From Sinohyriopsis cumingii (lineage: Eukaryota; Mollusca; Bivalvia; Unionida; Unionidae): a stretch of 64,000 nucleotides of DNA. Below are positions 1 through 64,000 of the stretch, piece after piece. Made by a program: the position numbers and the translations under genes. Below the pieces are notes generated by a model. That model did not search any database. It had not been told where the DNA came from and was given only the letters and a program-made list of their open reading frames with translations. Position 1 is the stretch's first letter, and the number at the start of each line of letters is the position of its first letter. The stretch spans positions 28,708,311 to 28,772,310 of the forward strand of contig CM068835.1 in NCBI GenBank assembly GCA_028554795.2. Reading direction: 5' to 3'.

Positions 1-517
1 TTTACTGTCAAATCGTAGTAGGTCTCTTTACTTTCCTTTTCTTTCAACGGGTCTTCTTAAAGTGTAAGGAGAATGTATTCGTTTTCTCTCACACATTTTG
101 CGAGTTTCTTTTCTCAGCCTAAACACTGTCTTCTGCATTCAAGATGACCCTACCCCTTATCTTCTTGGGAAAGTACAATACTTCTTTATCCGTTCTTTTT
201 GAGTACTGTACCATAGGATGTGTGTATATGTGTGTATATGATGATCGAAACTGTCCTGGTGTAAATGGATTTAATAGTGTCACCATAATTCAATGTCGAG
301 CGGATGCTTCCTTTATTAGTCGAACGTGCTCAATGTAATTTTTCTTTATAATTTATACGTCTTAATACTCCTTGAAACTTCAGCTTACTTCATTATTATT
401 TTGATAACCATAGGTTGTCAGGGTTTAACATATTCCCCAACATCACCACCTCACCTGGCGTACAGAAGTTACCTTAACTTGTATTGCGTCATGCTTTGTA
501 CATCTCTCTCTCTCTCA

Positions 518-518
<1 letters not shown>
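1..518. other. Gene-less host DNA
   Basis: No exon, RNA gene or mobile element is recognisable. The only structure is a short CT run (about 503-518) leading into the CA microsatellite. Short open frames here have no recognisable similarity. Confidence 0.5.

Positions 519-561
<43 letters not shown>
519..561. repeat. (CA)n microsatellite
   Basis: About 21 CA units directly follow a CT run. Confidence 0.95.
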
Positions 562-563
<2 letters not shown>

Positions 564-1029
564 CGCACGCTATTGTACACAAGAACATATACTCATCTAA
601 AAACCCAAGATGTTATTAAATTACCTTGTTACTTGAAATGCAAGATTGCTTCCCTTCTAAGATAGTTTGAAAATGTTAAAAAAAATAATTAAAACAAAAC
701 AAAACACGTAACAAAATTATTCTTTCTCTTATTCACCGAGGCTACATATTTTTCCAGCGTTTAATACAAAATTACTATAATTGGTTCAATTAATTTTTTT
801 AGTCATTCTGTGGACACCTGGAAGTTGGCTGTCTTCCGTTCTTAACAGTTTAAAGCGATTGGCAGTCATTATTATTTATAAGTACCCTAATAGTGTTTAG
901 CTGTTATTACGGTTTATAAGTACCATAACAGTTTACAATGAATGACTGTCATTAAAATTTATGAGTACCCCTATAGTCTGGGAAAATGTTGTTCATATTG
1001 TCATTATTATCATTAAAATATTGTCATTG

Positions 1030-1030
<1 letters not shown>

Positions 1031-1060
<30 letters not shown>
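1031..1060. repeat. (ATT)n microsatellite
   Basis: About nine ATT units, ending at a TTTCAG that resembles a splice acceptor. The following 110 bp end at a GTGAAAG donor-like site, but the encoded peptide was not recognised, so no exon is called. Confidence 0.85.
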
Positions 1061-1061
<1 letters not shown>

Positions 1062-1182
1062 TCAGATTCATGAGGGATGCTGGTGGTTACAGTTTTTTGG
1101 CCAGTGGGCAGAGGTATTTTCCACAATTCCAGCAAGACATTCTTGGTCTGGAGCTACTGCAACTCCCTTTACTAGGTGAAAG

Positions 1183-1183
<1 letters not shown>

Positions 1184-1228
<45 letters not shown>
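1184..1228. repeat. (CA)n microsatellite
   Basis: About 22 CA units. Nothing recognisable lies between here and about 1,800. Confidence 0.95.
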
Positions 1229-1231
<3 letters not shown>

Positions 1232-1815
1232 CCCATGCATATTTTTAAAAAAAAATCATGTTCGGTCAATAATGATGTAGATAGAATATTGAATATTGTC
1301 AATTTTTGGGGCTCGGAATTTTAAAATAGCAAGTTCAAGTAGAAAATGCAAGGAGCCTGTAATGGCCTGAACATCAAATTGGGTCACTTACATATCAATA
1401 CATGTACAAGTAATCATATTTTATTTGTCTTCCCCAAATAGTTTTCCTTAATTGTGATAAGATTTTTTTCTCCACAAATGTCTGAAAAGTCTACACCCAA
1501 GTGACTAGTCCAATACCGTTTTGATACTGATGGACTATATGTATAAATCCTCCCGCGAAAATCAATATCATCAAGGGTGGAGGGCTGATTTATCGGCCTA
1601 CCAAGTGACCTGCACAGTTACACAGGAACAACTGCAGAATCACGTAGCAACACATTTGTCTTTGTAGCAATTTTAGTCAATTGGATTCCAGTAAACTGAT
1701 ACTGATAGTGCTGACAATTGTCATGTCCATGAGTCAGCAATTGGGTCTCTCATAAAGGCAAACTGATATGAGTTGTCTGTGGAACTCCAGAGCTGTCTTA
1801 AGATGACAATTGTTA

Positions 1816-1992
1816 TTATATGATGTGCAAACTTCTTTAAATGTTGTGCTTTTGTACTTATATGATGTGCAAACTTCTTCATATCTGTGCTTTTGTACTT
1901 ATATGATGTGCACATGTCTTTATATGCGGTGCTTTCGTCCTTATATAATGTGCAAACTTCTTTATATGCTATGCTTTCGTCCTTATATGATA
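1816..1992. repeat. Minisatellite, about 43-bp unit, 4 copies
   Basis: Degenerate tandem copies built round TATGATGTGCAAACTTCTT and GCTTTCGTCCTTA. The next 1.3 kb (1,993-3,308) shows no gene or repeat that I can support. Confidence 0.8.
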
Positions 1993-3308
1993 ACCGGGCT
2001 GGAGATTTTGCTTAAAATTAATAATGCCCCTATAGATAAAAGTAAATATGCTTTGATAGCATTTTATATATGAATTTGCTGTATTTTGGCAGTAGTAACA
2101 CAATAAGAGGCCAAAGCAGACCTCCAACCACTCATCGTGTTACGTTAGTCTAAATAATAGCATCTTTTGGGTAATGTGACTTGAATGATATTCTCCATTT
2201 TATCATTATGACAGCCACATTTTTATTCACATTGGAAGTATTTGAGGAGAAATAAGTAAACGAAATCTCTTACATATGCTATGAATACTGGATATTGGTA
2301 GAGAGATAGCACAGGCACAACATTTGTACAAATTGTTCTTCAGTAAATTCCAGAAAAACTGGTGGATTAGTGTTATAAATGTCATAATAAAAATTTTCAC
2401 CAGGATGCCATATAAAGCAGAAACCTATATCTTTCCAGCTCTTATAATCGTGTTGATTAGACATGCTATTATTCGATTTCGATGAAAACTATTCTGCTGA
2501 GAAAATGTGTATGTACTATAAATGTGTAAGTTGTTCACTTGTAAATTTTCTATATCACAGAATCCACATATGTATTATTAAAATGTGTTTTAAGGGACTA
2601 TGTATCCTGTACTATATGCTAGAAAGTGTATGTTTCTCAGAACTCACATACTTGGTATTAGCTTCACAGTGGATATGCAGCTGGTTTTCATATTAGAAGT
2701 AACCAATTTTTATTTTCTGTTTCATAGCAGGAAGGAGAGGAATAAAGAGTTAGCTCTGGTCGAATAAAACAACAAAACAATTTATTATGGCATTTTTTTC
2801 CAGAAGAAACCAACTTTACATTTTGCGACGAACAACAGAAAAACTGCAATATATTGACTTAATATACAACACCTGCAAAATAGCAATAAACTTTGATAAA
2901 CATGACAAAAATATACATATAGGTTATATATTATGTATATTTTCTGAACATGTTACAACAGGTACAATTTTTTATGAAACAAATTAACAAAGAGAAAGTG
3001 GAAAGTGAAATAAGAAATCATTTAATGTAAGGTTAACAGTCTTGTGACTTGTCCCATAAATGGCCATTGACATGTGACATAAAACCGCAAAATGTCTATT
3101 AACCATATAACACAAGGCAAATTAGATTTGTAAGATTTGTGTGATTTCCTTTCCTCTGGACAGTTTGATCCTTGCAATACATCACTGTTTTGAGCAATAT
3201 TTATAAACTTTTTCAATCCCTAATCCTAAAATAATAAAAAATCAGGACGTAATCTATATAGGAATATTTTATATTTTGTCAATACAGTATTTTGACACTT
3301 GCACTAGT

Positions 3309-3600
3309 GGGGGCCCTGAGTGGCTGAGTGATCTAAAGCACTCACCGTTACGGATCATTGCCATCTCACAACTGTCTGAGTCTCGGGTTCGGACAATGTG
3401 GGTATGTGAGAAAGCTTGTCAGTAGCTTCTCGTGGGTCGGTGGTATTTTTCTGGGTTTTTCCCGGGGTCTTCCTCCACCATTGATACTGGCCGCCATGTA
3501 TAGCCTATCTTGTGCTGAAAAATGTGTTAACCCCTACACCAACAACAACAACAACAACAACAACTTGCTGTTTGTAAAGTGTCGAATAAAGGTGAATGAT
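3309..3600 (+). mobile_element. tRNA-derived SINE, copy 1
   Basis: The head has a tRNA-like A box (TGGCTGAGTGATCTAAAGCA, 3,321-3,340) and a B box (GGGTTCGGA, 3,385-3,393), the internal RNA polymerase III promoter of a SINE. A body follows with the GGTCGGTGG...TTTTCCCGGGG...CTCCACC block that recurs at 12,240-12,290. It ends in an (AAC)n tail at 3,540-3,563. It resembles mollusc SINE families, but I cannot name the family. Confidence 0.75.
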
Positions 3601-4197
3601 TTGAGCAGTAAAAGTATATCAAGTTTAAGCTAGAAAAGTCTTTGTGATGGGGCACTTTGACTTTTCTTCTTTTCTCGCCCCCGTTGTCAGTATTAAACTT
3701 GAAAGGCTAACTTCTATGACTCACCAGGGCATCGCAACGCAGTCTTGATAAAGTAAACATCTGAGTTACCAGCCATAACCGCTCGATAGGAACCCATGTC
3801 AAATTATCATTTTTAAAGATAAATTGATTTGCATCGTAGTTCAGAGATTCTAGGCTGTCCAAACTCTGACGAAAGAAATGACTATCTTAGGAAAATTTAG
3901 GAACCGCTGCGTACGATTGGTCAGAGTAAATCAAGGTACATACTTTGGAAGTAAGGTGAAATTAAAGTGACGACCTTGGTCGAAATTCTTTAGTCCGAAA
4001 ATTCCTGAGAGAGGAGAAGTGTGACACCATAGCAAGAAACATTCAATTAGGTGAATGATGTTATTCAACCGGCTAACGAAAATGTTTGTGTGCTTGTATA
4101 TTTTTATAACTCTCAGTGCCTTCAGTATTCAAAGAGTAATTATTAAAAAAATCCATGGTCTTTTTGACAGTGGAGATATGTGTTTAGAATGTGTTTC

Positions 4198-4450
4198 CAC
4201 TTCTATGTCTCCACGTCTCTTCAATGTACTGGTTCACCACTTCTGTGTTTCTATTCATTTTTCATGTATTGGGTTTATCACTTCTATGTGTCCATGGGTT
4301 TTTCATGCATTGGTTTCGTCACTTACGTGTCTCCATGCATTTTATCTGTACTAGCTTAATCATTGGTATGTCTCAATGAATTTTTGATGTGCTGTGTCCA
4401 TCACTTCTGTGACTCAAAAACTTGTAATGTACTGCTTTCATCAATATATA
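4198..4450. repeat. Minisatellite, about 41-bp unit, 6 copies
   Basis: Diverged units start CACTTCTRTGTSTCC and end near a TTCATGTATTGG-like block. The short open frames across it are by-products of the repeat. Confidence 0.75.
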
Positions 4451-4566
4451 TCTTTCTGGCTATGGTGAAAAGTTGCTGTCACTGTCCCTATGACTTCATT
4501 TTTATGGTGACATGGAGTTTTCACTAAAAGACTTCTAACTATGAATGCATGATCCTACATGAATAG

Positions 4567-5290
4567 TGTCAATCTGACATCCATTATTTCCACATGGTCC
4601 TAAATGAAAATGTACCGATCTGTCATTCATTATTTCCACCCGGTCCTAAATGAAAATGGTGCCAATCTGACATCCATTATTTCCACATGGTCCTAAATGA
4701 AAATGGTGCCAATCTGACATCCATTATTTCCACCTGGTCCGAAATGAAAATGGTGCCAATCTGACATCCATTATTTCCACATGGTCCTAAATGAAAATGG
4801 TGCCAATCTGACATCCATTATTTCCACATGGTCCTAAATGAAAATGTACCGATCTGTCATTCATTATTTCCACCCGGTCCTAAATGAATAGTGTGAATCT
4901 GACATCCATTATTTCCACATGGTCCTAAATGAAAATCGTGCTAATCTAACATCCATTATTTCCACATGGTCCTAAATGAAAATCGTGCTAATCTAACATC
5001 AATTATTTCCACATGGTCCTAAATGAAAATGGTGCCAATCTGACATCCATTATTTCCACCCGGTCCTAAATGAAAATGTACCGATCTGTCATTCATTATT
5101 TCCACCTGGTCCTAAATGAAAATGATGTCAGTTTGACATCCATTATTTCCACATGGTCCTAAATGAAAATGTTGCCAATCTGACATCCATTATACCAACA
5201 TTTAGCTACATGGAAATTGTGTTGGTGTGATATCCATTATATCAACATGGTCCTAAATGAAAATGGTGTCCATCTGACATCTATTTATGT
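4567..5290. repeat. Minisatellite, about 49-bp unit, about 14 copies
   Basis: Units contain CTGACATCCATTATTTCCAC, ATGGTCCTAAATGAAAATGG and TGCCAAT. Two variants (ATGGTCC and CCCGGTCC with GTACCGATCTGTCATTC) alternate, a mild higher-order pattern. Confidence 0.9.
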
Positions 5291-5800
5291 CTACATCTGA
5301 AGTATTCTTGAGGTAGTGCCATAAGATTATATAAACTTTTCCCATTGTATCAGCAACCCAGAAACCAGATATATGACTAACATATAGGGTCCAAAATGTA
5401 GGGTAGACAACTTGGTCATTTGTAGTAAGTATTCAATGGAATAAACGTCGGTCTGTATAAAGAAGTCTTTGCCTCTCACTACAGAACTCAAACAATACAA
5501 CATCCAGTATGGATGACGACGAAAGGCAACTAATTTGAAAATCGTGTTAGCTATAACAAACATCAGAGACTCAATCACTTATCAGTTGAAAGAGAAATAA
5601 GGTATTACTTATATTGCTGGACGTTCTTTGTGTCCAGAGTAGAGCGCCAGTGTTCTGGGGAGTCTTGTCCCTTGTGTTAAACAGAACTGATATTCAGATA
5701 TACTTATATGGGCAACTTTACGCTGTGTCTGCTTTATGCCATGTTACAGGAAAGACATCAGTGTATTAAACTTACGTAATCTAAAGTAGGACTTAACATT
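5291..5800. other. Gene-less host DNA
   Basis: Unique-looking sequence between two arrays. An 83-codon minus-strand frame (5,327-5,578) has no recognisable domain and no promoter or splice context, so it is not called. Confidence 0.4.
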
Positions 5801-6480
5801 ATTATGTGTGATTTGTACATAGTAGAATATGCGTGATTTGTACATATTCTGTGCATTATGTGTGAGTTGTACATATTCAACATATTATAAGTGATTTGTA
5901 CATTTTCTGTAGATCATGTGTGATTTGTATATACCAATAGATTATGTGCGATATGTACATATTCTGTACATTATATGTTATTTGTATATATTCAATAGAT
6001 TATGTGTGATTTGTATATATTCTGTACATTATGTGTGATTTGTACATATTCTGTACATCATTTATGATTTGTACATATTCAGTAGATTATATGTGATTTG
6101 TATATATTCTGTACAGTATGTGTGATTTGTACATATTCTGTACATCATGTATGATTTGTACATTTTCGGTACATTATGTGTGATTTGTGCACATTCAGTA
6201 GAGTATGTGTGATTTGTTTATATTCAATAGATTTTGTGTTATTTGTATGTATTCAGTAGATTATGTCTGATTTGTACATATTCAATAGATTATGTGTGAT
6301 TTGTACATATTCTGTACATTATGTGTGATTTGTACATATTCTGAACATTATGTGTGATTTGTACATATTCAATAGATTTTATGTGATTTGTGCATAATCA
6401 GTAGATTATGTTTGATTTGTACATATTCAGTGTTATGCATGATGTGTACATATTGAATAGATTATGTGTGACATCTGCAC

Positions 6481-6565
<85 letters not shown>

Positions 6566-7425
6566 CGATTTGTACATATTCAATAGATTATGTGTGATTT
6601 CTACACATTCCATAGATTATGAGCGATCAGTACAAATTCATTATCTTATGTGTGACTTGTACATATTCAATAGCTTATGTGTGATTTCTACACATTCCAT
6701 AGATTATGAGCGATCAGTACATATTCATTATCTTATGTGTGACTTGTACATATTCAATAGATTATGTGTGATTTCTACACATTCCATAGATTATGAGCGA
6801 TCAGTACATATTCATTATCTTATGTGTGATTTGTACATATTCTGTACTTCATGTATGATTTGTACATTTTTGGTACATTATGTGTGATTTGTGCACATTC
6901 AATAGATTATGTGTGATTTGTACATATTCAATAGATTTTATGTGATTTGTACATATTCAGTAGATTGTGTCTGATTTGTACGTTTTCAACAGAGTATGTG
7001 TGATTTGTACATATTCTACATTATGTGTGATTTGTACATATTCAATAGATTTTATGTGATTTGTACATATTCAGTAGATTGTGTCTGATTTGTACGTTTT
7101 CAACAGAGTATGTGTGATTTGTATATATTCTACATTATGTGTGATTTGTACATATTCAATAAATTTTCTGTAATTTGTACATATTTAGTAGATTGTTTCT
7201 GATTTGTACGTATTCAACAGAGCATGTGTGATTTGTACATATTCCATAGATTATGAGCGATCAGTACATATTCATTATCTAGGGTGTGACTTGTACATAT
7301 TCAATAGATTATGTATGATTTATAATTTCGATGGATTATATTTGATTTTTTCATATTCAATAGACTGTGTGTGGTTTGTACATATCTGTTGCATTAGACT
7401 CAACATCAAGACTGAATCTCACTGA
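5800..7425. repeat. Degenerate 28-30-bp minisatellite, about 1.6 kb
   Basis: Units of the type TATGTGTGATTTGTACATATTC followed by TGTACAT or AATAGAT, about 50 copies. A derived sub-array at 6,590-6,830 has longer composite units containing GATTATGAGCGATCAGTAC. A pure TA microsatellite interrupts the array at 6,483-6,560. Confidence 0.9.
6483..6560. repeat. (TA)n microsatellite
   Basis: About 39 uninterrupted TA units inside the 29-bp minisatellite. Confidence 0.97.
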
Positions 7426-7439
7426 CGTTCTTGTTAGAG

Positions 7440-7590
7440 AAACAAATTTCATTATAGACTGATCCGACAATGTAAGGCCACATGTTGACAGAAAACAAAT
7501 TCCTTTATAGATTGATATGACAATGTAAGGCCACATGTTGACAGAAAACCAATTTCATTGTAGTCTGATATGACCATGTAAGGTGACATG
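7440..7590. repeat. Minisatellite, about 54-bp unit, 3 copies
   Basis: Three units with GACAATGTAAGGCCACATGT and TGACAGAAAACAAATTC. The next 500 bp hold nothing recognisable apart from a T-run at 7,762-7,774. Confidence 0.8.
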
Positions 7591-8086
7591 TTGATAAAAT
7601 CGTTTTATTTCTTTAAAAATGTAAGTTTATGGTCATAGTTTGGTCATTTTATTTTTTATGTTGTCTTTCATTAAATATTTCATTTTAAACTTCTAAAAAC
7701 AAACACTTGACAAATTTTGACTAAATCTGGGGGAGAATACCGTTGCTTTACGGGGTCTCAATTTTTTTTTTTTTTACAAATGATGACTCTCAACCATCAA
7801 AAATATAGCCACCATGACTTAAAGAAAAGAAAACGTGTTGAAAACGTTCCTCCTAAAAACCGTTAGGAAGAAAACTCCCCGTATCCAGCAAACAAAACTC
7901 TAATATCTAACAAAGCTGTAAATGGAGACAACTACAAATAGAGCATAGGTTAACTGCGATATAACAAATGCATATGTTGTCTGTTAAAAAGTGCTTGTTT
8001 CAACTTCTCAAACCCAATGAAACAATTTTACACTTGGTGAGAACAAAGCAACTGGGCAAATTAGGAAGATATCGGAGGGTATTTCG

Positions 8087-9000
8087 AATCCACATGGGCC
8101 TCTTGCTTGATAGCCCTAGTATGCATATACATCTTATACAGATATCATAGCATAACTCAGGCAAAAGTAGGCCTCTTGCTTGATAGCCCTAGTATGCATA
8201 TGCATCTTATACAGATATCATAGCATAACTCAGGCAAAAGTAGGCCTCTTGCTTGATAGCCCTAGTATGCATATACATCTTATACAGATATCATAGTATA
8301 ACTCAGGCAAAAGTAGGCCTCTTGCTTGATAGCCCTAGTATGCATATACATCTTATACAGATATCATAGCATAACTCAGGCAAAAGTAGGCCTCTTGCTT
8401 GAGATAGCCCAAGTATCTACACTGGTCGGTCATAATGCACGTGAATGGATCTCTTGCCTATAAATGTGATAGCCCTTGGATGTGAATAAATATTAGGCGA
8501 ATAACAGAGGGTGTTTCTGGGCCACATGGATCTCTTGCTTATAAATGTGATAGCCCTTGTATGCGCACTGGTCAATCATAATACAAGTGAATGGGCCTCT
8601 GTATTGTAAATGTGGTTACGTGATATATGTATACATATATTACGCAATGTCAGAGAGTGACTTTGACACACACAGGTCATTTGCTTGTAAATGTGATAAT
8701 CTAGTACACACACTGGTAAAAAATAATTCAAAAAAAGATCACATTTAATTCATTCTCTTACTTGTATGTGAAAGCCCTAGTTTGCACACTGGTCAGCCAT
8801 AATGCATACGAATGTGCCTCTTGCTTGTACATTTCATAGCCCTGGTACATAGGTACATATTAGACAGATATCAGAGAGTGCTTCTGGCTCACATGGGTCA
8901 CGTCCTTGTAAATGTAATAGCCCTAGTGTGCATATAAACATTAAGCAGGTGTCAGAGACTATCTCAAGCCCACTTAGGTTCCTTGCTTGAAAATTTGATA
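8087..9000. repeat. Minisatellite, about 79-bp unit
   Basis: Four near-identical units (8,090-8,405) carry GGCCTCTTGCTTGATAGCCC and CATCTTATACAGATATCATA. They are followed by about six strongly diverged relatives up to about 9,000 that keep the CTTGCTTGTAAATGTGATAGCCC core. The array is homogenised only on its left side. Confidence 0.85.
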
Positions 9001-9099
9001 ACGTTGGTAAAATTATAATGAAAATGAATCACATTTTAGTCATTCTCTCCACACTATAGCGCACTGTAACTAATTCTTTCCTTTAATTTCCATTTGATT

Positions 9100-10808
9100 T
9101 TAGTACTGAAGACTTTGCATTATTATGGGATTAAAAGATATGCATTCAGCCCAGATGAGCATCTTTAATGGCTTCGATGAATCCACTAAGTCAATAAATG
9201 ATGGATTGGGTTGCAGTACTTTGGCAGTAGATTTGATGCCATTGTCAGATGGTAGATGGAGTTGAAGAAAACTGGTAATAGAGTTGCTGGCTTTGTCAAG
9301 TGGAACAAGGAGTTGAAGTACTTTGGTAATATAGTTAACGACCTTGTCATGTGCTAGTAGAGCTGCTGGCCATGTCAAATGGTAGATGGGCTTGAATTAC
9401 TTTGGTAGTAGAGCTGCTGGCCTTGTCAAATGGTAGATGGGTTTGAAGTACTTTGGAAGTAGAGCTGCTGGCCTTGTCAAATGGTAGATGGGCTTGAATT
9501 ACTTTGGTAGTAGAGCTGCTGGCCATGTCAAATGGTAGATGGGCTTGAATTACTTTGGTAGTAGAGTTGCTGGCCATGTCAAATGGTAGATGGGCTTGAA
9601 TTACTTTGGTAGTAGAGCTGCTGGTGTTGTCAAATGGTAGATGGGCTTGAAGTACTTTGGAAGTAGAGTTGTTGCTGGCCTTGTCAAATGGTAGATGGGT
9701 TTGAAGTACTTTGGAAGTAGAGCTGCTGGCCTTGTCAAATGGTAGATGGGTTTGAAGTACTTTGGAAGTAGAGCTGCTGGCCTTGTCAAATGGTAGATGG
9801 GCTTGAAGTACTTTGGAAGTAGAGTTGTTGCTGGCCTTGTCAAATGGTAGATGGGTTTGAAGTACTTTGGAAGTAGAGCTGCTGGCCTTGTCAAATGGTA
9901 GATGGGCTTGAAGTACTTTGGAAGTAGAGCTGCTGGCCATGTCAAATGGTAGATGGGCTTGAATTACTTTGGTAGTAGAGTTGTTGCTGGCCTTGTCAAA
10001 TGGTAGATGGGCTTGAATTACTTTGGTAGTAGAGTTGTTGCTGGCCATGTCAAATGGTAGATGGGTTTGAAGTACTTTGGAAGTAGAGCTGCTGGCCTTG
10101 TCAAATGGTAGATGGGCTTGAAGTACTTTGGAAGTAGAGCTGCTGGTCTTGTCAAATGGTAGATGGGCTTGAATTACTTTGGTAGTAGAGCTGCTGGCCA
10201 TGTCAAATGGTAGATGGGCTTGAATTACTTTGGTAGTAGAGTTGTTGCCGGCCTTGTCAAATGGTAGATGGGCTTGAAGTACTTTGGAAGTAGAGCTGCT
10301 GGCCTTGTCAAATGGTAGATGGGCTTGAATTACTTTGGAAGTAGAGCTGCTGGCCTTGTCAAATGGTAGATGGGCTTGAAGTACTTTGGAAGTAGAGTTG
10401 TTGCTGGCCTTGTCAAATGGTAGATGGGTTTGAAGTACTTTTGTAATAGAGTTGCTGGCTTTGCCTGATGATAGATGGGGTTGAAATACTTTTCGTAGTC
10501 AAGTTGCTAGCTGTATCAGATGGTATATGTTGTTTAAGTACTTTGGTAGTAGACTTTCTAGATTCGTCAGAGGATAGATGGGGTGGAAGTATTTTGGTAG
10601 TAGAGTTGCTTTTTGAGTTTGATTCTTGTGTTCCACAATTACATAAAATATCCACAATTACATTAAAGGTCCTTCTGTTTAATCTTGTTATAGTAACAAT
10701 TCTTGTAATGTCACTAAGTTGATTATTTTGATTCTGTGGTTCCTCGTTGCGCGGTACATTTTCTGGCAAGTATCCCAAGTCTTGGTCATAAGTTACATTT
10801 CTTCTCAT
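9100..10808 (-). repeat. 51/54-bp minisatellite that stays open in one minus-strand frame
   Basis: About 20 tandem units on the minus strand encode variants of ASSSTSKVLQAHLPFDK (17 aa, 51 bp) or an 18-aa form with an extra Asn (54 bp). A 284-codon frame runs 10,201 to 9,347 without a stop. The flanks (10,808-10,413 and 9,378-9,100) encode diverged units in other frames, so at least two frame changes bound the open part. Upstream, 10,808 opens with MRRNVTYDQDLG and non-repetitive sequence. No signal peptide, membrane helix or known domain is visible. It is either the remains of a low-complexity repeat-protein gene or a satellite that is open by chance. Confidence 0.6.
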
Positions 10809-10839
10809 GTAGCATAATGTCCACAGATGCTTACGTGAC

Positions 10840-11525
10840 TTTATCCTGTTTGTGAGGTAAATTTCCTGACATGTATACTTATGCCCACATATTCTTGTGT
10901 GAGTTTACCCTTGTTGGCGGGTACATTTCCTGGTATGTATTCTAATGCCCACATATGCTTGTGTGAGTTTATCCTTGTTGATGGGTACATTTTCTGGCAT
11001 GTATTCTAATGCCCACATATGCTTGTGAGTTTATCCTTGTTGATGGGTACATTTCCTGGCATGTATTCTAATTCCCACATATGCTTGTGTGAGTTTACCC
11101 TTGTTGATGGGTATATTTCCGGGCATATATTCTAATGCCCACATATGCTTGTGTGAGTTTACCCTTGCTGATGGGTACATTTCCTGGCATGTATTCTAAT
11201 GCCCACATATGCTTGTATGAGTTTACCCTTGTTGATGGGTACATTTCCTGGCATATATTCTAATGCCCACATATGCTTGTGCGAGTTTACCCTTGTTGAT
11301 GGGTACATTTCCTGGCATGTATTCTAATTCCCACATATGCTTGTGTGAGTTTACCCTTGTTGATGGGTACATTTCCTGGCATGTATTCTAATGCCCACAT
11401 ATGCTTGTGTGAGTTTACCCTTGTTGATGGGTACATTTCCTGGCATGCATTCTAATTCCCACATATGCTTGTGTGAGTTCACCCTTGTTAATTGGTACAT
11501 TTCATGGCATGTATTCTAATGTCAA
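10840..11525. repeat. Minisatellite, 64-bp unit, about 11 copies
   Basis: Units contain ACATATGCTTGTGTGAGTTT, ACCCTTGTTGATGGGTACAT and TTCCTGGCATGTATTCTAAT. Nothing recognisable lies at 11,526-11,925. Confidence 0.92.
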
Positions 11526-11927
11526 CAATAGCTAAGGTATGCAGTGTGTGATCTACCGCGGAACTGTTACTTTCCATTGGTCAGGTATTATTAAGTGCTA
11601 ATTATTCATTTGTGGATCCATCTGCGTTCTCCAGCTATATTAAACTGGCGAGATTTGAGGAGGTGGACCCCTATGGCATCAAAATTGTTTAAAGGATTAT
11701 ATATATGTCGTATTCCCACGTAGTCTGTTGTTGTTTGTATATAACCAAAATCAAATATAATTTCGTTTAAAACTGGAAGGATTCAAATTTGTACCCTTTC
11801 AGTCGCAAATTTGGCATATCAACTCTGTTTTATAATTACTTACAATGAGTGTTAGAATAGTCACTGGATATTTTCCAGAAAAAAAACTCCCACCTGATTA
11901 TATTTAGGTTGTTAATATTATCAACTT

Positions 11928-12140
11928 TTACCTTTATATAATAGCAGTGACCCCAGGTATCAGTGTCAGTCTAAGTGTCAACTTTTACATTTATATAATA
12001 CCAGTGACCCCAGGTATCAGGGTCTAAGTGTCAACTTTTACACTTATATAATACCAGTGACCCCAGGTATCAGGGTCTAAGTGTCAACTTTTACATTTAT
12101 ATAATACCAGTGACCCCAGGTATCAGGGTCAGTCTAAGGT
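11928..12140. repeat. Minisatellite, about 53-bp unit, 4 copies
   Basis: Units contain GTGTCAACTTTTACATTTAT, ATAATACCAGTGACCCCAGG and TATCAGGGTCTAA. Confidence 0.9.
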
Positions 12141-12144
12141 GATC

Positions 12145-12365
12145 ATCTTTACAGATCACTCACACAAATCACCTCTGTCTGCATGAGTTCAAGTCTCGGC
12201 TCGATCAATGTGGGGTATGTAAGAAAGCCTGATAGTAGGTTTTGGTGGGTCCATGGTTTTCCCCGGGGTTCTCCTGGGTTCTTCATCAACCAAAACATAA
12301 TGGCTGCCATGTATTACCTACCATGTTTCAAAAAATGGATCTAAACCCCACAAAAATGTATAATA
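12145..12365 (+). mobile_element. tRNA-derived SINE, copy 2
   Basis: Shares the body of the SINE at 3,309: a B-box-like GAGTTCAAGTCTCGGCTCG, then TGTGGGGTATGTAAGAAAGC, GGTGGGTCCATGGTTTTCCC and TGGCTGCCATGTATTACC. The A box is poorly preserved, so this is a decayed copy. It ends near a CACAAAAATG tail. Confidence 0.65.
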
Positions 12366-14577
<2,212 letters not shown>

Positions 14578-14744
14578 TGCAAAGCCGCCCACGCATATTT
14601 CTTATTAAGTACTAAACTGATTATCTCATTTATGATATTTGTTTTGGAATGCATCATACTTGTGGAAGTCCCAACCCTCCCTCTTCTTTGAGTTAAACAT
14701 GGAACTGCGTTGGTTTAGCAGACTTTGAGCTTGGTCTAGATACC

Positions 14745-15275
14745 ATTGTGTTTCTTTGGGCAAGACACTTTGAATTCTACCACTGGATCAGTCTGGTCCA
14801 GATACCGTGGTGTTTCCTTGGGCAAGACACTTTGAATCCTAGCACTGGATCAGCCTGGTCCAGATACCGTGGTGTTTCCTTGGGCAAGACACTTTGAATT
14901 CTACCATTGGACCAGTCTGGTCCAGATACCGTGGTGTTTCCTTGGGCAAGACACCTTGAATCCTACCATTGGATCAGCCTGGTCCAGATACCGTGGTGTT
15001 TCCTTGGGCAAGACACTTTGAATCCTACCATTGGATCAGCCTGGTCCAGATACCGTGGTGTTTCCTTGGGCAAGACAATTTGAATCCTACCATTGGATCA
15101 GCCTGGTCCAGATACCGTAGTGTTTCCTTGGGCAAGACAATTTGCGTCCTACCATTGGATCAGCCTGGTCCAGATACCGTGGTGTTTCCTGGGGCAAGAT
15201 ACCTTGAATCCTACCATTGGATCAGCCTGGTCCAGTTACCGTGGTGTTTCCTTGGGCAAGACACTTTACGCCAAT
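14745..15275. repeat. Minisatellite, 62-bp unit, about 8.5 copies
   Basis: Units carry GTGTTTCCTTGGGCAAGACA, CTTTGAATCCTACCATTGGA and TCAGCCTGGTCCAGATACCG. The last unit runs into CACTTTACGCCAATTGCGTC, which resembles the tail of the SINE at 62,641-62,785 and suggests a SINE-tail origin. No gene is seen from 15,276 to 16,320. Confidence 0.9.
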
Positions 15276-16324
15276 TGCGTCAGAACAAAATAACCTGCTT
15301 GTCCTGTTGTGAGTTAAAGCACCAAACCAAAGTGGACAGCAGATAGTTTTATATAATGTCTTAATCCATTTACAAAATAAATATCCAAACCCACATATGT
15401 TTTAACCCTCCTCACAGTTTTGATTATTGTTAACAATTGTCCCAATACATGTTTTTAACCCACCCACCCAGCTTTGATTCATATTAACTATTGTGCCCAT
15501 GCATGATTTTTAGCCTATTTAATATTATTTTGCTTCATATTTTAAAATCTATGATTAATAGAGCTATTGAATGGCATTTTTAAAACGCCTCTTTCCCCTT
15601 TACCGTTATAGATTAAATATATGATACCTTCTTTCCTTGTTTCCACCATTTCCTCATTTATTAGCATAATATTATATGTGTTCTAATATAGATTTTCGTT
15701 TTGTTTTGGAAATTGATAAAAAGTTAGTTGTTATTCCTTCAGATCCCGGTGACAATTCCTTATTGAGCTGTAAAATTATCTATTATTCTGTAATGACATT
15801 ATCACATTTCATTCTAGCTTCTTCAGTTATTTGTTTGAAATTTACGCTGTAACAATATTCATTCATTTATTCCTTGTGTTGATGCTGCTTAGTGAACATG
15901 ACTTTCTAGAAATTCATAATCTATACAATATTTCACCGTATATATCACAGTATTCCTTTTCATGATCTCTGTTTTTCTTTCTTTCCTTTTCTAATTCTTA
16001 TCCCTCTATATAGTCTGCCTGCTTCTGTGTCAATGGTATTACATTTCTCTGACCTGACTTTAGTACCTTGTTTTAGAAATGCTTGTATTTCCTTCATTTG
16101 CTTCATACTCCTTCCTTTGTCTTCGTTTGTTGCGTTATTGCTACCTAATATCTATTTACATGTCTTCTCTGTTCTCTCATTTGAGTTTGTTTGATTTTGC
16201 TGTATTTTTGTTTCGCTAAACTTTTAGTTTCTTTGTTAATCTCTTTCCGTTGTTTCTCTCTTAATCTCTTTCCATTGTTTCTCTCTTAATCTCTTTCCAT
16301 TGTTTTACAATGTTAGTATGTTCT

Positions 16325-16530
16325 TATTAAGTTTACACTGGTCATGTCCCCAGTATTACGTTTACACTGATATTGTCCCCATTACCAAGTTTACACTGAC
16401 CTTGTCCCCATTATTACGTGTTGCACTGGCCTTGTCCCTATTATTACGTTTACACTGACCTTGTCCCCAATTATTACCTTTACACTGGTCATGTTCCCAT
16501 TATTAAGCTTACACTGACCTTTTCCCCAGC
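16325..16530. repeat. Minisatellite, about 36-bp unit, 6 copies
   Basis: Units are GTTTACACTGACCTTGTCCC followed by CATTATTAC. Confidence 0.85.
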
Positions 16531-16539
16531 TTGTTACAT

Positions 16540-16609
16540 AAGTTATAATACCGTAGCTCTAGACACTTGAGTTACAATACCGTAAATGTAGACAAACTGT
16601 AGACACTGT
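16540..16609. repeat. Left half of the host minisatellite that received the Polinton
   Basis: Units of the type TAGACACTTGAGTTACAATACCG. The same units continue on the far side of the element at 34,744-34,880, showing that the insertion split one array. Confidence 0.8.
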
Positions 16610-16615
16610 TATATC
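16610..16615. repeat. Target-site duplication, left (TATATC)
   Basis: Six bases directly before the left inverted repeat, identical to 34,738-34,743. A 6-bp duplication is the known hallmark of Polinton integration. Confidence 0.95.
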
Positions 16616-17024
16616 AGTAGTATGGTGGGACGGTCTAGGGACTAGGGGAGTTCCATGTTAAAAAGGTAATATCCACTCTGGGGACTACGTAAATTTAACA
16701 TGGGAAGCAATATCCACTCTGGGGACTATATAAATTTAACATGGGAAAAAAAGGCATCCACTCTGGGGACAAGGGAATTTAACATGGGAGAAAGGAATTA
16801 TCCATTCTAGGGACAAAGGCATTTGAACAATGGGAGAAAAAAATATCCATTCTAGGGACAAAGGCAATTGAACAATGGGAGAAAAAAAATATCCATTCTA
16901 GGGACAAAGGCAATTGAACATGGGATTTTTTAAAAATTAAAAAAATAAAAAATAAAAAAGGGGTAGGCAATGGAAAGTCATACTCTTTTCGAGAAATGTG
17001 GGTGGCCCTGAAAAGGGCCTTTGG
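16616..17024 (+). repeat. Left terminal inverted repeat, 409 bp
   Basis: Matches the reverse complement of 34,419-34,737. It consists of a 50-bp tip, a tandem block of six roughly 40-bp sub-repeats (ATCCACTCTGGGGAC, later ATCCATTCTAGGGAC), an A/T-rich stretch, and an inner end holding a histone-type 3' signal. The right repeat has only four sub-repeats, which explains the length difference. Confidence 0.95.
16983..17019 (-). terminator. Histone-type mRNA 3'-end signal, left repeat
   Basis: On the minus strand the stem-loop GGCCCT-TTTC-AGGGCC (17,019-17,004) is preceded by CCAAA and followed by ACCCAC. AAAAGAG (16,989-16,983) lies 14 nt beyond the stem. This matches the metazoan replication-dependent histone layout: SLBP stem-loop, cleavage after ACCCA, and a U7-pairing downstream element. 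It starts 28 nt past the stop codon of the gene at 17,048-17,425 and in its orientation. Use by the host machinery is inferred. Confidence 0.75.
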
Positions 17025-17047
17025 GTTTCTTCTGCTTCCAATTTCTT

Positions 17048-17425
17048 CTATTTCTCCACCAACTTCTTATTTTCTCTCCTACACTCTTTCTCTTCTTTTC
17101 TTCTTTTCTTCCTTTTTTTCTCTTCTTTCTTCTTCTCCTCCTCTTCTTTCTTCCTCTTCTCATTTTCTTCTTCTTTTTCAATTTTTTCATTCCATGCTCT
17201 TATCCTTATCCTTTCCTCTTCATCCTCCTTCTCCTCCTTTATTTCTTTCATCACAGCACTTATCATTTCCTTTGCTTTTCTTAAATTGTTAATCTCCATC
17301 TTCACTCGATGGGGGCTATAAGAATAGTGATCATCGTTTAACCTCATTAACATTTGCTCCATCATACCCAAATTGTCCAGGACGTCTTGCAATGCTTTCA
17401 TTTTATTAAGCTGGTTCGAAGCCAT
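17048..17425 (-). CDS. Short charged coiled-coil protein with histone-type 3' end
   Basis: 125 aa from the ATG at 17,425. A longer frame to 17,554 exists, but this start gives a compact protein. The first 60 residues are mixed helical sequence (MASNQLNKMKALQDVLDNLG...). The remainder is almost all Glu, Lys and Arg and ends in a strongly basic block, as in a long charged helix. No known domain is recognised and it is not a histone. It is the leftmost gene, transcribed outward into the inverted repeat, and its stop is followed after 28 nt by a complete histone-type 3' signal. No canonical TATA box was found; direct repeats lie upstream. Function unknown; a chromatin- or DNA-associated role is only a guess. 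Confidence 0.6.
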   Translation of the reverse strand: MASNQLNKMKALQDVLDNLGMMEQMLMRLNDDHYSYSPHRVKMEINNLRKAKEMISAVMKEIKEEKEDEEERIRIRAWNEKIEKEEENEKRKKEEEEKKKEEKKRKKRRKEEKECRRENKKLVEK

Positions 17426-17489
17426 CTTCTTTTTATTCTTTGTAGAATGGTTTGAACGACGAATACTGTGGGTTCTTATTGTGAAAGCG

Positions 17490-17715
17490 CGGACGTGATG
17501 GAAAACATCCCCCCAAGACATAAAATTGATATTACCTAAATCATAACCAAACAACGAGCGGACGTGAAGGAAAACATCCCTACTTTTTTCTCATTTCATA
17601 TGATCTACTATCCACATACGTGAAGCATCAATAAACAAACCCCTAATCTACTATTTACACACGCAAAGCATTAAAATTAAACCCAAATCTACTATCCCTC
17701 CACGGTTTTCGAGCC
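17490..17715. promoter_or_regulatory. Direct repeats upstream of the left end gene
   Basis: GCGGACGTGATGGAAAACATCCC occurs with small changes at about 17,491 and 17,555. ATCTACTATCC/TTACACACG-like units recur at about 17,600, 17,646 and 17,690. They lie in the gap between the left end gene and the protease gene and could be transcription-factor sites or a replication-related repeat. Confidence 0.35.
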
Positions 17716-17826
17716 GGAACGTTCAATGAGTGCCATGAGAGGGATAGTAAGAAGTCAAAGAGCATGAATCAACATTCTTATAGCCAAACAAAAGACAAAG
17801 ACATTTTTTTTCAAAACACAACATTT

Positions 17827-17832
17827 TTTATT
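17827..17832 (-). terminator. Polyadenylation signal for the capsid-protease transcript
   Basis: AATAAA on the minus strand, about 110 nt past the protease stop, followed by A/T-rich sequence. It contrasts with the histone-type ends used by the end genes. Confidence 0.6.
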
Positions 17833-17938
17833 CAAAATCACTTAACACTAACAAACAACTCTAACATTTTTAATAATAATTCAACAATATAACATCAAAC
17901 ATTTTTTTCAAATCTCAAACATTTTTTCAATTCACACT

Positions 17939-18499
17939 CTACTTTAAACAGGGCTGACAACGTTGTGAATGAAATTGTGATTTCCACTGTTGGAAGTCAT
18001 TAGGCCATTGATGGACACTACGTTTCCTAGCTTGAGACAAAAGATAAGCATAATGGTCACAAAACCATTGATCTACTTTCACATCATTTCTAGAAGAAGA
18101 ACGAGGATCAAAATGAGTCACTAAATGTTCTAAGGAATAGCCCAGGCTGCGATGATGCAGAAAATACACACAGTACTGTCCACACACCAAGGAATCTGTG
18201 CCTTGTAATTTCACATTATTGAATCGGGTGGTCTGAGCATTTCTTCTCATAAAGTCAATGATATCGTCTTCCAAAGGGGGCAATCCGTACGAATCGAAAT
18301 ATTCCACACATCCTTCTTGAGGAAAGTAGACGGCTACCCAGTGGGTTCCTGGGAGATGACTGTCGTCCGTGTTGATCACGTAAGCTAGATGGTCTTTAGG
18401 TTTGCGATGAGGGAGTTCATCTTTAGCACAGACGACAGGATTCCAAGAAGACGTATACGAACTGTGGTTCAAAAGGTAATAAAGTTCCCAGGTATCCAT
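17939..18499 (-). CDS. Adenain-like cysteine protease (virion maturation)
   Basis: 186 aa from the ATG at 18,499. A longer frame begins at a GTG (18,526) and is not preferred. The adenovirus-protease/Ulp1 fold residues are visible: His53 in GTHWVAVYF, Asp69 in YFDSYG, Gln99 in KLQGTD and nucleophile Cys106 in CGQYC, with Gln seven residues before Cys as in adenain. In Polintons and adenoviruses this enzyme cleaves capsid precursors inside the assembling particle. It is the last gene of the capsid transcript, 24 nt after the preceding stop. All catalytic positions are present and the frame is intact. Confidence 0.93.
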   Translation of the reverse strand: MDTWELYYLLNHSSYTSSWNPVVCAKDELPHRKPKDHLAYVINTDDSHLPGTHWVAVYFPQEGCVEYFDSYGLPPLEDDIIDFMRRNAQTTRFNNVKLQGTDSLVCGQYCVYFLHHRSLGYSLEHLVTHFDPRSSSRNDVKVDQWFCDHYAYLLSQARKRSVHQWPNDFQQWKSQFHSQRCQPCLK

Positions 18500-18522
18500 T
18501 GATTTGTGTGTTGTTTTCTTCT

Positions 18523-19023
18523 TCACAGATAATAATAAGTCGTCAATTCGATCCTGACTTTTTGCTTGAAAATGTCTGACAAATAACCGTTTCTTCGTTT
18601 CGTCTCCTCACTCTGATTCAGGAGAGCTTCGATACGATGGATCTCTTGAGTGGTTAATGGTGGACAAAAATGTTCACGCAAGTCTTTATCCCACTGATGC
18701 CACACGACTTCGTCCGAGATGAGACTCCAAGCTTCGTCCAGATACTCGTCCAATTTTTCTTCTTGACTCAACATCAGGCATTTATCGTGTTGAATTTGAC
18801 TGGGATGATCGTTTTGACATCCATAGCAATCTTTTTTGATCAATTCCGTCATTTTTTCGACCAAGTGTTTGGCAAAACAGGAGACTAAATGGACTTCTTG
18901 TTCTGGCCATCTTGACTTCATCATGACAACTTCGTCTTTGTCTTGAGATTCTTCTTCCCCGGTCTCCTCACATTCCATCTTCAAAGTTTCTCCACTAGGC
19001 AAAGAGGGATAACAGTCTTCCAT
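18523..19023 (-). CDS. Conserved Polinton protein of unknown function, between capsid and protease
   Basis: 166 aa from the ATG at 19,023, five bases after the major capsid stop. The N-terminal 35 residues are acidic. A Cys/His cluster, CYGCQNDHPSQIQHDKC (about residues 67-83), resembles a motif I associate with unassigned Polinton proteins and could bind a metal. The C-terminal half is helical with several tryptophans. No enzymatic motif is recognised. Its fixed place among virion genes suggests a structural or assembly role, which is inference. Confidence 0.75.
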   Translation of the reverse strand: MEDCYPSLPSGETLKMECEETGEEESQDKDEVVMMKSRWPEQEVHLVSCFAKHLVEKMTELIKKDCYGCQNDHPSQIQHDKCLMLSQEEKLDEYLDEAWSLISDEVVWHQWDKDLREHFCPPLTTQEIHRIEALLNQSEETKRRNGYLSDIFKQKVRIELTTYYYL

Positions 19024-19028
19024 GGCTT

Positions 19029-20315
19029 CTAATAGTCTAGAATGACTTCTCTCAAACTGTTGATTTCTATGGTATTGTCGAATTCTGCATACAGGAGGAC
19101 GTTCACTGTGTGATCTGGAGGTGGATTTGCAAACTGAAGTTCCACACGAATCTGACCCGATTTTATAGGGTGGAAATGTCCCTCGTCGCTGCCTCTTGCA
19201 TAATCGTCGTACGAAATACCGTGACTGGTATTGGTTCCTAACTGTCCCGTGGCTTCGTACAGGGACAAGTACGATCTCAAATAATTCTTTGCGACACCAA
19301 AGTTGGGCTCAAAGGGTCGGGTACACAAGGTCTTGCCGTCGCGACTGACTTCGATCTTCGACACATTGTAATGTTGAAACTCAAAAGGATTTTGATCGTA
19401 GGTTCCGTTGAAGGCTGAATTCCTGACGATACCAACAATCAAACGTTTGGGTAACTGTCCTTGGAACAGATGATCTTCGATCATAGATCGCTGTCCAGCG
19501 GGAATGGTGAACGTTTTCACTTCTACGCGTCGTATCGGATACTTGGCGGTCGTTCTGCTCAACGTCTGACTGACGTCGTTTCCCACTTTAGGTAACACTT
19601 CCACACGACGCACGTAAAGTCGGGCTTCTTGAATGATAGTTTTGTATTTATTGGCATGGGCCATCAAATGGAAAGCGGCACTGCTACGATTCAGTCTCAG
19701 ACGGATATCCACCCCGTTCAGCAAATACTTTTCTTGTAACAACATGTCCAAATGCAAACGATCCATCAGTTCTAAACTTCGCCCTTGCAGAATTTTCTTG
19801 CGACGGTCGTTAAACCCCACATTGTGAGGATTGTCATCTTCTGTCAGGACTGTGTCGCTAAACGTGCCTACACCTGCCGTGTCAGGTTTCCATACCACGC
19901 AAGCATCCAGATGAGTATTCTTGGCTTCTTTTCCGTACGTCAAGAGATTTTCCAAGTAGGCACGATATGGGTAAGTATCCATGCTGCTACTGACCAGTTT
20001 GTTATTCAAGTACAAGTCCACTTCGCTGAACAAGGAATGCATGAAATTGTTGACAGGAGCTACTCTAGCATCGCCTCCTGGATTGGTGTTGTCCGTTTTG
20101 ATCACTTTCACTTTCAAATACAGGTAACTGCTATTCAGATCGATGTAATCTTCGGGTTGTCCTTTGATTTCAAACTCGATGGGAGCTGATTCCGTCAAAG
20201 AGGAGACGGGATGAAATTCTACCCACTGAGATTCTTGCATCGTCATCATGGTAGTTGGCATGGCAAAGAGATCTAGTTCCGACTTGGAACAGGCACGAGA
20301 CTCTCGGTGCATCAT
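19029..20315 (-). CDS. Major capsid protein (hexon-like, double jelly-roll)
   Basis: 428 aa from the ATG at 20,315 (a second ATG follows directly). The N-terminal part has a strand-rich block, FEIKGQPEDYIDLNSSYLYL, typical of the Polinton capsid protein that invertebrate genome annotations often call F54H12.2-like. The body is rich in short beta-strand stretches, with no membrane segment and few cysteines. Polinton capsid proteins are predicted to fold as double jelly-rolls and form the icosahedral shell. A TATA-like CTATAAAT lies about 90 nt upstream, and the next genes follow with gaps of 5 and 23 nt. The frame is intact. The assignment as major rather than minor capsid rests on family memory and gene order. 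Confidence 0.82.
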   Translation of the reverse strand: MMHRESRACSKSELDLFAMPTTMMTMQESQWVEFHPVSSLTESAPIEFEIKGQPEDYIDLNSSYLYLKVKVIKTDNTNPGGDARVAPVNNFMHSLFSEVDLYLNNKLVSSSMDTYPYRAYLENLLTYGKEAKNTHLDACVVWKPDTAGVGTFSDTVLTEDDNPHNVGFNDRRKKILQGRSLELMDRLHLDMLLQEKYLLNGVDIRLRLNRSSAAFHLMAHANKYKTIIQEARLYVRRVEVLPKVGNDVSQTLSRTTAKYPIRRVEVKTFTIPAGQRSMIEDHLFQGQLPKRLIVGIVRNSAFNGTYDQNPFEFQHYNVSKIEVSRDGKTLCTRPFEPNFGVAKNYLRSYLSLYEATGQLGTNTSHGISYDDYARGSDEGHFHPIKSGQIRVELQFANPPPDHTVNVLLYAEFDNTIEINSLREVILDY

Positions 20316-20402
20316 TTTGTTCTGTGTCTCAATAATCGAAAACGTCTAAGTCTCGAACGGTTCCTTGTCCTTGCTGAATACCTGACTCGGTAGCGTGCAG
20401 GG

Positions 20403-20411
20403 CATTTATAG
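20403..20411 (-). promoter_or_regulatory. TATA box for the major capsid transcript
   Basis: CTATAAATG on the minus strand, 90 nt before the capsid ATG. It overlaps the stop region of the upstream small gene. Confidence 0.55.
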
Positions 20412-20678
20412 GTTTTCTCGGCGGCCCAAAAGGTCTTTGCCCGTTTGCAGCAAGACATTTTTGCCTGCCCTCATGAAGGCTTCTTTAGGGTTTTGTTTGT
20501 CGATGATGACATTTTGGAGAAATTCTTTGCCTTGCGTCAGTGCCGCATCTTTCAAGGCGTGCAATCCGCGTGTCACCATCGGTTTCAACACCGGGGCCTC
20601 CGAACGAAAAGCCGATTTTAACATATCTCCTAAGCCGTGTCCTCGCTGTCGAGCATCCCCTCGGTACACTGGATACAT
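20406..20678 (-). CDS. Small glycine/basic virion-associated protein
   Basis: 90 aa from the ATG at 20,678, three bases after the penton-like stop. It begins MYPVYRGDARQRGHGLGDML, a tyrosine/glycine-rich head of the QRGHGLG type that recurs in Polintons and adintoviruses between minor and major capsid genes, then an amphipathic helical region and a basic C-terminus. The layout resembles small adenovirus core or cement proteins (pX or VI), but I cannot show homology. The position between capsid genes supports a virion role. Confidence 0.7.
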   Translation of the reverse strand: MYPVYRGDARQRGHGLGDMLKSAFRSEAPVLKPMVTRGLHALKDAALTQGKEFLQNVIIDKQNPKEAFMRAGKNVLLQTGKDLLGRRENL

Positions 20679-20681
20679 GAC

Positions 20682-21614
20682 TTACGAGTCGTGAGAGAAC
20701 CGTTTTCGAAAATGGAGTTTCACCGTGACTTTTCCTTTGGTGAATGGAATATTTTGTCCCAGATCTCCTTTTATAGCAATGTTGACCGTGTCCAAATACG
20801 ACTTGCTGACAGGCAAATAGTGAAGATGTACAAATTCGCGGTGGACGTGATAAGTGTTTCCACCTTCCTCGTCAGCGTTCGTGGCAGAATCCACTTTGAA
20901 AGGAATGACACGCAGTAACGGTACGGAGGTGTGTCCCACCACGTTGGACTCCACCACATCGGAGTACACAAACATCAAATTCAGTCCTTGGTTCAGTTCT
21001 ACCGGGGTACGAAATAACTTGCTAAAAGACTCGTTGTCGTAAACGATTGGTGATTCGTTTTTCTTGAGCATGGCCATTCTCATGTCCATGTCTCCGCCCA
21101 ACATATCAAACAATTCAGGACAAAATAAAATGGACAGGATTTTACTCCCGTCAAATTTCATCAAGAAGCGACGAGCTGCCTTGTGGTATTCCATGGTGAC
21201 ACTTTTTTTGACACTCTCCAAAGCTTTCAGAAACACGACATTAAATCTGGAGGCTATAGTGCTGACCAAATGTTGACCACTAAAATAATAGCCTGGAGGA
21301 ATGAACAAGTGATAGGTGGTGTACTTTTGATTTTTTGTGCCAGGGGTTTTCTTGTCATATTTGCCATAGGTATCCAAGTACTGTTGCAATGGTTCGTCAT
21401 GAACTTCTACATCAAAATTATTTTGATTGGGAAGGACATTGAGGACTTGGGTTGGGTGAATGATTTCCACTAAAGCCACTTCCCAATGGGCTTCGTGATC
21501 TAATGGGATGGTCTGAGGTAATTTGGCCGTGTAACAGCACAACGTGTTGTGGGGAAACACCTCCATAGAACTGTCACTGGGTAAGGTTAAGTAAAATTGG
21601 TTTTGGTGACTCAT
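20682..21614 (-). CDS. Penton-like minor capsid protein
   Basis: 310 aa from the ATG at 21,614, whose ATG overlaps the TGA of the upstream membrane-protein gene (ATGA). The N-terminus, QFYLTLPSDSSMEVFPHNTL followed by a TAKLPQTI..WEVALVEI block, is the conserved start of the single-jelly-roll minor capsid protein of Polintons. The rest is beta-rich with no membrane helix. In this family it is predicted to form the five-fold vertices. The frame is intact. It sits in a tight group with the membrane protein and the small basic protein, suggesting one transcript. Confidence 0.82.
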   Translation of the reverse strand: MSHQNQFYLTLPSDSSMEVFPHNTLCCYTAKLPQTIPLDHEAHWEVALVEIIHPTQVLNVLPNQNNFDVEVHDEPLQQYLDTYGKYDKKTPGTKNQKYTTYHLFIPPGYYFSGQHLVSTIASRFNVVFLKALESVKKSVTMEYHKAARRFLMKFDGSKILSILFCPELFDMLGGDMDMRMAMLKKNESPIVYDNESFSKLFRTPVELNQGLNLMFVYSDVVESNVVGHTSVPLLRVIPFKVDSATNADEEGGNTYHVHREFVHLHYLPVSKSYLDTVNIAIKGDLGQNIPFTKGKVTVKLHFRKRFSHDS

Positions 21615-22021
21615 AATTCCAGAGTTCTGTGGCTGTCCGAGGGGTTAGTGGACGTCAGAGGCGTGTCTCCGCCTAAAATGGGGTTGTTGTTGTTGGAGTG
21701 GTGACTGGCACTGGCACTGGACACAAGGTTCCCGTGGTTTCCGTTCGAGGAGAATTTCAGAGAGGGATTGGGAAGCAGGTAACCGATGCAACTGCTCAAT
21801 AAAATGGTCCACAATTGTTTGTCTCCTTGTTGCAAACTCAAATTGGCGATGGCTGCCCCGATGACACAATACACCACGAGGATTTGGCAGAAAAAGACGA
21901 TTTGCGTTTTAGGCACACGTTCTCCACACCACACCCACAAAGGTTGCTTTTGTAAATCTTGCACAGAAGAACTGGGTGAAGGAGTGGTAGCCGTAGTAGC
22001 TGCGTCTGTGTGAAAGGGCAT
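21611..22021 (-). CDS. Conserved two-helix membrane protein
   Basis: 136 aa from the ATG at 22,021 (the frame also opens at an upstream GTG, not used). After a Ser/Thr/Pro-rich head, VPKTQIVFFCQILVVYCVIG begins a first membrane helix, and LWTILLSSCIGYLLPNPSL forms a second hydrophobic segment ending in a conserved-looking LLPxPxL. I recognise this arrangement from Polintons, where its function is unknown; a virion membrane or host-membrane role is possible. A TATA box lies 15-24 nt upstream of the ATG, inside the end of the integrase reading frame. The stop overlaps the next start by four bases. Confidence 0.8.
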   Translation of the reverse strand: MPFHTDAATTATTPSPSSSVQDLQKQPLWVWCGERVPKTQIVFFCQILVVYCVIGAAIANLSLQQGDKQLWTILLSSCIGYLLPNPSLKFSSNGNHGNLVSSASASHHSNNNNPILGGDTPLTSTNPSDSHRTLEL

Positions 22022-22026
22022 GATGG

Positions 22027-23134
22027 TCACTTCTTTTTATAGTCGATGACTTGCGAAGCGTCGATCCAAGAATCAAAACTGGGTGGATATCATTTCCAAC
22101 GTACTTTAACTTCTTTGACACTTCGTTTACCCACTTTACGGGTTCTGCGTTCGAGAACGCTTTCTATGTCGTACACGTCGTCTTCTTTTTTGGTGACACG
22201 TTGTAACTCGGGCAAATAAAACGTTCCTTTGAGCACTTCTCCGTTCATGTCTTCCAATTTATAGACGGCAGGATGACGGCAATGCACTCGTCCAGTGACA
22301 CGAAACAATTCGGTCGTCCAATTAGGTAAGTAACCTTTGTCGAAAGTGCGTTTGGTTTTGCAATGCGCACCCAATCTCCTACGGCCATCTGTCCACTTTT
22401 CTTGGGGACAGCCCTCGTCGGGGACGTACCAAACAGGCGCTCAAACACGAGCACTTCGTTGTCGGGAGTCACTTCTTGCAGGGCACGTCCGATGCTTCGA
22501 TGGTAAGATTGGTTGTACGCTTGCACCAGGTGCGGTAAGATGTCGATGTACTTCAGAGTGTGGTGATGCGTAAAATATTTCCACATGCGTTCTTTCAAAG
22601 TGCGTTGAAAACGTTCCACGATGCTGGCTTTGGTTTCGGGATTCTCGGTGGTAAAAAAATGAATGTCACGTTTCTTTAATTCTTTTTGAAAAGCTTGGTT
22701 CAGAAATTCAGTGCATTTGTCCGTTTGCCATCGAAGAAGGTGACGATCGCTTTGTTTCAACACTCGTTGCAGGGCTCGCACTAACTCGCTGATGGATTTG
22801 GAAGTCAAGGGCACGACCCAGGCAAATTTGGAAAAGACGTCGATGACACAAAACAAATATTTGTAGCCACGATTGTAGCTGGCCAAATGAGAGACATCGA
22901 CTAAATCGGCTTGCCATTGATGATCGATGCCTTCCACTCGGGTGCAACTTCTGGCAAACTTGCGTCGAATGGGTTTATGTAAAGTGTAGGTAGCTTGTTC
23001 TTGTAACCATCGTTCACTTGAGGTAAACGGAGACTTTTCAGTCGAGTTTTGGCAGCACGATACAATTTTTGAACTCCTGCGTAACCTGCAGGATGGGAGG
23101 GATCGTAGTAAATGCTGGCTAAGACTTTTTCCAT
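22027..23134 (-). pseudogene. Broken retroviral-type integrase with chromodomain
   Basis: Starts at the ATG at 23,134, 18 nt after the preceding stop. The rve catalytic core is visible: Asp in WQADLVD, Asp in TDKCTEF (a Cys where Gly is usual) and Glu in ASIVERF, the DDE triad that joins element ends to target DNA. A C-terminal SH3-like part and a chromodomain (..YDIESVLERR..KVRWK) follow. Three breaks are seen: a one-base frameshift near 23,013-23,017, a one-base frameshift in a short T run at 22,354-22,359, and an in-frame TGA (22,090-22,092) inside the chromodomain. It is therefore inactive unless some breaks are assembly errors. Confidence 0.92.
22036..22044 (-). promoter_or_regulatory. 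TATA box for membrane protein and penton genes
   Basis: ACTATAAAAAG on the minus strand, very close to the ATG at 22,021, so the 5' leader must be very short or initiation may use a later ATG. It doubles as coding sequence for the last residues of the integrase chromodomain. Confidence 0.5.
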
Positions 23135-23151
23135 TTTTTTGTGTTTGTGTG

Positions 23152-23772
23152 TTAATAAGACACCCACTCTTGGAGGATGCTACTCTTTTTCTCTTGGGGT
23201 ACTTTCTTGGATTGCAATGCTTTGCGTGTGCGACCGGCAATATGTGTCGAAGAGGAGGATGTCTGAGAGGGGGATATCGGTTCTTGTTTCACTTCTGTCT
23301 TCACTTTCTTTTTCTCTTGTGATGATGAAGGGGTGGCCATCATCTTTTTAATCCATCCAATTCTGGAAGTAGGTGGTGTTGTTAACTTGCGTACTTTTTC
23401 TGGTGGAGTTTGAAACCCTTCTTCTTCTTCTTCTCCTTTTTCTGTCTTGGTCACTGGTAGTGGTGGTACTGGTACTGGTGATGGTGCTGAACTTTTCATC
23501 AAGGTCTTAAAATCTTTCAGAGTGGGTAGAGCTGTTTCGACTAAAGCTTTCTGGTGAAAGAGTTGCAGTCGTTGCAAGAGTTGACAGTACTTTTGCGATT
23601 TTTCTGTTTCGGACAAATCTTGGCGATCCATCAAGGATTGCAATTCGTGTTGTAACTGGGACATCTCGCTCAAATTGGGATTGGGAGGTAAATGCGGGGT
23701 GCGTTGTTCTTGCCACCGATGGTATTCCATCCATCGTTTGTAAGGCACTAAAGCCAGTTTTCGTCCTTCCAT
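23152..23772 (-). CDS. Conserved Polinton protein of unknown function
   Basis: 206 aa from the ATG at 23,772. The N-terminal 110 residues are helical, with heptad-like leucines (LQHELQSLMDRQDLSETEKS), a pattern I associate with an unassigned Polinton protein located next to integrase. A Pro/Ser/Thr linker and a highly basic C-terminal tail follow. No catalytic motif is seen. A weak TATA-like GATAAAAAG (23,817-23,825) lies about 45 nt upstream and overlaps the previous stop codon. A DNA-binding or core-protein role is possible but unproven. Confidence 0.7.
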   Translation of the reverse strand: MEGRKLALVPYKRWMEYHRWQEQRTPHLPPNPNLSEMSQLQHELQSLMDRQDLSETEKSQKYCQLLQRLQLFHQKALVETALPTLKDFKTLMKSSAPSPVPVPPLPVTKTEKGEEEEEGFQTPPEKVRKLTTPPTSRIGWIKKMMATPSSSQEKKKVKTEVKQEPISPSQTSSSSTHIAGRTRKALQSKKVPQEKKSSILQEWVSY

Positions 23773-23821
23773 GGGGTTGTCAGGGGTCGATTCTGAGATC
23801 TTGGGACTTCCGAGGGCCTTT

Positions 23822-24226
23822 TTATCTTGCTCCCACCAGTCCTCCCAACATGTTTCCCAAGACTCCTTTCAGCAAGGGACCTAACAAGAGGGGTAAAATG
23901 CCTCCACGTTGGACCAACATCTTCTTCTTTTGACGAATGGGAATTTTCTTTTGAACCATTTGGCGAAGAACGTGCCGATGTTTGCCTAAGCATTGTTTCT
24001 GGTGTTTGGACAAAGGGATCGTGCCTTTCAAGACGTTCAAACAATATTCGCACACGGTATCGATGACCTCTTTGGAGGCTGATTGAATGAGTTTTTTTCG
24101 TAGAGGTGGAGACGCTTTGGACAGGACAGATAACATGTCCGCATGTTTGACTAAACGAGGAGGCAGTCCTTTTCTTTTCTTTCCTTGTGGTTGTTTTGAA
24201 GAGGGACGTTTTCTGGAGGGTGACAT
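23822..24226 (-). CDS. Basic protein with hydrophobic C-terminus (protein VI-like position)
   Basis: 134 aa from the ATG at 24,226 (an upstream TTG start is not used). A Lys/Arg-rich head is followed by a helical domain with LNVLKGTIPLSKHQ and KIPIRQKKKMLVQRGG, and a glycine/leucine tail (ILPLLLGPLLKGVLGNMLGG) that looks membrane-active. This is a common small Polinton/adintovirus protein; comparison with adenovirus membrane-lytic protein VI is by analogy. A TATA box (24,273-24,281) lies about 47 nt upstream. It shares a layout with the neighbouring 317-aa protein, suggesting duplication. Confidence 0.75.
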   Translation of the reverse strand: MSPSRKRPSSKQPQGKKRKGLPPRLVKHADMLSVLSKASPPLRKKLIQSASKEVIDTVCEYCLNVLKGTIPLSKHQKQCLGKHRHVLRQMVQKKIPIRQKKKMLVQRGGILPLLLGPLLKGVLGNMLGGLVGAR

Positions 24227-24272
24227 CTTCGGGAGCACCAAAACACTGATACCCTACTTGGTCACACACCTT

Positions 24273-24281
24273 TTTTATACT
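24273..24281 (-). promoter_or_regulatory. TATA box for the VI-like gene
   Basis: AGTATAAAAAAGG on the minus strand, 47-55 nt before the ATG at 24,226. Confidence 0.6.
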
Positions 24282-25228
24282 GGAACGCGTCGCCACTGAT
24301 TGTCTTTACGTCGTATCAGTTTGAGGACAGGCATGACACGTCGTGCAGGGGTACGCAACGGACTAAATCGAGCCAGTTCTTGCTTGGACAAATCCAGTAA
24401 ACATTGTAACATGCCCGATCTTTCTTGAACTTTGATTTTGGGAGAAGGTACTTTGTGAGCAGCAGCCACTGCCACTAAATTGGAGGGTCCTGCCACTGGG
24501 GAAGTTCTTTTTGGGGTCATCAACGGAGAAGTTCTTGGTGTGATCAAGGTCTCCAAGTACTCTTCAGTTCTTGGTGTCATCAACGGAGAAGTGGATGAAC
24601 GTGAGGCTGCCGGAGACGCAGTCACCGCCATGGCAGGTCGTGGTTTGCGAGTGTAAGGTTGCGTCGTGGCCGAAGAAGTGCCTCCCTTGTGACTAGTTTT
24701 CTTCTGTGGACTTTTCTTTTTCTGGGGACTTTTTCTCTGTTTCTTTTTCTGAGGGATTCTTTTCTTTTTCCGGGGTGGTGTCTGGTAAGAGGAGGGTCCC
24801 GCCACTGGAGAAGTTCTCCTTGGGGACCTGGTCTTTTTCTTCTTCTTCTTGTAGCTTCGTTTGACTTTTTTCTTGGGGAGAAGTTTGGGGGCATTAGGAT
24901 CCCATCTTAAGAGAGAGCGAATGATGACCCCTCCTAGAGTACCGCTCCCTCCAGGTTTCAAAATGATTTGTTTTTTGGTTTGAGTGTCGATGCGGGGATC
25001 GGCCATTTGGGTCAAAGCGACTTTGTTTCGATCGAAAAAGCGTTTGGTTTGATGAGGAATCTGAATGATTCCTTGGAGTAATTGACGTGCCGTCACCGTG
25101 AACCATCGTAAGACTTCTTTGAGACTAGCTTCTAAGACACGAGCTCGTGTTTGTGGATTTTTTTCTCGACTGATGTCATACAAGGCACGAATCAATTTGA
25201 CGGGAAGATGCGACTGAAGAGACGTCAT
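24275..25228 (-). CDS. Core-like protein: paralogous N-domain plus long basic tail
   Basis: 317 aa from the ATG at 25,228. Residues 1-110 follow the layout of the neighbouring 134-aa protein: a helical start, ARQLLQGIIQIPHQTK, a short linker, DTQTKKQIILKPGG, and a hydrophobic LGGVIIRSLL. From about residue 115 the protein is dominated by Lys/Arg/Ser/Pro, with repeated SPRRTSPVAGPS and SPLMTPRTEE-like segments, a DNA-condensing type of tail. It may package the genome, by analogy with adenovirus core proteins. A TATA box lies about 40 nt upstream. The 3' end overlaps the promoter of the next gene. Confidence 0.7.
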   Translation of the reverse strand: MTSLQSHLPVKLIRALYDISREKNPQTRARVLEASLKEVLRWFTVTARQLLQGIIQIPHQTKRFFDRNKVALTQMADPRIDTQTKKQIILKPGGSGTLGGVIIRSLLRWDPNAPKLLPKKKVKRSYKKKKKKTRSPRRTSPVAGPSSYQTPPRKKKRIPQKKKQRKSPQKKKSPQKKTSHKGGTSSATTQPYTRKPRPAMAVTASPAASRSSTSPLMTPRTEEYLETLITPRTSPLMTPKRTSPVAGPSNLVAVAAAHKVPSPKIKVQERSGMLQCLLDLSKQELARFSPLRTPARRVMPVLKLIRRKDNQWRRVPV

Positions 25229-25258
25229 GTTGACGCTGTGTGAGACAGACGAAAAGGG

Positions 25259-26008
25259 TCAGAGGTTTTTATAGATTTTTTGTGGAGTGAAATTAAGTCG
25301 AAGACGGAGACGTGTACAGGACAGGCCCCAGTGGTGAAACAAGTGGGTACGAAATCGCAAATCCTCGGGGGTCGTAGGTTTCAAATCGACGAGTAAATAG
25401 GCGTGTGGAGTTTGAGTGGCATCGTCGTACGCCTGAGTCAGCCAAGGCGTTCCTAACTGTTTGGCTAAGACTTGCACTTGCGATTTATCTCGAGGGCTTT
25501 TAAACAAGACCACGTAATGCGCATTGAGACTGATGGTGCGATGGGCTTTACTTTGTTGAAACAAATTTTGGGTGATGTAAACGACACTGGCATTACGGTG
25601 ATGCCCTTTGCGCGTGAACCACAGTTTAATTTCTTCTTCGTCTTCTCCTAACATGTCGTCAAAAATGACCAAATGGGTTTGACGGGAGTCAGAGACGATG
25701 CCGTCGTCTTCTTTAGGAATGCCTTCCACAAACACGATGGAATCGCCTTGACTTTCTCGCAAGAGGCTGTACGCCGATTGCCACTCTTTGTAACACCACA
25801 CGATCCGCTGAGGTGGCCGATCGATCAAATGATGTTTATGTTCGATCAAACGTTTGACGAATTCGGTTTTGCCTGAACCGCTAGGTTCAGCAATGAGCAT
25901 GTTAAAGGGATGGCGAAGATACAAAGCCTCCCAACTGGCACGATCTAAGTGTTCTTCGATGACTTTGACAGTAGAGGTAGAGGGAACAGAGACAGCAGAG
26001 GTAGCCAT
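25259..26008 (-). CDS. FtsK/A32-like genome-packaging ATPase
   Basis: 249 aa from the ATG at 26,008. An upstream in-frame ATG at 26,116 lies before the TATA box and is rejected. Walker A is AEPSGSGKT (residues 40-48), Walker B is THLVIFDD (111-118), and a sensor-like ITQN lies at 145-148. This combination marks the Polinton branch of the HerA/FtsK packaging ATPases that drive DNA into capsids. The frame is intact and the length is normal. AGTATATAAAC (26,050-26,060) is a good TATA box about 45 nt upstream, giving its own promoter. Confidence 0.95.
   Translation of the reverse strand: MATSAVSVPSTSTVKVIEEHLDRASWEALYLRHPFNMLIAEPSGSGKTEFVKRLIEHKHHLIDRPPQRIVWCYKEWQSAYSLLRESQGDSIVFVEGIPKEDDGIVSDSRQTHLVIFDDMLGEDEEEIKLWFTRKGHHRNASVVYITQNLFQQSKAHRTISLNAHYVVLFKSPRDKSQVQVLAKQLGTPWLTQAYDDATQTPHAYLLVDLKPTTPEDLRFRTHLFHHWGLSCTRLRLRLNFTPQKIYKNL
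25266..25274 (-). promoter_or_regulatory. TATA box for the 317-aa core-like gene
   Basis: TCTATAAAAAC on the minus strand, 38-46 nt before the ATG at 25,228. It lies at the stop end of the ATPase gene. Confidence 0.6.
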
Positions 26009-26049
26009 AGTGTCAGGAATGTCACTTGTGACACGAAAACAAACAAGAC

Positions 26050-26060
26050 GAGAGTTTATA
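26050..26060 (-). promoter_or_regulatory. TATA box for the packaging ATPase
   Basis: AGTATATAAAC on the minus strand, 42-52 nt before the chosen ATG. It decides the start codon. Confidence 0.7.
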
Positions 26061-26080
26061 TACTTTGTTTTCAGAACACG

Positions 26081-26086
26081 TTTATT
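26081..26086 (-). terminator. Polyadenylation signal downstream of the Bcl-2-like gene
   Basis: AATAAA on the minus strand, eight bases past the last codon of the upstream (right-hand) gene and just before the ATPase promoter. Confidence 0.55.
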
Positions 26087-26093
26087 GAATGTT

Positions 26094-26828
26094 TTAAACA
26101 TGAATACGAAAGACAAAAATACATAAAAGCCAAAGGCTTAAGTACAAGGATAAAAGGCACATGATAACCATTAACGTGGAATAAAAACAAGTGTCTGTAC
26201 AACATGTTTTGGGTAATGTTCTGACCAGTTCTATAGGGGGTAAGGTCACACAAGTGTCCTCCCGAAAGGGTCTTTCAGGCCTGTCCACGACAGTCCTGTC
26301 CTGGGTGACGGGTTCTTCTGGCACCGTCACTAACACTGGTTGAAAAGTAACTTTTTTCCTTGAACAACTCTCGTGCATACTGAGCCACTTCTTGGGTCCA
26401 AGCCTCAAAATCGAATTCTTTCCAGGCACGGACATCTGTCCAGTGGGGGTGTAAGTCACAAGCTACACACACATCGTCATACAGGTCTCGGGTAGCTAAA
26501 AGTTGACGAATCTTTTTTTTCCCGTAGAGGTCGAGCAGTATCCAGATGAAAACGTAAGGCTTTGAGCAAAAGGAGTCTCTCGTGAACATTTAAAGGCACC
26601 ACTTTCATGTTGAATGGGTGGTAAATACTGTTCGTAAAGAGTCCACAAGTAATCGGCTGGTAAACGAAATCCCAGAAAACAAGTCACTAAGACACACACC
26701 ACTAGTCGACCCAAATTGAATGGATACAGTTCTTGTAATAGTCGATGGTAATGATCCACGGTTTGAATATGGTCATTGAGTTGCTTCCACGGAATCTGTT
26801 GGATTACATACGATAAAAGTCGTGGCAT
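26094..26828 (-). pseudogene. Possible Bcl-2-like tail-anchored protein, frameshifted
   Basis: Three overlapping minus-strand frames (26,828-26,496; 26,589-26,275; 26,459-26,094) read as one protein with two frame changes: one near 26,540-26,575 and one near the T6 run at 26,352-26,357. The first part has LYPFNLGRLVVCVLVTCFLG, which resembles a BH1-type helix. The middle has DLYGKKK and a Trp-rich segment. The last has a 23-residue hydrophobic tail followed by Arg/His, like the tail anchor of Bcl-2 family proteins. Neighbouring BIR genes support an anti-apoptotic theme. The Bcl-2 assignment is weak; an unrelated membrane protein is possible. Confidence 0.4.
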
Positions 26829-27291
26829 GGCAGCCTGTTTTTATAGTCTCTTTGTTTCGAAAAGAATACACGTACTTTCTAGCCAGAGATCTTCGTTCTC
26901 CAGTGGGGAATTTAAATGTTGCATACTGCAACCGAAACGTCAGACTTCGTTTAGAAGTTTCCTCTTCCGCTAAGTAGATTCCACGTAAAATATGTCGGTA
27001 ATCCTTTACCTTGTCTTCTTCAATGTGTTGTACTAGGTGAATCTCGAAGTAACCAAAATGATCAACACGTGGATCACCGGGAGCCTGGAAGTATTGAACA
27101 AGGTCTGACCACTGAAACAATTTCTGACGAATCAGTTCTCTTATACCATTCAGGTACCAGTGCTTAAAGATCTGGTGACGTAACGGATGCAACTGTTCTT
27201 TACGTTTGACTTGTATTTTGACCAGCTCTCGGTAAATGCGTTCTCTGAACTCCACAGGCAAAGCACGAATGTTCTCGTGTAAAGTATCCAT
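26773..27291 (-). CDS. Hypothetical 172-aa protein
   Basis: From the ATG at 27,291. Soluble, rich in Arg, Glu, His and aromatics (MDTLHENIRALPVEFRERIY...), predicted mainly helical; no signal peptide or membrane segment. No family is recognised. Its 3' end overlaps the Bcl-2-like gene by 56 bp in another frame. No clear TATA box lies upstream, so it may be read from the BIR promoter. It lies in the accessory region rather than the virion module, and its function is unknown. Confidence 0.6.
   Translation of the reverse strand: MDTLHENIRALPVEFRERIYRELVKIQVKRKEQLHPLRHQIFKHWYLNGIRELIRQKLFQWSDLVQYFQAPGDPRVDHFGYFEIHLVQHIEEDKVKDYRHILRGIYLAEEETSKRSLTFRLQYATFKFPTGERRSLARKYVYSFRNKETIKTGCHATTFIVCNPTDSVEATQ
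26837..26845 (-). promoter_or_regulatory. TATA-like box before the Bcl-2-like gene
   Basis: GACTATAAAAAC on the minus strand, only about 10 nt before the ATG at 26,828, inside the 3' coding end of the upstream gene. Confidence 0.4.
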
Positions 27292-27358
27292 GAACAGATT
27301 ATGGTAAGTTACTTCAATGTCTCGGTCCCACTAAGGGTAAGTAATGACAATTCGGTGA

Positions 27359-27949
27359 CTATCGAGCATGTTCTACGTAGGCCGAATCTTGCGGTTCCCA
27401 GTGGTGAAGTGACAAACCGCAACTGAAAAAATTGACTTTATCTCCTTCGCACAAGTAGAAAAATCCGGCTCTGGCTAATTCTTCGGGGGTCGGGCCTCCC
27501 AGATACTTAGGCCATTTTCCTTTGAACGATTGAAGACGATTTTCAAAGTCGCAGTATTCCGACAAACGCACAGGGAACGAATATTCGTCTTTCACAGGTT
27601 CGTTTCGATGAGGGTTGAGTGACATGGGCAGGAGTTTGCTCACGGCTGGATGACATCCGTAGTGGGGTAGACGTGAAGGTGAACATTCCCCTTTAAAACG
27701 AAACCCAGTAAAATGTCCAAGAGGACGAGCGGCATCGCTTTCGCATCCCTCAGGTTTGACACGCACAGCATCACTTTCCATGATAGGGGTAGTGAGAACA
27801 AAGTTCCCACGATGCTTTGCGGCATCGCTAAGGTCACAACGTACAGCATCGTACCCATCGCAAGGCTCACAATCGCATTCCACTTCCGAAGCCCCACACT
27901 TGAAATGTGCCTGTCTAAACTTGTTTTGTGTTTCTGTGAAAGTATTCAT
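27359..27949 (-). pseudogene. BIR-domain (IAP-like) protein, damaged
   Basis: 196 codons from the ATG at 27,949. Residues 1-120 are Cys/Asp-rich and unrecognised. The C-terminal part is a baculovirus IAP repeat: RLQSFKGKWP, LARAGFFYLCEGDKV, FFSCGL and VEHAR. The first zinc cysteine is replaced by Phe in NFFSCG. The frame ends in TAG (27,359-27,361) just before the segment that should supply the last zinc cysteine, which is still readable past the stop. Zinc binding, and hence a normal BIR fold, is unlikely. A TATA box (28,006-28,014) lies about 60 nt upstream. Confidence 0.8.
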
Positions 27950-28005
27950 CTTGTTCGCTCGGTTTTGGTAGTCCCAATGAACTATCGATCTTGACCATAG
28001 CCCCT

Positions 28006-28014
28006 TTTTATACT
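28006..28014 (-). promoter_or_regulatory. TATA box for the damaged BIR gene
   Basis: AGTATAAAAAGG on the minus strand, about 57-65 nt before the ATG at 27,949. It overlaps the stop of the other BIR gene. Confidence 0.6.
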
Positions 28015-28466
28015 AGTCGCAATGCAGTCTCAAGCTTGTACATCGTTCCTTTTTTATGTTTTTTATGTCTTGTTTTGGAAGGTACCGTCTCTAAGGTACC
28101 GTCTTCACTGTACTGTAATGTCATGGGTGGAAAGGCCATAGAAAGGTAAGGGCAGTGCGGAGACCATCGAGTATGTTCCAGAATAGCTGAATCTTTATAG
28201 ATACATAGATCCATTCGTAACTTCAGGCCACAAGCGAAACACTGTACTTCATATCCCAATCCTGACTCAGGTCCCAAGTAGACAAATCCTGTTCTAGCTA
28301 AAATATGCGAAGAAGGTAATCCTTTCCTATCCGTAGGCCATGCTTGAAACGTGTCCAATCGACGGGCACAATCACAATAGTCAGGTAAGAAGACTGGAAA
28401 ATGGTAGGGTTTGAACTTGGAGTTCTCATCGGGTTTCTCACTCGATTCTTGCTGTGGCGAAGTCAT
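28008..28466 (-). CDS. BIR-domain (IAP-like) protein, intact
   Basis: 152 aa from the ATG at 28,466. A single BIR covers about residues 22-115: RRLDTFQAWP, ILARTGFVYLG, then the zinc ligands in VQCFACGL and LEHTRWSPHC, so the C-x2-C...H...C set is complete. The C-terminal tail is basic (KTRHKKHKKG); there is no RING finger. BIR proteins of animals and baculoviruses restrain caspases or relay survival signals; for a virus-like element this would prolong host-cell life. It lies 24 bp after the polymerase stop. Sequence divergence from the damaged neighbour suggests an old duplication or separate gains. Confidence 0.85.
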   Translation of the reverse strand: MTSPQQESSEKPDENSKFKPYHFPVFLPDYCDCARRLDTFQAWPTDRKGLPSSHILARTGFVYLGPESGLGYEVQCFACGLKLRMDLCIYKDSAILEHTRWSPHCPYLSMAFPPMTLQYSEDGTLETVPSKTRHKKHKKGTMYKLETALRLV

Positions 28467-28489
28467 CCTTCTAGTAGGTGGCTATCCGC

Positions 28490-31400
28490 TTACAACCAAA
28501 GTTTAATACCAACATGTCCATACGGCAAAGTGAAATGATTGGGCAGTCGCACTCGCTTCTGGTACACGATTTGATAGACTTTTTCCAAGGGTCGACTGAC
28601 GATGTGGTGAGTGGGTAAACGTACAATCTTGTTCGGTTGATAGCTGGTCACTTTAAAGTGTTCATCCTCTCCCGATTGCAAGGCTTCTTTCAATACCCCG
28701 AAGTTGACCACACGACTGGTACGATAATTCAGAGTCAATCCTTTCACTTTGCACGTCGTGTGCACTTCTCCTTGTTTGTCCCGGTATTCGTAGCCGTAAT
28801 TTTTGGGACCGCCACTGACGAAACTTAGAATCTTGTCGTCGGGATGCTCGTCTGTCCAGGCTCCTAAACGGTCTCCTTCGATGTCAGGGTGCTGTTCACT
28901 CGGGTGATGGATATAAATGCAACTGTCCGTGTCAAAGTACAGGACGCGTTCCCCTAACAGTTCTAAAGCTTCGTACAATTTTAAGCGAGCATGAGCTGTC
29001 ACGTAAGCCGCAATGATGACATTTCCAAAAGGGTCGTCTTGTACAAAGTCCAGATCTTCTTCGTAATTGACCAAGATCAAATTCTCTCGAACGACGTCCA
29101 CGTGTTTCATGTATTTGGTTTTGTCGTGAATCATCTGGAAGTAGCGGGAAGGTTCTGTCAAATATTCCGTCTTGGGTAAACACGGTCGTTGTGCCATTTT
29201 ACCCCACAAGCAATTTAACATCACTTTGGCAAACGATCGCCTGCCTTCGTTTTTCTCGATGTGGTCTAAAGAGATGCCTTCTTGTTCATAGTATTTCTCT
29301 TTGAATTGTATTTGGTCTTCGGGAGTGTGACACCAGGACGGATAGCCGCTGGCTTCTTGCTTCAGTTTCAAAAAGGCATCCACGTAGTCGGCGAAAATGC
29401 CTTTCTGCGTGGGGTCACCCTTGGGGTATTGTTGTGTCTTGGGAAAGTGGCAAATTTCGTACACTTCTAATAGTTGGTATCCCATGTCCAGAGCTTTGAA
29501 CAATTCTACGCTGACCCAGGTTCCCGTCAAAGCCCGTTCTTCCTGGGTGTGCTGACAAGGTTGGTCTTGGTTGTACGTTTCGGCACAAGTACGGCACAAA
29601 GGAAACATCAGTTTGCCTCGGCAATGGTGAGGTAAGACGGGATGGTATAGGTTCGTGGGAGGCAAAACTTTACACTTGATCAAGCCTTCGTATTGTCGAA
29701 TGTTTTTCAGGTCGATGTGTTCCGTGAACAATTGTGGGTGCCCTACAGGAAAGCGACAATATTTGCACACGTAGGGATACAGCGAACACACATCCAAGTA
29801 TTTGATTTCTTCTCCTTTCTCTTCGTCGGCTTGGTACAGCAAACAGGTGTTATTGGTCCGTCCTCCGCACAAACTATCCCTTGGGTTCAGGGGGTCCATC
29901 AGCTTGTAACTTTCCACGACACGTTTAAAGTCAGGATCGGTTTTCATACGGTGATCGTACTCGTGTTCCCACATTTCCACCACTTGGTATCCTTCCTGTT
30001 CTAACTTTAGGCGTCGCTGACAAGTGTCCTGGTACAGGTCTTCCATGGTTCGTTGTAAAAACTGATTTTTAGTGCCACGGTCAGGGTAACAGACGGGACA
30101 TCCGTGAAATAAGCAACCGTTAAACTCGTACACGATCTTGGGGTTTTCTAAGTCCCAGCCATCGACCGAATACGTTCCGATGGTCTTTTCGCCTCCTCCG
30201 TTGCGGGCATGTTGAATCCATTTGTCTTCTTTATCGCACAAGTAATGTAACCAACGTAGGGCTTTGACCGAGTATTGACGTTTGACATAGTGGGTCGTTT
30301 GAGGACAGATGACAGCCACGGTGTTTTCAGGCATGAATCGTTGTCGATACACTAAGGAACACGCTTTGGCAATGGTGCAAGCTACTTTCAAAGGATCGAC
30401 CCCTCCGTGTTCCATGAACAGTTCTCGAAATTTTCCAGAGCAACGCCGTAAAATGTCCACGTCGGAACGACAATACTTTAACATTTCGTCCTGAAAGTCG
30501 AAGGGGTCGGATACATGAGCCTGGTACCAAGCGTAGAAAGTTTCTCGTTGTTCGGTATGCATGTTGTCGGGGTCGTAATAGTGAGCCTCAGGTAAATGGG
30601 GTAGAACGGCGTGTTGATTGGCTTCCGTATTGAAAAAGTGTGGAAAGTACCCTTTAGCCATTTCTGTCATTGCAAACGTTTTAGGCATTCGACTCAAAGG
30701 CATGGCCAAGTAACTCATCGAATCTTTAAACTCCACTTGCATGAAAATGATTTTGGCTCCGTTCAAAGTGACTTTAGGACGTTCGGTGCCATGTTCCGTA
30801 TAGTATCTGAGAAGAAACTGTCCATCGTATCCGGAGAGATTGTGAGCCATCACCGTGGCATGACGATGACAATCTCCGTAACGTTCGATGTCCTCTTGGC
30901 TCCACGTCTTGTCGATGGGGTCTAAGACCCATTGGGCAAAATCGGCTAACGTGTTCGGTCCTCGAAAGATTTTTTCTGAATCTGAATCTTGCTGCAGTGA
31001 GGGCAATGACTGAAGATAGGTTCTTGAATGCACTTCTCGCACGCTCGATGAGCCACGCAGAAATTAGGAATGTGAATGCCGGTCTCTTGCATGCATTCGA
31101 AATAAAAAAAGATGAAATTGCCTTTCTTCTTGTGACCGTCCTCTTTCTCTGGTGGGGATTGGTATTTTTGCACGTAGCATTCGTGTTCCAAGTCCACGAT
31201 GTGGTGACAAATGTGACATTTTTTCTTTCCTGAACATACGTGTGTCTTGGCATTATTGGTACGTAGGCCGTGTCCACACGTAGGGCACAATCTCAGCAGT
31301 TGACAAGCACATTTCTGCTGTTAACCTTGCGTCTTCAGATGTTGTTGGTAACAGGCAGGGCTGACAAACGTGCGCAGACAAGCAGGACAATGTACTCTGT

Positions 31401-32523
31401 CTTGTCCTTCGCTCAGACAGGGTGGAGAAGCCAAACATCCTGAGCGTTTCAATCCGCAATGTTTGTGTTGCTCTCGATTATTATAGCCATAGTCACATTT
31501 CTCACAGTAATATTTGTATCCCAGGAATCCAGTGATAGTGGTAATGGTATCGAAATGGTCATCGTGATGATAAAGGTGAATGTATTTTCCATCCTTAAAG
31601 TCTTGGCCTCGAAACAACAGAGGCCCGCGCACTTCTTGAGGGTGCACTTTCAAGGTGTAGAATGGAGCTAGGACATCTTGCAATGTTTGCATTTTAGGAA
31701 TACCGCAGGGTGTGTCTTTGGACAGGCCAGCTTGTTGTAACAGGAGTTCTGCTTCACTTCGTTGTTTGGCTCGGTTCGATTTTCGAGTGTTCTCCCAGGC
31801 TCTTTTCCATTCTACCGTGTCGTTCTTGTTGGGATAGGTTTGTCCCACTACGATAGCCCTGGCTAAACACATCTGGTCTTGAGGGTTGTGAATTCGGACG
31901 AGGCTCGTTTTGGTGATGCGAAGGTCGTTCACCAATAACACCTTATTGCGTTGTCCGGTCCCTTGAGGAGGAGAGACGTGGGTCATGTCCAGTGTGGCTT
32001 TTCCATCGGTGATGTCAAACTGGTCATTAGATTGTTGCACGTGTTGAATCTTGTCCATGACTTTGGAAGCAGTCAATTCTGCGGGTCTGCTAAACTCGAT
32101 CCAAACAGGGGATTTCAAACCGTCGTGTTGTATGGAAAGTCTCAAGCGATCGTCTTCTTTGGGTTGACATTGTCGCTTGAGTGCAGTGAGCAAAGAATCC
32201 CACACCCCAGTAATAAACCATTCTGCTTTCTCTAACGGTATTTCAGCCTTGAAATCTGTAAACTTCACTGAGTATTTGTAAGCCGTAGTTCTAAATTTTC
32301 TAGAGGAGCGCTTTTCCGTCTCTCGAATGGAATAGTACTTTTCAGGGTTGACTAAGGGTGGTGAACTTTGTTTAGAGGGTTCGGATTCTGGTTCACTCAT
32401 GTCCTCTTCAAAATCACTGGCATGAATTTGTGCCACGACTTCAGCCCTGGTACGAGGCGATAGATCACGTTTCTGCCTCTTACTTTCTTCTTCTTTCTTC
32501 TCGAATGAATAGGATCGTTTCAT
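28490..32523 (-). pseudogene. Protein-primed family B DNA polymerase, broken
   Basis: Starts at the ATG at 32,523. An N-terminal part with Cys/His clusters runs to an in-frame TAA (31,321-31,323). The same frame then continues into the exonuclease start, where the first catalytic Asp of the DxE motif is Tyr (FFYFEC). A one-base frame change follows at the T6 run 30,970-30,975, and an 850-codon frame ends at 28,490. That frame carries exonuclease II (HNLSGYD), exonuclease III (YCRSDVD), polymerase motif A (DVCSLYP), motif B (KVMLNCLWGKMA), motif C (YFDTDSC) and SGGPKNYG. Polintons use this enzyme to copy themselves. The polymerase active site is preserved, but stop, frameshift and exonuclease loss make a working product unlikely. 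Confidence 0.93.
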
Positions 32524-32570
32524 CTTGAGTGAAAAACGTCAAATGACTCAAGTTTAAACACCATGGGCTA

Positions 32571-32579
32571 ATTTATAGT
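32571..32579 (-). promoter_or_regulatory. TATA-like box for DNA polymerase
   Basis: GACTATAAATT on the minus strand, about 50 nt before the polymerase ATG. It forms half of a compact divergent promoter with the zinc-knuckle gene. Confidence 0.55.
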
Positions 32580-32591
32580 CATGTCAGACCA

Positions 32592-32603
32592 GCGTATATA
32601 AAA
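32592..32603 (+). promoter_or_regulatory. TATA box for the zinc-knuckle gene
   Basis: CGTATATAAAAGG, a strong consensus TATA box 56-67 nt before the ATG at 32,659 and only about 15 bp from the oppositely oriented polymerase TATA box. Confidence 0.75.
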
Positions 32604-32658
32604 GGGTGTGTGTCTTTGTCCTTTCACTATTCATTTCACTCTCTAGCCGAGCACAACG

Positions 32659-33105
32659 ATGGAAGAGACTAGCCAAATCGAACGTTTCATCAGAGCTTTG
32701 CGAGGGGTCATTAGAAAATTCTCTTCAGACGAGCCGACGGACTACTCTTCTTCCTTTCGAGATAAAAGTCAAGATACTTGCTATATCTGTCAGAAGAAAG
32801 GGCATTGGTCTTCAGAGTGTCCAGATCGTCAAAAAAGAAAAACAGGGGCTAGAAAAGACAAAAGTCAAGATACCTGTTATTATTGTAAAGAAAAAGGACA
32901 TTGGTCTCCAGATTACCCAAAAAAGAAACAAGAGGAGTCAGAAGAAAAGCGGGATTCTTCAGAAGAAGAGAGGGATTCTTCAGAGGAAGAAAGCAGCCAG
33001 GTGAAGAAAAAGAAACAGGAGAAGAAAAGAAGAAGGGAAGAAAGTGAGGAGGAAGAAGAGGAAAAGACTGTGACGGTGAAGAAATTTAAAAAACAGAGAG
33101 ACTAA
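32659..33105 (+). CDS. Zinc-knuckle (CCHC) protein with charged tail
   Basis: 148 aa from the ATG at 32,659. Two tandem CCHC knuckles occur at about residues 40-55 (CYICQKKGHWSSEC, complete) and 75-90 (CYYCKEKGHWSPDY, last Cys replaced by Tyr), both preceded by DKSQD, an internal duplication. The C-terminal 60 residues are Glu/Lys/Ser runs with RDSSEEE repeats. CCHC knuckles bind single-stranded nucleic acid in retroviral nucleocapsid and CNBP-like proteins. It is divergent from the polymerase and the only plus-strand gene in the element's interior, so a replication or RNA-binding role is plausible. No AATAAA is seen downstream; GGTAAGT at 33,205 is donor-like. Confidence 0.75.
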   Translation: MEETSQIERFIRALRGVIRKFSSDEPTDYSSSFRDKSQDTCYICQKKGHWSSECPDRQKRKTGARKDKSQDTCYYCKEKGHWSPDYPKKKQEESEEKRDSSEEERDSSEEESSQVKKKKQEKKRRREESEEEEEEKTVTVKKFKKQRD

Positions 33106-33328
33106 ACAATGAGACAGAAGAAGTGTATGAACTTTTTAAAGTGCTCTGTTGTGAATTGTGAATTGGATTGTAACTATGGATAAAAGAATACATTAATTAT
33201 ATAAGGTAAGTGTCTCTGAGTTTTGATTTGAAATAAGAAGCTACACTCACGCACTCATATACACGTACTATAGGGGTAAAATGTTTTTTTTTGTTGATTT
33301 TTGAGTTATTGGCAAATTGAAAGGCTAT
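33106..33328. other. Convergent intergenic segment
   Basis: A/T-rich 3' region of the zinc-knuckle gene facing the 3' end of the 33,387-33,950 gene. It holds no recognised frame. Its right end carries the internal histone-type signal. Confidence 0.5.
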
Positions 33329-33365
33329 CTCTTTTCGAGAGACGTGGGTGGCCCTGAAAAGGGCC
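33329..33365 (-). terminator. Histone-type mRNA 3'-end signal, internal copy
   Basis: Minus-strand stem-loop GGCCCT-TTTC-AGGGCC (33,365-33,350), ACCCAC next, and AAAAGAG at 33,335-33,329. It begins 21 nt past the stop at 33,387. Compared with the right-repeat copy the stem-loop, ACCCAC and downstream element are identical, and the only two differences in this stretch fall in the spacer. Confidence 0.78.
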
Positions 33366-33386
33366 TTTTTTGGTGTAGGGGTGAGT

Positions 33387-33950
33387 TTAAGCAATCAACT
33401 TTAACTGCCTTAAGCCTTTGCCACGGCCAAGGCCTACTTCTGGACTGCGTACTGTTGATGATGATTGGGTTGAAATCACTAAGGGTGGTACGGTAGGCTT
33501 AGTCACAGGGTTGACGTGTTTAGCTCGGGAAGGTCGTATTCTCTTCGGTCGTAATAAAGAAGTCTGATACATTTGTTTCGGACTTCTTAACTCCGCTAAA
33601 ATGTCCAACAGTACCGTGACCGTTTGATTTTCACCCTCTTGTTTCTTTGCTGCTACTTCTTCTTGTTGTTGTTTTTTTCTTACCTCTTCTTCTTGCTGCT
33701 GTTGCTGTAGGAGAAAAGCTTGTTCCGCTTCCTTTTGTCGTTGTATAAATTTCTCCAATTCTTCTTTCTGTCTCTGTCTAAAATTCTCCAATTGCGGTAA
33801 TGAAGGTGACGAAGGTTCCGGAACAAATTCTTGCGAGGTAAGAAAATCCACAAAATCCCAATTTACCTCTTCTGAAAGTAAGTCCGGGATCCCTTGGGCG
33901 GTCTTCACTGCTGGTGCACCCCAATGAATCGTTTTCTGAGTTTCCGTCAT
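33387..33950 (-). CDS. Gln/Glu-rich coiled-coil protein with histone-type 3' end
   Basis: 187 aa from the ATG at 33,950. Residues 1-45 contain aromatic/acidic motifs (NWDFVDFL). Residues 50-105 form a Gln/Glu/Lys coiled coil (FRQRQKEELEKFIQRQKEAE, then QQQQQEEE). A short hydrophobic segment (TVTVLLDILAEL) and a basic Pro/Ser tail with LRPKRIRPSRAKHV follow. No known domain; not a histone. The promoter has a TATA box, an E-box fused to a CRE, and two CCAAT boxes, and the stop is followed by a histone-type 3' signal. A regulatory role linked to S phase is inferred from these signals only. Confidence 0.72.
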   Translation of the reverse strand: MTETQKTIHWGAPAVKTAQGIPDLLSEEVNWDFVDFLTSQEFVPEPSSPSLPQLENFRQRQKEELEKFIQRQKEAEQAFLLQQQQQEEEVRKKQQQEEVAAKKQEGENQTVTVLLDILAELRSPKQMYQTSLLRPKRIRPSRAKHVNPVTKPTVPPLVISTQSSSTVRSPEVGLGRGKGLRQLKLIA

Positions 33951-33997
33951 GTTGAATCACAGTCGCATAGATTGACTGCACACAGGCGCTAGCGAAT

Positions 33998-34005
33998 CTA
34001 TATAG
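33998..34005 (-). promoter_or_regulatory. TATA box of the left-facing gene of the divergent pair
   Basis: CTATATAG, palindromic, 48-55 nt before the ATG at 33,950 and 6-7 bp from the CRE. Confidence 0.7.
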
Positions 34006-34007
34006 AC

Positions 34008-34019
34008 CACGTGACGTCA
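34008..34019. promoter_or_regulatory. E-box overlapping a CRE
   Basis: CACGTG (34,008-34,013) shares two bases with TGACGTCA (34,012-34,019), giving CACGTGACGTCA. These are textbook binding sites for bHLH-zip (USF/Myc type) and CREB/ATF factors. It sits just upstream of the TATA box of the 33,387-33,950 gene. Confidence 0.65.
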
Positions 34020-34036
34020 CAGACTGTTCTCTTCGG

Positions 34037-34081
34037 ATTGGATGCGGACTGACTGAATTTTGTATCGCGTGTTTGGATTGG
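34037..34081 (-). promoter_or_regulatory. Two CCAAT boxes in the divergent promoter
   Basis: CCAAT on the minus strand at 34,041-34,037 and 34,081-34,077, both ATCCAAT or ACCAAT contexts, between the two TATA boxes. Paired CCAAT boxes are characteristic of cell-cycle and histone promoters. Confidence 0.55.
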
Positions 34082-34117
34082 TCAATGAACTCAATCCGTT
34101 TCAATCCTTCCTCTACC

Positions 34118-34125
34118 TATAAATA
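34118..34125 (+). promoter_or_regulatory. TATA box of the right-facing gene of the divergent pair
   Basis: TATAAATA, 45-52 nt before the ATG at 34,170. Confidence 0.65.
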
Positions 34126-34169
34126 AGCGCAGTTCACTGCATTGATTCACCTGTTCTCGTCGCCTCAAG

Positions 34170-34400
34170 ATGTGGACCACAGTCGAATCATCCACCCTTG
34201 TGTCTTCAATGATGTTTAGGACGGACATGCTCATGTATGTCCGATCCAAGTGGACCGTTGTCCACAAGTCAGACACCAGTCTGTGGATACGAAGAGTGTA
34301 CGTGGAAAGACAAGGTTGCCTCAAGAGGACTCTGATTTATGGCCCTACACTAAGACGCAGCTTGAGGACAAGAAGATGCCGTAGATGCCCTTTATGTTAA
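34170..34400 (+). CDS. Small basic Cys/Arg-tailed protein with histone-type 3' end
   Basis: 76 aa from the ATG at 34,170. Mixed hydrophobic start (MWTTVESSTLVSSMMFRTDM), then increasingly basic, ending RSLRTRRCRRCPLC. No family is recognised. Support for a real gene is positional: a good TATA box 45-52 nt upstream, a CCAAT-bearing promoter shared with the opposite gene, and a complete histone-type 3' signal 23 nt after the stop. It is transcribed outward into the right inverted repeat, mirroring the left end gene. Confidence 0.55.
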   Translation: MWTTVESSTLVSSMMFRTDMLMYVRSKWTVVHKSDTSLWIRRVYVERQGCLKRTLIYGPTLRRSLRTRRCRRCPLC

Positions 34401-34418
34401 GGGCATATTAACATAAAT

Positions 34419-34737
34419 CCAAAGGCCCTTTTCAGGGCCACCCACATTTCTCGAAAAGAGATTGACTTTCCATTGCCTACCCCTTTTTTATTTTTTATTT
34501 TTTTAATTTTTAAAAAATCCCATGTTCAATTGCCTTTGTCCCTAGAATGGATATTTCCTTTCTCCCATGTTAAATTCCCTTGTCCCCAGAGTGGATGCCT
34601 TTTTCTTTCCATGTTAAATTTATATAGTCCCCAGAGTGGATATTGCTTCCCATGTTAAATTTACGTAGTCCCCAGAGTGGATATTACCTTTTTAACATGG
34701 AACTCCCCTCGTCCCTAGACCGTCCCACCATACTACT
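34419..34737 (-). repeat. Right terminal inverted repeat, 319 bp
   Basis: Reverse complement of the left repeat, with four sub-repeats instead of six. The tip ends CCATACTACT at 34,737, directly before the target duplication. The inner end carries the histone-type 3' signal. Confidence 0.95.
34424..34460 (+). terminator. Histone-type mRNA 3'-end signal, right repeat
   Basis: CCAAA, then the stem-loop GGCCCT-TTTC-AGGGCC (34,424-34,439), ACCCAC, and AAAAGAG at 34,454-34,460. Orientation and distance (23 nt after the stop at 34,400) fit the end gene at 34,170. The 5' CCAAA and 3' ACCCA flanks match the animal histone consensus. Confidence 0.78.
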
Positions 34738-34743
34738 TATATC
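34738..34743. repeat. Target-site duplication, right (TATATC)
   Basis: Identical to 16,610-16,615. Confidence 0.95.
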
Positions 34744-34880
34744 GTAATTCTAGAACTTGACTTATAATACCAAATTCTTGACAACTGAGTAACAATACTG
34801 TAATTCTAGACACTTGAGTTAAAGTATCGTAATTCTAGGCACTTGTTGTAATACCGTAACGTTAGACACTTGCTCCTTCT
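34744..34880. repeat. Right half of the host minisatellite split by the Polinton
   Basis: About five units of CTAGACACTTGAGTTAYAATACCGTAATT type, the same family as 16,540-16,609. Confidence 0.8.
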
Positions 34881-36520
34881 TTCTGTGTTAAATGGAAATG
34901 AATCACCACGATCGCTCTGGTCTAGTTCGAAACACGTTCATCATTTGTTACAATGTACTAAAATGTGATATTCAAACACACACACTACTCGCCATAGGAA
35001 TATAACTATCTCAAGACGAGATCTTAAAGTCACATACAATTATTTTACAAAATTAATGTCTAATCGGTAGGTGAAATATTAATACATTTTGGTTAGGGGT
35101 GTTTCGTTAATTATGTGATAACTGTAGTAAATCAATGGAATTTTCATATTCAATATAGAGATAAAACTGGTGCCGTCGACTAAAGCAAAATATTTGTCAA
35201 CGGAACATTTTCATATTGTATGCAAAGAATGAATTTACCTTGAAATTAGTTCTACCTAAAGCCGTGAATCAGAAGTCATGAATATTTAAATACTGTTCTC
35301 TGTTTACCGTGCAGATATAATGTCATTTCTACTGGTCGTAGTTGTAAATATGCCTATTTTAAAGGCAATCGATGATCGTTCATCAAGTCACGCAATTTAG
35401 TTTCCAGCGCTTTGCGAAGAGTATCAAATATTGGAAGTCACATGATGAAATAGATAGATTGACTGTCAATAGTCAACGAGATAACTGTTCTCCCGTCGGG
35501 ACAGCCGCTTGTTCAGGATGGCATTGCTGATATTCCCATTATAACTTTTAAACTTTATTACTTTTCCGACTTCAAGCAAGAATATGCATCATAGACCGTG
35601 AACAAATGTCTTTGAAGATTAAATGTTTGAATTATCCAAGCGCAATTGCAATAAAGCTGAATGGATTGAAGATTTTGATTGGTATTTGGGCATAGGTACA
35701 GTCTACATAGATACTGAAATCCAAACGGTAACTCCTAATCTGCATCACTCAGGTTGTCTGACGTGAATCTTTCCATATTCGGAATTTGTTCTCGATTTAT
35801 AAATGCGTGTTTGAAGTGAAGCGTCCATTTTATATATTTTTTCTCGGTTTAAGAATACGTGTGTGCAATCCTCTACACAATGAACACGGAAAAAGCGCGT
35901 GTAGAGTCTTGCAACGTTGACTGGTTTTACAGCTTGTTCATTTCCAGGAAGTGTTTCAGATTTCCGTTAATAATTAAAACGAAAGGCTAGGAAAGCTGAT
36001 CCCGATGACACGCGCGGCTGGCTGTTTGGCTGTCCCAAGGGAGGTACTTGTCATGGCGGAGGTGGGTAATGTGTTTCCAGCTTCACGGTGGTGATCTTAT
36101 TCAGTCTTATGGAATGCTTTACATTTTGATAGGTTCTCGTGATAGTTTGACGCCCGTCTTCATATGTTGGCCAGCTTCAGGGTTGCCATCTAGGTCTGTA
36201 TTATCAAGTACTCCACAGCTTAGTGTAGGAGTAACCAAATATGTTGATGACTACTTTGTGGCAGATTCTTTCATGAAGTATGAACTGTTTTCAAAGTTGC
36301 ACGGTGGTGATCTTCGCATATTTTATAGAGTACTTTACTACTTGACGGCTGTTTAAGTAATCGAACGATATCTCGGAGACTCTTGCTGCAGATTCCGTTA
36401 ATTAGTATGAACTATTTTCCCAACTAACGTAGCGTATAAGGAACAATATATCCGTATGGATAGTAAAGAGGTATGGATAAATATAGTGTTGTTTGTTATT
36501 TCATGTTCCATGGAAACATC
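34881..36520. other. Gene-less host DNA, about 1.6 kb
   Basis: Unique-looking sequence. A 102-codon frame at 36,048-36,356 contains LHGGDL twice and seems to derive from a diverged duplication rather than a gene. Confidence 0.4.
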
Positions 36521-36534
36521 TTAAAGAAGTATCG

Positions 36535-36661
36535 ATGTTGCTTTGAAGATGCACACCTTAATAAACTACCTGTGTCGCTTTGTAGATGCACACCTTAATA
36601 AACTACCTGTGTCGCTTTGTAGATGCACACCTTAATGAAGTACCTGTGTCGCTTTTTAGAA

Positions 36662-36738
<77 letters not shown>
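36535..36738. repeat. 45-bp minisatellite (3 copies) followed by (TA)n
   Basis: Three units with TCGCTTTGTAGATGCACACC and TTAATAAACTACCTGTG, then about 37 TA units from 36,664. Confidence 0.88.
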
Positions 36739-36741
<3 letters not shown>

Positions 36742-37035
36742 TTTCATACATTTTTTGAATAATAAAACCTATGTTTCTTTATAATAAATTAGGATTATGT
36801 ACGCTCCAAAAACTTTCCACTCAGCATTACCGGTCACTGGCTGCATACAGTTTACTTTGACGTCACTTTCACTCTCTCTTCACGTACAACCACTGCATTG
36901 TAGGAAAAACACACCTTTATTCCGTAATATTTTCTCGAGAGTCACGAAGCACCTTTTTGGACGAGTGTTTTGATAAACATGACATGCTGCTTCTTTGCAT
37001 AAATTTCTGAAAGTAGGTGCATAGTTCTTTATTCA

Positions 37036-37050
37036 CACACACACACACAT

Positions 37051-37136
<86 letters not shown>
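37036..37136. repeat. Compound (CA)n(TA)n microsatellite
   Basis: About 17 CA units with one interruption, then about 33 TA units. Confidence 0.95.
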
Positions 37137-37138
<2 letters not shown>

Positions 37139-37204
37139 GGGTGTAAGTATGGATCTTTAAACAGTAATATTTACTAACCATTCTTTCGCATTCTTGTTTC
37201 AGTG

Positions 37205-37475
37205 AAACAGTGCAATGTACTTATCTCTACAGTATTTCATGTGATATGCTAGTTCTAGTGTACTTATACCTACAGTATTTCATATGATATGCTAGTTCTA
37301 ATGTACTTATCTCTACAGTATTTCATGTGATATGCTAGTTCTAATGTACTTATTTCTAAAGTATTTCGTGAGATTTGCTAGCTCTAATGTACTTATCCTT
37401 ACAGTATTTCATGTGATATGCTTGTTCCAATGTTCTTATCTCTACAGTATTTCATGTAATATGCTAGTTCTTACA
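37205..37475. repeat. Minisatellite, about 58-bp unit, 5 copies
   Basis: Units contain AATGTACTTATCTCTACAGT and ATTTCATGTGATATGCTAGT. Confidence 0.85.
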
Positions 37476-37589
37476 GCTTTTGCCGCGACATGTAGTAATT
37501 AAATAATTAAATTAAAAATGATAAAATCAGATAGGTGGCTTGACATTAATAAAAAATTATAACATCAGAGAACGTGCAATTTTCATCAC

Positions 37590-37975
37590 ATAATAGTCTC
37601 CAAAGTCTCAAATGACAAGGTAACATTATCGTCACATGACAGTCTCCAAAGTGACATCCTAGTCAAATGATAGTCTTCAAAGTGAAATTCTCATCCAGTG
37701 ACAGTCCCCAAGTCGACATTCTCGTCCAATGACAGTATCCAATGTGACATTCTCGTCCAATGACAGTATCCAATGTGACATTTTCATCAAGTGATATTCT
37801 CATCAAATGTCAGTCTCCAAAGTGGCATTCTCGTGAAAAGACAGTCTACAAAGAAAGTGACAGTCTCTAAGGTGACATTCTCTTCAAACGACAATCTCCA
37901 AAGTGTCATCCTCGTCAGTTGACAGATTAAGGTGACATTCTTGTCCAGTGACAATCTCCAAAGTGTCACTCGTCA
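37590..37975. repeat. Minisatellite, about 30-37-bp unit, about 11 copies
   Basis: Units of AGTCTCCAAAGTGACATTCT followed by CGTCAAATGAC. From 37,976 to 38,950 no gene is seen. Confidence 0.82.
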
Positions 37976-38948
37976 AATTACGGCGTATTCAGTCTTTGTC
38001 TTCGTTTCTAATATTAAACACCTAATTCGAATCGAAGCAGCGAACAAACAAGATTACCGCACAATTCATTTTAGCGTTGGTTTCGCTATAAAGATCCACC
38101 TTACTCCCAGTTTTTAATGATTTTTTTCAAGATTTATTTAACGGTGAAATCAGTGATGAGAAAAATGAATTATATCTCCTTTTACTTAAAGAATTGCTTA
38201 TGTCAACCCTATGAAAGATATCGCATGCATCAAATAGAGAAATACATGTCCGGCATCCACTTTATCTACACAGGTTGTAGTCAATCAGGTTCTATCGACA
38301 TCTAAGGTTGCAACAGCTGAATTACTATATCCGATTGTTTCACTAAATCAACAGTACATAATAACAACATTCGAAACTGATCAAAAGCAGATCATAGTTG
38401 TGAGGAATCTGTCCTTGTCAAGAATGTACTTTTACACTAAAACATAACTTTTTATCTTAATAACACGTGATCTAGTCTCGTTCGACTACACCTCTCACGT
38501 GGTTATCTGAGATCTCCGCCGAATGAGGGTCCGATAAAACAAAAATAAATCTCAGGGAGTTTTCTTTATAGCACCAGAACGAGGCTTTCCCAACTTTCGG
38601 AAATGCTGTTTGATTGGTAAATGACATGACCCAATTTTCTCATTTGGAAAACTTTGGTATTTTCAACAAGTAGTTAAATAGCGGCTATCTTGAATACGAA
38701 TTCGTCTACACTAATGAAAACTGGCATGTTACTGCATCTTATTAAGTGTGAGTTATTTATATAAAGCTTGGCGATTTGACATAATTGTGACGCATGAAAG
38801 AATGTAATATTTTAACTATTTTTATTTGTTATACTTGTAATATCTTGAACCATTTTATCAAAGCGTAATTCTGACAAAGATTAACTCAACCAGTAAAGAA
38901 GCAGTTCAATGTGCCATTTTTCATGTTTAAATTTCAGTTTTCTGTTTG

Positions 38949-38950
<2 letters not shown>

Positions 38951-39006
<56 letters not shown>
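38951..39006. repeat. (TA)n microsatellite
   Basis: About 28 TA units. Confidence 0.96.
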
Positions 39007-39008
<2 letters not shown>

Positions 39009-39374
39009 TGGACCCAGCATCACCTCTACTAATGAAAATAAGCCGATGTTTGCATCGTAGGAAGGTATTTCGATCATATAAAAATAAGCCACTGTAACAT
39101 TTGTGTTACATTTGATAGACTTCACTATTTTTACCTGCCAAATCGTTACACCTTCAATATCAATGACAGTATTTCTTGTAAACCCCTGCAAATTGAATGT
39201 TTATGCATCTCATCAAGAGTATAAACTACAAATAAAAGGTCAATGCCATCTAATGTTCAAGATTTAAGGACTTTTTGTTTAAATTAAATGCATTTGTTTG
39301 TTAAAATCATATCATAGCTTCTTTCATGATCCAATTTCCTCGCTTTTTTTAGATGTAAGTTTGTTACACTCTCA

Positions 39375-41600
39375 GTACATTCCATCTAGATTAATACAGC
39401 ATGAAGACTATTCCATCTAGATTAATACAGCATGCAGACTATTACATCTAGATTAATACTTCATGAAGACTGTTACATCTAGATTAATACAGCATGAAGA
39501 CTATTACATCTAGATTAATACAGCATGAAGACTATTACATCTAGATTAATACAGCATGAAGACTGTTACATCTAGATTAATACATCATTAAGACTATTAC
39601 ATCTAGATTAATACAGCATGCAGACTGTTACATCTAGATTAATACAGCATGAAGATTATTACATCTAGATTAATAAAGTATGATGACTATCACATCTAGA
39701 GTAATACGGCATGAAGATTATTACATCTAGATTAATAAAGTATGATGACTATCACATCTAGAGTAATACGGCATGAAGATTATTACATCTAGATTAATAT
39801 AATTTTGAGTCTGTTGCATCTTAATTATTATAACATTTAGACTATTATCTTGATAAATAAAAATCTTAGACTATGACTACAGATTTATAAAACATTCAGC
39901 TTCATGATTACATATATATTAGCACAACTAAGCATACAACATCTAGATTAACACAACTGAGCATACAAGATCTAGACCAATACAATTGAGCCTACAACAT
40001 CTAGACTAGTACAACTGAGCCTACAACATCATGATTACTACAGCTGAGCATACAAAATTATAATAATACAACTGAGCATAAACCATCTCGATTAATACAA
40101 CTGAGCATCCAACATATAGACTAATACAACTTACCATACAAGATCTAGATTAATACAATTGAGCATACAACACCTAGTCTAATACAACTGAGCATACAAA
40201 ATCTAGATTAATACAACTGAGCATACAACATTATAATAATACAGCTGAGCATAAATCATCTAGATTAATACAACTAAGCATAAGACATCTAGATTAATAC
40301 AACTGTGCATACAACATATAGATTAATACAACTGAGCATACAACATCTAGATTAATACGAATGAGCATACAACATTATACTAATAAAACTGAGCATAAAT
40401 CATCTAGATTAATACAACTAAGCATAAGACATCTAGATTAATACAACTGTGCATACAACATCTAGATTAATACAACTGTGCATACAACATATAGATTAAT
40501 ACAACTGAGCATACAACATCTAGATTAATACAACTGAGCATACAACATTTAGACTAATACAATTGAGTATAAAACATCTAGATTAATACAACTGAGCATA
40601 CAAGATTTACATTAATACAACTTAGCATACAACATCTAGATTAATACAACTGAGCATGCAACATCTAGATCAACACCACTGAGCATACAACATTGCGACT
40701 AATACAGCTGAGCAGAATACATCTAGATTAATACAACTGAGCACAAAACATCTAGATTAATACAACTGAGCATACAACATTGCGACTAATACAGCTGAGC
40801 AGAATACATCTAGATTAATACAACTGAGCACAAAACATCTAGATTAATACAAATGAGCATACAACATTGCGACTAATACAGCTGAGCAGAATACATCTAG
40901 ATTAATACAACTGAGCACAAAACATCTAGATTAATTTAGCTGAGCATACAACATTTAGACTAATACAACTGAGCATACAACATCTAGATTAATACAAATG
41001 AGCATACAACATTATAATAATACAGCTGAGCATAAATCATCTAGATTAATACAACTAAGCATAAGACATCTAGATTAATACAACTGTGCATACAACATAT
41101 AGATTAATACAACTGAGCATACAACATCTAGATTAATACAAATGAGCATACAACATTATACTAATAAAACTGAGCATAAATCATCTAGATTAATACAACT
41201 GAGCATGCAACATTTAGATTAATATAACTGAGCATAAAACATCTAGATTAATTCAACTGAGCATACAACATTTAGACTAATACAATTGAGTATAAAACAT
41301 CTAGATTAATACAACTGAGCATACAAGATTTACATTAATACAACTTAGCATACAACATCTAGATTAATACAACTGAGCATGCAACATCTAGATCAACACC
41401 ACTGAGCATACAACATTGCGACTAATACAGCTGAGCAGAATACATCTAGATTAATACAGCTGAGCATACAACATCTAGATTAAAACAACTGAGTATAAAA
41501 CATCTTGATTAATACAACTGAGCGCAAAACATCTAGATTTATACAAATGAGAATACAACATCTTGATTAATACAACTGAGCAAACAACATCTAGATTAAT
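39375..41600. repeat. 28-31-bp satellite field, left part
   Basis: Two related subfamilies. 39,375-39,800 has ACATCTAGATTAATACAGCA with TGAAGACTATT. 39,930-41,600 has AACATCTAGATTAATACAAC with TGAGCATAC. Composite units of several monomers recur (for example CATTGCGACTAATACAGCTG at 40,690, 40,780, 40,865 and 41,413). Confidence 0.93.
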
Positions 41601-41869
41601 ATGTTACGTGTTTAGGATTTTCCAAACAGTAACAATAAAAAGGTGAAGACAACAAGTTTTGTAAAATTTAACAAACAATTTATTTCCCTAGAAAAACAAG
41701 GTCAAAATGAGAAAAAAAACTTACGGTTTTAAGAATCAAATCCAAAAATAATCCAAGAATAAAAAATAGAAGTCATAATAATAAAATGTTCTAACGAGGC
41801 TGAGTTCGAATCCCGATGAAATCCAAAATGTTATTTGTCGATTTCAATTATGAAACTAATTTAAGAAAG

Positions 41870-42110
41870 AAAAATAAAGTTGTTTACTTAACTCATGAAT
41901 CAAGGTCACGAACCAGATCAACATTAAATGCAAATTTTCTAATATTCGGTTTACGAAAAACTGAACTGAGTTTTTGGAAAATGTCAAATCCAGTAAATAA
42001 AATTTCATTTTAATAGCATGTTATGGAATAAATTACAAATATAAAACTAACGATCAAACAATTAAATCAAATGTAAAGTATATCAAATCTATATAACACT
42101 TACCAACCGA
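41870..42110 (-). repeat. LTR remnant, left (element 3' side)
   Basis: Matches 45,405-45,620 with many substitutions and small indels (for example GTTTACTT..ACTC.TGAATCAAGGTCA and GGTTTACGAAAAACTGAACT in both). The left limit may reach TGTTACG at 41,601. Confidence 0.65.
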
Positions 42111-42341
42111 AAGAAAAAGAAAGATTTATATAGTAAAGCTTTCCATTTACCATAAATTAGTTATACATGAGATTAAATTTTTTAAGAAGAACTCTTTTAA
42201 ATTATACAAAGTACACATGAATTAATACACTTCTATGCACGAGAAAGCGTATCTGTTTTTAAATTATCTTTTCCCTTAATGTGCATGAGGTCAGTATTAT
42301 ATTCATATAACAACAAACTCCTCTGTAGTAGTCTTTGATTT

Positions 42342-43770
42342 TTATTTTTTCATCTTGCCGATGAAAGTAAGGTGGTTGCGATCACTAAACACAATAATCG
42401 AAGAAGGAGCTGAACTAATATAAACTTCAAAATGCTGTAATGCCAGTATCAAAGCCAAACCTTCCTTCTCAGTTGTTGAATAATTTCTTTGGTGCTTATT
42501 TAATTTCTTAGAAAAATAGCACAATAAATGATCAACACCATTTTCGTCTTCTTGAATCAATTCTGCTCCAATCCCAACATCACTTGCATCAACAGACAGT
42601 TTAAATGATTGGCTGAAATTTGGAGCTGTAATAACTGGCGCGCTTTTAAGTATGGCTTTTAACTAATCAAAAGCCTCCTGACATTTTTCAGTCCAAAGGA
42701 ACTTGTTTTTCTTGCTCAGTAAATTTGTCAACGGTTCAGCAATTATGGAACAATTGGAACAAAATTTCCGATAGAATCCAGTCATACCTAAAAATCCTAC
42801 TAACAGGTACAGAGAATTCAGAGACAGCCTTGACCTTAGCATCTATAGGTTTAACTTGTCCGTGTCCCATGACATTTCCCAGAAATGTCTCACAAGCACG
42901 GCAGAACTCATTTTTGGATAAATCAATTATCAAACTTGCATCAGTGAGTCTGTCGACGAATTTCAGAATTGTCGCTAAATTTGTTTTCCAGGTGTCGTTG
43001 TTGATGATGACATCATCGATGTAATCATCACAATTATCTAGACCAGAGGTGATCATATTCATTAAACGTTAAAAAGTACTTGGCGAACCCTTCATCCCAA
43101 ACGCCATCACTTCATATTTATAAAGTCCATCTGAAGTCACGAATGCCGAAATTTCCGTTGATCTTTCCGTCAGTGGAATTTGCCAAAATCCTTTCAGAAT
43201 GTCAAAGTTGGTGACATATGTGGCATTTACGATTTTATCAATGCAGTCATCGATTCTTGGTAATGGAAATGAATCTGTGTTAGTCACACTGTTCACCTTC
43301 CTATAATCAGTGCAAATACGGAAAGTCTTATCTGGTTTCGGAACAAGTATACATGGTGTACTCCAGTCACTCTTACCAGGCCCTATGAAATCATTCTCCA
43401 GCAAATACTGTATTTCTTTTTTCAAGTATTGCTGTCTGAGAAGGTTCATCCTGTACGGGTGTTGATTCACAGGTTAGGAATTTACAATTTCATCGTCAAG
43501 GAAAATTTTGTTGATTCTTGTAGGAACATCTGGAAATAAGTGCTCATATTCAAGTAATAACTCTTTAAGTTTAATCCTTTCTTGCTGTTGCAATTGTGAA
43601 AGTTTCTGGTCCAGATCATTCATAATTTCTGAATTCCGAAGGTTTGTCGCTCCAAAATTAGTATAATTCGATGATATTCCTTCACTTAAATCTTCAATGA
43701 GTAGGAAAAGTACATCGAAATTACTTGCATGTTTAACCTGGCTATCTCTCTCAATAAACTCCTTTAACAT
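42342..43770 (-). pseudogene. Reverse transcriptase and RNase H remains of the LTR element
   Basis: 43,770-43,474 encodes the pre-RT linker (LLLEYEHLFPDVPTRI). 43,470-43,069 encodes RT fingers and palm (QHPYRMN, WSTPCILVPKPD, FRICTDYRKVN, FDILKGFWQIPL, FGMKGSPSTF). 43,062-42,736 carries the catalytic YIDD. 42,560-42,342 is RNase H (CYFSKKL, STTEKEGLALILAL). Stops and frame changes separate the pieces. In the intact family this enzyme copies the element's RNA into DNA. Confidence 0.88.
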
Positions 43771-43829
43771 TTTTATGTGGCAAATTTGTTCTTGTTTTCA
43801 CCTCCCAGTAGTATTTATGATGTAATTTA

Positions 43830-45242
43830 AATCATTGCCTTTCTTTTCGACTGTGGAGGGACCATAATAATTGGCCTGAAGAGGATTTGGTGGCATGGGC
43901 AAGAGAGCCAGAATTCCATCACCAGTCCGAAAACTCCTTTCCATTGAGTATTTTTATATCTTAATTTCATTTGTGACTGAGCGGAGTGCAGATTCGCTCT
44001 TGAAACTATGATCGAGAAGATTAATTTCAGTATCTTCATTAGAAAGAAGCTTCTCTTTCAACAACTTCAATGGTCCACACACAGTGTGTCCAAAAACCAG
44101 TTCAAAGGGACTGAATCCTAAAGATTCTTGAACTAATTCCCTAGCAGCAAACAATAGTAAGTGAATCCCTTCATCCCATCCTTTACACGTATTAAAACAA
44201 TATGATCGAATAATATTTTTTACAGTCTGATGAAATCTTTCTAAGGCCCCTTTGCTCTAAGGTGAAAGGGAGAAGATTTGAGTTGTTGGATGCATAATTC
44301 GTACATAACTTGCTGAAAAATTCCAGACAAGAAATTTGAACTTTGATCAGATTGGACAGATTTGGGAAGGCCAAACTGAGTAAAAAAAAATTATCAAAGC
44401 TTTTTCTATTGTTTTAGATTTAATATTCCTCAAAGGAATTGCCTCTAGAAACCTTGTTCACGCACACATTATGGTCAACAAGTATTGGTTACCTGACTTG
44501 GTCTTAGGTAAGGGACCAACACAATCTACCATAATTCTGCTAAATGCAGGAATAGGTTTTAGATAAGCCTTAGGCATTTTCTGATTGGGGTTTCCTACCA
44601 TTTGACAAGTAGGACTAGATCTACAGTATTTACAAATATCACTTTTAATTTTTGGAGAATAGAAGTGATTCAAGATCTTCTGATAAATCTTATTAATCTC
44701 AAAATGACAAGCCAAAGGAGTTTCATCCGCCAGATTGAGAATTTCTGTCGGTAGGATTTTGAAACCATAAGTTGATAGTTCACTAACCACTGGTCACCAG
44801 CATGTACCTCGGGAGGTCTCCATTTTCTCATAAGAATTCCATTTTTAATGAAATAACAGACAGGTACTTCAGTGGCTTCAGTTTCACTAAAGGCCCTTTG
44901 AAACAAACAGATCGCAGGATACTTTTCATGTTCGACGACATGTAACTGTAGCTTGTCACCCTGATTAGAATACAGAGAATCAGGAGTTACAAAAGGATCA
45001 CTGTTATCAACACATTTTGATTGATCTAAACAAGGAGTGACAGTGAAATATTCCATTGTTTGAATTCTGTAAATGTCGATAACTGTCTTTGTCGAAGAAT
45101 TTAGAGCACAAGTATTTCCAGGGAAACATAATCTCTTGGAATACACATAATTTCTAGAAAAATTAAAAATTAAACTTAAACTGGTCAAAAAAATCCAGTT
45201 CGACGTCTCAAGTGTTAAGACAAGAATAAAATTATTTCTCAA
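43830..45242 (-). pseudogene. Integrase remains of the LTR element, located upstream of RT
   Basis: 45,242-44,670 ends with a pre-integrase segment (VPVCYFIKNGILMRKWRPPE). 44,790-44,458 has the zinc-finger region (CKYCRSSPTCQMVG) and first catalytic Asp (MVDCVGPLPKTKSG). 44,374-44,192 is a scrambled core. 44,154-43,830 gives the C-terminal part (ESLGFSPFELVFGHTVCGPL). Frames are broken repeatedly. Confidence 0.82.
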
Positions 45243-45404
45243 TACATCAATGTTAAATCTGGTTACCGCGCAAAAAAGATGCCTGAATGCGGGTCAACCA
45301 TCCACTAAAACCAGACTCTCGAAATAATTGCTACATGTTATTCATCACGTACTTCAAGTACTCCCCCGGGTCTACATTATGGAACTGCTCTAAGAAAGAA
45401 TTTA

Positions 45405-45625
45405 AAAAATGTTGTTTACTTCAACTCGTGAATCAAGGTCAGAAACTGAGTCAGCATTAAATACGAAGTTTCTATTATTAGGTTTACGAAAAACTGAACT
45501 GAATTTCTCGAAAATATCTAATCCACTAAATAAAATAACACTACAATAGCATGTAATGGAATTTTTGAAAATTAAAACTAACAAACAATCAATTAAATCA
45601 AATATAAATTAAATCAAATATACAG
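45405..45625 (-). repeat. LTR remnant, right (element 5' side)
   Basis: Counterpart of 41,870-42,110. The satellite resumes directly after it. Confidence 0.65.
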
Positions 45626-45634
45626 AAGAAATAC

Positions 45635-46500
45635 AACGAAGCAGACAACAACTAGATTAATACAACTGAGCATACAAAATCTAGATTAATACAACTGAGC
45701 AATCATCATTTACTCTAATACAACTGAGCATAAAACATCTAGATTAATACAACTGAGCATGCAACATTTAAATTAATACAAACATCTAGATTTATACAGC
45801 ATGGTAATACAACATCTACATTAGCACAATTGAGCATACAACATCTAGGTTAATACAACTGAGCATAAAACGTCTAGATTAATACAACTGAGCATAAAAC
45901 ATCTAGATTTATACAGCATGGTAATACAACATCTAGATTAATACAAATGAGAATACAACATCTAGATTAATACAAATGAGCATAAAACATCTAGATTAAT
46001 TCAACTGAGAATACAACATCTTTATTAATACAACTGATCATACAACATCTAGATTAAAAAACTGAGAATACAACATCTACATTAATACAACTGAGCATAA
46101 AACATATAGATTAATACAACTGAGCATACAACATATAGATTAATACAACTGGGCATACAACATCTAGATTAATACAACTGGGCATACAACATCTAGATTA
46201 ATACAACTGAGCATACAACATCTAGATTAATACAACTGAGCATACAACATCTAGATTGATACAACTGACCAAACAACAGCTAGATCAATATAACTGAGCA
46301 TACAACATCTAGAATAATACAACTGAGCATACAACATCTAGATTAATACAAATTTAAGACTATTACTTCTAGATGAATTAAACATTCAGATTATTACAAC
46401 CTAGATCAATACAACTTTTGGACTATTACATTTAGACTAACTTTGAGTTAACTGCGTCTAGATTAATACAACTTTGAGCATATTAATTTAGCTTAATACA
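45635..46500. repeat. 28-31-bp satellite field, right part
   Basis: Same CTAGATTAATACAACTGAGC units as left of the LTR element, degenerating after 46,340. Confidence 0.92.
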
Positions 46501-46574
46501 ACTTTGTTTCAGTCCTATACTCATGAAAGTGTGCATGTGTAACATAATGAAGCAAATATTTCGTTTCTCCATAT

Positions 46575-46760
46575 GGTAGCACATTCGTTGGCTTAGATTC
46601 GCGACTCACCTATATTGTGGGTAACAGGTTCGAATCCTATCAAGACCAACTTAAATCAGCCGTCACTATGTATCCATTTTTGAGGTTCTAAACTCCCATC
46701 TGTCGCCATCATGCCAGATTAGGTCGGCTATCATGATGTAGGCATTTGTGAGATTCTAAA
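46575..46760 (+). mobile_element. Possible tRNA-derived SINE fragment
   Basis: A B-box-like GGTTCGAATCC lies at about 46,628, with TTAGATTCGCGACTCACC upstream as a weak A-box region. The body then shows two loosely repeated halves (AAATCAGCCGTC..., TTAGGTCGGCTATC...). Confidence 0.35.
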
Positions 46761-46930
46761 CTCTCAGTGTGTCACTCCTTGTATTGTTGGATACTCTAAT
46801 TGTGTTCCTACTGGAGAGGGGATTTGTGTATCAACATAGACATTATCAACTCCCAGAGTAGCGGCATCATGCCATTCTGAATATTGGTGAATATTGTAAA
46901 TGTGTTTGTGCTTACGAGGGAATCTGTGTC

Positions 46931-46933
<3 letters not shown>

Positions 46934-47009
<76 letters not shown>
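46934..47009. repeat. (TA)n microsatellite
   Basis: About 38 TA units. Confidence 0.96.
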
Positions 47010-47012
<3 letters not shown>

Positions 47013-47148
47013 GGAAGTTATTCAGATAAACATAGTGTATGGACCTTCGAAACTTAATTTCAGATCGACATATCATTTTAGTTTCCTTATGTGCCCCAAT
47101 ACAGCACTGTCTATTCATTTATACATGATTCACTGTTTACTGTTTCAG

Positions 47149-47255
47149 ACAGTGTGGCTAGTGATGTTTGTGTCTGTCTTGGTACTGGACATCGCCCTTG
47201 TGTTGCTGACAGGATTTGTGTTGACCATATACTTTGCTGTCAGGCTCGCCCACAA
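47149..47255 (+). CDS. SLC26 anion transporter, exon for last membrane segment
   Basis: 107-bp exon between acceptor TGTTTCAG (ending 47,148) and donor GTAAAC (47,256). It starts in phase 0 and leaves two bases over. It encodes TVWLVMFVSVLVLDIALVLL followed by TGFVLTIYFAVRLAHK, a strongly hydrophobic stretch matching the end of the SLC26/SulP transport domain just before the STAS linker. SLC26 proteins exchange chloride, bicarbonate, sulfate and similar anions at the plasma membrane (prestin is one member). The exon before this one was not found in the window. Confidence 0.7.
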
Positions 47256-47935
47256 GTAAACTGATTATCTTTAACTTCAGTCTGAATGCATATTCTTTAC
47301 CAATTCATTCATCTTTACGCGATCATTCCCTTTAGTGTTAAGTATTCATAAACAATTCATTCATCTTTACATGACCATTCCGTTTATTGTTAAGTATTCG
47401 TAAACAGTACAGTAATCATTACATAATTAATTGGTGTTCAGTATTCGTGAACAGTACAGTCGTCCGTACATGATCATTCCGTTTTAGGTGTTAAGTATTC
47501 GTACATGAATTAGTATCTTTACTTAGAATTTACCTACAAATTGCGCGACATATTTAAGACCCAACGCTGCTATTTCAGGCTACACTTCGCGTACTGTAAT
47601 AAATACTCACGTTTAGCTCATTCATTCGACTTTGTATATGTACTCCAAGTTTAACTTGCTACCATGTCCTTCAGAAATACCAGGTCATATTCCCTCGCTA
47701 CCGATTGACATGGCCATAGTTGCGTCCGCTTAATATGCAATATGAATTTAATACTAACCTCTCATTGGTCGACTGAAAATGGTATATTGCGCCTCCTGAT
47801 ATCCTGATTTCAGTCGAGACTTAAAGGAGCAGTATTTCATGCAGTGCGTTGTATTTGCATATTAAGGGCAATGTCGATCGGTAGTGTGGGAAAATAGTCT
47901 GGTATTCATATTGATCAGATATATTAAATAATATC
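47256..47935. other. Intron, unique part
   Basis: No repeat or gene is recognised, apart from loosely repeated TTCATTCATCTTTACATGATCATTCC units at 47,300-47,510. Confidence 0.4.
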
Positions 47936-47939
47936 AACT

Positions 47940-48600
47940 AAACATTACGCAGCTATATTGTACACCATTCTGTATATTACTCTACTAAATCGTATATCAT
48001 CACACATAATACGCTGTTAGTATACCATCATACATATTACACTGCTAAATCGTATACCATCATACATTTACGCTGCTAAATCGTATACCATCATACATAT
48101 TACGCTGCTAAATCGATTAATATTATACATATTACGCTGCTGATTCGTATATCATCAAATATATCACGCTGAAAACTCGTATACTAGCACACATATTACG
48201 CTGTTAAACAGTATACAAAAATGCATATCACGCTGCTAAATCGTATACCATTATACATATTAAGCTGCTAAATCGTATACAGTTATACATATCACGCTGC
48301 TAAATAGTATGCCATCACACACATTAAACTGCTAAATCGTATACCATCATACATATTACGCTCTTAAATAATATACCATCACACACATTACGCTGCTAAA
48401 TCGTATACCATTATATATATTACGCTTCTAAATCGTATACTATCACACGTATAACGCTTTTAAATCATATACTATTATTCACATTATGCTGCTAACTCGT
48501 ATAACATCACACATATTACGCTGTTAAATTGTACACCATCACACATATTACGCTCCTAAATTGTATACTATCATACATATTACGCTGCTAAGTTATCTGA
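47940..48600. repeat. Minisatellite, about 31-bp unit, about 21 copies
   Basis: Units of GCTGCTAAATCGTATACCATCATACATATTAC type. Intronic. Confidence 0.9.
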
Positions 48601-48854
48601 TATCATATACATTCAAAAATCTATTTTTAATACACACCTACTGATTCTGATTGACTACCTTTGTATTATCGGGCATAATACATACAAATCTCACTTTAAA
48701 CAAGTAAACAAACTCCAAAAATTTTGCAGTCACGCTGATAAAGACCATTAACTTCAAAACCTCTTCTTGTAAAATGTTCGGTAAATTGAATTTCATGCCA
48801 AAATAGAATGAAATTCCAAAAGGTGTCTTGGTAAACAAGGTCTCAAACCTTACG

Positions 48855-49395
48855 CTTAAATAAATATATAATCTCCCTACCCCTATTTAACTCAACAAAG
48901 TCCTAAATAGATACCTAATCTCCGTACCCCTATCTTAGTATACAGAGTCAAAACCTAAATAAAATCCTAATCTCCGTACCCCTATCTTAACATACTAAGT
49001 CATAAGCCTAAATATATACATAATCTCCGTAACCTTATCTTAGCATACTGAGTCATAAGCCTAAATAAATACCTAATCTCCGTACCCCTATCTTAGCATA
49101 CTGAGTCATAAGCCTATATAAATACCTAATCTCCGTACCCCTATCTTATCATACCGAGTCATAAGCCTATATAGATACCTAATCTCCGTAACCCCATCTT
49201 AATATATAGTAATAAGCCTGAAAGAAATACTTAATCTCCGTGCCCCTATTTAACTTTATAAAGTCCAAAATAAATATATAATCAGTATACCGCCTGTCTC
49301 AGTATACCAAGTCCTAAATAAATATCTAGTCTCCATACCCCCTGTGTCAGTATACACAAACCTATATAAATGTCTAATCCCCTTACCCTATTTCT
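48855..49395. repeat. Minisatellite, about 53-bp unit, about 10 copies
   Basis: Units with CCTAAATAAATACCTAATCT, CCGTACCCCTATCTTAGCAT and ACTGAGTCATAAG. Intronic. Confidence 0.9.
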
Positions 49396-49429
49396 AGAAT
49401 TCATGTATACTTCTTATGCTTCTTGACTG

Positions 49430-52400
49430 TATGTTTGTTTACATAACTCTAGCTACATATTCCTTTTATTCTCTTTACATACATTTTATATAGCTCTAGC
49501 TACATATTCCTTTTATTCTCTATGCATACATTTTATATAACTCTAGCTACATATTCCTTTTATTCTCTATACATACAATTTATTTAACTCTAGCAACATA
49601 TTCCTTTTTTACTCCATACATACATTTTATATAACTCTAGCTACATATTCCTTTTAATATCTATGCATACATTTTATATAACTCTAGCTACATATTCCTT
49701 TTATTCTCTATACATACATTTTATTTAACTCTAGCAACATATTCCTTTTTTACTCCATACATACATTTTATATAACTCTAGCTACATATTCCTTTTATTC
49801 TCTATGCATACATTTTATACAACTCTAGCTACATATTACATGTATTCTCTATACATACATTTTATATAACTCTAGCTACATATTCCTTTTATTCTCTATG
49901 CATACATTTTATACAACTCTAGCTATATATTACATGTATTCTCTATGCATACATTTTATACAACTCTAGCTACATATTACATGTATTCTCTATACATACA
50001 TTTTATATAACTCTAGCTACATATTACATGTATTCTCTATGCATACATTTTATATAACTCTAGCTACATATTCCTTTTAATATCTATACATACATTTTAT
50101 ATAACTCTAGCTACATATTCCTTTTGTTCCCTATACATACATTTTATACAACTCTAGCTACATATTACATGTATACTCTATACATACATATGATACAACT
50201 CTAGCTACATATTACATGTATTCTCTATGCATACATTTTATATAACTCTAGCTACATATTCCTTTTAATATCTATGCATACATTTTATATAACTCTAGCT
50301 ACATATTACATGTATTCTCTATACATACATTTTATATAACTCTAGCTACATATTACATGTATTTTCTATACATACATTTTATATAACTCTAGCTACATAT
50401 TCCTTTAATTCTCTATGCATACATTTTATATAACTCTAGCTACATATTCCTTTTATTCTCTATACATACATTTTATTTAACTCTAGCAACATATTCCTTT
50501 TTTACTCCATACATACATTTTATATAACTCTAGCTACATATTCCTTTTAATATCTATGCATGCATTTGATACAACTCTAGCTACATATTACATGTATTCT
50601 CTATGCATACATTTTATATAACTCTAGCTACATATTCCTTTTAATATCTATACATACATTTTATATAACTCTAGCTACATATTACATGTATTCTCTATAC
50701 ATACATTTGATACAACTCTAGCTACATATTCCTTTAATTCTCTATACATACATTTGATACAACTCTAGCTACATATTACATGTATTCTCTATACATACAT
50801 TTTATATAACTCTAGCAACATATTCCTTTTATTCTCTATGCATACATTTTATACAACTCTAGCTACATATTATATGTATTCTCTATACATACATTTTATA
50901 TAACTCTAGCTACATATTCCTTTTATTCTCTATGCATACATTTTATACAACTCTAGCTACATATTACATGTATTCTCTATACATACATTTTATATAACTC
51001 TAGCTACATATTCCTTTTATTATCTATGCATACATTTTTTACAACTCTAGCTACATATTCCTTTTATTCTCTATACATACATTTTATTTAACTCTAGCAA
51101 TATATATTCCTTTTTTACTCCATACATACATTTTATATAACTCTAGCTACATATTCCTTTTAATATCTATGCATACATTTTATATAACTCTAGCTACATA
51201 TTACATGTATTCTCTATACATACATTTTATATAACTCTAGCTACATATTCCTTTTATTCTCTATACATACATTTTATTTAACTCTAGCAACATATTCCTT
51301 TTTTACTCCATACATACATTTTATATAACTCTAGCTACATATTCCTTTTAATATCTATGCATACATTTTATATAACTCTAGCTACATATTCCTTTTATTC
51401 TCTATACATACATTTTATTTAACTCTAGCAACATATTCCTTTTTTACTCCATACATACATTTTATATAACTCTAGCTACATATTCCTTTTAATATCTATG
51501 CATACATTTTATATAACTCTAGCTACATATTACATGTATTCTCTATGCATACATTTTATATAACTCTAGCTACATATTACATGTATTCTCTATGCATACA
51601 TTTTATATAACTCTAGCTACATATTACATGTATTCTCTATACATACATTTTATACAACTCTAGCTACATATTACATGTATTCTCTATACATACATTTTAT
51701 ATAACTCTAGCTACATATTCCTTTTAATATCTATGCATACATTTTATATAACTCTAGCTACATATTACATGTATTCTCTATGCATACATTTTATATAACT
51801 CTAGCTACATATTACATGTATTCTCTATGCATACATTTTATATAACTCTAGCTACATATTACATGTATTCTCTATACATACATTTTATATAACTCTAGCT
51901 ACATATTCCTTTAAATATCTATGCATACATTTTATACAACTCTAGCTACATATTACATGTATTCTCTATGCATACATTTTATATAACTCTAGCTACATAT
52001 TACATGTATTCTCTATACATACATTTTATACAACTCTAGCTACATATTACATGTATTCTCTATACATACATTTTATATAACTCTAGCTACATATTCCTTT
52101 TAATATCTATGCATACATTTTATATAACTCTAGCTACATATTACATGTATTCTCTATGCATACATTTTATATAACTCTAGCTACATATTACATGTATTCT
52201 CTATGCATACATTTTATATAACTCTAGCTACATATTACATGTATTCTCTATACATACATTTTATATAACTCTAGCTACATATTCCTTTTAATATCTATGC
52301 ATACATTTTATATAACTCTAGTTCCATATTACATGTATTCTCTATGCATACATTTTATATAACTCTAGCTACATATTACATGTATTCTCTATGCATACAT

Positions 52401-55400
52401 TTTATATAACTCTAGCTACATATTACATGTATTCTCTATACATACATTTTATATAACTCTAGCTATATATTCCTTTAAATATCTATGCATACATTTTATA
52501 CAACTCTAGCTACATATTACATGTATTCTCTATGCATACATTTTATATAACTCTAGCTACATATTACATGTATTCTCTATACATACATTTTATACAACTC
52601 TAGCTACATATTACATGTATTCTCTATACATACATTTTATATAACTCTAGCTACATATTACATGTATTCTCTATACATACATTTTATATAACTCTAGCTA
52701 CATATTACATGTATTCTCTATACATACATTTTATATAACTCTAGCTACATATTCCTTTTAATATCTATGCATACATTTTATATAACTCTAGCTACATATT
52801 ACATGTATTCTCTATGCATACATTTTATATAACTCTAGCTACATATTACATGTATTCTCTATGCATACATTTTATATAACTCTAGCTACATATTACATGT
52901 ATTCTCTATACATACATTTTATATAACTCTAGCTACATATTCCTTTAAATATCTATGCATACATTTTATACAACTCTAGCTACATATTACATGTATTCTC
53001 TATACATACATTTTATATAACTCTAGCTACATATTACATGCATTCTCTATACATACATTTTATACAACTCTAGCTACATATTACATGTATTTTCTATACA
53101 TACATTTTATATAACTCTAGCTACATATTCCTTTTATTCTCTATGCATACATTTTATATAACTCTAGCTACATATTCCTTTTATTCTCTATACATACATT
53201 TTATATAACTCTAGCTACATATTACATGTATTCTGTATACATACATGTTATATAACTCTAGCTACATATTCCTTTTATTCTCTATGCATACATTTTATAC
53301 AACTCTAGCTACATATTCCTTTTATTCTCTATGCATACATTTTATACAACTCTAGCTACATATTACATGTATTCTCTATACATACATTTTATATAACTCT
53401 AGCTACATATTCCTTTTATTCTCTATGCATACATTTTATATAACTCTAGCTACATGTTACATGTATTTTCTATACATACATTTTATATAACTCTAGCTAC
53501 ATATTACATGTATTCTCTATACATACATTTGATACAACTCTAGCTACATATTCCTTTTATTCTCTATGCATACATTTTATATAACTCTAGCTACATATTC
53601 CTTTTATTCTCTATACATACATTTTATTTAACTCGAGCAACATATTCCTTTTTTACTCCATACATACATTTTATATAACTCTAGCTACATATTCCTTTTA
53701 ATATCTATGCATACATTTTATATAACTCTAGCTACATATTACATGTATTCTCTATGCATACATTTTATATAACTCTAGCTACATATTACATGTATTCTCT
53801 ATACATACATTTTATATAACTCTAGCTACATATTACATGTATTCTCTATACATACATTTGATACAACTCTAGCTACATATTCCTTTTATTCTCTATGCAT
53901 ACATTTTATACAACTCTAGCTACATATTACATGTATTCTCTATACATACATTTTATATAACTCTAGCTACATATTCCTTTTATTCTCAATGCATACATTT
54001 TATACAACTCTAGCTACATATTATATGTATTCTCTATACATACATTTTATATAACTCTAGCTACATATTCCTTTTATTCTCTATGCATACATTTTATACA
54101 ACTCTAGCTACATATTACATGTATTCTCTATACATACATTTGATACAACTCTAGCTACATATTACATGTATTCTCTATACATACATTTTATATAACTCTA
54201 GCTACATATTCCTTTTATTCTCTATGCATACATTTTATATAACTCTAGCTACATATTCCTTTTATTCTCTATACATACATTTTATATAACTCTAGCTACA
54301 TATTCCTTTTATTCTCTATACATACATTTGATACAACTCTAGCTACATATTACATGTATTCTCTTTACATACATTTTATACAACTCTAGCTACATATTAC
54401 ATGTATTCTCTATACATACATTTGATACAACTCTAGCTACATATTCCTTTTATTCTCTATGCATACATTTTATACAACTCTAGCTACATATTACATGTAT
54501 TCTCTATACATACATTTTACATAACTCTAGCTACATATTACATGTATTCTCTATACATACATTTGATACAACTCTAGCTACATATTCCTTTTATTCTCTA
54601 TGCATACATTTTATATAACTCTAGCTACATATTCCTTTTATTCTCTATGCATACATTTTATATAACTCTAGCTACATATTCCTTTTATTCTCTATACATA
54701 CATTTTATTTAACTCTAGCAACATATTCCTTTTTTACTCCATACATACATTTTATATAACTCTAGCTACATATTCCTTTTATTCTCTATGCATACATTTT
54801 ATATAACTCTAGCAACATATTACATGTATTCTCTATACATACATTTGATACAACTCTAGCTACATATTACATGTATTCTCTATACATACATTTTATACAA
54901 CTCTAGCTACATATTCCTTTTATTCTCTATGCATACATTTTATATAACTCTAGCTACATATTCCTTTTATTCTCTATGCATACATTTTATATAACTCTAG
55001 CTACATATTCCTTTTAATATCTATGCATACATTTGATACAACTCTAGCTACATATTACATGTATTCTCTATACATACATTTGATACAACTCTAGCTACAT
55101 ATTACATGTATTCTCTATACATACATTTTATATAACTCTAGCTACATATTCCTTTTATTCTCTTTACATACATTTTATATAACTCTAGCTACATATTCCT
55201 TTTATTCTCTATGCATACATTTTATACAACTCTAGCTACATATTACATGTATTCTCTATACATACATTTGATATAACTCTAGCTACATATTCCTTTTATT
55301 CTCTATACATACATTTGATACAACTCTAGCTACATATTACATGTATTCTCTATACATACATTTGATACAACTCTAGCTACATATTACATGTATTCTCTAT

Positions 55401-56340
55401 ACATACATTTTATACAACTCTAGCTACATATTCCTTTTATTCTCTATGCATACATTTTATATAACTCTAGCTACATATTCCTTTTATTCTCTATGCATAC
55501 ATTTTATACAACTCTAGCTACATATTACATGTATTCTCTATACATACATTTGATATAACTCTAGCTACATATTCCTTTTATTCTCTATACATACATTTGA
55601 TACAACTCTAGCTACATATTACATGTATTCTCTATACATACATTTGATATAACTCTAGCTACATATTCCTTTTATTCTCTATACATACATTTTATATAAC
55701 TCTAGCTACATATTACATGTATTCTCTATACATACATTTGATACAACTCTAGCTACATATTCCTTTTATTCTCTATACATACATTTGATACAACTCTAGC
55801 TACATATTACATGTATTCTCTATACATACATTTTATATAACTCTAGCTACATATTCCTTTTATTCTCTATACATACATTTGATACAACTCTAGCTACATA
55901 TTACATGTATTCTCTATGCATACATTTTATACAACTCTAGCTACATATTACATGTATTCTCTATACATACATTTTATATAACTCTAGCTACATATTCCTT
56001 TTATTCTCTATACATACATTTTATTTAACTCTAGCAACATATTCCTTTTAATATCTATGCACACATTTTTATAACTCTAGCAACATATTCCTTTTTTACT
56101 GCATACATACGTTTTATATAACTCTAGTTACATATTATTTTTATCATATTACTTTTATTCTCTATACATACATTTTATATAACTCTAGCAACATATTCCT
56201 TTTGTAATCTATACATATGTTTTATATAACTCTAGCTACATATTCTTTTTATACTCTATACATATGTTTTATATAACTCTAGCTACATATTCTTTTTATA
56301 CTCTATACATACGTTTTATATAACTCTAGCTACATATTCC
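49430..56340. repeat. Large 47-bp satellite, about 147 copies, with higher-order structure
   Basis: The monomer is CATACATTTTATATAACTCT, AGCTACATAT, TCCTTTTATTCTCTATG. Alternative states at four positions (TATATAA/GATACAA/TATTTAA, AGCTACA/AGCAACA, TTCCTTTT/TTACATGT, ACATAC/GCATAC) define variants. Ordered blocks of variants recur between about 51,300 and 53,000, indicating higher-order units. The right edge (after about 56,040) is degenerate. It fills most of one SLC26 intron. Confidence 0.97.
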
Positions 56341-56344
56341 TTTT

Positions 56345-56500
56345 CCGTTTCGGAGACCACCCTGTGGAATGCAGATCCTTTCTCTTTATTCGAAGACCAC
56401 CCTGTTGAACATGATATTTTTTTTCATACTCAGGATCACCCTGTGGAAAAATCATTTTTTTCCTACACGAGGACCACCCTGTAGAATGTGTACTGTGTAA
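56345..56500. repeat. Minisatellite, about 45-bp unit, 3-4 copies
   Basis: Units around GAGGACCACCCTGTGGAATG and T-rich spacers. Confidence 0.75.
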
Positions 56501-56654
56501 TTGTACTTATATAATGTATGCCTTGTGTTTGTATTAAGAAATGTGTAATGTTCCATTGAGCTAACATTTGCGTGTGCTGTGTGATTTTTGCCGAAATACA
56601 TGTGTAATTTGTATGTGTATTTGTGCCTGTATACGTGTCTACTGTGTGTTTGTA

Positions 56655-56657
<3 letters not shown>

Positions 56658-56742
<85 letters not shown>
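56658..56742. repeat. (TA)n microsatellite
   Basis: About 42 TA units. Confidence 0.96.
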
Positions 56743-56745
<3 letters not shown>

Positions 56746-56829
56746 TATGATACGGGTGTTGGTGTAGTGGACTACGCACGGTATTGTTTTTATATATTGT
56801 CATTAATGGATTACGCATTACGTAGTACT

Positions 56830-57256
56830 AAACTTTGGCCAAGTACTGTAATACGTAATTTCTCGTATGTCAATGTCGTCATATACCGGGGTACAGATTT
56901 TTGTGCGCTTAACAATGGACAAATACTGGAATATGCATTTTGTCGCACTAACCTATGGCCAAATACTGGGACATGCATTTTGTCGCACTAACCTATGGCC
57001 AAATACTGGGACATGCATTTTGTCGCACTAACCTATAGCCAAATACTGGGACATGCATTTTGTCGCACTAACCTATGGCCAAATACTGGGACATGCATTT
57101 TGTCGCACTAACCTATGGCCAAATACTGGGACATGCATTTTGTCGCACTAACCTATGGCCAAATACTGGGACATACATTTTGTCGCACTAACCTATAGCC
57201 AAATACTGGGACATGCATTTTGTCGCACTAACCTATAGCCAAATACTGGGACATGA
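56830..57256. repeat. 40-bp minisatellite, about 9 copies
   Basis: Units of GCCAAATACTGGGACATGCA plus TTTTGTCGCACTAACCTATG. Clearly related to the 39-bp array starting at 57,990 (GCCAAGTACTGGGATGCGCA plus TTTGGTTGTATTAACTATG). Confidence 0.93.
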
Positions 57257-57539
57257 ATAGACTGCATATCAGGAGCTTAGACGCATGAGCTCCATTCGCA
57301 ATTTTTTTTAGATTGACGTCACTAAAACATGTGTGTGTTTCTTAGTACTTTGAAGACTGGACTGTTGTAATTGATTCCTATCTGATTTGTCTCAGTATCT
57401 ACTACAAAAAACTTCAAAAGATCAAAACACGGCTGATCGGATCATACTTAGAGTATAACACACATCCGTCCCTGCTCTTTAACCTTCTCTGTATACGTGT
57501 TCGATCTTAAATCATTCCCAAATTCTGTTCACTGTCCTA

Positions 57540-57985
57540 TATTTCGTTGAGTGGCTAAAGTCCAATATTGCTATCTGACCTCAACCAGGTGTATACCCAT
57601 CTAGAAACTTGCGCTCCTCTTGCGGCACTCCTATTGTTAAACGAAGTCATATGGATAGATTTCTTATACCAGGGCCCGTCTGTGTGGATCATATTACCCA
57701 TAGACCTTAGACACAAGGACACTGTGATCTCATCCAATAGTGCTCTTAAAACTCTCATATTTCGACTGCAAGAAGAGACTTAAATACTTAATCATGTCTA
57801 CTTTCTTAAATATTATCAGCATGCTTTTCTTCATATTGATTGTTTTGCAATATTGTCGTGTATTATTTTGTGTTATATAATATTGTAAAACGCATATAGG
57901 TTCTAAAGAGTAAGCGCCGTGCTAAGTCCACATTATTATTATTATTATTATTATTATTGATGTTGTTGTTGTTGTTGTTGTTGTA
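57540..57985 (+). mobile_element. 3' end of a non-LTR retrotransposon (LINE)
   Basis: A plus-strand frame ends with GPSVWIILPIDLRHKDTVIS and a SALKTLIFRLQEET tail before a stop at 57,783. This is the conserved final block of LINE reverse-transcriptase proteins (GP.LWN.LP..IR......FK..LK..LF pattern). It is followed by a short 3' UTR (GTAAAACGCATATAGG, AAGCGCCGTGCTAAGTCC) and an (ATT)n then (GTT)n tail. It is 5'-truncated, with the asparagine and one leucine of the pattern replaced, so an old copy. It separates two halves of one satellite family. Confidence 0.7.
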
Positions 57986-57989
57986 CTTA

Positions 57990-60030
57990 GCATGGCTAAA
58001 TAATGAGATACGCATTTGGTTGATCTTCATTATTGCCAAATACTGAGATACACGTTTTTGTTATTCTTTACTATGGTCGTGTACCGGGATACGCAATAAA
58101 TTATATTTAAGTATGACAAAGTACAGGGATACGCATTATGTTATATTTCACTAAGGCTATGAACTGGGATACGAATTGTGTATACGCATTTGGTTGTATT
58201 AACTATGACCTGTTACTTGTATACGCATTTGGTTGTATTAATTATGACCTGTTACTTGTATACGCATTTGGTTATATTAACTATGACCTGTTACTTGTAT
58301 ACGCATTTGCTTGTATTAATTATGACCTGTTACTTGTATACGCATTTGGTTTTATTAACTGTGACCTGTTACTTGTATACGCATTTGGTTGTATTAATTA
58401 TGACCTGTTACTTGTATACGCATTTGGTTGTATTAACTATGACCTGTTACTTGTATACGCATTTGGTTGTATTAATTATGGCCTGTTACTTGTATACGCA
58501 TTTGGTTGTATTAATTATGGCCTGTTACTTGTATACGCATTTGGTTGTATTAATTATGACCTGTTACTTGTATACGCATTTGGTTGTATTAACTATCGCC
58601 TGTTACTTGTATGCGCATTTGGTTGTATTAATTATGACCTGTTACTTGTATACGCATTTGGTTGTATTAATTATGACCTGTTACTTGTGTACGCATTTGG
58701 TTATATTAACTATGACCTGTTACTTGTATACGCATTTGGTTGTATTAATTATGACCTGTTACTTGTATACACATTTGGTTGTATTAATTATGACCTGTTA
58801 CTTGTATACGCATTTGGTTATATTAACTATGACCTGTTACTTGTATACGCATTTGCTTGTATTAATTATGACCTGTTACTTGTATACGCATTTGGTTTTA
58901 TTAACTGTGACCTGTTACTTGTATACGCATTTGGTTGTATTAATTATGACCTGTTACTTGTATACGCATTTGGTTGTATTAACTATGACCTGTTACTTGT
59001 ATACGCATTTGGTTGTATTAATTATGACCTGTTACTTGTATGCGCATTTGGTTGTATTAACTATCGCCTGTTACTTGTATGCGCATTTGGTTGTATTAAT
59101 TATGACCTGTTACTTGTATACGCATTTGGTTGTATTAATTATGACCTGTTACTTGTATACACATTTGGTTGTATTAATTATGACCTGTTACTTGTATACG
59201 CATTTGGTTGTATTAACTATGACCTGTTACTTGTATACACATTTGGTTGTATTAATTATGACCTGTTACTTGTATACACATTTGGTTGTATTAATTATGA
59301 CCTGTTACTTGTATACGCATTTGGTTGTATTAATTATGACCTGTTACTTGTATACACATTTGGTTGTATTAATTATGACCTGTTACTTGTATACACATTT
59401 GGTTGTATTAATTATGACCTGTTACTTGTATACGCATTTGGTTGTATTAACTATGACCTGTTACTTGTATACACATTTGGTTGTATTAATTATGACCTGT
59501 TACTTGTATACACATTTGGTTGTATTAATTATGACCTGTTACTTGTATACACATTTGGTTGTATTAATTATGACCTGTTACTTGTATACACATTTGGTTG
59601 TATTAATTATGACCTGTTACTTGTATACGCATTTGGTTGTATTAACTATGACCTGTTACTTGTATACACATTTGGTTGTATTAATTATGACCTGTTACTT
59701 GTATACACATTTGGTTGTATTAATTATGACCTGTTACTTGTATACGCATTTGGTTGTATTAACTATGACCTGTTACTTGTATACACATTTGGTTGTATTA
59801 ATTATGGCCAAGTACTTGTATACGCATTTGGTTTTATTAACTATGGCCAAGTACTGGGATGCGCATTTGGTTGTATTAACTATGGCCAAGTACTGGGATG
59901 CGCATTTGGTTGTATTAATTATAACCAAGTACTGGGATACGCATTTGGTTGTATTAACTATTGCCAAGTAATGGGATGCGCATTTGGTTGTATTAACTAT
60001 GGCCAATTACTGGATACGCATTTGGTTGTA
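57990..60030 (+). repeat. 39-bp satellite, about 48 copies, open in two plus frames
   Basis: Units of TATGACCTGTTACTTGTATA plus CGCATTTGGTTGTATTAAC. Because 39 is a multiple of three and the monomer lacks stops in two frames, it gives a 652-codon (13-aa VYAFGCINYDLLL repeat) and a 597-codon frame. Both are read as satellite artefacts inside an intron. Both edges keep the older GCCAAGTACTGGGATACGCA form. Confidence 0.95.
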
Positions 60031-60561
60031 CCTCTGGCTTTAATACTGATATTATATAGCCGACCTTCTTTCACAAGAAACAGAAGGAAACTATAAATTA
60101 AACTTCCATGTGTCATTCCTTAATATAGATGTACAATATACACGGGTTTCTGTGACGTGCAAGTATCATGTTAATTTTGATTTTACTCCATATAGTGTAT
60201 GTGTAAATTGTAACAATTAATAATGCACGACCGTCGATTCCAGGGTTATAGAAAATGGAACAAAATGGAATATTATGGGATATACATAACTATTTTATTG
60301 CTTTTCTGTTTTCAAGTGTAAAACTTTTAATTAATTATCTATTTATAACGCACTATTAGGATCACCAATGCATTTTTTCCATTCTTTACTCAAGGCAAGT
60401 CATTCCACTATAATGTTAAGTCTTAACTGCGAACTAAGTTTGATACTTTTTATATAAATGAGCATAATTATATATATGTCAATAAAATATATGTTTGCCG
60501 AAGCTGAAAGAAAACCGGGTGGTATACGCTTTCTTAAAGCCTTTTCTTTTTTTTCTTCTAG
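60031..60561. other. Intron, unique part with acceptor
   Basis: A/T-rich, with no gene seen. It ends in a pyrimidine-rich tract, TTTTCTTTTTTTTCTTCTAG, directly before the next SLC26 exon. Confidence 0.5.
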
Positions 60562-60631
60562 ATTCCAGACATATATATATGGCGAGGTTCAGGGGACGGA
60601 GGACTATAATCCTGACAGGACCATTAATAAG
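60562..60631 (+). CDS. SLC26 anion transporter, STAS-linker exon
   Basis: 70-bp exon from acceptor CTTCTAG to donor AAG|GTATGG. Its first base completes the codon left open by the exon ending at 47,255, and it ends in phase 0 for the exon at 62,367. It encodes FQTYIYGEVQGTEDYNPDRT followed by INK, the position of the SLC26 linker where members read like Q.P...LG.VP.T..Y. The phase match on both sides is strong support. The downstream minisatellite has amplified this exon's donor sequence. Confidence 0.78.
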
Positions 60632-61265
60632 GTATGGTGGGACAGACTATAAATGTCACGATGGACTATCAGTAAGGTATGGTGGGACAGAGTAATTATA
60701 CACCAATGACTATCAATCAGGTATGGTGGGACAGATTAATTGTACACCAATGACTATCAATAAGGTATGATGGGACAGAGTAATTATACTCCAACGACTA
60801 TCAATAATGTATGGTGGGACAGGTTAATTGTACACCAATGACTATCAATAAGGTATGGTGGGACAGACTATAGATGTGACGATGAACTATCAATAAGGTA
60901 TGGTGGAACGTACTAAACATACACCAACAACTGTCAAATAAGGCGTTGTGTGACCGACTCATTATACACCAATGACTATCAATAAGGTATGGTGGGACAG
61001 ACTATAGATGTCACGATGAACTATCAATAAGGTATGGTGGGACGTACTAAACATACACCAACAACTGTCAAACAAGGCGTTGTGGGACCGACTCATTATA
61101 CACCAATGACTATCAATAAGGTATGGTGGGACAGACTATAGATGTCACGATGAACTATCAATAAGGTATGGTGGGACGTACTAAACATACACCAACAACT
61201 GTCAAACAAGGCGTTGTGGGACCGACTCATTATACACCAATAACTATCGATAAGATATGGTGGGA
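60632..61265. repeat. 44-45-bp minisatellite that repeats the exon's splice donor
   Basis: Starts exactly at the donor of the 60,562 exon. Units read GGTATGGTGGGACAGA..., a short spacer, then ACTATCAATAAG, so each copy rebuilds AAG|GTATGG (GT at 60,632, 60,677, 60,721 and onward). From about 60,887 it runs as a 134-bp three-monomer unit repeated three times. Confidence 0.9.
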
Positions 61266-61448
61266 CAGACTGAATATATGCAAAGATTGTCTATAAACAA
61301 AGCGAATAAATGAAGCCATAAATACTACGAATTTTATTTAGTTTATGGGTGATTCATTTCAGCTGTTGCTGTTGGGGTAAGGCATTCAAATATAATTATA
61401 TTTTAAAATACAAATTTTCTAACAACAACGAAAACTTAAAATTTAAAA

Positions 61449-62205
61449 TTCTCTAACCTGTATGATAATATTGTTTGTATTAAATATGAATTCTGCATAC
61501 TATTATCAAGCATTCTTCTATAGAAACTAGAAATAGCACTGTCCGTTGTCTGGTGTATATTTGTAATTCCCTATAATTAATTCTATATATCTTGATTTCT
61601 TTCATAGGAATCCAGAACGACTGTGTAGATACATGTGAATTAATTACTAGGTCATCATGCGAGTGTGTCTGCTACACACGAATGCATATAACACCGATTG
61701 AGAAGCATCATTTGTTTGGTGATGTGTGCTTAGTCGTGAGGGAATATGGGCTTGTGTGTGCAGGCAAGGCGATGGGTGCCGTTTACCTGCGGACCTGGGT
61801 TCGAATAAAAAAGTTAACTAACCTGTATGATAGCATTTTTTGTATTAAACATTAATTCTGCCTAATATTATCAAGCATTCTTCCTTAGAATCTAGGGATA
61901 GCTCTCTCCGTTATGTTTGGTGTATATTTATAATTCTCTATTATTTATTCTATATACCTTGATTTCTTTCATAGGAATCTGGAATGGCTGTCTAGTTAGA
62001 TGAGAATTAATTACTAGATCGTCATGCTAGTGTCTGCTACACCCGAGTGCATATAACACCGATTGAGTAGCATCATTGTTTTGGTGATTTGTTCTTAGTC
62101 GTGAGGTAATATGGGCTTGTGTGTGCAAGCAAGGCTATGGGTGCCGTTTAACCGCGGACTGGGCTTCGAATTAAAAATTCTCTAACCTGTATGATAATAC
62201 TTTTG
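61449..62205. repeat. About 366-bp tandem duplication, 2.1 copies
   Basis: TCTCTAACCTGTATGATA starts copies at about 61,449, 61,815 and 62,179. The first two also share TATTATCAAGCATTCTTC, CTTGATTTCTTTCATAGGAA and a tRNA-like GTGCCGTTTACCTGCGGACC...GGTTCGAAT segment, which could derive from a SINE. Confidence 0.82.
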
Positions 62206-62207
<2 letters not shown>

Positions 62208-62294
<87 letters not shown>

Positions 62295-62310
62295 TGTGTG
62301 TGTGTGTGTC
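62208..62310. repeat. (CA)n-(TG)n palindromic microsatellite
   Basis: A CA run (to about 62,241) is followed by GCACGTG and a TG run to 62,310, forming a large inverted repeat just upstream of an SLC26 exon. Confidence 0.95.
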
Positions 62311-62366
62311 TGTTTAACTATCTATATATTGACGTATATTTAATTTTAGATTATTTATGTATTCAG

Positions 62367-62582
62367 GTTGAGAAGGTACCTGGCATAAAAATATTTCGGT
62401 TTCAAGCATCCATTTACTTTGCCAATGCCGAGCATTTCAGAGACAAATTGTACAAGAAAACAGGGCTTCATCCCACTAAACTTAAAAAGAAAAAGATGTG
62501 GGCGATGCATGAAACGCTGATGCGGAGAAAGCAAGAACTGGAACTATCAGAATTTAAGAGGAAGAGAGAAACAGAGAAAAAG
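62367..62582 (+). CDS. SLC26 anion transporter, first STAS-domain exon
   Basis: 216-bp exon between acceptor TTATGTATTCAG and donor AAG|GTTTGA, phase 0 at both ends. It encodes VEKVPGIKIFRFQASIYFAN followed by AEHFRDKLYKKTG, the hallmark start of the SLC26 STAS domain (PGIKIFRF...IYFAN). A highly charged 40-residue stretch (KLKKKKMWAMHETLMRRKQE...) follows, corresponding to the variable insertion of SLC26 STAS domains. The STAS domain is cytoplasmic and mediates assembly and regulation. Confidence 0.92.
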
Positions 62583-62640
62583 GTTTGATCGAATCATTTG
62601 GTTTGATACTTTATGGCACAGCAATACTAGTAGGTTTTTT

Positions 62641-62785
62641 GGTGCCGAGGCAATTGAAGTGAAGTGCCGTTTCCAAGGACACACCAAGGTTACTGCCTCA
62701 GAATGGTCCGGTGGTAGAATTCAAACACTCATCCCTTCTCTTGTCAGTTCGGCACGCTAATCACTGAGCGACCGCATTTCCCAGA
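62641..62785 (-). mobile_element. tRNA-derived SINE, minus strand, within an intron
   Basis: Read on the minus strand: an A-box-like TCGCTCAGTGATTAGCGTGC, a B-box-like GTTTGAATTC, then GTGTCCTTGG and CACTTCAATTGCCTCGGCAC, a body and tail typical of a SINE family seen in molluscs. No poly-A or simple tail is obvious. Confidence 0.55.
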
Positions 62786-63500
62786 CTGGATTATAAATCT
62801 TCGTTCACAACACAACCGAGCATAGGAAATGGAATTTTCGTTTAATTGTAAAGATTTTCATAATTTGAAAGAAATCTAACAGATTTTATCATAATTGTTA
62901 GTATTCGAAATTAGAATATATTTCATGTATTATACTTTAATTAGACCTTTAGACTTTACAGAGTGGAACGAGATAAAAATTCTCCTTTGATTTGGAACTT
63001 TCTGAAATCAGATAGACGTATCAGTCAGTAACCATTCTCATGACAATGTCTATTGAGATACGGAGGTGATATATGAACAGTTATTAACTGACCAATCATT
63101 CACACACCTACCTATAACATCAGCATCTTCATCAGTCCCCTAGTCTGAGGCACCACATAAGACCCAACAACCAGCTTCCTCCATTCATCTCGATTTTCCG
63201 TCTTTCTCAGTGAGTCGCTCAGGGTCAAGCCTGTCCACTCTCGAATGTTATCTTCATAACATACTGGAATTTAAAATACCAATTGACCTCTGAACAATAA
63301 CATGGCGGTATCGGCGAGACTCATTACATAATCAGAGCTTCACAGAAATCTTGTAATCGCATCTAGAAAATTGTCGTGAAAAATGGAATAACTTGCATTT
63401 TCATCAGATTTTTTCAGTGTAATTTACATGCATTTTTTTCTAAGGCACATTCCATGCTAGTTAATAGTGAGGTCTGTTTCCACTTGGATATTTGTTGCAG
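62786..63500. other. Intron
   Basis: No gene or strong repeat. It ends in TTTGTTGCAG, a good acceptor for the next exon. Confidence 0.5.
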
Positions 63501-63698
63501 GCTCTAGGAGTAAAAAAGGGAAGCGCGAAAGAGGTCCTGGTGGTGCACAAAGAGACAGGCTGCTTTGAAAACGAACGGGAAAAGAAACTCGCCCTGTACA
63601 GATTTGCGCAGGCGTGGCAGCCTCCAATAAAAGCGGTTATCATAGACATTACAGTCGTGAACCACATAGACTCTGTGGGCATCAAATATCTTATTCAG
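63501..63698 (+). CDS. SLC26 anion transporter, second STAS-domain exon
   Basis: 198-bp exon from acceptor GTTGCAG to donor ATTCAG|GTATAC, phase 0 at both ends. It encodes a charged lead followed by IKAVIIDITVVNHIDSVGIK and YLIQ. This is the second conserved STAS block (..vIlD...v.fiDs.g...L), containing the core strand and helix. It joins the exon at 62,367 in frame. The gene must continue beyond the window. Confidence 0.9.
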
Positions 63699-64000
63699 GT
63701 ATACTGGCAAAATATATTGTGAATATGATTAGTTGAAATACATTTTCAAAATATATTCCACATATGATTGGTTGAAATACCTTTTAATGATATTAGCGTA
63801 TTTGCAGTGATATGATGGTTTTAAAACAATGTAAATATTATTTTTAATTTAAGAATGCAAACATAATTAGGATTCGGTGTTAGATTAAATATCTAATTAA
63901 AATGTAGGGAGTGCCGCCTATGTGTTGCTTTAGACTGGCGTAATTATTTCGTGCCGAGAAATGTCTGCAAACAATAGGCACATACCTTTCACTTTTGAGA
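63699..64000. other. Intron start at window edge
   Basis: A/T-rich sequence after the donor, containing a short duplication (ATATGATTGGTTGAAATAC-like units at 63,724 and 63,761). No exon is seen. Confidence 0.5.

Follow-up and report, generated by a model that had tools for sequence, protein, structure and literature searches.

The genes at the ends of the Polinton described here very probably carry the 3' ends of replication-dependent histone mRNAs, which the host's histone pre-mRNA machinery would process. The basis for this is the sequence of the signals, their spacing, orientation, recurrence and conservation, and their match to the 3' ends of host histone genes. The element is 18.1 kb long and spans positions 16,616-34,737 of the window, the 64,000-nt stretch of Sinohyriopsis cumingii DNA that was analysed (GCA_028554795.2, CM068835.1, 28,708,311-28,772,310, forward strand). 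Polinton/Maverick elements are defined by polymerase B, integrase, packaging ATPase and capsid protein genes, by terminal inverted repeats (TIRs) of a few hundred bp and by a 6-bp target duplication. All four genes are present (the integrase was recognized by eye and is broken in this copy), as are the TIRs, with one segment (16,875-17,028 vs 34,415-34,568) 97% complementary, and a 6-bp duplication, TATATC at each side. The element is a Polinton, as the original prediction had called it, and it shares polymerase B, integrase fragments, an A32-like ATPase, an F54H12.2-like capsid protein, TIRs and the target site duplication with Polinton/Maverick elements and adintoviruses, but differs from them in its histone-type 3' ends (Table 1).

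Table 1. Features of the Polinton, in window coordinates
Feature	Position	Strand	Evidence or remark
Target site duplication TATATC, left	16610..16615	.	direct reading
Left TIR, histone-type 3' end in its inner end	16616..17028	.	
AAAAGAG, HDE-like, 14 nt past stem	16983..16989	-	direct reading
Stem-loop GGCCCT-TTTC-AGGGCC with ACCCAC flank	17004..17019	-	RF00032 40.9 bits, E 1.3e-8
Terminal gene 1, 157 aa, K/E-rich, coiled-coil-like (by eye), net charge +12	17048..17521	-	no Pfam family
Putative adenain-like protease, not hairpin-ended	17939..18499	-	by eye, no Pfam match
Major capsid protein	19029..20315	-	several named relatives called F54H12.2-like
Integrase, approximate extent	22093..23179	-	recognized by eye in open frames; frame interrupted in this copy
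Packaging ATPase	25259..26101	-	Pox_A32 PF04665 2.1e-6, residues 62-87 only
DNA polymerase B	28490..30850	-	PF03175 1.9e-41
AAAAGAG, HDE-like, 14 nt past stem	33329..33335	-	direct reading
Stem-loop GGCCCT-TTTC-AGGGCC with ACCCAC flank, outside TIR	33350..33365	-	RF00032 37.1 bits, E 3.2e-7
Terminal gene 2, 187 aa, Q-rich	33387..33950	-	at least 150 copies in genome
CRE-like candidate TGACGTCA (lead only), between divergent terminal genes 2 and 3	34012..34019	.	
Terminal gene 3, 76 aa, basic, net charge +12	34170..34400	+	at least 150 copies in genome
Right TIR	34415..34737	.	
Stem-loop GGCCCT-TTTC-AGGGCC with ACCCAC flank	34424..34439	+	RF00032 41.8 bits, E 5.9e-9
AAAAGAG, HDE-like, 14 nt past stem	34454..34460	+	direct reading
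Target site duplication TATATC, right	34738..34743	.	direct reading

The three stem-loops, each with the predicted ACCCAC flank and AAAAGAG element, can be read directly from the sequence, and 3/3 score above the curated cut-off (34 bits) of the Rfam histone 3' stem-loop model, RF00032. The model has no further match in the window with E allowed to reach 1, and none within 16,500-34,800 even with this limit raised to 10. The E-values rule out a chance origin of the hairpins. Placement 21-28 nt past the stop codons and in sense (two on the minus strand, one on the plus strand) was confirmed by measurement, with stop-to-stem distances of 28, 21 and 23 nt behind open reading frames of 157, 187 and 76 aa. 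All three predicted copies are present, but two of them are not independent: one sequence, carried at the inner end of each TIR arm, accounts for both 17,004 and 34,424, and these count once. The copy at 33,350 is separate and outside the TIR.

Comparison with the host's own histone genes, which the original prediction had pointed to, showed the same hairpin and GAAAAG core in nearly the same place. The H3, H4, H2B, H2A and H1 genes carry hairpins of the same class as the Polinton modules, with AAAAG following the stem at 14 nt, or at 15 nt in H2A and H1, and RF00032 gave 17 matches in three host histone stretches as a positive control. The modules share with animal replication-dependent histone 3' ends a six-pair stem, a four-base TTTC-type loop, an ACC flank, a purine HDE at a distance of 14 nt from the stem and a stop codon a few tens of nt upstream; they differ in following non-histone genes of a mobile element and, in most left-end copies, in an A-U outer pair. 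SLBP-type hairpins are retained by the host's histone genes. A U7 family-model search found no U7 among the 65 of 801,960 candidates that were scored, and the control genomes gave no match either, while a U7 pattern search returned 313 matches (about 100 listed), and none of the 29 sites inspected had a convincing U7 form, several resembling coding repeats. None of 14 candidates matched in the SLBP search (PF15247), a search that cannot cross introns and was silent in control genomes too. With their controls silent, the two family searches are uninformative and do not speak for the absence of U7 or SLBP.

Recurrence of the module was assessed in gene copies picked by protein and blind to the hairpin (n=20 for the 187-aa gene, n=20 for the 76-aa gene). 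The hairpin was found in 40/40 copies, which does not amount to 40 independent events because the main family consists of young, related copies. Behind the 187-aa gene, hairpin and AAAAG at +14 were both present in 20/20, all six pairs in 16/20, and the stop-to-stem distance was 20-26 nt in 20/20. Behind the 76-aa gene, the hairpin was likewise present in 20/20, with exact AAAAG at +14 in 17/20 (the HDE core is substituted in 3/20) and all six pairs in 18/20; the stop-to-stem distance was 23 nt in 19/20, the remaining distance being taken from a match shorter by one residue. The stem-to-AAAAG spacing equalled 14 in 79/79 modules selected for AAAAG at +3 to +31. Related copies have extra left-end genes that are also followed by the module, outside the TIR, and seven of nine left-end modules show a compensatory outer pair (A-U); in L002 the HDE is lost. 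Among the 75 RF00032 genome matches listed, all 48 inspected belong to this Polinton family, although exclusivity to Polintons does not follow from this, as the matches listed do not include the window's three hairpins or the host histone genes. A histone-coding explanation of the hairpin loci was rejected, with a histone at 0/28 loci.

Conservation in the 76-aa sample peaks at the stem-loop and the purine element and dips in the spacer, where the letters vary (mean majority-base fraction 0.988 for stem-loop, 0.823 for spacer, 0.984 for HDE and 0.70 beyond +56). For the 187-aa gene, the stretch from stop to stem (0.982) matched the stem-loop (0.985) in conservation, and positions +81 to +130 (0.942) exceeded the spacer (0.918). 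The module shows functional-looking conservation in the first sample and, more weakly, in the second. The signal was possibly captured from a histone gene, and the modules could be such captured 3' UTR pieces that are now inert and retained through copy youth or conversion. The family is indeed young (among the 150 copies of the 187-aa gene that were scored, identity is 93-100%), and beyond the core the module flanks resemble those of host H2B at 22-25/51 positions (p 0.001-0.019) and of host H3 at 21-24/51 positions (p 0.0015-0.045), against about 14-16 in shuffled sequences, all p-values being uncorrected over 24 tests. Inertness is nevertheless very unlikely in view of the conservation peaks on both sides of a variable spacer in the 76-aa sample, the compensatory pair change, the presence of the module behind several gene classes and its recurrence in a distant Polinton-like contig.

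That contig (L064), one of four distant Polinton-like contigs from GTDB, carries the full signal behind a zinc-finger gene close to the contig end, at a distance of 28 nt (RF00032 E 9.9e-7, above the cut-off), in line with the original expectation that the stem-loops would extend to related elements. No hairpin was seen in the other three, which are partial. In IMG/VR, two hairpin patterns matched four contigs in all, every match lying inside an open reading frame, and alignments of polymerase or of polymerase and capsid found no close Polinton there, only four weak polymerase relatives.

In protein-primed elements the replication signals sit in the TIRs, and the location of two of the three window copies at inner TIR ends would suit hairpins that act as DNA-level signals for replication, integration or packaging and not in RNA processing. 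However, neither the 33,350 copy nor the internal left-end copies are part of the TIR, all window copies and all 40 blind copies stand in sense just past a stop, and a DNA hairpin has no need of a TTTC loop, ACC flank and fixed-distance HDE matching those of host histone genes, which makes this role highly improbable. There is an equally slim chance that the stem-loop serves SLBP-dependent stability or translation of transcripts that are also polyadenylated downstream, like some histone mRNAs in differentiated cells, since some human histone genes are described in PMC9756948 as having polyadenylated forms that retain both stem-loop and HDE. Here, however, hairpin and HDE are conserved jointly and AATAAA/ATTAAA is absent within 300 nt of the three stops, an absence that is shared by 15/17 other genes tested.

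Under the favored reading of histone-type processing, SLBP would bind the stem-loop of the Polinton transcript, the U7 snRNP would pair with GAAAAGAGA, and CPSF73 would cleave after ACCCA. The resulting mRNA would end in the stem-loop, lack poly(A) and accumulate during S phase, while the host's replication machinery is at work. Further copies of the module stand behind the inner terminal gene and behind the additional left-end genes of related elements. The protease gene has ATTAAA 65 nt and AATAAA 107 nt downstream of its stop, and the leftward block of replication and capsid genes may end as a whole at these ordinary poly(A) signals. Since the signal is built into the inner TIR end, copying of the TIR would put a compact terminator behind any gene facing either end. 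With moderate confidence, we propose that, in two or more Polinton lineages with a deep separation, the histone pre-mRNA pathway links the terminal genes (early, regulatory or DNA-binding) to S phase of the host, that in the lineage studied the terminator within the TIR makes each genome end a ready-made non-poly(A) terminator, and that the signal probably came from a host core-histone gene.

To our knowledge, histone-type 3'-end signals are otherwise known from histone genes. No link between Polinton, Maverick or transposable elements and the histone hairpin was found in the literature searched, nor did a term search of main texts on Polinton/adintovirus-type viruses find passages on stem-loops or polyadenylation. 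Replication-dependent histone genes were described in 2007 (PMC1924863) as the only animal genes known with hairpin-ended, non-poly(A) mRNAs. Use of the signal by a mobile virus-like element that is present in one genome in at least 150 copies would break this histone-only rule and make the element the first non-histone, virus-like user of SLBP/U7 processing. It would also tie Polinton gene expression to host DNA replication, reveal a route for viral mRNAs to dispense with poly(A), and provide natural variants for the study of SLBP and U7 specificity.

The predicted fold of the 76-aa protein has a mean pLDDT of 58. The arrangement of small end genes with a CRE-like site in front and capsid genes in one long block recalls the adenovirus early regions by the terminal repeats, with the difference that adenovirus early mRNAs are polyadenylated.

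Our analysis gives good support to the view that the histone-type 3' ends in this window's Polinton are complete and are being maintained. The element is a Polinton, as the original prediction had it, encoding polymerase B (PF03175, 1.9e-41), a Pox_A32-type ATPase (2.1e-6), a capsid protein of which several named relatives bear the name F54H12.2-like, and integrase pieces that were identified by eye and have a broken frame. It is bounded by terminal inverted repeats (TIRs) of roughly 320-410 bp and a TATATC duplication. Two BIR-domain (inhibitor-of-apoptosis) genes lie side by side within it, at 27,359-28,466.

Positions in the window of the Polinton and its matches to RF00032, the Rfam histone 3' UTR stem-loop
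Feature	Position	Strand	Score (bits)	Stop codon to hairpin, sense (nt)	Flanks
Polinton	16,616-34,737				TATATC duplicated at both
Stem-loop match RF00032	16,979-17,024	-	40.9	28	
Stem-loop match RF00032	33,325-33,370	-	37.1	21	
Stem-loop match RF00032	34,419-34,464	+	41.8	23	

The three predicted hairpins are present as described on direct reading and all reach Rfam's curated score (E-values 6e-9 to 3e-7), with zero further matches anywhere in the window at E up to 1. Their predicted orientation and distance from the stop codon also held on measurement, and AAAAGAG, the purine element (HDE), stands 14 nt 3' of each stem as claimed. The count of three needs qualification, since hairpins one and three are a single sequence, repeated at the inner end of each TIR arm, and only two of the three are therefore independent. 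AATAAA or ATTAAA occurs within 300 nt of the stop in two of 20 genes tested, the protease gene (ATTAAA at 65 and AATAAA at 107 nt past the stop) and the gene at 26,094-26,435 (AATAAA at 8 nt). The three hairpin genes have neither signal within 300 nt, and because the same is true of 15 of the 17 other genes tested, this absence is compatible with poly(A)-less ends and is not proof of them. A CCHC zinc-knuckle gene (32,659-33,105, plus strand), which converges on the 187-aa hairpin gene, has no hairpin and no AATAAA or ATTAAA within 300 nt.

Judged from sequence, the most economical reading, and a highly probable one, is that the Polinton uses these histone-type ends. S-phase behaviour is established for SLBP action in animals, and because of how SLBP works there, a similar consequence would be expected for the Polinton genes. 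Our literature search, outside which most subscription papers fell, found no paper joining Polinton, Maverick or transposable element with a histone-type hairpin, and among the matches listed, as far as titles and the start of abstracts tell, none concerned a viral or transposon gene ending in this way. By term search of the main text, one Polinton/adintovirus paper yielded no histone, polyadenyl or stem-loop terms (PMC11071308), and another yielded histones only as viral histone-like proteins (PMC11071296).

A search of the host genome with RF00032 gave at least 75 matches above the cut-off (best 75 of 589,472 candidates). This Polinton family was found in all 48 loci read among the 75 listed (28 + 20), and no histone is encoded in any of the 28 longer loci. 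The list contains neither the window hairpins nor the host histone genes, and is thus silent on where else hairpins occur. Because these loci had been selected by hairpin, copies were then picked by protein. For the 187-aa gene, the best 150 copies were scored (131 without internal stops by our own count) and 20 were taken, about every fourth entry in the list's upper half, one already-read copy being replaced; all 20 have the hairpin 20-26 nt past the stop and AAAAG at +14, with six pairs intact in 16. For the 76-aa gene (best 150 scored, 149 without internal stops, 20 fetched in steps of about seven), the hairpin is again present in 20/20, with six pairs in 18 and exact AAAAG at +14 in 17, the other three having a substituted core. 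The family is large and young; a first look gave 29,486 (187-aa) and 18,046 (76-aa) unverified candidates.

Mean majority-base fractions in the 76-aa sample are 0.969 between stop and stem, 0.988 across the stem-loop, 0.865 for the ACCCAC flank, 0.823 for the spacer and 0.984 for the HDE, then 0.929 from +38 to +55 and roughly 0.70 past +56, and the alignment has no insertion column between stem and HDE. The pattern is weaker in the 187-aa sample (before the stem 0.982, stem-loop 0.985, spacer 0.918, HDE 0.979, +40 to +80 0.849, +81 to +130 0.942). AAAAG starts at +14 in 79/79 modules, which were drawn from the window, the 28 longer loci and the first set of 20 blind copies and pre-selected for AAAAG at +3 to +31. 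Extra left-end genes in some Polinton copies add nine modules across seven loci, and in 7/9 the outer pair is A-T with the stem fully paired; the outer pair is broken in locus L001 and an inner pair in L004. A hand-picked 12-module alignment, made up of seven Polinton and five host modules with L001 and L004 left out, has standard pairs in 72/72 pair cells and two pairs changed on both sides. The A-U outer-pair change probably arose once and was then inherited among the paralogues. By eye, the extra genes (L001, L004-L006, L008, L025, L026) are coiled-coil and basic-tailed, each with a hairpin, and a promoter-like stretch resembling window 17,476-17,697 recurs in several of these loci.

The original prediction pointed to the host's own histone genes for comparison, and these proved closely similar. 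They form tandem repeats of ~8.3 kb, and H3, H4, H2B, H2A and H1 (H1 identified by eye through its reading frame) all have RF00032 hairpins at their 3' ends, with 17 matches in three stretches; AAAAG lies 14 nt further on, or 15 nt in H2A and H1. The 16-nt stem-loop of H2B is identical to the Polinton's. Outside stem and HDE, the module flanks agree with H2B at 22-25/51 positions (p 0.001-0.019) and with H3 at 21-24 (p 0.0015-0.045), where shuffled sequence gives about 14-16; agreement with H4, H2A and H1 is 15-23 (p 0.0015 to 0.78), all uncorrected over 24 comparisons. Local H2B matches including the hairpin occur in 20/20 of the second set of hairpin loci read (41-68 nt, 77-88%), and three of these loci also match H3. 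On these likenesses, the signal may plausibly have been captured from the 3' end of a host histone gene. A U7 RNA recognising host GAAAAG would encounter identical letters in the Polinton. The Rfam U7 model had no match among 65 scored of 801,960 candidates and was silent in controls too; a pattern search gave 313 matches vs 193 for the reversed control pattern, with a U7-like form in none of 29 sites fetched from ~100 listed. The Pfam SLBP model likewise had no match; its search does not span introns, and every control was silent as well. By eye, TTTGCCA-like letters follow GAAAAG by 14 nt in host H2A and stand at the same place in the 33,350 Polinton module.

Two hairpin-pattern scans of IMG/VR gave four contigs, every match lying inside an open reading frame, so the pattern rarely arises there. 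With an alignment of 25 polymerases as query, four Polinton-like contigs were identified in GTDB assemblies, where they were presumably misbinned. As to hairpins beside genes of related elements, the original prediction held for one of them, L064 (8,883 bp); the other three are partial (3.6-8.5 kb) and have no RF00032 match at E up to 0.1. L064, with ~37% identity in polymerase and 32% in capsid protein, carries GGCCCT-TATC-AGGGCC, ACCCC and AAAAAAGAG (35.8 bits, E 9.9e-7), 28 nt past an 89-aa, C2H2 zinc finger-like gene close to one contig end. As a lead only, TGACGTCA lies upstream of the terminal hairpin genes in both elements (window 34,012; L064 7,874, 7,889 and 7,952); it also occurs at window 36,858 and 57,314, outside the Polinton, and at L064 6,182. 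Elsewhere in the window, reverse-transcriptase-type element fragments were seen by eye at 42,736-45,056 (minus strand), and 58,138-60,096 holds a long tandem-repeat reading frame with a unit of CINYDLLLVYAFG type.
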